This document shows positions 1 to 34,674 of a stretch of DNA of 34,674 nt, in pieces; position 1 is the stretch's first letter; every line of letters starts with the position of its first letter. The stretch is from an uncultured Verrucomicrobia subdivision 3 bacterium (GTDB taxonomy: Bacteria; Verrucomicrobiota; Verrucomicrobiia; Limisphaerales; UBA11358): the NCBI GenBank assembly GCA_903911825.1, contig CAIWFB010000314.1:1-34674 (forward strand), in the 5' to 3' direction. The notes beneath the pieces were generated by a model that saw only the letters and a list, made by a program, of their open reading frames with translations, was not told where the DNA came from and ran no database searches. The translations under genes and the position numbers were made by a program.

Positions 1-2
1 GG

Positions 3-1721
3 CTTGGGGGCGTGCGCGAGTCGCTCGAAAAACAGACCATGGATCAGGCCAAGGCGGCCGCCCGGCTGATCTCTTCCACCCTCCGTTATCCCAACGGCCA
101 GCCCGTCGAGTGCGTCATCGCCGACAGCTGCATCGGCGGCGTGACGGAGGCCGCCGCCTGCGCGGAAAAATTTGCCAAGGCCGGTGTCGGCGTTTCGCTC
201 ACCGTCACGCCCTGCTGGTGCTACGGCAGCGAGACTATGGACATGAACCCCTCCGTGCCGAAAGCGGTCTGGGGATTCAATGGCACGGAACGACCTGGGG
301 CGGTTTATCTCGCCGCGGTGCTGGCCGGCCATTCGCAGAAGGGGATTCCCGCGTTCAGCATCTATGGTCGCGATGTGCAGGATGGCGGCGACAAGAGCAT
401 CCCCGCCGATGTGCAGGAAAAAATCCTCCGCTTCGCTCGCGCCGGGCTTTCGGTCGCCCTGATGCGCGGCAAATCCTATCTCGGCATGGGCGGCGTCTCG
501 ATGGGCATCGCCGGCTCCATCGTGGACCAGCCGTTCTTCGAAGATTATCTCGGCATGCGCGTCGAGACGATTGATATGACCGAGTTCCTGCGCCGCATGG
601 ACAAAGGCATTTTCGATCAGGCCGAATACCAGAAAGCGCTCGCGTGGACGAAACAGAATTGTCCCGAAGGCAAAGATTACAACTCACCCAAGACCAAGCG
701 CTCACGCAAACAACTCGATCGCGAATGGGAAACGTCCGTGAAGATGGCGCTTATCGCGCGCGATTTGATGGTTGGCAATCCCGTCCTGAAAAAGATGGGC
801 TTTGGCGAAGAAGCGCAGGGACACAACGCCATCGCGTCCGGCTTCCAGGGCCAGCGCCAGTGGACGGATTACCAGCCGAACGGCGATTATCTCGAAGCCA
901 TCCTCAACACCTCGTTCGACTGGAATGGCAACCGCGCGCCTTATATCGTCGCCACGGAAAACGACTGTCTCAACGGCGCTTCGATGTTGCTCGGTTATCT
1001 GCTCACGAACACCGCGCAGATTTTTGCGGACGTGCGCACCTATTGGAGTCCTGATTCCGTGCGGCGCGTATCCGGCTACACACTCGAAGGCGCGGCAGCG
1101 AATGGCATCTTGCATCTCATCAACTCCGGTCCCGCGACGCTTGACGGCACCGGCCAGCAATCCATCAACGGCAAGCCGGCGATGAAACCGTTCTGGGAAA
1201 TCACCAAGGACGAGGCCAAGAAATGTCTCGGCGCGACGACGTGGCATCCGAGCATCACGGAATATTTCCCCGGTGGCGGCTGGAGCACGCGCTTTCTCAC
1301 CAAAGGCGGCATGCCCGTGACGATGTGCCGTTTGAATCTGGTGAAAGGCCTCGGAGCGGCGTTGCAGATCGCCGAAGGTTACACTGTGGATTTGCCGTCC
1401 AAAGTTCACGACGCACTCGACCTGCGCACGAATCCGACCTGGCCGACGACGTGGTTTGCACCGAACCTGACGGGGCAGGGCGCGTTCCGCGACGTTTACA
1501 CCGTGATGAATAACTGGGGCGCAAACCACGGTTCCATCAGCTACGGCCACATCGGCGCGGACTTGATCTCGCTCGCGTCCATGCTGCGGATTCCGGTCTA
1601 CATGCACAACGTGCCCGCCGAAAAAGTGTTTCGTCCGAGCAGTTGGGCGGCGTTCGGCACAGCGGACTTGGAAGGCGCGGATTATCGCGCATGCAAGAAT
1701 TTCGGCGCGCTCTACGCGTAA
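3..1721 (+). CDS. fucI: L-fucose isomerase, 5' end truncated by the window
   Basis: Protein reads [11 protein letters not shown]...[16 protein letters not shown]...[16 protein letters not shown]...[16 protein letters not shown]...[14 protein letters not shown], close to FucI as I know it; the frame is open to the window edge. Confidence 0.96.
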
Positions 1722-1759
1722 GTGCTGGCGCACGGCCACCGATTAAAAATTACAACACG

Positions 1760-1791
1760 AACGGCGCGGAAATCATTCCGCGCCGTTTTTT
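1760..1791 (+). terminator. Rho-independent terminator after fucI
   Basis: ACGGCGCGGAA-atca-TTCCGCGCCGT perfect 11-bp stem followed by a T-tract. Confidence 0.92.
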
Positions 1792-1803
1792 GTCATAGGA
1801 TTA

Positions 1804-2223
1804 TTAAGGCAAAATATGATATGCGTGGAAGCGGCGGTTTTCATCCCAGCGAAAAAAGCCAACGCGTTCAATTTGAAGTTCAGTTTGGTTGGTTGATTGC
1901 GGACATCTCGGTGGTTCCCCTACAGCAGTTAAAATGTAAGTGGCTCTCGTCATGGGACACTTGGGAATTTCGCCTTGTGCATTCAATCTAATGTATGGGG
2001 TGATATCCTGAAGTGTAACAGGATCACCGGCGTGTTTGTTGTGTTCAAGGGCATACTGATATATGGCCGCATCAATGGACCTCATATTGTTTATGCACGC
2101 CGAAAAATCCCAGTGGTGGGAAACATGCGTGACTACCGGCGGCCAAATGAAGATGTAGGCCAGCACGCAATAGGTCGCCGCCGCGACCGCCAGTCCAATG
2201 CCCATTCGCTGTTTCAATTTCAT
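1804..2223 (-). CDS. Small membrane-anchored protein resembling the C-terminal part of GspG-like pseudopilins
   Basis: N-terminal hydrophobic helix, then CINNMRSIDAAIYQYALEHNK...ITPYIRLNAQGEIPKCP, a pattern common in PVC pseudopilin-like proteins. Confidence 0.55.
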   Translation of the reverse strand: MKLKQRMGIGLAVAAATYCVLAYIFIWPPVVTHVSHHWDFSACINNMRSIDAAIYQYALEHNKHAGDPVTLQDITPYIRLNAQGEIPKCPMTRATYILTAVGEPPRCPQSTNQTELQIERVGFFRWDENRRFHAYHILP

Positions 2224-2313
2224 AATCGGAAGATGTTTCCCGCCGCCAACCGTTCACTGCCCCAAACCCCGGGTTCAGTTCCTGAAACTCTAAACACCAC
2301 CCAGCGCCTTTAG

Positions 2314-2345
2314 TTTCCCGCTCCCCGTGAAGGGGCAGAGGGAAA
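2314..2345. repeat. Imperfect palindromic repeat TTTCCCGCTCCCC-GTGA-AGGGGCAGAGGGAAA
   Basis: Arms complementary apart from one mismatch and one bulge; REP-like. Confidence 0.6.
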
Positions 2346-2481
2346 AACCATAATCCAATCCCGCGCCCGTTCCGTTATGTCCGCGAAACATTTTATGACC
2401 CGATCTATCGCCCCCGCCGCGAACCGGCTCGCTTCCGCGCCGGCTACCGCTGCCGCCGCCTCAACTCCGCTTAAACCTACG

Positions 2482-2692
2482 CCATTTCGGCGAAAAGTTG
2501 CGGCATTTCGCCGCCGCCCCGCGATTTTTCGACGCCGAAATTCCATTTTTCGCGATGATAAAATGAGATTGCGACGCCGAGATTTCATATTTCGGCGGCG
2601 AAAAGTCGCGCGTTTCTCGCGGAATACCGAATTGGGAGCGCGAGATTTCATTTTTGCGCGTCGAAAAACCGCAACTTTTCCAGCGTGGTCGG
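2482..2692. repeat. Cluster of degenerate short repeats (TTTCGNCG / CGACGCCGA / GAGATTTCAT units in both orientations)
   Basis: Recurring pieces: GCCATTTCGGCGAAAAGTTGCGGCATTTCGCCGCC, TTTTTCGACGCCGAAATTCCATTTTTCG, GACGCCGAGATTTCATATTTCGGCGGCGAAAAGTCGCG, GCGCGAGATTTCATTTTTGCGCGTCGAAAAACCGCAACTTTTCC. Confidence 0.65.
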
Positions 2693-2706
2693 GCGGGGCG
2701 AGGAGG

Positions 2707-3030
2707 TCAGCGGGGGAGATTGGTCACGGCGCTTTCAAAGCGGATGACGGTTTCATCGGGCTTGGCAAAGCCGAGTTTCTCGCGGGCGAGTCGGGCGACG
2801 GTTTGGGGGTCGTGGCGCAGGGCTTCGACTTCGGTGAGCAATTGTTTGGAGACTTCTTCCTGTTTGGCTTGGTCGGCCTGGAGGCGGTCGATCTCGCGGC
2901 GCATGCGTTCGTTTTGGTGGATGAGCGGCAGGTAGGTCAGGCCGATGAGCACCAAGATGGCCACCGCGACGAGCGCGACGACTGCTTGGGTGAGCTTGCT
3001 CCAGATGCCGAGATCCACTTTTTCTTTCAC
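2707..3030 (-). CDS. Septum formation initiator (FtsB/DivIC) family protein
   Basis: Short N-terminal TM plus coiled coil with LRHDPQTVARLAREKLGFAKPDETVIRF, typical of the family. Confidence 0.85.
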   Translation of the reverse strand: MKEKVDLGIWSKLTQAVVALVAVAILVLIGLTYLPLIHQNERMRREIDRLQADQAKQEEVSKQLLTEVEALRHDPQTVARLAREKLGFAKPDETVIRFESAVTNLPR

Positions 3031-3153
3031 GCCCGCAGTAAATCATGCGCGGCAAAAAGGTGCGAGCGGATTTTGAAAGTTTACGTTTGAGAGGAAGTGA
3101 GGTGTATAGATTTAGTTGTCAGCAGCGGCGGGGATGCCGTAAATTTGCGCGCG

Positions 3154-3780
3154 ATGTTAAAGGTTTTCTTCCTGATTTTTGAGCCGGGGGTGGCGTGGGA
3201 AAAAATCGCCCAAGCCAAGCGCGGTTATGCGTTTATTCTGGGAACTTACCTGTTGCCGATGATCGTATTAGTGACGGCGGTGGAAGGTTGGAGTCTGCAT
3301 CAACACGGCAAGTGGCAGCCGACGTTCCAGAAATTTAAGATGTTCACGGACGCGGAGATCAAGGGCTTCGAGGTGGTGCAAGCGATTTTGCTGGTGGCAA
3401 TGGTTTTCGTCAGCGCCAAGTTGCTGCACACGGCGAGCAATAATTTTCACGGTCGCCGCTCGTTTGCGCAGGTCTTCACAACGGTAGCGTATGGGTTCAG
3501 CCCGCTGTTGCTCTGTCGTCTGCTCGATATCGCGCCCATGATGAACCCGGCGATCAGTTGGAGTATCGGGGTGGTGCTGACGATCTACGTCCTGTATCAA
3601 GGGATTCCTCGCGTGATGAGTCCCGATCCGACCCACGCTTTCGGCCAATATTTGTCCGCGATTTTCATCGTGACTTTGACGTCCGGCATGGTGCGATTGA
3701 TCACGGCCTTGTTTTTGCAAGGGACGATTGATTATCGCCATTCCTGGTTCACTACCGGCATCGTAAAACTTTTTGAATGA
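3154..3780 (+). CDS. Yip1-family integral membrane protein
   Basis: MLKVFFLIFEPGVAWEKIAQAKRG... multi-TM protein; internal ATG at 3154 preferred to the ORF-track start. Confidence 0.6.
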   Translation: MLKVFFLIFEPGVAWEKIAQAKRGYAFILGTYLLPMIVLVTAVEGWSLHQHGKWQPTFQKFKMFTDAEIKGFEVVQAILLVAMVFVSAKLLHTASNNFHGRRSFAQVFTTVAYGFSPLLLCRLLDIAPMMNPAISWSIGVVLTIYVLYQGIPRVMSPDPTHAFGQYLSAIFIVTLTSGMVRLITALFLQGTIDYRHSWFTTGIVKLFE

Positions 3781-4034
3781 CGCCCACTGAAAATGCCTTG
3801 CTCGCCGAGTTGACTCAACTCGCAGAAACCGTTCGCCAAATGCCGACGGCGAATCCCAAGCCCAGCCTGCTGCCGATTTTCGCGCGGCTAGATGAATTGA
3901 CGCATCAGCTGCCACGTTCCGCCGACCCGCAATTGCTGCATTACCTGCACAAGAAAAGTTACGAGAAGGCCCGGCTCTTTCTGCAAGGTCGCGATGCGGA
4001 AAATCAGGCGGGCAACTGTGGGCACCAACATTGA
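3777..4034 (+). CDS. Small hypothetical protein (85 aa), ATGA overlap with upstream gene
   Basis: Translationally coupled start; LLHYLHKKSYEKARLFLQGRDAE looks like a genuine protein core. Confidence 0.7.
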   Translation: MTPTENALLAELTQLAETVRQMPTANPKPSLLPIFARLDELTHQLPRSADPQLLHYLHKKSYEKARLFLQGRDAENQAGNCGHQH

Positions 4035-4112
4035 CGATTGGCGATTGACGATTTACGAGTCGCTTTCGTATTTCGTCGCTGCTCGTAAATCTTATATCGT
4101 AAATCGAAAATG
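4029..4112. repeat. Heptamer-periodic imperfect inverted repeat ending at the mnmE start codon
   Basis: CATTGACGATTGGCGATTGACGATTTACGAG / CTCGTAAATCTTATATCGTAAATCGAAAATG; 24 of 31 arm positions complementary, inner 10 bp perfect; heptamers ATTGACG ATTGGCG ATTGACG ATTTACG. Confidence 0.88.
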
Positions 4113-5489
4113 TTTTCCGACACCATCGTTGCCATCGCCACGCCCCTCGGCGAAGGTGGCCTCGCGGTCATCCGCATTTCCGGCGCGCAGGCGTTCGCCA
4201 TCACGGATCAATGTTTTCAGCCCGTGGGCAAAACGTCGCTGAAGCCTACGGTCGCGCCGACGCACACGATTCAATACGGAAAAATCCTGCGCGACGGACA
4301 AGTCGTGGATGAGGTTCTCCTTGCCGTCCTCCGCGCGCCCCGCACTTTCACGCGCGAAGACACAGTGGAAATTTCCTGCCACGGCGGCTTGCTTCCCACG
4401 AAGCTCGTGCTGGATACGTTGCTGGCGCACGGTGCCCGTATGGCCGAGGCGGGGGAATTCACCAAACGCGCGTTTCTCAATGGACGCATTGATCTCGCGC
4501 AAGCCGAGGCGGTGGCGGACTTGATCCATTCACGCACCGAACTCGCGCTCGCCGCCGCCAATGAACAGCTCGCCGGCAAACTGTCGCAGCGCATCAATCT
4601 ACTCCGCGACGACTTGATGCTGACGATGGCGCACGTCGAGGCGCACATTGATTTTCCCGACGAAGATATTTCGCCCGACACGAAAGAAGATTTACTGGCG
4701 CGTTTGGAAAAAGGCGTGGTGTTCATGGATGAATTGCTGCGCACGGCGAACGAAGGTCAACTGCTGCGACGCGGTATTCGTGCGGCGATCATTGGTCGGC
4801 CCAACGCGGGCAAATCCAGTTTGCTGAATCAATTGCTTGGTCGCGACCGCGCCATCGTCTCACCGATTGCCGGCACCACGCGCGATACCATTGAGGAAAC
4901 CGCCAATATCCGTGGGCTGCCCGTGGTGTTTATCGACACCGCTGGCTTGCGTGAAGCGCTAGATGAAATTGAAGTCGAGGGCATCCGTCGCAGCCGCGAA
5001 TCGCTCGCGCAAGCGGAGTTGATCTTGCATGTTCTCGATGCGAGCGAGCCATTGACAGAGGCCGATAAAAATTATCTCACCGAGTTCGCCGACAAGAAAC
5101 GGATTCTTGTCCTGAACAAAACCGATCTGCCAGTGAAGTTGGAATTGCCCCCAACCACCAGCAACCAGCAACCAGCAACCAGCAGCGTTTGTTCCTTAAG
5201 CGGGCAGGGGATTGAGGGTTTGAAAGACGCTATCAAAGCGCTCGTTTGGGCGGGCGAAATCAAAGCCGAAATGTTGCAAGTCGCCATCAACTCGCGCCAT
5301 CAAGACGCACTCAACCGCGCCCGGGGCACGACACGTCAAGCGGCGGATGCCTTGCGCGCCGACGCTACGCTGGAACTGGTCGCGATGGATCTGCGCATCG
5401 CTGCTAATGCCGTAGGCGAAATCGTGGGCAAGACGACGACCGAAGATCTGCTCGATTCTATCTTCAGCACGTTCTGTATCGGGAAGTAA
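4110..5489 (+). CDS. mnmE: tRNA uridine-5-carboxymethylaminomethyl(34) synthesis GTPase
   Basis: MFSDTIVAIATPLGEGGLAVIRISG, GRPNAGKSSLLNQLLGRDRAIVSPIAGTTRDT, NKTD, C-terminal FCIGK. Confidence 0.97.
   Translation: MFSDTIVAIATPLGEGGLAVIRISGAQAFAITDQCFQPVGKTSLKPTVAPTHTIQYGKILRDGQVVDEVLLAVLRAPRTFTREDTVEISCHGGLLPTKLVLDTLLAHGARMAEAGEFTKRAFLNGRIDLAQAEAVADLIHSRTELALAAANEQLAGKLSQRINLLRDDLMLTMAHVEAHIDFPDEDISPDTKEDLLARLEKGVVFMDELLRTANEGQLLRRGIRAAIIGRPNAGKSSLLNQLLGRDRAIVSPIAGTTRDTIEETANIRGLPVVFIDTAGLREALDEIEVEGIRRSRESLAQAELILHVLDASEPLTEADKNYLTEFADKKRILVLNKTDLPVKLELPPTTSNQQPATSSVCSLSGQGIEGLKDAIKALVWAGEIKAEMLQVAINSRHQDALNRARGTTRQAADALRADATLELVAMDLRIAANAVGEIVGKTTTEDLLDSIFSTFCIGK
5151..5185 (+). repeat. 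In-frame heptamer tandem repeat within mnmE
   Basis: CCAACCA CCAGCAA CCAGCAA CCAGCAA CCAGCAG; encodes PTTSNQQPATSS. Confidence 0.92.
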
Positions 5490-5499
5490 TTTCCCCAGT

Positions 5500-5805
5500 T
5501 CAGCACCACTGCTTGCCCAGGCTGTCGATGCCGCTGCGCTTCAAATCTTCCGGGGTCATCGCGGCGTGCAATTGGACATCCGCTTCAAACGTCAGAAACC
5601 AAGGCTCGGCCAAAGCGGGAATCTGGGAAGCCTCCGCCAGATTCACCACCAGAAAGGCGCTGCGATGCCCGTGATGATCCGTGAATAAAACAGATTCCGG
5701 TTTGATAGCGTCCAGAATTTTACCGATCTTCGCGCCCGCCGTGCCGTCTTTCACAGCCGCGTTAAAAGTGTGATGGGGAATGGTGACGGTCATTAACATG
5801 CGCAT
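5500..5805 (-). CDS. Hypothetical protein (101 aa)
   Basis: Intact ORF with AGGA-type SD upstream (CAGGAAACTATATG); family not identified. Confidence 0.65.
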   Translation of the reverse strand: MRMLMTVTIPHHTFNAAVKDGTAGAKIGKILDAIKPESVLFTDHHGHRSAFLVVNLAEASQIPALAEPWFLTFEADVQLHAAMTPEDLKRSGIDSLGKQWC

Positions 5806-5896
5806 ATAGTTTCCTGTGGTTGGGTGTTGAGGTCGCTAACGCCCCAAAATTGGCAACGACTCAGCACGACGGCAAGCTCTAACCCGATTTCAATTT

Positions 5897-5924
5897 TTGA
5901 CACGCGCCTGCGCCTGTTTATCCT
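5897..5924 (+). promoter_or_regulatory. Candidate sigma70-type promoter for aroB
   Basis: TTGACA-N16-TATCCT, placed so that initiation would fall at or next to the aroB ATG (5931). Confidence 0.45.
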
Positions 5925-5930
5925 TTGACC

Positions 5931-7010
5931 ATGCGCATCGTTCCCGTTTCTCTTGGTAATCGCAGCTACGCCATCAAAGTTGGCGGCGGCTTGCTGGCTC
6001 ATCTTGGCGTGGAGTGCGCGGCGCTCAAACTTGGTCAGCGTTGCGCTGTCATCACCGACTCGAACGTCGGCAAACATTATGCCAAGGTGGCGGTGAAATC
6101 GCTCGTGGCGGCGGGCTTTGAACCATTTCTCATCACCGTGCCCGCTGGCGAAAAATCCAAGCGCATCGCGATGGTGGAGAAATGTTACGACCAACTCGCA
6201 GCGCATCGGCTGGAACGGAAATCTTTCATCGTCGCGCTCGGCGGCGGCGTGGTGGGCGATCTCGCGGGCTTCGTGGCGGCAACGTATTTGCGCGGCATCC
6301 CGTTCGTGCAAGTCCCGACGACCTTGCTGGCGCAGGTCGATAGCTCTGTCGGCGGCAAGACGGGCGTAAACCTCAAGGCAGGCAAAAATCTCGTCGGCGC
6401 GTTTTACCAACCGCGACTGGTGCTATGTGATTTGGATGCGTTCAAGACGCTGCCTAAGCGTGAATATATTTCCGGTCTCGCGGAAGTCATCAAATACGGT
6501 GTCATCTACGACGCCGATCTCTTCGCGCAACTCGAACGCAACCTGCCCAAGCTGCTCAAACGCGACCCGACGACGCTCGCCGCCGTCGTGGCGCGCTGCT
6601 GTGAGATCAAGGCGGACGTGGTCGGTCAGGACGAAACGGAAACTGGCTTGCGTGCCATTTTGAACTTCGGCCATACCATCGGCCACGGCATTGAGAACAG
6701 TTTCGGCTACGGAAAATTTTTGCACGGCGAAGCGATTGCCATCGGCCAAGTCGCAGCGGCAAAATTATCGCATCAGCTACTCGGCTTGCCCGCAAACGAT
6801 TCGGCGCGGATGGAAAAACTATTCGTTCTAGCCGGTTTGCCCGTGCGCATCAAACTCACGGCAGCTCAGCGCAAAAAGCTTTTCGCCGCGATGCTGCTCG
6901 ACAAAAAAGTCAGCGGCGGCGAAGTGAAGTTCGTGCTGGCCGAAAGCATCGGCAAAGTGGCTTGGGGGCAGAAGGTCGCCACCGATTTGATCAATGGCGT
7001 TTTGCCTTGA
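5931..7010 (+). CDS. aroB: 3-dehydroquinate synthase
   Basis: ALGGGVVGDLAGFVAATYLRGIPFVQVPTTLLAQVDSSVGGKTGVNL...KNLVGAFYQP...LNFGHTIGHGIE; ATG at 5931 preferred over TTG at 5925. Confidence 0.96.
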   Translation: MRIVPVSLGNRSYAIKVGGGLLAHLGVECAALKLGQRCAVITDSNVGKHYAKVAVKSLVAAGFEPFLITVPAGEKSKRIAMVEKCYDQLAAHRLERKSFIVALGGGVVGDLAGFVAATYLRGIPFVQVPTTLLAQVDSSVGGKTGVNLKAGKNLVGAFYQPRLVLCDLDAFKTLPKREYISGLAEVIKYGVIYDADLFAQLERNLPKLLKRDPTTLAAVVARCCEIKADVVGQDETETGLRAILNFGHTIGHGIENSFGYGKFLHGEAIAIGQVAAAKLSHQLLGLPANDSARMEKLFVLAGLPVRIKLTAAQRKKLFAAMLLDKKVSGGEVKFVLAESIGKVAWGQKVATDLINGVLP

Positions 7011-7013
7011 GGT

Positions 7014-7835
7014 TTATTGCAAGGCGGCGCGTGGGATGAGGGTTAGTTTCATCCCGTAAACCAGAAACGCCACCAGCCCAAAATACATGCCCGCCATCTT
7101 CAGGCGTTGGATCGGCGTGACTTCGTAGTAGCGGATTTCTTCCTCCGTCTTCGCGCGGAACAACGAAAAGAGGCGCGGCAGTGACATGATTAAAATCAAC
7201 AGCAGAATGAAGTTAAAATGCACGATGATCAGGCCAATCATAATGATGAAACCCACAATCCACAGCCACGGCGAAAGCGCGCTGACGATTCGCCCGCCAT
7301 CAAGAAAGCCGATGGGCGCGAGGTTGAATAGATTCAGAAAAAATCCGGTGTAAGCCAGCGCGCGGAACATCTGGTTCCCAGTCTGCAAATAAATGGCCTC
7401 ACACGCCACCGCTCCGAGCGTGCCGAGCAACGGGCCGCCGATGCCGACTTCCGCCTCGATCCACGCGTTGCGCGGCGCTTCCTTGAGCGCGATGACGGCG
7501 CCCATGAACGGAATGAACATGGGCCAACCGGTTTTAAGTCCGCATTGACGGGCCGCGATCAGGTGCCCCAGTTCGTGGATGAAAATCAACAGCACGAAGC
7601 CGACGGCAAATTGCCAGCCCCACAACATGGCGTAAGCGCCGATGGAAAGAATCATCGTCCCGCCCGTTTTGAGAAACGGCAGGATGAATTTTACCTTGGT
7701 CAGTAACTTGAAAAGGAAAAGCAGCCCGATGCCGACGGGGCCCAGATTTTTCATCACTTTTTGCCAATAAGTCGGCTCCGGCGGTGGCGGCGGCGGTGGC
7801 GCGGCGATGATAGGTGGCGGTGGGTTCGGTTCCAT
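7014..7835 (-). CDS. Site-2 protease (peptidase M50) family membrane metalloprotease
   Basis: HELGH motif and LNLAPIGFLDGGRIV in a multi-TM protein; Pro-rich N-terminus; ATG at 7835 preferred. Confidence 0.85.
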   Translation of the reverse strand: MEPNPPPPIIAAPPPPPPPEPTYWQKVMKNLGPVGIGLLFLFKLLTKVKFILPFLKTGGTMILSIGAYAMLWGWQFAVGFVLLIFIHELGHLIAARQCGLKTGWPMFIPFMGAVIALKEAPRNAWIEAEVGIGGPLLGTLGAVACEAIYLQTGNQMFRALAYTGFFLNLFNLAPIGFLDGGRIVSALSPWLWIVGFIIMIGLIIVHFNFILLLILIMSLPRLFSLFRAKTEEEIRYYEVTPIQRLKMAGMYFGLVAFLVYGMKLTLIPRAALQ

Positions 7836-7960
7836 GGCGAAATGATTTAACGTCCGGTGAAGAAACGTCAAACGGAATCAGGTGGTCGCCGCGCAATAAT
7901 TTTTTGGATTCCGTTTTACACGCCGCACGCGCTCCGTTAAATCATCGTCCCACTTTTGAA

Positions 7961-10246
7961 ATGAACGAAGCGCACATTCTGAAAATTGCCGGTGAACTAA
8001 AAATTCAGCCGCGCCAGGTCTTAGCCACCGCCAAACTCTTTGCCGAAGGTGCCACGGTGCCTTTCATCTCGCGTTATCGCAAGGAAGCCACGGGTGAATT
8101 GGACGAAGTTGCAGTCACGAACATTCGCGAACGTCTGATTTCATTAGCCGATCTGGATAATCGCCGCGATGCCATCGTTAAATCCCTTGTCGAGCGCAAC
8201 CTGTTGACCGATCAACTCAAGGCCGACATCGCCGCTGCCGACAACGTCACGCGGCTGGAAGATATTTATTTGCCGTTCCGTCCGAAGCGTCGCACCCGCG
8301 CGATGGTCGCTAAGGAACAAGGTTTGGAACCGCTGGCCGACCTGCTGTTTCAGCAACAATCCACCGCAGACCCGCTGGCGGAAGCGGCGAAATATGTCAG
8401 CACGGAAAAAGGCGTGGCGGATGTCCTGGCAGCGTTAGCGGGAGCACGGGACATCATTGCGGAACGCGTCAGTGACGATGCGAATGCCCGCGCCAAGTTG
8501 CGCGATTTGTATTGGGCCGAAGGCGTCATCAAATCCAAAGTGTTGCTGGGCAAAGAAGAGCCCGGCGCGAAGTTCAAAGACTATTTCGATTGGAGCGAAC
8601 CCATCAGCAAGATTCCCAGCCATCGTTTGCTCGCCATCCGGCGCGGCGAGACGGAAGGTTTTTTGATGATGCGCATGACGCCGCCGGAAGAATCAGTGCT
8701 GCCGATGCTCGAGCCGATGTTCGCCACCGGCAAAGGCCCCGCGGCGGATCAGATTCGCCTTGCGGTGCAGGATGCTTACAAACGGTTGCTCGGCTCGGCG
8801 ATTGAAGTCGAGTTGCGCATGGAAACCAAGAAACGCGCCGACACGGAAGCGATTCGGGTGTTTGCAGATAATTTGCGCGAACTACTGCTCGCCTCGCCGC
8901 TCGGGAGCAAAAACATGCTGGCGATTGATCCGGGTTTTCGCACCGGCTGTAAAATTGTCTGTCTCGATCGCCAAGGAAAATTGCTGCACAACGACGTGGT
9001 TTATCCGACGGTTTCCAGCGCGGGCGAAGTGCGGGAGGCGGCGATGGCGTTGTTGAGCATGATCAAGAAATACAACATCGAAGCCATCGCCATCGGCAAC
9101 GGCACGGCAGGTCGCGAAACGGAAACGTTTATCAAGGCGCTCAAGCTGCCTTCGACGATTCCCGTGGTGATGGTGAACGAAAGTGGCGCTTCGATTTACT
9201 CTGCATCCGACGTGGCGCGCGAAGAATTTCCCACGCAAGACCTCACGGTGCGCGGTGCGGTTTCGATTGGCCGTCGCCTCATGGACCCGCTCGCCGAACT
9301 CGTGAAGCTCGATCCGAAATCCATCGGCGTCGGCCAGTATCAACACGACGTGGAGCAGGGCGCTCTCAAGCGCAGTCTCGATGATGTGGTGATCAGTTGC
9401 GTGAACGGCGTCGGCGTGGAATTGAACACGGCGAGCAAACAATTGATGGCTTACGTTTCCGGTCTTGGCCCCGCGCTCGCGGCGAACATCGTGGCGTATC
9501 GCAATGAAAACGGGCCGTTCAAGTCGCGCGCGGAATTGAAAAAAGTTCCGCGTCTCGGCGAAAAAGCGTTTGAGCAAGCCGCCGGGTTTTTACGCATCCG
9601 CGACGGCGCGCATCCGCTGGACGCGAGCGCGGTTCATCCGGAGAGTTACGAACTGGTGGATCGCATGGCCAAGGATTTGAACTGCACCGTCAGCGACCTG
9701 ATGCGTGATGCGGGCTTGCGGCAGAAAATTCAATTACCGAAATACGTCAATGAAACCGTGGGCTTGCCGACGTTGACAGACATTCTCGGCGAACTCGCGA
9801 AGCCCGGCCGCGACCCGCGCCAGAAGTTTGAAGTCTTCTCGTTCCAAAGCGGCGTGGAAAAAATGGAGGACTTGAAACCGGGCATGAAGTTGCCCGGCAT
9901 TGTGACGAACGTCACCGCGTTCGGCGCGTTCGTGGACATCGGCGTGCATCAAGATGGGCTGGTGCACGTCAGTCAGTTGTCTGACCGCTTCATCAAAGAC
10001 CCGTCCGAAGTCGTGAAAGTTTCGCAGCGCGTCATGGTCACGGTGACGGAGGTGGATTTGCCGCGCAAACGCATCGCTCTCTCGATGAAGGCCGCGCCAG
10101 TCATCGGCGCGAGCACGAGCGGCACACGCACTTCACCGAGCGCGCCGCGTCCGGCGGGCGGCGGTTTTAATCGTCCCGCGCAACCGGCGCAACCGGCGGC
10201 GGCGGATTGGTTCACGGCGGCGATGAACAAAAACAAGAGTAGCTAA
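7961..10246 (+). CDS. tex: Tex-family S1 RNA-binding transcription accessory protein
   Basis: ATVPFISRYRKEATGELDE, LAIDPGFRTGCKIVCLD, IGVGQYQHDVEQGAL, C-terminal S1 domain GIVTNVTAFGAFVDIGVHQDGLVHVSQLSD. The ORF-track start at 7814 is an upstream extension. Confidence 0.94.
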   Translation: MNEAHILKIAGELKIQPRQVLATAKLFAEGATVPFISRYRKEATGELDEVAVTNIRERLISLADLDNRRDAIVKSLVERNLLTDQLKADIAAADNVTRLEDIYLPFRPKRRTRAMVAKEQGLEPLADLLFQQQSTADPLAEAAKYVSTEKGVADVLAALAGARDIIAERVSDDANARAKLRDLYWAEGVIKSKVLLGKEEPGAKFKDYFDWSEPISKIPSHRLLAIRRGETEGFLMMRMTPPEESVLPMLEPMFATGKGPAADQIRLAVQDAYKRLLGSAIEVELRMETKKRADTEAIRVFADNLRELLLASPLGSKNMLAIDPGFRTGCKIVCLDRQGKLLHNDVVYPTVSSAGEVREAAMALLSMIKKYNIEAIAIGNGTAGRETETFIKALKLPSTIPVVMVNESGASIYSASDVAREEFPTQDLTVRGAVSIGRRLMDPLAELVKLDPKSIGVGQYQHDVEQGALKRSLDDVVISCVNGVGVELNTASKQLMAYVSGLGPALAANIVAYRNENGPFKSRAELKKVPRLGEKAFEQAAGFLRIRDGAHPLDASAVHPESYELVDRMAKDLNCTVSDLMRDAGLRQKIQLPKYVNETVGLPTLTDILGELAKPGRDPRQKFEVFSFQSGVEKMEDLKPGMKLPGIVTNVTAFGAFVDIGVHQDGLVHVSQLSDRFIKDPSEVVKVSQRVMVTVTEVDLPRKRIALSMKAAPVIGASTSGTRTSPSAPRPAGGGFNRPAQPAQPAAADWFTAAMNKNKSS

Positions 10247-10251
10247 ATTTT

Positions 10252-10941
10252 ATGGCCAAAGAAACGAAACCGAAAAAATCCAAACAGGATGAGCCGGCGC
10301 AGTTGCTGGCTTTGCTCCGCACCATTTTGCCGAAGGTAGAAATTGATTCGGCGCTAGCGGATAGAATTTATTCCGCGTTCGAGGCGGAGCTGCGTGCGAA
10401 GAACCGCGTTAACTCGTTTGAGAAATTCTGTGAGCGCATCGCGCTGCCGGATTTGGAGGCGAAGACGCTGGAAGAAGTGAAGCAGCAATTGGTCGCAGGT
10501 TTCGGTGATGTGGATTTGGACATTGAGCCGAACGAGGATGGCAAGGGTTTGCGCGTGGATGTTTCACTGCCGGACGGCACGCAGTTTCACAGCCGGATTT
10601 TGGTGCGTCCACCCGGCGCGGAAGGCAGCGACGAACAGGAGATCACGCTGAAGTTTGTGTCGTTCCCCGTGGCCTTGCCGGGCGATGCGGAAATGCTCTG
10701 GGCGCTCGCGAAGCGTGAGAACATGACGAATGACGAAGCGGCGATTGCGCTGACGAAAATCGAGGACGAGTTCTGGTCATCCAAGGCCGGGCAGAAGCTG
10801 ATCAAAGATCGCGTCGAGAAAAGTTTTCCGGAATTCATCGCCCGCGTGCCGGCAGGAATGTTGGGCGATGTGGGTTTGAAGCGGCATTACAAATTGCCCG
10901 AGACGCTGAAGGTGCTGCGCACGCCGATGAAGAAGGCTTGA
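10252..10941 (+). CDS. Hypothetical protein (229 aa), immediately downstream of tex
   Basis: Intact ORF 5 bp after tex; no family recognised. Confidence 0.75.
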   Translation: MAKETKPKKSKQDEPAQLLALLRTILPKVEIDSALADRIYSAFEAELRAKNRVNSFEKFCERIALPDLEAKTLEEVKQQLVAGFGDVDLDIEPNEDGKGLRVDVSLPDGTQFHSRILVRPPGAEGSDEQEITLKFVSFPVALPGDAEMLWALAKRENMTNDEAAIALTKIEDEFWSSKAGQKLIKDRVEKSFPEFIARVPAGMLGDVGLKRHYKLPETLKVLRTPMKKA

Positions 10942-11010
10942 AGAGGCTTAGGGCTTTTCATTTGGGATGCTTGAACTAGATTTTGCGAAAGCAATTTAAG
11001 TCATCACAAA

Positions 11011-11901
11011 ATGAAATTTGGCATCAACACCTTTCTCTTCACCTCGCCGTTCACCAACGAGAACACGCGGCTGTTTCGCCAGTTCAAAGCGTGGGGTTTT
11101 GACGGCGTGGAGATCGCCATTGAAAACCCGACGGACATTGATGCGGCGTTTGTGCGGGCGCAACTTGACCGGCACGGATTAGTCTGCACTTCCGTCTGCG
11201 CGTGTTTTCCTCCGAGTCGTGATTTGCGCGGCACCAAGGCGCAGCAACGAGCGACGATTATCTACCTGAAACGACTCGTGGATATTGCGGGTGTGCTGGG
11301 GACGGACATCATAATGGGGCCACTGTATTCGGCGACGGGGCGCGCGGATGCTGTTCCGGCGGATGAATACAAACGTCAATGGCAGACGGTGCGTGGCCAT
11401 CTCAAAACTATTTGCGCTTACGCGGAAGCGAACGGAAAAATCATTTGCCTAGAACCATTGAATCGCTTCGAGACGGATTTTCTCAACACGGTGGAGCAGG
11501 GGTTGCAGATGATCCGTGAAGTGAAAAGTCCGGTGTTAAAACTGTTGCTTGATACGTTCCACATGAACATCGAGGAAAAAAATCCGGCGGACGCCATCCG
11601 TCGCGCAGGCAAGCACGTTGGGCACATCCACGCGAGCGCGAGCGATCGTGGCACACCGGGCAACGATCATGTGGACTGGCGCGGCGTTGCGCAGGCGTTG
11701 CGCGACATAAAATATGATGGCGCAGTAGTGATCGAATCGTTCACGCAGGATGTAAAGGTGATTGCGCGCGCGGCGGCGATCTGGCGGAAAATTGAACCAC
11801 GTCGGGATGACATTGCGAGCAAGGGCTTGGTGTTTCTGAAAAGACTTTTAAATAATGTTGTAATCTCGGTGCGAAAAAACCGTCCATCCAGCAACCACTA
11901 A
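11011..11901 (+). CDS. Sugar phosphate isomerase/epimerase, TIM barrel (D-tagatose 3-epimerase/D-psicose epimerase-like)
   Basis: MKFGINTFLFTSPF...WGFDGVEIAIENP...LEPLNRFETDFLNT...LLLDTFHMNIEE...HIHASASDRGTPGNDHVDW...VVIESF. Confidence 0.85.
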   Translation: MKFGINTFLFTSPFTNENTRLFRQFKAWGFDGVEIAIENPTDIDAAFVRAQLDRHGLVCTSVCACFPPSRDLRGTKAQQRATIIYLKRLVDIAGVLGTDIIMGPLYSATGRADAVPADEYKRQWQTVRGHLKTICAYAEANGKIICLEPLNRFETDFLNTVEQGLQMIREVKSPVLKLLLDTFHMNIEEKNPADAIRRAGKHVGHIHASASDRGTPGNDHVDWRGVAQALRDIKYDGAVVIESFTQDVKVIARAAAIWRKIEPRRDDIASKGLVFLKRLLNNVVISVRKNRPSSNH

Positions 11902-11915
11902 CGTATTTCTAATTC

Positions 11916-12836
11916 ATGAGAACTATCGCATTTTTGCTGTTATCGTTGTTCGCCATTTTTCCTGACGTGAGTCGCGCCGAAGCTAAGCGCATCGTGATGA
12001 TCGCAGGCCAGCCGAGCCATGGCCCCGGTGAGCACGAGCATCGCGCTGGGTTGCTGTTGTTCCAAAAATGTCTCGCTGATTTTCCGGGTATCAAGGTGGA
12101 GGTTTATACGAACGGTTGGCCGACGAATTCAGCCGTGCTCAACGGCGCGGCGGCGGTAGTGATTTACAGCGATGGCGGCGGCGGGCATCCGGCATTGCAG
12201 GCAGATCATCTGCAACAATTGAGCGCGTTGAGCCAAAACGGCGTTGGTCTGGCGTGCCTGCATTATGCTTGCGAACCGACGATTGAAAAGGGGCAGCGCG
12301 AATTTCTCGACTGGATTGGCGGCTGTTTTGAGATCAACCGTTCGGTGAATCCGCATTGGGACGCGGATTTCAAAACCTTGCCGCTGCATCCCATCACGCG
12401 TGGGGTAACGCCGTTCAAGTTGCGCGATGAATGGTATTTCAATATGCGTTTCCGCGAGGGTATGAAAGGCGTGACACCGATCCTCGCCGCTGTTCCCGAT
12501 GCGGACACGATGTATCGGGCCGATGGGCCGCATGAAGGTAATCCCGGCGTGCGCGCTGCCGTGGCGCGGGGTGAAGCGCAAACGGTCATGTGGGCGAGTG
12601 AACGCGGCGAGGGCGGACGCGGCTTTGGTTTCACCGGTGGACATTTTCACCACAACTGGGGCGATGATAATTTCCGCAAGATCGTGCTGAACGCGATCCT
12701 TTGGGTCGCTAAAGTGGAAGTGCCGACGAACGGAGTCCAATCCACTGTGACAGCGGCTGATCTCGAAGCTAATCTTGACTCCAAGGGCGGGACGCACAGG
12801 GTCAAAGCTGCTGCTGCGCCGCCGGTGGTCAAGTAA
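11916..12836 (+). CDS. ThuA-like domain protein with N-terminal signal peptide
   Basis: Signal MRTIAFLLLSLFAIFPDVSRAEA; IVMIAGQPSHGPGEHEHRAG, GGGGHP, LHYACE, HPITRGVTPFKLRDEWY. Confidence 0.85.
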   Translation: MRTIAFLLLSLFAIFPDVSRAEAKRIVMIAGQPSHGPGEHEHRAGLLLFQKCLADFPGIKVEVYTNGWPTNSAVLNGAAAVVIYSDGGGGHPALQADHLQQLSALSQNGVGLACLHYACEPTIEKGQREFLDWIGGCFEINRSVNPHWDADFKTLPLHPITRGVTPFKLRDEWYFNMRFREGMKGVTPILAAVPDADTMYRADGPHEGNPGVRAAVARGEAQTVMWASERGEGGRGFGFTGGHFHHNWGDDNFRKIVLNAILWVAKVEVPTNGVQSTVTAADLEANLDSKGGTHRVKAAAAPPVVK

Positions 12837-12842
12837 GCTAGT

Positions 12843-13697
12843 TCATTTCACGGCGGCGTAACCGGGCTTCGGCTTGCCGTTCGCATCCAGTTTGTCGCAC
12901 GCCCACAGCAAACCCCGCGTCACCAAATCGAGGTAACGGTCGTCCGCGACCGTTTCATTGTTGTGACCGATTGTGGTGGAGAAGACGCGAGTTTTTTCTT
13001 GGTAAAGATTCACCCAGGCAACTACCAAAGTGTTCGTGCGCTGCGGTTCGCCGGATTTATTTTTGATAACTTGCGTTCCGGAAGCGAGGGCGTGAGCGGT
13101 ATCAAAAATGCGGATGTTGTTGTAATGCTCTTCGTGAATCGTCGTCCAATCCGCCAAGCCCGTGGTGATGGCGTTCGTCTTGTCGGTGAACGCAATCGCA
13201 ATCGGTTCCTGCGGTCCGTGGCCGCTGGATTGCAGGCCGAGATATTCATACCAAAATGAGTTGGCCGCCCCGTTCGTCACCGGCTTGGTGAATTCCCCGA
13301 AGCGATAACTGTGCATGGCGCAGTGCAAATTCACCCCGGGAATTCCTTGCTGATGCGGCTGGAGCACGCCTTGAATCACCGCCGAATCTTTGATGTCTGC
13401 CGCGCATTCGTCATGGATGACGACATCGTAACCTTTGGCGTAATCCGGATGGCCATAGATCGGCAGCGCGGGATGCGTGGTCGCATCGTTGACATAGATG
13501 ACATCCACGATGACGTTGGCACGCGCTTCGAGGCCATGCTTGAGAATGACTTTTTGATTTTCGTAATCGTGGCAGCAACCTCCGGCGATCAGCAACGCTT
13601 TGAGGGGCGGAGTAGTTTCGGCAGCCAGCAGATTGACGGTGAGCGCGCAACTGACCACGAGGGCGAGACCGAAGTTCAACGGAAAGGTTTTTTGCAT
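12843..13697 (-). CDS. Second ThuA-like domain protein with signal peptide, convergent with the first
   Basis: MQKTFPLNFGLALVVSCALTVNLLAAE; LKALLIAGGCCHDYENQK, NLHCAMHSYR, WTTIHEEHYNN, TTIGHNNETV. ATG at 13697 preferred. Confidence 0.85.
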   Translation of the reverse strand: MQKTFPLNFGLALVVSCALTVNLLAAETTPPLKALLIAGGCCHDYENQKVILKHGLEARANVIVDVIYVNDATTHPALPIYGHPDYAKGYDVVIHDECAADIKDSAVIQGVLQPHQQGIPGVNLHCAMHSYRFGEFTKPVTNGAANSFWYEYLGLQSSGHGPQEPIAIAFTDKTNAITTGLADWTTIHEEHYNNIRIFDTAHALASGTQVIKNKSGEPQRTNTLVVAWVNLYQEKTRVFSTTIGHNNETVADDRYLDLVTRGLLWACDKLDANGKPKPGYAAVK

Positions 13698-13858
13698 GGC
13701 CTTTGTTAACACGCAAAAAAAAATCCGACAAGCGTGAAAGTCGTGGCCTTGACTTGTGACGAATTTCCGGCTGAATAAAGCCACATTTTTCCAAAAAAAC
13801 ATTTAACCAAAACACCACCGCGTTCGTCCACCAACTGGATTCTAACAATAAATATTCT

Positions 13859-15139
13859 ATGACCACACCCATCATCATGCCGCGCCGCAATTTCTTGAAA
13901 AATGTCGCTTTCGCCGGGGCGGCGGTTTCCGCCTTGCCCTTGTTCAATGTTCGGGCGGAAGGCACGCCCAGAAAATTCAAAGTCGGTCTCGTCGGCTGCG
14001 GTGGTCGTGGTAAGGGGGCTACGGAAAACCTCATCGAAGCCGCCAAATCACTGGGGCACGAGATTGAAGTTTACTCGGTCGTGGACTTCTTTGCAGACCG
14101 CGCCAATGACGTGGCCAAGAAATACAATATTCCCGCTGACCGCGTTTTCTCGGGCGCAACGGGATATCACGATTTGATGGCGCAGCCGGTGGACCTCGTG
14201 ATTCTCGCGACGCCGCCCGCGTTTCGTCCGGCGCATTTCGAAGCCGCCGTGAAAGCCGGCAAGCACGTTTTTGTCGAAAAGCCGGTGGCGGTTGATCCGG
14301 TGGGCGCGCGGAAGTTCATTGAAATCGGCGAAGTGGCCAAAGCGAAAGGCTTATCCGTGGTCGCCGGCACGCAACGGCGGCATCAGGCGAGTTATATGAA
14401 AAATCAATTTGCCGTGGCGAACGGTGCCATCGGCAAAATCGTCGGCGGCACAGTCAGTTGGTGTGGTGGCCGGTTGTGGTTCAAGAATCGCGAGAAAGAT
14501 GAAAGCGATGCGAGCTACATGGTGCGCAATTGGACGAGTTTTTCCCAGATGTCCGGCGATCACATCGTGGAGCAACATCTGCACAACTTGGATGTGGCGA
14601 ACTGGTTCATCGGTCGCACCCCGGTTTCGGCGGTGGGTTTCGGCGGACGGGCGCGGCGCCAGACGGGTGATCAATTCGATTTCTTCAGCGTGGATTACAA
14701 TTACGGCGAAGACGTCCATATCCACAGCATGTGCCGACAGGTCAGCGGCACCTATAGTTCGGTGAGTGAATTTTTTAGCGGCACCGAAGGCAGCACCTTC
14801 GGCGGCGGCAAGATGACCTCGGCCAAGCTCGCCGCGCTCACCGTGCCGGAATTCAAGACACACGCGAATCCCTACGTGGAAGAACACGTCTATTTGCTGC
14901 AGAGCATCGTCAACGGCACACCGGTCAACGCCGCTCGCACGGTGGCGGAATCTACGTTGACCGCGATCATGGGGCGCATCTCTGCCTACACTGGCCAACT
15001 CGTGCGCTGGTCGGATCTGACGACGAATACCGAATCGCCTTGGTATAACCTCGCACTTTCGCCTTCCGCTGCGGATTTTGAAAGCGGCAAAGTCGTGGCT
15101 CCGAAAGATGACGTCGTGCCGGTTCCGGGCGAAGCGTGA
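13859..15139 (+). CDS. Gfo/Idh/MocA family oxidoreductase with Tat signal
   Basis: Twin-arginine PRRNFLKNVAFAGAAVSALPLF; KFKVGLVGCGGRGKGA Rossmann motif; VFVEKPVAVDP. Confidence 0.92.
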   Translation: MTTPIIMPRRNFLKNVAFAGAAVSALPLFNVRAEGTPRKFKVGLVGCGGRGKGATENLIEAAKSLGHEIEVYSVVDFFADRANDVAKKYNIPADRVFSGATGYHDLMAQPVDLVILATPPAFRPAHFEAAVKAGKHVFVEKPVAVDPVGARKFIEIGEVAKAKGLSVVAGTQRRHQASYMKNQFAVANGAIGKIVGGTVSWCGGRLWFKNREKDESDASYMVRNWTSFSQMSGDHIVEQHLHNLDVANWFIGRTPVSAVGFGGRARRQTGDQFDFFSVDYNYGEDVHIHSMCRQVSGTYSSVSEFFSGTEGSTFGGGKMTSAKLAALTVPEFKTHANPYVEEHVYLLQSIVNGTPVNAARTVAESTLTAIMGRISAYTGQLVRWSDLTTNTESPWYNLALSPSAADFESGKVVAPKDDVVPVPGEA

Positions 15140-15194
15140 AAGGCGGTGGCGGGTTTTGGTTCAGCGTTGACTGAAAAATCCAATTTAAAAAAAG

Positions 15195-15230
15195 CGCGGC
15201 CGGGAATCACTTCCCGGCCGCGTTCGTTTT
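15195..15230. terminator. Rho-independent terminator between two convergent genes
   Basis: CGCGGCCGGGAA-tcac-TTCCCGGCCGCG perfect 12-bp stem, then GTTCGTTTTT hmm-free T-rich tail (TTCGTTTTT). Confidence 0.85.
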
Positions 15231-15255
15231 TACCAAGAATGGCGAAGGGGTTGGC

Positions 15256-18200
15256 TTACAGCTTCACGCGGTAGAAGCGGGAAGCGTTTGTGGTGGATAA
15301 CCAGGAGTAGGGCGAGGTCGCACCAGTCACGGGTGTCCAATTGGACGGGCTGAGGGTCGTGGCGCTTTCCAAAATGCCCAGCGGCCAAGTGATTGTGGCC
15401 CCGCCGGGAGCAATGGTGATCGCCAGCGGTGTGGTGCCGAGAATGCCGGTGACGGCGTGCGCACCAACGCGGGCAGCGCTTAAGGCGTGGCTGTAAATAG
15501 CCACGTTGCAGAGTGCGCCGTCGAAGTAGGAACTATCATCGCGGAAATCTTTGCCCACGCCCACCGTGAAGGTGTCATTGAGCGGACGCACCGGGCCGGA
15601 GGCTTGCGCCATCAGGCTGCCATCAATGAAGATGAAGCCGTTGGTGCCACTGCGTTCCGCTACGATGTGGTGCCAGCTTCCGTCGTTGACCAGCTTCGTG
15701 CCGGGCGAATTGAAGTCGAATTGATAGCCGCCGCCATAAACAGTGAAGTGCAGGGTGCCGTCGGCGTTGAGGTCGAACATATATTCACCGTCAAAACCGC
15801 TGCGCTGTTGAATGAGTCGGGAGAACGTGGTGGTGGTGGTATTCACCCAGGCTTCCACGGTGAAGTCGCTCGTTCCAGAAATCGCCGGCGCCGTGCCGCA
15901 ATCAATGCTGGCGCTGCCACCATCGAATTGATACGCGGTCGTGCTGCCGGTGAATCCTTGGAAGGCTGGAGTTCTCGGGCCATCCACGCCCAGCGTGAGG
16001 CCGCCCTGTTGGGTGCCATTGTTAGCGTGCCCGGAATAATCATAGGCCGTCGGCGCATCCGTTTCGCTCAAGGGCAGGTAAGCCAACGGGGCATCCGCCA
16101 CAATCTGCGCGGCGAACAGCGCAGGCGAAATCACCGTCAGATGATTCGTCAAGCTAGAGACTGCACCGAAGTTGTTCGTGACGGTGACGGAATAATCCGC
16201 GTCGGAGGCCAGCGTGATGGCGGGCAACGTGATTGTTGCACTGTCGGTGCCCACCGGCGTGACGCCGTTTTTGACCCACTGATAACGCAGGGTGGGATCG
16301 CCCGCCGCGACGACGCTGAAAGTCGGCAGGGTGCCGACGTATGCGAAGTTGGTCACCCCAGAAAGGTCGGTAACGAAGCTCGGAGCAATGGAGCCGACAA
16401 TCACCGAGATGGTGCCGTCCACCGCCGAATTATCCTGCCACGCCAAACCATTCGACAGTGTCGGCAAAACTAGCGAGGTAAAAGCCCCGCCGCCGCTGCT
16501 GCCCGGGAATAGCGTGAACGTATCGCCCAAGGCCAGCGTGCCGCCGGTATTGGTCACGACCAAAGTGCCGCCAAAGGTGACTGTGCCGATAAGTTGGTTG
16601 CAGTTGGGAGAACCACCTTTATTGATAGTCATCTTCAACGTGCCTAACAAGGTGGCACTGCTAACGTTCTGCGTGGTGCCTTTCAGATCAATCGTGGCAC
16701 TGGCGGCTGATTTCAAAATGGCATTGAGGCCAATACAATCATTCACGCCGCAGATGGCGGAACCGGCGCGGACATCTAAAGCTGAATTGGTGGTCGTGGC
16801 GACGGCGTTCAAACGAAGTGAACCAGTGCCGCGCTTGATGAATCCGTAGATGGAGCCGTCGGTGTAAGGGCCGACATTCAGCGGGCCGTTGAGGATCAAG
16901 TCGCCGGTGGTCGTGTTGGCGCCCACATCCACTTGTGCCGCCATACCGTAGGTGATGCGCACCATTTGGACATTTGAATCAATGATCGAGCCAGAGGCGG
17001 CTGAACTGCAGAGCAAACCTGTGCCGTTGACATCAAAAATACCGAGGGAAGCCATACCCGTGCCGTATTGGTGGACGGTGGTGGGAGCGCCCAACAACGT
17101 CGGCGTGCCGGCTACGTTGTAAGTAGTTCCACCTTTGAGATAGAGTCCAGAAGTTGCTGCGGTGCCGTCGCCATATATTTTGAGGCCGGTATTCGCATAA
17201 CCGCCGCCGGTATTGTAACCGATCCTAAGCGTGGCACCGTTGGTCACGATGTAAGGTGCATCACCACCGGTCTTGGTCTGCACTTCCAAGGTGCCAGTTT
17301 TGACCAGAACATTGTTAGTCGCGTCGAAGGCGCCCGCGAGCGTCAGTTTACCAACCCCAACTTTGGTCAAGCCATTGGTTCCCGTCGAAAGCGGGCAAGC
17401 AATCGTGCCGTTGGTGGTTGCGGTAATAGCCCCGGTTCCAGCCAGAGTAAGAATTTCCCCAGCCGTATTGGTGATTGTGTAAGCCCCGCTGTTGAAGGTG
17501 ATGGCGTTGGCCGAAACATTTGCCGTCAAAGCCACTGAATAGGCCCCCGTGCCGCCCGCGCCAAAGATGGCCGAATCTGGGTTGCCCCAGTAATCATCCG
17601 CCGAACCGCTCCACCAATTGAGTAATGTAAAGCCCCAGGTTCCGGAACCATCTTGCGCACCGGTGACGCCGGTGTTGCCGTCAAACGTGGCGGAGCGCGC
17701 CGCGTGGGCGGGAACGACATTGACACTGGCTACTTGTCCCGTCACAGATTGTGAAGGAAAAAAAGTGCTCGTGACGACGGCTGAATAAAGTCCGGCATCG
17801 GTCGGCACCAGTGAACTATTCGTGTAACTGGAGAACGTGGCACCGGGCAGATTCGTGCCCGCGTGTTGCCACTGATACGTCAGGCCAATGCCGATGATTG
17901 TGGTCGGCGTTGGCAGCACCAAGGCCGCGCCGCTCGCAAGCAACATGCTCGTGGGCACATCGCGCGTGACCACCGGTTGGTCGGTGATGATGAAGCCCGC
18001 AAGCGCACAATTCGCGCTGGCCGGTCGGGAAGGGCTGCTCATCGTGAGCGTGTCGCCGGTGAGCGTCGGCGTCGGCACTTGTAACCCTACGGGGCCGTTA
18101 TAATTCGCATTGCCAGCAGTGTAGATCGGATTGAAACCGAGCGCGCCTGCCGCCGGATCCGAAAACGTGATGAGTGAATTCGCCGTGGCTTTGCTCGCCC

Positions 18201-18690
18201 CGATACATTGAATGACGTAGCCGTTGGGAAACGCCGTATTCAAGCCCGAGAGATCCACGCTCCATCCGGTGTTATCCAAAAAACTCCAAGTCACTTCATC
18301 GTTGCCGGGGGTAACGGTCGCGGGGCCCGCCCATTCAGAACCGATGATCAAGTTGCCGATATCGCTCTCCCAAGGATTCGCCGCCGTGAGATTGGCCGTG
18401 ATAGCGCCCATCGCCACACTGGTGGAGACGGCTGAACTGCAATCCAAAGGATCCGTATTGACCCAATTTGCCGCACCCACGCCGAACGCCTTGGCTGTCG
18501 CCGGAAAACCAGTGGTTTGATAGCCCGCGCCATAACCCACGGTTTGGGGTGTCGTGCCGGAATCATAATACCAAGACTGGATGTTCAAGCCCACAGTGGA
18601 GCCTGCCTGCGCAGCGCCGAGCATCAGCGCGGCCGCCGGAACGGCCAGCAATGATTGTTTTATTCTTTTGGTGAAGAGCGATCGTTTCAT
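15256..18690 (-). CDS. Large secreted protein: autotransporter-associated beta-strand repeat, Ig-like segments, LamG/concanavalin A-like domain
   Basis: Signal peptide; GTNGLTKVGVGKLTLAGAFDATNNVLVKTGTLEV; YQWVKNGV...ADYSVTVTNNFG; LamG-like FTVEAWVNTTT...GSWHHIVAERSG; C-terminal ESATTLSPSNWTPVTGATSPY...SRFYRVKL. Confidence 0.82.
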   Translation of the reverse strand: MKRSLFTKRIKQSLLAVPAAALMLGAAQAGSTVGLNIQSWYYDSGTTPQTVGYGAGYQTTGFPATAKAFGVGAANWVNTDPLDCSSAVSTSVAMGAITANLTAANPWESDIGNLIIGSEWAGPATVTPGNDEVTWSFLDNTGWSVDLSGLNTAFPNGYVIQCIGASKATANSLITFSDPAAGALGFNPIYTAGNANYNGPVGLQVPTPTLTGDTLTMSSPSRPASANCALAGFIITDQPVVTRDVPTSMLLASGAALVLPTPTTIIGIGLTYQWQHAGTNLPGATFSSYTNSSLVPTDAGLYSAVVTSTFFPSQSVTGQVASVNVVPAHAARSATFDGNTGVTGAQDGSGTWGFTLLNWWSGSADDYWGNPDSAIFGAGGTGAYSVALTANVSANAITFNSGAYTITNTAGEILTLAGTGAITATTNGTIACPLSTGTNGLTKVGVGKLTLAGAFDATNNVLVKTGTLEVQTKTGGDAPYIVTNGATLRIGYNTGGGYANTGLKIYGDGTAATSGLYLKGGTTYNVAGTPTLLGAPTTVHQYGTGMASLGIFDVNGTGLLCSSAASGSIIDSNVQMVRITYGMAAQVDVGANTTTGDLILNGPLNVGPYTDGSIYGFIKRGTGSLRLNAVATTTNSALDVRAGSAICGVNDCIGLNAILKSAASATIDLKGTTQNVSSATLLGTLKMTINKGGSPNCNQLIGTVTFGGTLVVTNTGGTLALGDTFTLFPGSSGGGAFTSLVLPTLSNGLAWQDNSAVDGTISVIVGSIAPSFVTDLSGVTNFAYVGTLPTFSVVAAGDPTLRYQWVKNGVTPVGTDSATITLPAITLASDADYSVTVTNNFGAVSSLTNHLTVISPALFAAQIVADAPLAYLPLSETDAPTAYDYSGHANNGTQQGGLTLGVDGPRTPAFQGFTGSTTAYQFDGGSASIDCGTAPAISGTSDFTVEAWVNTTTTTFSRLIQQRSGFDGEYMFDLNADGTLHFTVYGGGYQFDFNSPGTKLVNDGSWHHIVAERSGTNGFIFIDGSLMAQASGPVRPLNDTFTVGVGKDFRDDSSYFDGALCNVAIYSHALSAARVGAHAVTGILGTTPLAITIAPGGATITWPLGILESATTLSPSNWTPVTGATSPYSWLSTTNASRFYRVKL

Positions 18691-18914
18691 ATGGTTTTTT
18701 AGGTGCGCTTTAGTCTGCTGAATCGTTGGAGTTTGATTTTACCGAATTGTTGCAATTAGGTGACGATGTAGTGACGGTTTGATTTTTCCTTTTGAACCGA
18801 ACCAATACCCGAGACTAACAGGCTTCGCGCTCGCAGCTATACCACATATGGGGGAGTAACCAAATTTGCCGGAATTGGCCCGCTTTTGGCGACTGGTTGG
18901 CGACTGCGAAGATT

Positions 18915-20471
18915 CTATTCGGAATAACCAAACGCCCGACAATACGGCGCGAGCTTGCCTTGAACTGGTGCCAAAGCCTCGGCGTAGCGTTCCCAACGGC
19001 CCACGGCGCGTTGATAGACTGGTTGCGTCACGTCGTGATACGTCGGCGCGTAAAGCACCTTGCGCCGGGCCGTTTCGTGCGAGCGCGCCTGATCCGCGTG
19101 CCAAGTGAGGCCGAGAAACTCCGTCACTTTGCGCCCTTCGGTCTCTACATTTGCCACCACGTCTTCGTAGCGCGATTCAATCCAGTCAAAGCCGCCGAGT
19201 TCGCGCACCCGTAGCCACACATCCATCAAATCGGAGTAATGCTTCGCGGTGCGCTCCAGGCTAAGAAAATTTACGTTCGTCGCATTCAACATGATGTTCA
19301 GGAAGAAACAACTGATCAGCACATCGCGCGGATCACGCAGGGCGATGATGACTTTCAATTCCGGAAAAACGCGCAGCCACACATTTAGCGACATCGTGGG
19401 CGAAGGATTCTTATCCACTAGCAAACGCTGAGTCGGTTGGCCCGGCACTTCGCGTAACAAACTTTTCACATAACGGCGGCGCATTTCGCCCCGCTGAGTT
19501 TTGGACAGCCCATCCAGATCCGCTGCGCCTTTGGCCCCCGGCTTCAAGCTCAGTTGCTTTTCCACCTCGTGATGAAACGCCGTCGGCTCATCAAAGGCCA
19601 ATACGTCGGGATTCGCGTCCAAGATTTGTTCCAGCAGCGTCGTGCCACTGCGCGGATGCCCGCCGAGGAAGGCGAGCTGATAATTCTCCTTGGAAGCCGG
19701 CGCTTCCTGCCGCCAGCGCCGGATCATTTCCGGCGTCAAGCCCGCCAGCAATTCCCGTCGCCGCCGGTCGCTCGCGTCATACCCTTTTTCGAGCTGGGCG
19801 ATGTCTGTGATCGTGCGCACTTGGGCTTTGGCCTGCAGCAACCAGCGCATCGCTTCAGCGTATTGCCCTGATTGATCGAGCACCACCCCGAGCAGATGTG
19901 GCGCGGCGTATTTCACATACGGATATTGCGGCCCGTCGGCTATCAAATCCCGCAAGGCCGTTTCCGCCGCCGCATCCTGCTTTTTGCGATGCAACAGCAA
20001 CGCCCGAAAATATCGCGCCTGATCGTCGCGCGGATGTTGGGCTAGACAACTCTCCACGCATTCCCACGCCTCGTCCAAGCGCCGCTCTTTTTCGAACCAC
20101 ACCGCCAGATTGATGCGGGCATCCACGGAATTTGGATCAGCCACCACGGCTTTTTCGTAGCACGTCCGCGCGTCATCCAACTGGCGCAGCCCCTGATATT
20201 GCAGGCCGATCATACTCATCAGCGAAGCGTTCTGCGGCGCTGCCGCCTGCGCTCGCTGATACGCCTGATTGGCCAAAGCAAAATCCAATTCGCCCGCCGC
20301 CGCGTTGCCCAATTCAAACCACAATTCTGCTACGCCCGGATAATGCCGCACCAATTCCCGATAGCCCGCCAGCGCCGGCCCGTGCCGCCCGCCCAGCAAT
20401 TGCTCCTGCGCCTTTTGCCAACGGCCGATGTCGCGCGGACTGCGCTGTAGCTTGGTCAGGTCATCGTTCAT
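18915..20471 (-). CDS. TPR-repeat protein with C-terminal sulfotransferase domain
   Basis: TPR segments (AYQRAQAAAPQNASLMSMIGLQYQGLRQLDDARTCYEKAVVADPNSVDARINLA); PAPS-binding GGHPRSGTTLLEQILDANPDV; RDPRDVLISCFF. ATG at 20471 preferred. Confidence 0.86.
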   Translation of the reverse strand: MNDDLTKLQRSPRDIGRWQKAQEQLLGGRHGPALAGYRELVRHYPGVAELWFELGNAAAGELDFALANQAYQRAQAAAPQNASLMSMIGLQYQGLRQLDDARTCYEKAVVADPNSVDARINLAVWFEKERRLDEAWECVESCLAQHPRDDQARYFRALLLHRKKQDAAAETALRDLIADGPQYPYVKYAAPHLLGVVLDQSGQYAEAMRWLLQAKAQVRTITDIAQLEKGYDASDRRRRELLAGLTPEMIRRWRQEAPASKENYQLAFLGGHPRSGTTLLEQILDANPDVLAFDEPTAFHHEVEKQLSLKPGAKGAADLDGLSKTQRGEMRRRYVKSLLREVPGQPTQRLLVDKNPSPTMSLNVWLRVFPELKVIIALRDPRDVLISCFFLNIMLNATNVNFLSLERTAKHYSDLMDVWLRVRELGGFDWIESRYEDVVANVETEGRKVTEFLGLTWHADQARSHETARRKVLYAPTYHDVTQPVYQRAVGRWERYAEALAPVQGKLAPYCRAFGYSE

Positions 20472-20539
20472 GGAATAATGAAATGGAATATTGCCCGCCG
20501 CCGCGCAAGTCAAACCATCGGTCTTGTTGTTTGGCGGCG

Positions 20540-20572
20540 AAAACCATAATCTCTCAGCAAGATTATGGTTTT
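20540..20572 (+). promoter_or_regulatory. Perfect 13-bp inverted repeat containing the pabA start codon
   Basis: AAAACCATAATCT-ctcagca-AGATTATGGTTTT; ATG at 20565-20567 lies in the right arm. Confidence 0.8.
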
Positions 20573-21134
20573 GGTCTTGGACAACTACGATTCGTTCACC
20601 TACAACCTCGTGCAATTCCTCGGCGAGTTGGGCGTGGACTTGCAGGTGCGCCGCAACGATGAGATCACCATCGAACAGATCCGCGCGCTCAAGCCCGAAC
20701 GCATTCTTGTCTCGCCGGGGCCGTGCTCGCCGCGCGAAGCCGGTCTGTCCAACGACGTCATCAAGACATTCGCCAACGAAGGCATCCCCATTTTCGGCGT
20801 GTGCCTCGGTCATCAATGTATCGGCCACACGTTTGGCGCGGAAGTCGTCGTAAATTATCGCATGATGCACGGCAAGACCTCGCCGATTAAGCACAATGGC
20901 AAAGATCTTTTTGCCGGCATGGCCAATCCGTTTCCCGCCACGCGCTACCATTCGCTCGTCATCAAGCGCGACACGATTCCTGACTGTCTGGAGATCACCG
21001 CCGAGACCGAAGAAGGCGAGATCATGGGCGTGAAGCACAAGACGCTGCCCATCTGGGGCGTGCAATTCCATCCCGAAAGCATCCTCACCGAAAACGGCCG
21101 CACGATTCTGAAAAACTTTTTGCAGCTCAAATAA
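20565..21134 (+). CDS. pabA: Anthranilate/aminodeoxychorismate synthase glutamine amidotransferase component II
   Basis: [60 protein letters not shown]. pabA versus trpG not decidable from sequence alone. Confidence 0.93.
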
Positions 21135-21154
21135 GTTTCCGGGCCAAGGTGTCG

Positions 21155-21216
21155 CGCGAAGAACGCGAAGGGAGCTAAGGAAGTATGTAGCCTATCAGCT
21201 AAAACGGAGCGTTTTA
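21155..21216. repeat. Short degenerate repeat plus small hairpin between convergent genes
   Basis: CGCGAAGAACGCGAAGGGAGCTAAGGAAG (approx. 9-11 bp periodicity), then TAAAACG-gag-CGTTTTA (perfect 7-bp stem). Confidence 0.5.
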
Positions 21217-21286
21217 AGGTTTCCGCATTCGCGGGAGGGGTAAATCGATTCTCTTTGGGTCAGCCGGAACGGCGGCGGGAGGAAAA

Positions 21287-22690
21287 TTACTCCAAAATGG
21301 CCGGGTCGCCGTAGAGCGTGAAGGAACCGGTGCGCTCGATGTTCACATCCATGAGCTGGCCCTGATGGCGGGTGCTGCCTTCGAAGAGGACGATGCGGTT
21401 GCAGCGGGTGCGTCCGGTGTAGCGGGCTTTATTCTTTTTGCTCGGGCCTTCCACGAGAATCTGCACTTGTTGACCGATGAAGGCGTCGTATTTGCGGGCG
21501 GCGATGCCGTTGACTAGTTCGAGGAGGCGATGATTGCGTTCCTCGCGGATTTCCTGCGGCACTTGATCGGGCATGTCGGCAGCGGGTGTGTCGCGGCGCG
21601 GGGAGTATTTGAAAATGTAGGCGTTGTCGAATTGCACTTCGCGGCAGAGTGACAGCGTCAGTTCAAAATCTTCCTCCGTCTCACCAGGAAAGCCCACGAT
21701 AATGTCGGTGGTGATGCCGATGCCCGGTTTGGCGGCGCGTAGTTTTTGGATGATGCCGAGAAATTTTTCCCGCGTGTAGCCCCGGTGCATGAGCTTGAGC
21801 AACCGATCGCTGCCGCTCTGCAAAGGGATGTGCGCGCTCTCGCATAATTTCGGTAGCCGCGCGTAAGCTTCGACCAAGTCATCGCCATAACCTTTCGGAT
21901 GCGGGGAGGTGAAGCGGATGCGTTCTAGGCCGTCAATCGCGTGGACGGCATCGAGGAGTTGGACGAACGGGGAAATTTGCAAGGTAGGGCGCGTCACTCC
22001 ATGCGCGCCGCCATTTGAATCCGTGCCCGCCCTACCAATCACCGGGATGTCGCGCTTGCCGAAGCTGGTGACGATCTGGCCGAGTAAGGTGATTTCGCGC
22101 ACGCCGCGGGCCACGAGTTCGCGACATTCGGCGACGATGTCATCAATGGTGCGGCTGCGTTCTTCGCCGCGCGTGTAGGGCACGATGCAGAAGGTGCAGT
22201 ATTGATTGCAGCCTTGCATGATGCTGACGAAAGCGGAGACGGAAGTCTTCGCGCTGCCGTTGAGGAGATGTTCGCGGATGGTGGCTTCGCTCTTGGCTTC
22301 GGCTTCGACGTCCACGATTTTTTCGCGCTTGCCAGAGAGTAATTCATCCAGATATTCAGCCGCGCGATGAAATTTCTGTGTGCCGAGAACTAAATCAACG
22401 TCGGGTAATTTATCAATGAGTTCTTTGCCGCGACTCTGCGCCATGCAGCCGAGGTAGCCGAGAATTTGATTGGGATTATCTTTCCGCGCGGTGCCGGCGA
22501 GATTCTTCATCTTGTTCATCGCCTTCTGTTCGGCGAGATCGCGCACACTGCACGTGTTCAGCAGCACCACATCGGCGATGCCTTCGGTCTTGGCGAGCGT
22601 GTAGCCTTTGGCGACGAGCTGGGCAGCGACGGCTTCGCTATCGCGCTCGTTCATCTGGCATCCGTAAGTTTTGATGAAGACACTGGGCAT
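21287..22690 (-). CDS. miaB: tRNA (N6-isopentenyl adenosine(37)-C2)-methylthiotransferase
   Basis: VFIKTYGCQMNERDSE, LGYLGCMAQS, VSIMQGCNQYCTFCIVPYTRGEERSR (CxxxCxxC), HIPLQSGSDRLLKLMHRGYTRE, GFPGETEEDFE. ATG at 22690 preferred. Confidence 0.95.
   Translation of the reverse strand: MPSVFIKTYGCQMNERDSEAVAAQLVAKGYTLAKTEGIADVVLLNTCSVRDLAEQKAMNKMKNLAGTARKDNPNQILGYLGCMAQSRGKELIDKLPDVDLVLGTQKFHRAAEYLDELLSGKREKIVDVEAEAKSEATIREHLLNGSAKTSVSAFVSIMQGCNQYCTFCIVPYTRGEERSRTIDDIVAECRELVARGVREITLLGQIVTSFGKRDIPVIGRAGTDSNGGAHGVTRPTLQISPFVQLLDAVHAIDGLERIRFTSPHPKGYGDDLVEAYARLPKLCESAHIPLQSGSDRLLKLMHRGYTREKFLGIIQKLRAAKPGIGITTDIIVGFPGETEEDFELTLSLCREVQFDNAYIFKYSPRRDTPAADMPDQVPQEIREERNHRLLELVNGIAARKYDAFIGQQVQILVEGPSKKNKARYTGRTRCNRIVLFEGSTRHQGQLMDVNIERTGSFTLYGDPAILE
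21983..22036. repeat. 54-bp palindrome-ended repeat inserted in-frame in miaB
   Basis: Ends GGTAGGGC / GCCCTACC (perfect 8-bp termini), internal hairpin GGCGCG-tcactccatg-CGCGCC; translates to exactly 18 codons GRAGTDSNGGAHGVTRPT on the miaB strand. Confidence 0.88.
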
Positions 22691-22800
22691 GTTTCGAGCG
22701 GTCAAGATAACACGGGACGGGGCGATGAAAAGTTGAAACACTCGCCGCAACGCGCTTGCGGGACGGCGCGAACCCTGTATTTTCAACGGACGGGGATTCC

Positions 22801-24435
22801 ATGGAAAACGGCCCACTTAAAATCCTGTTGATCAGTAACGACGCGAAACTTTCGCTTCGCATCGGAGAATTGCTGCGTTCCGGCACCACGGAATTGGAGC
22901 TGACCGTGGAGCCCACGCCCGATGCTGGCTTGGCGATGTTGGCGACGAATTTATTTCACGCCATTCTCTTTGAGATTCCGCAGGCGAACACTTCCGCCCT
23001 CTTTCAAATCACTTCGCTCACAGCCAAGGCGCCCTCGCTGCCAGTGCTGGTCATCGGGCCGAGCGAAGACGAAACGTTTCTGGGCGAAGCGGTCTATGCC
23101 GGCGCGCAGGATTATCTCGGCAGCGAACAACTCGTGGCGCAGACGTTGCGGCACGCGATTCACTGTTCCATTGCTCGCCAGACCGAACGGCTGGCGATCA
23201 TCGAGGAAAAGGAAAATTACTACGGTATTTTCGATCATCTCGTGGAAGGTATTTTTCGCACGACCGTGGATGGGCATTATCTGCTGGCGAACATCGCCCT
23301 CGCCCGCATCTACGGTTACGACACGCCGATGCAATTGATGGCCGCCATCAAAGACATCGCCAGCGGTTTGTATGTCGAGACTGTGCGCCGCGAAGAATTT
23401 GTGCGGCTCATGCAGGAGAACGACACGTTGAGCGGCTTCGAGTCGAAGATCTATCGCAAGGACGGCACTATCATTTGGATCGCGGAGAACTGCCGCGCTG
23501 TGCGTGATCGGCAGGGGAAACTGCTGTATTACGAAGGCACCGTGGAAGACATCACCGAGCGCAAACGCGCGGAGGAACAGATCCGTCGCGCCACGGCGGA
23601 ACTCTCCCGCAGCCGCGAAGAATTGCGCACAAAGAATGCGTTGATGGAAGAGAATCTCCGCACCGCCCGCGAGATTCAGCTCACGATGTTGCCGCAGACG
23701 TATCCGAATTTTCCGCCGAGCGTGCCCGCCGAATTGAGCGCGTTCCAATTCGTGCATCGCTACGAACCAGCCGAATCAGTCAGCGGCGATTTCTTCAGCG
23801 TCTCCGCGATTTCTGACACTGAAGTCAGCGTATTCATCTGCGACGTCACTGGACATGGCGTTCGTGCCGCGCTGGTCACGGCGATGATCCGCGCGTTGGC
23901 CGAAGAGTTGAAACCGCTCGCTCGCGATCCCGGCGCGTTTCTGCGTAAATTAAATTTTGATCTGTGCAGCATTCTCAAGAACACCGGTTCGCCGATGCTC
24001 ACGACCGCGTTCTACGCCGTAGCGGATTGTCGCACGGGGCAGCTGCGCTTTGCGAATGCCGGACATCCCAAGCCGCTCATCATCCGCCGATCAATGGATC
24101 GCGTGGAAGCGCTGGCGAATTCCTCCGGTCGCGGTCAGCCAGCGCTGGGATTGTTCGAAGACCCGCCGTATCAAACGAGTGAATCAGCGATTCATGCAGG
24201 CGATTTCCTGATGCTCTTCACCGATGGGCTTTACGAAGTGCAGGGGCAGAACGAGGAGTTGTATTCGCAAGAACGGCTCACGCTGGACGTGAAAAATCTG
24301 CTGACGCATCCGCCGGGAATTTTGTTCGATGAATTGATCCAAGTGATCCGCAGCTTTGCGCACGACGGTCAATTCGACGACGACGTCTGTCTCGTCGGGA
24401 TGGATTATCTGGGTATGCCGCCGGTGAAGAGCTGA
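22801..24435 (+). CDS. Receiver-like + PAS + SpoIIE/PP2C-type serine phosphatase
   Basis: N-terminal receiver-like fold segment ILLISNDAKL...AGAQDYLGSEQL; PAS FDHLVEGIFRTTVDG...EGTVEDITERKRAE; phosphatase NLRTAREIQLTMLP...SGDFFSV...VFICDVTGHGVRAALVTAM...LLMLF-like FLMLFTDGLYE. Confidence 0.9.
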   Translation: MENGPLKILLISNDAKLSLRIGELLRSGTTELELTVEPTPDAGLAMLATNLFHAILFEIPQANTSALFQITSLTAKAPSLPVLVIGPSEDETFLGEAVYAGAQDYLGSEQLVAQTLRHAIHCSIARQTERLAIIEEKENYYGIFDHLVEGIFRTTVDGHYLLANIALARIYGYDTPMQLMAAIKDIASGLYVETVRREEFVRLMQENDTLSGFESKIYRKDGTIIWIAENCRAVRDRQGKLLYYEGTVEDITERKRAEEQIRRATAELSRSREELRTKNALMEENLRTAREIQLTMLPQTYPNFPPSVPAELSAFQFVHRYEPAESVSGDFFSVSAISDTEVSVFICDVTGHGVRAALVTAMIRALAEELKPLARDPGAFLRKLNFDLCSILKNTGSPMLTTAFYAVADCRTGQLRFANAGHPKPLIIRRSMDRVEALANSSGRGQPALGLFEDPPYQTSESAIHAGDFLMLFTDGLYEVQGQNEELYSQERLTLDVKNLLTHPPGILFDELIQVIRSFAHDGQFDDDVCLVGMDYLGMPPVKS

Positions 24436-24449
24436 TCCGCTCCGCGCGG

Positions 24450-25262
24450 CTAATCGGTCGCGTTCTTCAAAACCAGATTCAGAATCTTGCTGATGTCCTC
24501 ATTGTGCTGCTGCGAGGCCATGCCAAACGCATGGACGATGTCTAAAACAAAAGCCGCATTCTCCCGCGTGAAATCGTAGTAAACCGTCTCTTTCGATTTG
24601 GCCGGACTGCTCTTGCGCAGCGCCCCATCCGCCGTCAAAACCTGATTCAGCGGCAGGCAGACATAAACCATCGCTTGATAACCGACTGCCCGTTGCTTCT
24701 GCTTTAATTGGATTTGCACGGAACCATACGGCGAATTTTTGGTGAACTGCGGAATACGTTGCACGGCGCGCTGAAAACCGCCGGAAGCATTGTTCGTGTC
24801 CGTCTCCACTTGCATCGGCTGGCTCTCCTCAAAATCGGCGGCGGGAATTTTCTTCAACGCGGCAATTTCGGCGATGATTTGATTCGTGGACAACAGGCCG
24901 AGCCGCACGCTTTCAAAGAGGATCTTGGAAAGTTCGTGCCCGTGTTTCGTTTCGCCATTGCGCGTGAAAACAATCTGCGGCACGAGCGTGGGGCTGTTGG
25001 TGCCCGGAGTGTCGTAACCGATCTGCCATTCGAGATAATGCCTTTTGCCGAGCGCTGTTTTCATCGGTGCCAGCGGCAGGCCGAAACCATCTGAAGTGCG
25101 TTCTTTCACTCGCACTTTGCCGGTCACGTCCGTTAATGGCAGCCGCACGCGGACGCTGTCATTCGTGACGACGACGAGCACGGATTTGTAATCCGGATTC
25201 GCACCAAAGCCGTTCGCGACGAGCGCGAGCAGAACTAAACTGAACGCGGCGACTTTTTTCAT
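24450..25262 (-). CDS. Secreted hypothetical protein (270 aa)
   Basis: Signal MKKVAAFSLVLLALVANGFGA; intact ORF; family not recognised. Confidence 0.75.
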   Translation of the reverse strand: MKKVAAFSLVLLALVANGFGANPDYKSVLVVVTNDSVRVRLPLTDVTGKVRVKERTSDGFGLPLAPMKTALGKRHYLEWQIGYDTPGTNSPTLVPQIVFTRNGETKHGHELSKILFESVRLGLLSTNQIIAEIAALKKIPAADFEESQPMQVETDTNNASGGFQRAVQRIPQFTKNSPYGSVQIQLKQKQRAVGYQAMVYVCLPLNQVLTADGALRKSSPAKSKETVYYDFTRENAAFVLDIVHAFGMASQQHNEDISKILNLVLKNATD

Positions 25263-25336
25263 GAGGTTTTTTAGACAGAATTAACCAAATGTTTAGAATT
25301 ATTTCCGGCTGAAATCATTTGGCTGATTTTGGCTTA
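25263..25336. repeat. AT-rich imperfect inverted repeat filling the whole stop-to-ATG gap upstream of the 270-aa gene
   Basis: Gene-strand: TTTAAGCCAAAATCAGCCAAATGATTTCAGCCGGAAATAATTCTAAACATTTGGTTAATTCTGTCTAAAAAACCTC-ATG; shares two blocks with the element at 33311-33399. Confidence 0.75.
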
Positions 25337-27886
25337 AACCGCTTCCGGCTTGATGATAGCGATGACGGCGGTTTCCGGTTTCAAATACTTTTGCGCGACG
25401 GCTTTGATCTGTTCGAGCGTCACGGCTTCGTATTTGGCGTCGTCTTGTTCCGTCCGTTGCCAGCCTAGTCCGTAAAGTTCATCAAGCGACGTTGCCGAAG
25501 CAAGTTGGCCGAGGTCGGCGCGGGCGATTTTCTTCTGCCCCACGATTTTCGCTTTGGCGCGCTTCAATTCTTCCGCCGTCAACCCTTCGGTGCGTAACAA
25601 TTCGGCTTCCTTGAGCAACTCCGCTTCGACCTGCGCGGTCTTCGTCGGTTCCGTGCCGGTGTAAAACGCGAAGTAGCCCGGCGCAATACCACACAGCGTT
25701 TGCGCGCCGACGTAGTAAGCGAGGCCAAGTTGTTCGCGGATGCGGAGAAATAGGCGTGAGCCAAGGTCGCTGCACGTCTCTTGCAAGATTTCCAGCGCGT
25801 AACGATCTTCGCTGAACATCGTCGTGCCAGGAAATCCGATGACGAGCACGGCTTGTTTTTTATCGCGCGTTTCGTTCACGCGTTTCGTAGCAGTTGCTGG
25901 TTGAAAGTTGAAGGTTGAAGGTTGAGTAACCTTGCCCGTCCAGTTGCCAAATGCTTTTTCTACGGCAGCTTTCACGTTCGCGGTGTTGACGTCACCGAAG
26001 ATGGCGATGACGCAATTATTCGGCACGGCGAGCTTTTGATAAAAGGCTTTGATGTCCGCGCCCGAGATTTTCGCCACGCTGGCTTCGGTGCCGCTGGGAT
26101 CAAGGCCGAAATTTTTTGCGCCAAACAGTTCGCGGCGCATTGCGAGGCTGGCGCTCTTGAGCAGATTGTCGCGGCGGGATTGGATGCCAGCAATCTGTAC
26201 TTCGCGTTCGCGTTCCAATTCGTCGGCGGGGAAAATCGGGTTCAAGATCACGTCTGCCATGAGTTCGAGGCCGATGGCAAAATCTTCCGTCAAGACTTCG
26301 GCGTTCACGCCGAAACTTTGGTTGCCGCCGTAGCTGTCAATGTGGCCGCCGACGGATTCGATTTCCACGGCGATCTGTTCGGCATTGCGCGTCGTGGTGC
26401 CCTTGATGAGTAACTTGGCGAGCAGCGAAGTGATGCCGTTGTTCACTTCGTTTTCCGCGAGCACGCCGCCTTGAAAGACCGCGCGAAATTCCACGAACGG
26501 CAGGCGATGATCTTCTTTCACCAGCAGCTTGATGCCGTTGGGTAAGTCAATTTTCTGAATCGGATGATCAGAATTCGTCTCAACGCTGGCCAACGCTTTG
26601 GGCGCGGTGCCTTCGGGCAGCAGCGCGTAGAGCGTGCGATTTTCCGGCGTGAGATAAGTGCAAGCTACGCGTTGCACATCGGCGGCGGTGACGCATTTGA
26701 CGGCGGCGAGGTAACGTTCGGAGAAATTCAAATCCTGCGCGGCTAGCCAGTTACCGCCGAGATTTTGCGCCTGACCTTCCATCGTTTTGCGTGAAGAAAG
26801 CGTGGCGGAGATGAATTGCTTAACGGCTTTGGACAACTCTTCGGTGGAAACGAACGACGTTTTTACTTTTTCAACTTCGGCCAGAATCGCCTCATTCGAA
26901 GCCGTAAATTCTTCGCCATCCACGACGGCGCTGATGCCGAATAGTCCGGGCAAACCCGGGCTGTAAGTCCACGCGTCCACGTGATGCACGACGCCAAGTT
27001 TTTCGCGCACTTGTTGGTGCAAGCGGGAGCTGCGTCCGCTGCCGAGCAACACCGCGAGCACATCCAAAACGGGCACATCGGCGTGGCGCACTTCGGGAAT
27101 GTGCCAAGCAAAATGCGAGTGGCCGAGTTCCACGGCGGCTTCCTCGATGATTTCGCGCGGCGCAGTCTGGCGCGGTTCTTCGGGCAAAACCATCGGCGGC
27201 ATCGCGCGCGATTTGCTTTGAGCGTAAGCCGCTTTGATTTGCGCGACGACTTCGTCGTTTTTTACATCGCCCGCGACGACGTAGAACACATTATTTGGTG
27301 CGTATTTTTCCGTGTAATAGGCGCGAATGTCGTCAGGTTTGATTTCGTTGAAAATGTCGAGATAGCCGATGATCGTGAAGCGATACGGGCTTTTCGTATA
27401 GGCGACTTCAAACAGGCGGCGGCTCGCGCGGCGACCAGGATCGTCCTGGCACATATCCATTTCGCGGCGGATGACGTCGAGCTCCTTGGCCAATTCCTCC
27501 GGCGGCAACGACGCGTGTTGCATGATGTCGCAGAGAATATCAATGGCCTTCACGGCGCCCGTGTTCGGCACGTCAATGTGATACACCGTGCGGTCGAAGC
27601 TGGTGTAGGCATTCATGTAGCCGCCCGCTTCCTGCACTTCCTGATCAATGCGGCTGCCAGGGCGCTTCGTCGTGCCTTTGAAGAGCATGTGTTCCAGCAC
27701 GTGCGAGAGACCGGCCCCCAACCACTTACCTTCGTGAATGCTGCCCGCAGCGCACCAAGCCTGCACGGAAACGACCGGTGCATTGTGATCTTCGCGGACG
27801 ATGAGCGTGAGCCCGTTTTCGAGCCGCGTGATTTTGACGCCGGGCGGAATCGCGGGGATTTCGGTGGTAGAAATTGGATTGGTCAT
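25334..27886 (-). CDS. M16 family zinc peptidase, two M16 units fused in one chain
   Basis: HVLEHMLFKGTTKRPG (HxxEH) in the first half, second M16-like half with GITSLLAKLLIKGTTTRNAEQIA lacking HxxEH. ATG at 27886 preferred. Confidence 0.92.
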   Translation of the reverse strand: MTNPISTTEIPAIPPGVKITRLENGLTLIVREDHNAPVVSVQAWCAAGSIHEGKWLGAGLSHVLEHMLFKGTTKRPGSRIDQEVQEAGGYMNAYTSFDRTVYHIDVPNTGAVKAIDILCDIMQHASLPPEELAKELDVIRREMDMCQDDPGRRASRRLFEVAYTKSPYRFTIIGYLDIFNEIKPDDIRAYYTEKYAPNNVFYVVAGDVKNDEVVAQIKAAYAQSKSRAMPPMVLPEEPRQTAPREIIEEAAVELGHSHFAWHIPEVRHADVPVLDVLAVLLGSGRSSRLHQQVREKLGVVHHVDAWTYSPGLPGLFGISAVVDGEEFTASNEAILAEVEKVKTSFVSTEELSKAVKQFISATLSSRKTMEGQAQNLGGNWLAAQDLNFSERYLAAVKCVTAADVQRVACTYLTPENRTLYALLPEGTAPKALASVETNSDHPIQKIDLPNGIKLLVKEDHRLPFVEFRAVFQGGVLAENEVNNGITSLLAKLLIKGTTTRNAEQIAVEIESVGGHIDSYGGNQSFGVNAEVLTEDFAIGLELMADVILNPIFPADELEREREVQIAGIQSRRDNLLKSASLAMRRELFGAKNFGLDPSGTEASVAKISGADIKAFYQKLAVPNNCVIAIFGDVNTANVKAAVEKAFGNWTGKVTQPSTFNFQPATATKRVNETRDKKQAVLVIGFPGTTMFSEDRYALEILQETCSDLGSRLFLRIREQLGLAYYVGAQTLCGIAPGYFAFYTGTEPTKTAQVEAELLKEAELLRTEGLTAEELKRAKAKIVGQKKIARADLGQLASATSLDELYGLGWQRTEQDDAKYEAVTLEQIKAVAQKYLKPETAVIAIIKPEAV
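25893..25927. repeat. In-frame heptamer tandem repeat within the M16 gene
   Basis: + strand GTTGCTG GTTGAAA GTTGAAG GTTGAAG GTTGAGT (five units); codes for TQPSTFNFQPATA on the minus strand. Confidence 0.92.
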
Positions 27887-28000
27887 TGCGGGCAAAATTT
27901 GAGCGACAAGGCTATGCGCAAACGCCTTCCGTCGCCAATTTTATTTGCTAAGGCAAATTACTCATTGCGGCAGCGGGTGGTTTTGGTATCTTCACAACTC

Positions 28001-28016
28001 GTTTTTACGTAAAAAC
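28001..28016. promoter_or_regulatory. Perfect 16-bp palindrome upstream of the small basic protein gene
   Basis: GTTTTTACGTAAAAAC, 15 bp before the ATG at 28032. Confidence 0.5.
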
Positions 28017-28031
28017 CAATAATTCTATTTT

Positions 28032-28187
28032 ATGTCACAGCATCCCAGCCTGCGCGCCGCTTCCACCCTCGGTGGCAAACGTAACGTCCTCAAGCGTTTT
28101 GAACGCACTGCGCTCCTCAAGAAGCGCGGTCAATGGAAAGAGGGCGACAAGATCACCAATCTCCGCAAGACCAAGCCGGACGCGTAA
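28032..28187 (+). CDS. Small basic protein (51 aa), resembles the PVC-superphylum signature small basic protein family
   Basis: Manually translated, below the ORF-track cutoff: MSQHPSLRAASTLGGKRNVLKRFERTALLKKRGQWKEGDKITNLRKTKPDA*. Confidence 0.85.
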   Translation: MSQHPSLRAASTLGGKRNVLKRFERTALLKKRGQWKEGDKITNLRKTKPDA

Positions 28188-28194
28188 CGCGTCG

Positions 28195-28245
28195 ATTCGT
28201 TGAATCGTTAATCGTTCAACCGATGCGATGGTTCAACGGTTCGCG
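28195..28245. repeat. 7/8-bp periodic repeat between the small basic protein gene and the pseudouridine synthase gene
   Basis: TCGTTGAA TCGTTAA TCGTTCAA then CCGATGCGATGGTTCAACGGTTCG with inverted GTTGAA/TTCAAC pieces. Confidence 0.65.
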
Positions 28246-28256
28246 CTTCAATTATT

Positions 28257-28970
28257 TTGAGCGTTCGTCTCCAGAAATTTCTCGCCGATGCCGGGGTGGC
28301 TTCACGCCGGGGCGGCGAGCAATTCATTTTAGAAGGTCGTGTGTCCGTCAACGGGCACGTTGTTCGCTTGCTGGGTTCCAAAGTCGATCCTCATCACGAC
28401 GAGGTGTCGGTGGACGGCAAAGTGGTTTCCGAAAAGCGCAAACATTACCTCGCGCTGCATAAGCCCAAAGGTTGCGTCTGTTCCCACAAGGATGAATTGG
28501 ATCGCCCGACCATCTACGAGTTGCTTCCGCCGGAATTGCACATCGTCAGCTCAGTGGGTCGCTTGGATTACAACAGCGAAGGATTGATTTTTCTCACCAA
28601 TGATGGACAATTTGCGCTGCGCTTGACGCATCCGCGCTACGGTATCCGCAAGAAATATTTAGTGCATGTGGACGGGCAAGTGACTCCCGCGATGATTGAC
28701 CTTTTCAAGAAGGGGATTTTCCACGAGGGCGAGCGTTTGAAAGCACTGTCGGCGCATATCATCTCCGCCACGCGCGCCAAAAGCGTTGTAGAAATGGAGC
28801 TGGGCGAAGGTAAGAATCGCGAAGTTCGTCGATTGTTTGAATCGCAGGCAATGACGGTGAAGAAACTTTTGCGGACCCAGATTGGCCGGATTAAACTAGG
28901 CGAATTGAAAGTTTGTAAATGGCGCGCGTTGACGCCCGCCGAAATTAAAACTCTGATTTCAGATTTATGA
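28257..28970 (+). CDS. RsuA/RluB-family pseudouridine synthase (TTG start)
   Basis: S4 domain VRLQKFLADAGVASRRGGEQFILEGRVSVNG; GRLDYNSEGLIFLTNDG catalytic motif; GKNREVRRLFE. Confidence 0.92.
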   Translation: MSVRLQKFLADAGVASRRGGEQFILEGRVSVNGHVVRLLGSKVDPHHDEVSVDGKVVSEKRKHYLALHKPKGCVCSHKDELDRPTIYELLPPELHIVSSVGRLDYNSEGLIFLTNDGQFALRLTHPRYGIRKKYLVHVDGQVTPAMIDLFKKGIFHEGERLKALSAHIISATRAKSVVEMELGEGKNREVRRLFESQAMTVKKLLRTQIGRIKLGELKVCKWRALTPAEIKTLISDL

Positions 28971-30136
28971 AAATGAATTATTGGTTGGTTCTAGGTTTGA
29001 TGGTGGCCACGAGTGCGGTGGCGCAGGTGAACACGAATGCGTTGCCCGCGATTCCCGCGCCCGTCGTGGTTGCCCCGGTTGTCGCCACACCGGCGACGAA
29101 CGTCGTCACGCCCAAGCTTAAGAAAGTTACTAAAGCCGCGCCCGTCAAAGCCAAGAAGAAAGCTGCTGCTAAGTCCACTGCCAAACCGGTCGTGCACGCT
29201 GCAAAAATTTCCGCCGCGCCCGTCACGCTCGTTCCCGGTGTCGCCACAGTAGATGCGGAAAACGTCAACTTTCGCGGTCAAGCTGGCTTGAAAGGTGAAA
29301 CCGTTGGCCAGTTCAAAAAGGGCGATAGTGTCACGGTGCTCGCGCAAATTAATCTCGATAAACCGGCCGCTGGCGAACCCTCGCAATGGGCCAAAGTCGC
29401 GCTGCCTGCTGGCACGAAAGTTTGGGTCAACGCTCGCTTCGTGGATGCCACCAATAAAGTTGTGACCGTGAAGAAATTGAATCTACGGGCCGGTCCGGGC
29501 GAAAATTACAGTGTGCTCGGAGTGATTGAAAAAGGCGCTTCGATTACTGAAGTTTCCGTCAAAGGTGACTGGACGCAGATTGAAACACCCACGAATGCCT
29601 TCGCGTTTGTGGCTGCCAGTTATTTGAAGCAAGACGCCACGGTTATTCCCGCCACCACGCCGGTCGCCGTGATTCCGCCGACCGCCGAAGTGCCTGTGCC
29701 GACGCCAACCACGGTGGTGGCTGAACAACCCATTGTTACGCAGCCTGCGCCCGTCGTTCCCGAACCCGCGCCCGTCGTCGCGCCAGTGGTTGTTCCCCCT
29801 GTCGTCATCCCGGAAGCGCCGGTGATTGTGGATACCAATCCGCCGCCGCCGCGCATTATCACGCACGAAGGCTGGGTGCGCTCCTCCGTTAGCGTCGTCG
29901 CCCCGACTTATTTTGAACTTTACGACCGCGAAAATAACAAAGCGATCAACTACCTTTACACCACGACTACCAATTTGAATTTGGCTCGTTACAATGGTTT
30001 GCAAATCGTGGTCACTGGCGAAGAAGGTTTAGACGCCCGCTGGAAAGATACGCCGGTCTTGAGCATTCAGAAGATTTTGGTGCTTTCCTCGAATGCCCCG
30101 TCTTCCCAAGTCGAACCCGCCGCTAAAAAGAAATAA
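28967..30136 (+). CDS. Secreted/anchored protein with two bacterial SH3-like domains and Pro/Val-rich linker
   Basis: Signal peptide; VDAENVNFRGQAGLKGETVGQFKKGDSVTVLA and VKKLNLRAGPGENYSVLGVIEKGASITEV; ATGA overlap with upstream gene. Confidence 0.8.
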   Translation: MKMNYWLVLGLMVATSAVAQVNTNALPAIPAPVVVAPVVATPATNVVTPKLKKVTKAAPVKAKKKAAAKSTAKPVVHAAKISAAPVTLVPGVATVDAENVNFRGQAGLKGETVGQFKKGDSVTVLAQINLDKPAAGEPSQWAKVALPAGTKVWVNARFVDATNKVVTVKKLNLRAGPGENYSVLGVIEKGASITEVSVKGDWTQIETPTNAFAFVAASYLKQDATVIPATTPVAVIPPTAEVPVPTPTTVVAEQPIVTQPAPVVPEPAPVVAPVVVPPVVIPEAPVIVDTNPPPPRIITHEGWVRSSVSVVAPTYFELYDRENNKAINYLYTTTTNLNLARYNGLQIVVTGEEGLDARWKDTPVLSIQKILVLSSNAPSSQVEPAAKKK

Positions 30137-30139
30137 TCC

Positions 30140-31030
30140 GTGGCTGCTGCCAACCTCATTGATGGGCGTGCGATTGCCGCGCAGATTCAATCGGAATTGG
30201 TCGCGCGGGTCGCGGTTCTGAAATCAGCGGGTGTGATTCCTGGTTTGGCTTTCGTGCGCGTGGGCGAAGATCCGGCTTCCAAAGTATACGTTGGTCGCAA
30301 AGAAAAAGCCTGCGCCGAACTGGGCATCGTTTCTGAGACACATCTTCTTCCGCAAGCTGCTACCGAAGTCGAATTACTGGCGCTCATCGCAAAATTAAAC
30401 GCGACTTCCCATTTGCACGGCATTCTGGTGCAAGCGCCGTTACCTAAACAGATTTGCGAATCGGTTATTTTTTCCACTGTGTTACCAACCAAAGACGTGG
30501 ATGGTTTTCATCCGGTCAACGTCGGTAAATTGATGCTCGGTGACCATACTGGCTTCCGCCCTTGCACCCCAGCGGGCGTGGTGGAATTGCTCATTCGTTC
30601 TGGCGTGAAAACGGAAGGTGCGGAAGTCGTCGTGCTGGGTCGTGGTAATATCGTCGGCAAACCGATGGCCGCGATGCTGTGCCAAAAGGGCCAGGCGGCG
30701 AATAGCACGGTGACGATTTGTCATTCTGCAACGCGCGACATCAAAGCTCACTGTCTGCGAGCGGATATCATTGTGGCAGCGATGGGCGTGGCCGAATTTC
30801 TCAAAGCGGACATGGTCAAGCCTGGCGCGGTGATCATGGATGTGGGCGTCAATCGCGTGCCCGACGCGACCTCCAAGACCGGCACCAAATTGGTCGGCGA
30901 CGTGGATTTTGCCAACGTGCAACCGATTGCCGGGCGCATCACGCCGAACCCCGGCGGGGTTGGCCCGATGACGATTGCGATGCTTTTGCAAAACACCGTT
31001 CACGCAGCTGAACTGAAAATTAAATCCTAA
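30140..31030 (+). CDS. folD: Bifunctional methylenetetrahydrofolate dehydrogenase/cyclohydrolase (GTG start)
   Basis: LIDGRAIAAQIQSEL, GLAFVRVGEDPASKVYVGRKEKAC, GILVQAPLPKQI, KDVDGFHPVNVGKL, NPGGVGPMTIAMLLQNT. Confidence 0.96.
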   Translation: MAAANLIDGRAIAAQIQSELVARVAVLKSAGVIPGLAFVRVGEDPASKVYVGRKEKACAELGIVSETHLLPQAATEVELLALIAKLNATSHLHGILVQAPLPKQICESVIFSTVLPTKDVDGFHPVNVGKLMLGDHTGFRPCTPAGVVELLIRSGVKTEGAEVVVLGRGNIVGKPMAAMLCQKGQAANSTVTICHSATRDIKAHCLRADIIVAAMGVAEFLKADMVKPGAVIMDVGVNRVPDATSKTGTKLVGDVDFANVQPIAGRITPNPGGVGPMTIAMLLQNTVHAAELKIKS

Positions 31031-31045
31031 AAATCTAAAACTATC

Positions 31046-31468
31046 ATGCAAGCCTCCCGCATTCTCCCCGACCTCCAATGCTCCCTTATGTGCGAAGAAA
31101 TTCGCCAAGAAGTGAATGGCAATTTGTTCATCATCGGCGTCGTGAATGTCGTGCGCGTGCCGCAATTACCCATCGTCGCGAATCGCATCTGCATCTATAA
31201 CCGTTGGACGGCGGGACTCGGTCAGTTCAACGAAAACACCCGCCTCATCGCGCCGGATCAAACCACGGTCTTGAGCAAAGGTGAGATGAAATTTGAATTG
31301 AAAGATCCGTCCGCCAGCGCCAGCAATGTGATGTTCTTCGGTCAGGTCAAATTTGAAACTGCTGGCACTTATTTTGTAGAAGTGCTGGTTGATGATGTGA
31401 TGAAACTCCGTTATCCCGTCGTCGTGGTTCACACTCCGCCGCCGACTGCGCCGACGGAGCAAAAATAA
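31046..31468 (+). CDS. DUF6941-like conserved protein (140 aa)
   Basis: LPDLQCSLMCEEIRQEVNGNLFIIGVVNVVRVPQLP pattern; family assignment from memory. Confidence 0.6.
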   Translation: MQASRILPDLQCSLMCEEIRQEVNGNLFIIGVVNVVRVPQLPIVANRICIYNRWTAGLGQFNENTRLIAPDQTTVLSKGEMKFELKDPSASASNVMFFGQVKFETAGTYFVEVLVDDVMKLRYPVVVVHTPPPTAPTEQK

Positions 31469-31477
31469 TTCCGCCCG

Positions 31478-32275
31478 GTGAGCGCCTTCACCGAACCCAC
31501 TTTCGCTTGGGAACCCGTCACGCCCCGCGGCGTGGCGGCTTTTGCTCGTGCCTCACTCGAACGGCTGATCGTGGTGCAATGCTTGGTGGCTATCCTCGCC
31601 ACGGCGGTCACGGTCTGGTTGTTGAGTGATAGTATTTTCCCAGTCATTGATGCCGCAGTGAACGAACTGCCCGCGCAAGGTGAAATCCGGGCGGGCAAAT
31701 TACTTTGGTCAGATGATTCGCCGGTGATGTTAGCGGAGGGCATGACGCTCGCCTTTTCCGTAGATCTAGAACACGGCGGTGTGCTGCGTTCGCCTGCGGA
31801 TTTTCAATTCGAGTTCGGTAAAGATTCCATCCGCATCTTTTCGCTCTTCGGCGAAGGAGAATTAGATTACCCGGCCAACTTTCCGGCTAACCGGCTGGAT
31901 TTACGTCCCAAATGGGGCGCTTGGTCGCCCGAAATCCTCGCGCTCGTCGCGCTGGGAACTTTTTTTGGTCTGTTGCTCACGTGGGCGACGCTGGCCACGA
32001 TTTATTTCCTGCCCGTCTGGTTGATTTGTTTCTTCACGAATCGTGATTTGAGTTTGGTTGCGAGTTGGAAACTGGCCGCCGCCGCGCTACTGCCCGGTGC
32101 CTTGCTGCTTTCCGCCTCACTCGTGGCGTATGGTTTGGGCGTCTGTGACCTCGTGCAACTTTGTTTCGCCTTCGGGATGCACTTCGTCATCGGCTGGGTC
32201 TATCTCTTTGTCAGTCCGTTGTTTCTGAATCGTGCGCTGCCTGCCGAAAAGCCGAATCCGTTTGGTCATAAATAA
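31478..32275 (+). CDS. Integral membrane hypothetical protein (GTG start)
   Basis: Several hydrophobic segments; 9 bp after upstream gene. Confidence 0.7.
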   Translation: MSAFTEPTFAWEPVTPRGVAAFARASLERLIVVQCLVAILATAVTVWLLSDSIFPVIDAAVNELPAQGEIRAGKLLWSDDSPVMLAEGMTLAFSVDLEHGGVLRSPADFQFEFGKDSIRIFSLFGEGELDYPANFPANRLDLRPKWGAWSPEILALVALGTFFGLLLTWATLATIYFLPVWLICFFTNRDLSLVASWKLAAAALLPGALLLSASLVAYGLGVCDLVQLCFAFGMHFVIGWVYLFVSPLFLNRALPAEKPNPFGHK

Positions 32276-32282
32276 ATAGCGT

Positions 32283-32335
32283 GGCGGCTGGTTGTGGCCA
32301 GAAATGGCCACACGACATTTGCGTTGCCAGCAGCC
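32283..32335. other. Nested stem-loop in intergenic spacer
   Basis: TGTGGCCA-gaaa-TGGCCACA perfect 8-bp stem inside outer GGCGGCTGG / CCAGCAGCC (one mismatch); no T-tract. Confidence 0.55.
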
Positions 32336-32376
32336 TAATGTCGAATTAACTTAGGGCTCACAACTAATTTTACCCT

Positions 32377-32601
32377 ATGTCGAACGTCGCAAAAGAAGCC
32401 TCATCGTCGGCGAACGATTTGTTGAAAAACTCATCGCTCTACCGCGAGTTTCAAGCCGAGCGCGAAGAAATTCTCCGTCACAAATGGATTGAATCTGAAA
32501 AAGCCGGGCGTGATGTCGGTTTTGAGCAAGCGCTGACCGATTGGATCATCAAGCACCGTTCCACTTGGCGCAAAAATCGTCAGGCCGCCGCGACGAATTA
32601 G
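32377..32601 (+). CDS. Small hypothetical protein (74 aa)
   Basis: MSNVAKEASSSANDLLKNSSLYREFQAEREEILRHKWIESEKAGRDVGFEQALTDWIIKHRSTWRKNRQ; intact, plausible composition. Confidence 0.75.
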   Translation: MSNVAKEASSSANDLLKNSSLYREFQAEREEILRHKWIESEKAGRDVGFEQALTDWIIKHRSTWRKNRQAAATN

Positions 32602-32624
32602 TTCGATAAAATTTATTCCTTTAA

Positions 32625-32644
32625 CGCCGCCCTGCGAGGTGGCG
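32625..32644 (+). promoter_or_regulatory. Candidate PyrR-binding loop upstream of pyrR
   Basis: CGCCGCC-CTGCGA-GGTGGCG: 7-bp stem (one G-U) and hexaloop matching CNGNGA of the PyrR-binding consensus. Confidence 0.75.
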
Positions 32645-32672
32645 AAGGAAATTATGAAAGCCCCACGCACCA

Positions 32673-32718
32673 CGCGAATCAGCTCCGCCCAGCGGAGTCG
32701 GTTCGCGATTTTTATTTT
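32673..32718 (+). terminator. Intrinsic terminator in the pyrR leader (candidate attenuator)
   Basis: CGCGAATC-AG-CTCCGC-CCA-GCGGAG-TC-GGTTCGCG, then ATTTTTATTTT. Confidence 0.8.
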
Positions 32719-32735
32719 GCCTGCTGTTTCAGAAC

Positions 32736-32763
32736 TCTCAACCATCCACTTTCAACTCTCAAC
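32736..32763 (+). repeat. Heptamer repeat just upstream of pyrR ATG
   Basis: TCTCAAC CATCCAC TTTCAAC TCTCAAC, then TCATTTTA-ATG. Confidence 0.8.
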
Positions 32764-32771
32764 TCATTTTA

Positions 32772-33311
32772 ATGCCTGAAGCCACCGTCATCCTCGACGC
32801 CAAAGTCATCCAACGTGCGCTGACTCGCATCGCCCACGAAATCGCCGAGCGCAATGAAGCCAGCGCCGAGGTCGTCTTGGTGGGTATTCCCGTCGGCGGC
32901 GATCACCTAGCCGCACGGTTGGGCAAAATTCTCGCGGGCATCTGGAATCATCCTGTGCCTGTCGGCAATCTCGACGTGACCATGCACCGCGATGATTTGG
33001 ATCAGCGCGCCGCACCGACGATTTATCCCACTGTCATGCCGTTCGATGTCACTGGCAAAACCGTCGTGTTGGTGGACGACGTCCTGTTCACCGGTCGCAC
33101 CACGCGCGCCGCGATGGATGCGCTCAATGATTTCGGTCGCCCCAAGAAAATTCAACTCGCCGTGCTCATCGACCGTGGTCACCGCGAATTGCCCATCAAA
33201 GCTGATTTCGTCGGCAAGAACGTGCCAACGGCGCATGACGAAAAAATTTCCCTGCTGCTCACCGAATCCGGTGCGGCCAAGGACGAGGTTTTATTGAAGA
33301 AAAAACTTTAG
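32772..33311 (+). CDS. pyrR: Bifunctional pyr operon transcriptional regulator/uracil phosphoribosyltransferase
   Basis: VVLVGIPVGGDHLAARLGKIL, PRPP loop TVVLVDDVLFTGRTTRAAMDAL, LAVLIDRGHRELPIKADFVGKNVPT. Confidence 0.95.
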   Translation: MPEATVILDAKVIQRALTRIAHEIAERNEASAEVVLVGIPVGGDHLAARLGKILAGIWNHPVPVGNLDVTMHRDDLDQRAAPTIYPTVMPFDVTGKTVVLVDDVLFTGRTTRAAMDALNDFGRPKKIQLAVLIDRGHRELPIKADFVGKNVPTAHDEKISLLLTESGAAKDEVLLKKKL

Positions 33312-33399
33312 ACCGAATTAACAGAATGAACCGAATGATTTCAACGCACACGAAAGCCAAAATTCAATTCTGATAATTTTGTAAATTCTGTCAAAAAAT
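33311..33399. repeat. 8-bp-periodic imperfect inverted repeat filling the pyrR-pyrB gap
   Basis: GACCGAATTAACAGAATGAACCGAAT / ATTCTGATAATTTTGTAAATTCTGTC; 20 of 26 arm positions complementary; ends at pyrB ATG. Confidence 0.85.
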
Positions 33400-34341
33400 A
33401 TGTCCTGGACCAAAAAACATCTGCTCGACATCGAGTCGCTCACGGCGGAAGAAATTCTGACCGTCCTCGATACCGCCCGCGAATTCAAAGCCGTCGGCCA
33501 GCGCGCCATCAAGAAAGTTCCCGCCCTGCGCGGCAAAACCGTCGTCAATTTATTCGTGGAACCGTCCACCCGCACCCGCATCAGCTTTGAGCTCGCCGCG
33601 CAACGGCTCTCCGCTGACATCGTCAATTTTTCCGCCGAAGCCTCCTCCTTTAAGAAAGGTGAGACACTCAAAGACACCGCGCTGAATCTCCAAGCGCTCA
33701 ACGCTGACTTCATCATCATCCGCCACAGCGCGAGCGGCGCGCCACATTTTCTATCCCGCGTGTTGGATGCCCACGTCATCAACGCTGGCGACGGCGCGCA
33801 CGAACATCCTACGCAGGCGTTGCTCGACGTTTTTACCATCCGCGAAAAAAAGGGCAGGGTAGCGGGGCTGAATGTGACGATTCTCGGCGACATTCTTTAT
33901 AGCCGTGTCGCTCGTTCTGACATCTGGGCACTGACAAAACTCGGTGCCAACGTGACGCTTTGTGGCCCATCCACCTTGGTGCCGAAGACGTTTGAAAAAA
34001 TGGGTTGCCGCGTTAAACACGATGTGGACGAAGCTATCCGCAACGCCGACGTCATCAATCTCCTCCGTATCCAGCACGAACGTCAGCGCGCCACGATGTT
34101 TCCTAGCATTGGTGAATACACGCAACTGTTCGGCTTGAACAAAGCGCGCTTTGCGAAAACCAAACCTGATGCGCTCATCATGCACCCCGGCCCCATCAAT
34201 CGCGGTGTGGAAATTGACAGCGAGATCGCCGACTGCAGCCGCTCCGTGATTTTGGAGCAAGTCACGAACGGACTCGCCGTGCGCATGGCCGTATTGTTTC
34301 TGGTGAATGGCGGGAAGGCTATCGCGGAAACCGCTGGTTAA
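33400..34341 (+). CDS. pyrB: Aspartate carbamoyltransferase catalytic subunit
   Basis: [65 protein letters not shown]. Confidence 0.96.
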
Positions 34342-34674
34342 TCCACCCGGCAATACGCCGCCAATCCCTGCAATCCGCCCTCGCGACCGAAACCGCTTTC
34401 CTTGTAGCCGCCGAACGGACTCGTCGGATCGAACTTGTTGTAGGTGTTCGCCCAGACGACGCCGGCGCGCAGCTTGTTGACCATCTTGAAAATCTTGCTG
34501 CCCTTGTCCGTCCACACGCCCGCGCTCAGACCGTAGGGGATGTTGTTCGCGCGCTCGAACGCCTCTTCCGGCGTGCGGAACGTCATCACGCTCAACACCG
34601 GCCCGAAAATTTCCTCCGACGCCACGCGATGCGCGTGCGTGACGCCCGTGAGAAATGACTGCGCGAACCAATAA
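34338..34674 (-). CDS. Aldehyde dehydrogenase family protein, N-terminal part beyond the window
   Basis: [36 protein letters not shown]...[27 protein letters not shown]. Confidence 0.93.

Follow-up and report, generated by a model that had tools for sequence, protein, structure and literature searches.

Degenerate tandem arrays with a period of seven nucleotides are dispersed through the genome of this Limisphaerales bacterium, and here and in most relatives the period stays at seven while the repeated unit changes from species to species. This combination of a constant period and a species-variable unit favours a habit of DNA copying in the lineage over a gene switch. We regard the arrays as probable products (at roughly 60%) of a lineage-wide mutational habit, in which heptamers are recurrently born, expanded and homogenised by slippage. 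Heptanucleotide repeats are known in bacteria (STRR, GGGNATC and TAACTGA); those described here are a variant without a fixed unit, which in some lineages has a period of eight.

The window, that is the whole stretch of 34,674 nt that was analysed, had initially been annotated with seven sites of 7- or 8-bp periodicity. For each period, the best match over 21 positions was compared to 300 dinucleotide shuffles. Four sites proved to be strong period-7 arrays: 4029-4112 and 25893-25927 (18/21 each), 5151-5185 (21/21; TRF calls four perfect ACCAGCA copies) and 32736-32763 (16/21), with 0/300 shuffles reaching the score in each case. The other three failed as 7- or 8-bp arrays. At 33311-33399 the period is 9, not 8, and is confined to 33312-33338 (16/21; TRF calls three copies of ACCGAATGA), while at 25263-25336 none of the periods from 5 to 10 went beyond chance in shuffles. 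The site at 28195-28245 has a weak period of 8 (13/21, P=0.01) and is better read as a hairpin (-28.7 kcal/mol, z -4.75); a terminator role for this hairpin gap was rejected, as no T-tail was found. An 8-bp family in the window was thus rejected, and the joining of 7 and 8 bp into one class holds only in so far as period 8 exists, mainly in other genomes.

As annotated, the units differ between sites. Nonetheless, CAAYNNNx3 fits one strand of three of the four confirmed sites (5 matches vs 0.12 expected), and the fourth (AACTCTC) also has a CAAC core. The two in-frame arrays within enzymes, MnmE and an M16 peptidase, were likewise borne out (Table 1). Three repeats had been described as running from a stop codon to the next ATG. 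This is true upstream of mnmE, where the inverted array pair fills the gap between the TGA at 4033-4035 and the ATG at 4110 and forms a hairpin (fold of 4036-4109, -26.8 kcal/mol, z -3.8). The stretch at 33312-33399, on the other hand, is a whole gap yet mostly non-periodic, and the array at 32736-32763 stops short of pyrR.

Table 1. Repeats, genes and gaps in the window.
Feature	Position	Strand	Remarks
Period-7 array, CAATCGT/CAATCGC on the - strand (GATTGAC on +)	4030..4058	-	Begins at the upstream gene's stop codon; TRF, CAAYNNN match, shuffle test
Period-7 array (TCGTAAA) in inverted orientation to the 4030-4058 array	4083..4111	+	Reaches the mnmE start codon
mnmE, tRNA modification GTPase	4110..5489	+	
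In-frame period-7 array, ACCAGCA x4	5151..5185	+	MnmE loop between the G4 and G5 motifs (TSNQQPATSS)
Gap after the M16 gene, listed in the initial annotation	25263..25336	-	No periodicity (shuffle test)
M16-family peptidase, two M16 halves (YfmF/YfmH-like)	25334..27895	-	
In-frame period-7 array, CAACCTT/CAACTTT/CAACCAG	25893..25927	-	Linker in the second half of the M16 protein (QPSTFNFQPATA)
Gap between the small basic protein gene and the pseudouridine synthase gene	28188..28256	+	Strong GTTGAATCG/CGATGGTTCAACG-type hairpin, weakly periodic
Period-7 array, CAACTCT-type units	32736..32763	+	Array end lies 8 nt upstream of the pyrR start codon (ATG)
Period-9 stretch, ACCGAATGA x3	33312..33338	+	pyrR-pyrB gap; remaining gap non-periodic

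Furthermore, we counted arrays in 765,615 bases of the bacterium's own genome, a fragmented MAG with 5.4% contamination that was sampled by stretches. At a threshold of at least 16/21 there were 21 period-7 arrays versus 0.3 in shuffles, and at least 17/21 was reached by 9 versus 0. Five and three of these, respectively, lie in the window, which is thus denser than its genome. Arrays of the same class also occur, with the frame kept, at orthologous sites of independently assembled genomes, including the named Limisphaerales MAG L178. Against this excess and these orthologous arrays, chance periodicity or an assembly artefact is scarcely credible, despite the three failed sites and the state of the assembly.

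The arrays were found in protein loops, linkers, signal peptides and intergenic gaps. Among 67 arrays, 38 are intergenic, against 85-89% coding bases, and about 43% sit within genes. Inverted partners, forming convergent pairs, accompany 14/67 arrays compared to 0.35 expected, although most arrays have none. Unit and strand vary among arrays; the units are of CAACNNN, GATTNNN and similar type, lack G-tracts, are biased to CAAC and have a GC content of 42%, versus about 56-65% in the host genomes. A TAAC core was found at 0 period-7 sites in 1.35 Mb. Neighbouring units differ by 747 transitions and 752 transversions, which gives no support to a transition bias as a sign of G-T mispairing. Reversed TTAG has an approximately sixfold lower background frequency, which weakened the GATT-TTAG comparison as a clean control for the unit.

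Of 97 relatives, about three quarters contained period-7 arrays. In the relatives' mnmE and M16 neighbourhoods we found 16 arrays of period 7 (13 of them in the two loops for which these loci had been picked), one of period 8 and none of periods 4-6 or 9-12. At the MnmE and M16-peptidase loops, the heptamer arrays of other species have different units or are missing altogether, and the frame is kept; on the M16 tree (30 species), the array label requires at least 7 changes. Neither outcome that the initial annotation had named as refuting, a genome-wide frequency no higher than in shuffles or ordinary unique sequence at orthologous loci, occurred.

A closer view of array turnover came from Mfd in the sister species G039 and G045. 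Two Mfd loops differ by exactly 21 nt, that is three heptamers in frame, a change that is not polarised by an outgroup, and the shorter allele contains a one-unit seed at these loops. In a third loop the arrays are of equal length, with TTTCAAA in one species and ACTCAAA in the other, changed in all copies. Other differences between the sister species, of +9 and +51 nt, are not whole units. The 21-nt steps, the differing units at orthologous sites and the repeated changes on the tree support the earlier proposal that an active process creates the repeats, as opposed to decay.

We propose that an array would start from two stretches that happen to match at a distance of one unit (about 7 nt); slippage in a 7-nt register in the course of DNA synthesis would then extend this match. 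Further slippage would lengthen, shorten and homogenise the array, letting all copies of the unit change together under a constant period of seven, or of eight in some lineages. Inverted pairs would need an additional template-switch step. The arrays may be near-neutral and retained under weak selection where harm is small, as in operon gaps, protein linkers or loops and signal peptides; within genes, survival would be limited to steps that keep the frame, such as three units (21 nt). Slippage as the driving process is suggested by the period specificity, the Mfd steps beside a seed, the concerted unit change, the unit differences at the same loops and gap, the at least 7 label changes and the placement in loops, linkers and gaps. 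It is also supported by published precedent, since indels between Cyanothece strains are mostly in 7-nt steps (PMC4679880). The +9 and +51 nt differences and the unpolarised 21-nt changes weaken this account, and the AT-rich, CAAC-biased units count against it as they are not random local 7-mers. Moreover, plain slippage gives no reason for 7, or for 8 in some genomes, and cannot make inverted pairs or turn a 0-12 nt gap into a 75-nt hairpin.

This last contrast is seen at the mnmE operon gap, which measures only 0-12 nt in several relatives, while complete inverted heptamer hairpins with different units occupy it in G000 and G004. It could be accounted for by a transposase- or reverse-transcriptase-like activity that inserts whole heptamer hairpins which decay afterwards, an explanation we consider unlikely. 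It would agree with the excess of inverted partners and with the heptamers of G063, which are carried in a dispersed element of about 170 bp. Single mobile palindromes that insert in frame into proteins are typical of the Rickettsia palindromic element. As with that element, in-frame repeats are tolerated here in surface loops of core enzymes, and inserted palindromic elements do share the MnmE loop in L091, L092 and L108; unlike it, the heptamer arrays have no common element sequence. The arrays read in the bacterium's own genome, and more generally those read outside G063, have different units and no common flanks, ends or target duplication, and an element sequence with ends conserved across copies, as in a mobile palindromic element or MITE, was found only in G063. 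In addition, the Mfd differences are exact whole-unit changes adjoining a seed, and the majority of arrays lack an inverted partner. The spreading that the initial annotation suggested is not supported for a sequence family, and one spreading family was rejected for the genus with its many units: the period recurs and the unit does not, save for the G063 element.

It is quite unlikely that the gap arrays are binding sites or RNA hairpins before starts, read by a post-transcriptional regulator, with the coding copies as by-products. In the genus, 9 of 14 gap arrays end at most 6 nt from a start codon versus 4.6 expected, in a post hoc test on few sites with our own gene calls; the annotated start-codon placement thus has modest support, and no stop-side enrichment was found. 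Folds of the gaps are also more stable than those of shuffled sequence (z -3.8 and -4.8), and reading by such a regulator has been proposed for TAACTGA in Beggiatoaceae (PMC4679880). However, many relatives have no array before the same gene (as in the mnmE gap comparison), a large share of arrays lies within genes, and an Rfam search of the window matched no known RNA family. As unit and strand vary between arrays and orthologues, there is no constant site to read.

There is also a small probability that a putative DNA-synthesis or repair activity with a step of 7 nt (8 in some lineages) sets the period whatever the unit and continually seeds coding and non-coding DNA; arrays would then become linkers and signal peptides, and array-free congeners would have lost the activity. 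That a dedicated polymerase or repair enzyme with this fixed step writes the arrays, and was lost from array-free congeners, is very unlikely. The period does behave as a lineage trait, being conserved despite unit change, with period 8 concentrated in G082, G087, G005 and G085. Moreover, the CAAC and GATT classes are correlated across congeners (rho 0.46, P=0.001), and six good-quality congeners have neither. However, no candidate gene was found: Y-family polymerases do not separate array-rich from array-free congeners (only G010 of the six array-free genomes lacks a match), and neither does MutS, which all six have. Ordinary slippage with a lineage-specific footprint would give the same picture.

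In their 7-nt tandem excess over chance, their dispersal at many loci and their over-representation outside genes, the arrays agree with the heptanucleotide tandem repeats; their length differences comprise both the exact 21-nt steps and the +9 and +51 nt changes. Seven is also the over-represented long repeat length in prokaryotic SSRs (Mrazek 2007, as cited in PMC4692102 and PMC4679880) and cyanobacterial STRR, for which, according to these citations, slippage governed by the footprint of the polymerase had been suggested; compared to what is cited, our arrays are short and degenerate, their units turn over at orthologous sites, and some lineages have period 8. The GGGNATC (GGGAATC) heptamers of Xanthomonas and GGGGAYT of Nostoc (Rehm et al. 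2015, PMC4692102) are similar in having a 7-nt unit with variable positions, in being dispersed and enriched in non-coding DNA near ORF ends, often as convergent inverted pairs, and in varying in length and sequence between related species. However, those genomes each have one G-rich, quadruplex-forming unit, a type absent from the arrays read here, whose many AT-richer units change between species at the same site and lie in nearly half of the cases inside genes in frame. The TAACTGA direct repeats of marine Beggiatoaceae, Cyanobacteria and Bacteroidetes (MacGregor 2015, PMC4679880) likewise form few-copy arrays, many of them immediately preceding a start codon, at times interrupted by related 7-mers and differing between strains mostly in 7-nt steps. 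In contrast to our variable units and strands, TAACTGA is one fixed unit, mostly in fixed orientation to the start codon and rarely in ORFs, and the units read here differ from it. We found no report of such repeats in Verrucomicrobiota, including Limisphaerales, in a search covering few subscription papers.

Among longer tandem repeats in bacteria, the dominance of heptanucleotides has been a puzzle since they were first counted. Limisphaerales offer a natural experiment, with sites whose orthologues either have or lack an array, units that vary under a fixed period, 21-nt in-frame steps beside visible seeds, genomes using 8 instead of 7 and array-free close relatives, which makes the slippage hypothesis directly testable in this order. 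In addition, new peptide linkers and the cores of signal peptides in ordinary enzymes can be seen to arise from the arrays, a caution that a short insertion in a protein of this kind may stem from a repeat instead of serving a function.

The host genome is metagenome-assembled (3.9 Mb in 354 contigs, completeness 91.5%, contamination 5.4%). The initial annotation had listed seven sites with repeats of 7- or 8-bp periodicity, which we scored against dinucleotide shuffles, with TRF also run. The heptamer family stands with four strong period-7 arrays, all with a CAAC or CAAT core on either strand as judged by pattern match and sequence. The 8-bp sites, on the other hand, resolved into a hairpin, a period of nine and a site without period. 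The window also encodes a TIGR04137 (Chlam_Ver_rRNA) small basic protein, and its M16-peptidase region is syntenic with a metagenome-assembled contig named 'Limisphaerales bacterium' (L178; 79% identity over 2.5 kb). On these two grounds the host most likely belongs to Limisphaerales, Verrucomicrobiota.

Repeat sites, loop units and array-bearing genes (positions in the window unless a locus of another contig is named)
Location	Feature	Scored against
4029-4112	strong period-7 array	dinucleotide shuffles
5151-5185	strong period-7 array	dinucleotide shuffles
25263-25336	no period found	dinucleotide shuffles
25893-25927	strong period-7 array	dinucleotide shuffles
28195-28245	chiefly a hairpin, period 8 weak	dinucleotide shuffles
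32736-32763	strong period-7 array	dinucleotide shuffles
33311-33399	period-9 stretch at 33312-33338 within the site	dinucleotide shuffles
24450-25262 (-)	270-aa protein downstream of the M16 gene; signal-peptide-like start; C-terminal match to R.Pab1 restriction endonuclease family (Pfam PF09522, E 4.6e-15)	
MnmE G4-G5 loop, window	ACCAGCA units	
MnmE G4-G5 loop, L083	CAACTCT/CAACCCT units	
MnmE G4-G5 loop, L095	TCACTCG units	
MnmE G4-G5 loop, L103	CATTCCG units	
MnmE G4-G5 loop, L096	ACCAGCA units, as in the window	
L041:5488-7560 (own genome)	RecG; two strong in-frame heptamer arrays and a shorter third	
L161:1250-6790 (relative G038)	tandem paralogs; heptamer arrays encode the signal-peptide hydrophobic core, units differ among several	

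Genome-wide frequency relative to shuffled sequence had been named beforehand as a check, and period-7 arrays proved to be in excess. In 765,615 bases sampled from the own genome, we found 21 of them at 16 or more matches over 21 positions versus 0.3 in shuffles, and 9 versus 0 at 17/21 or more. Periods 6, 9, 10 and 12 were likewise above shuffles at 16/21 (11-18 arrays), and period 7 was clearly ahead only at stricter cut-offs: at 18/21 it gave six arrays and any other single period at most one, except 14, the double of seven. In 277 kb of mnmE and M16 neighbourhoods of relatives, 17/21 yielded 16 arrays of period 7, one of period 8 and none of periods 4-6 and 9-12, a count tied to the choice of loci, as 13 of the 16 lie at two loops known from the window. 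The same peak was found in stretches of several other relatives, for instance G028, where period 7 gave 12 arrays and period 8 gave 0; some of the stretches had been chosen because they held a pattern match. The stretches of G053 and G001 showed no period-7 peak.

At orthologous sites the unit differs between species. Besides the units in the table, other relatives carry a plain 60-nt MnmE G4-G5 loop. At this same site, L091, L092 and L108 have unrelated palindromic inserts, in frame. The M16 linker holds a period-7 array in 10 of 30 species, with units of CAACCTT type or CAGAATY (L138), AAATTTY (L120) and CCACCWT (L136); the remaining species have no array or diverged sequence encoding a similar peptide, such as QPATYNLQPLTA in G053. 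On the tree of these species the array label requires eight changes, at least seven of them forced by well-supported branches, with decay below the detection threshold scored as loss. The gap before mnmE is an inverted GATTNAC pair in the window, an inverted pair of unlike, CAACTTT-type units in relative G004, and 6-12 nt or an overlap in several others.

The most clear-cut events were seen between the sister species G039 and G045, whose M16 genes are 88% identical and whose Mfd is comparable at four loops. At two of these the length difference is exactly 21 nt, equal to three heptamers and in frame, and the shorter allele has one unit-like seed (CAAAGGC corresponding to AGAAGGC, GCAATT to CAATCCG). 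Growth next to a seed or shrinkage to a single unit would each account for this; either way whole units changed. A third loop has the same length in both species, and its unit, TTTCAAA in one and ACTCAAA in the sister, differs in nearly all copies; the fourth differs by 51 nt. In addition, the two species differ by 9 nt in a PabB/TrpE-like gene, where just one of them carries an array.

Of 67 arrays, 38 are intergenic, although coding sequence makes up 85-89% of bases. Of 14 gap arrays in the genus, 9 end at most 6 nt from a start codon versus 4.6 expected (simple gene calls; cut-off chosen after seeing the data), and the same arrays showed no stop-side excess. An inverted partner lies within 120 bp of 14 of the 67 versus 0.35 expected, both arms of a pair being counted. 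Arrays inside genes occupy loops and linkers of MnmE, M16, RecG and Mfd, and signal peptides of the G038 tandem paralogs. In MutS of many congeners the profile match breaks at positions ~373 and ~590 inside one longer ORF, and therefore loop insertions are probably present there as well.

Among 97 relatives, CAACNNNx4 is present in 72 and GATTNNNx4 in 74; the reversed control of the latter is close to zero in most, a contrast that is partly background, as TTAG is ~6 times rarer than GATT. The two classes correlate (Spearman 0.46, P=0.001; 49 congeners, relatedness ignored), and neither occurs in six congeners of 88-96% completeness (G010, G011, G043, G044, G047 and G054). Neither Y-family polymerases nor MutS told array-free from array-rich congeners. 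Period-8 CAACNNNNx4 is concentrated in few genomes, for instance G082, G087, G005 and G085, so the preferred period itself is a lineage trait. These four and G023 have abundant period-8 arrays that keep the CAAC core (CAACGATT, CAACCCTT, CAACCATT), and some of them are poor in CAAC period-7 arrays. Hundreds of matches in G063 are due to a dispersed ~170-bp element enclosing two inverted heptamer arrays (L142-L145). Among the matches listed, arrays of this kind were also present in Cyanobacteria, Bacteroidota, Planctomycetota, Acidobacteriota and other groups.

Steps of 21 nt, units that changed in concert and flanks that are not shared lead us to favour, at a probability of about 0.6, slippage in a 7-nt register that would start arrays from chance seeds, followed by continual turnover; inverted pairs would arise by template switching, and arrays would be retained where constraint is weak. 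Plain slippage accounts neither for the inverted pairs nor for the changes of +9 and +51 nt, the AT-rich and CAAC-biased units or the period-8 genomes, and these leave room for an insertion process that makes the arrays, which we consider unlikely, and for regulation as their explanation, which appears slightly less likely still. A dedicated activity writing arrays in fixed steps could draw on the same observations and is improbable. The preference for seven cannot be put down to the reading frame, since periods of 5, 8, 10 and 11 share no factor with three either.

Heptanucleotides are the commonest longer SSR class reported in bacteria, and slippage set by the polymerase footprint has been offered as an idea for them, according to Mrazek as cited in PMC4679880 and PMC4692102. 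GGGNATC repeats of Xanthomonas also form inverted pairs and are found close to ORF ends (PMC4692102). TAACTGA repeats are located before start codons in Beggiatoaceae, and between Cyanothece strains they differ mostly by 7-nt steps (PMC4679880). The Limisphaerales arrays act like these repeats, but without a fixed unit, and fail the unit definition of either family. For these reasons we file them as a variant among the heptanucleotide repeats of bacteria, set apart by the absence of a fixed unit.
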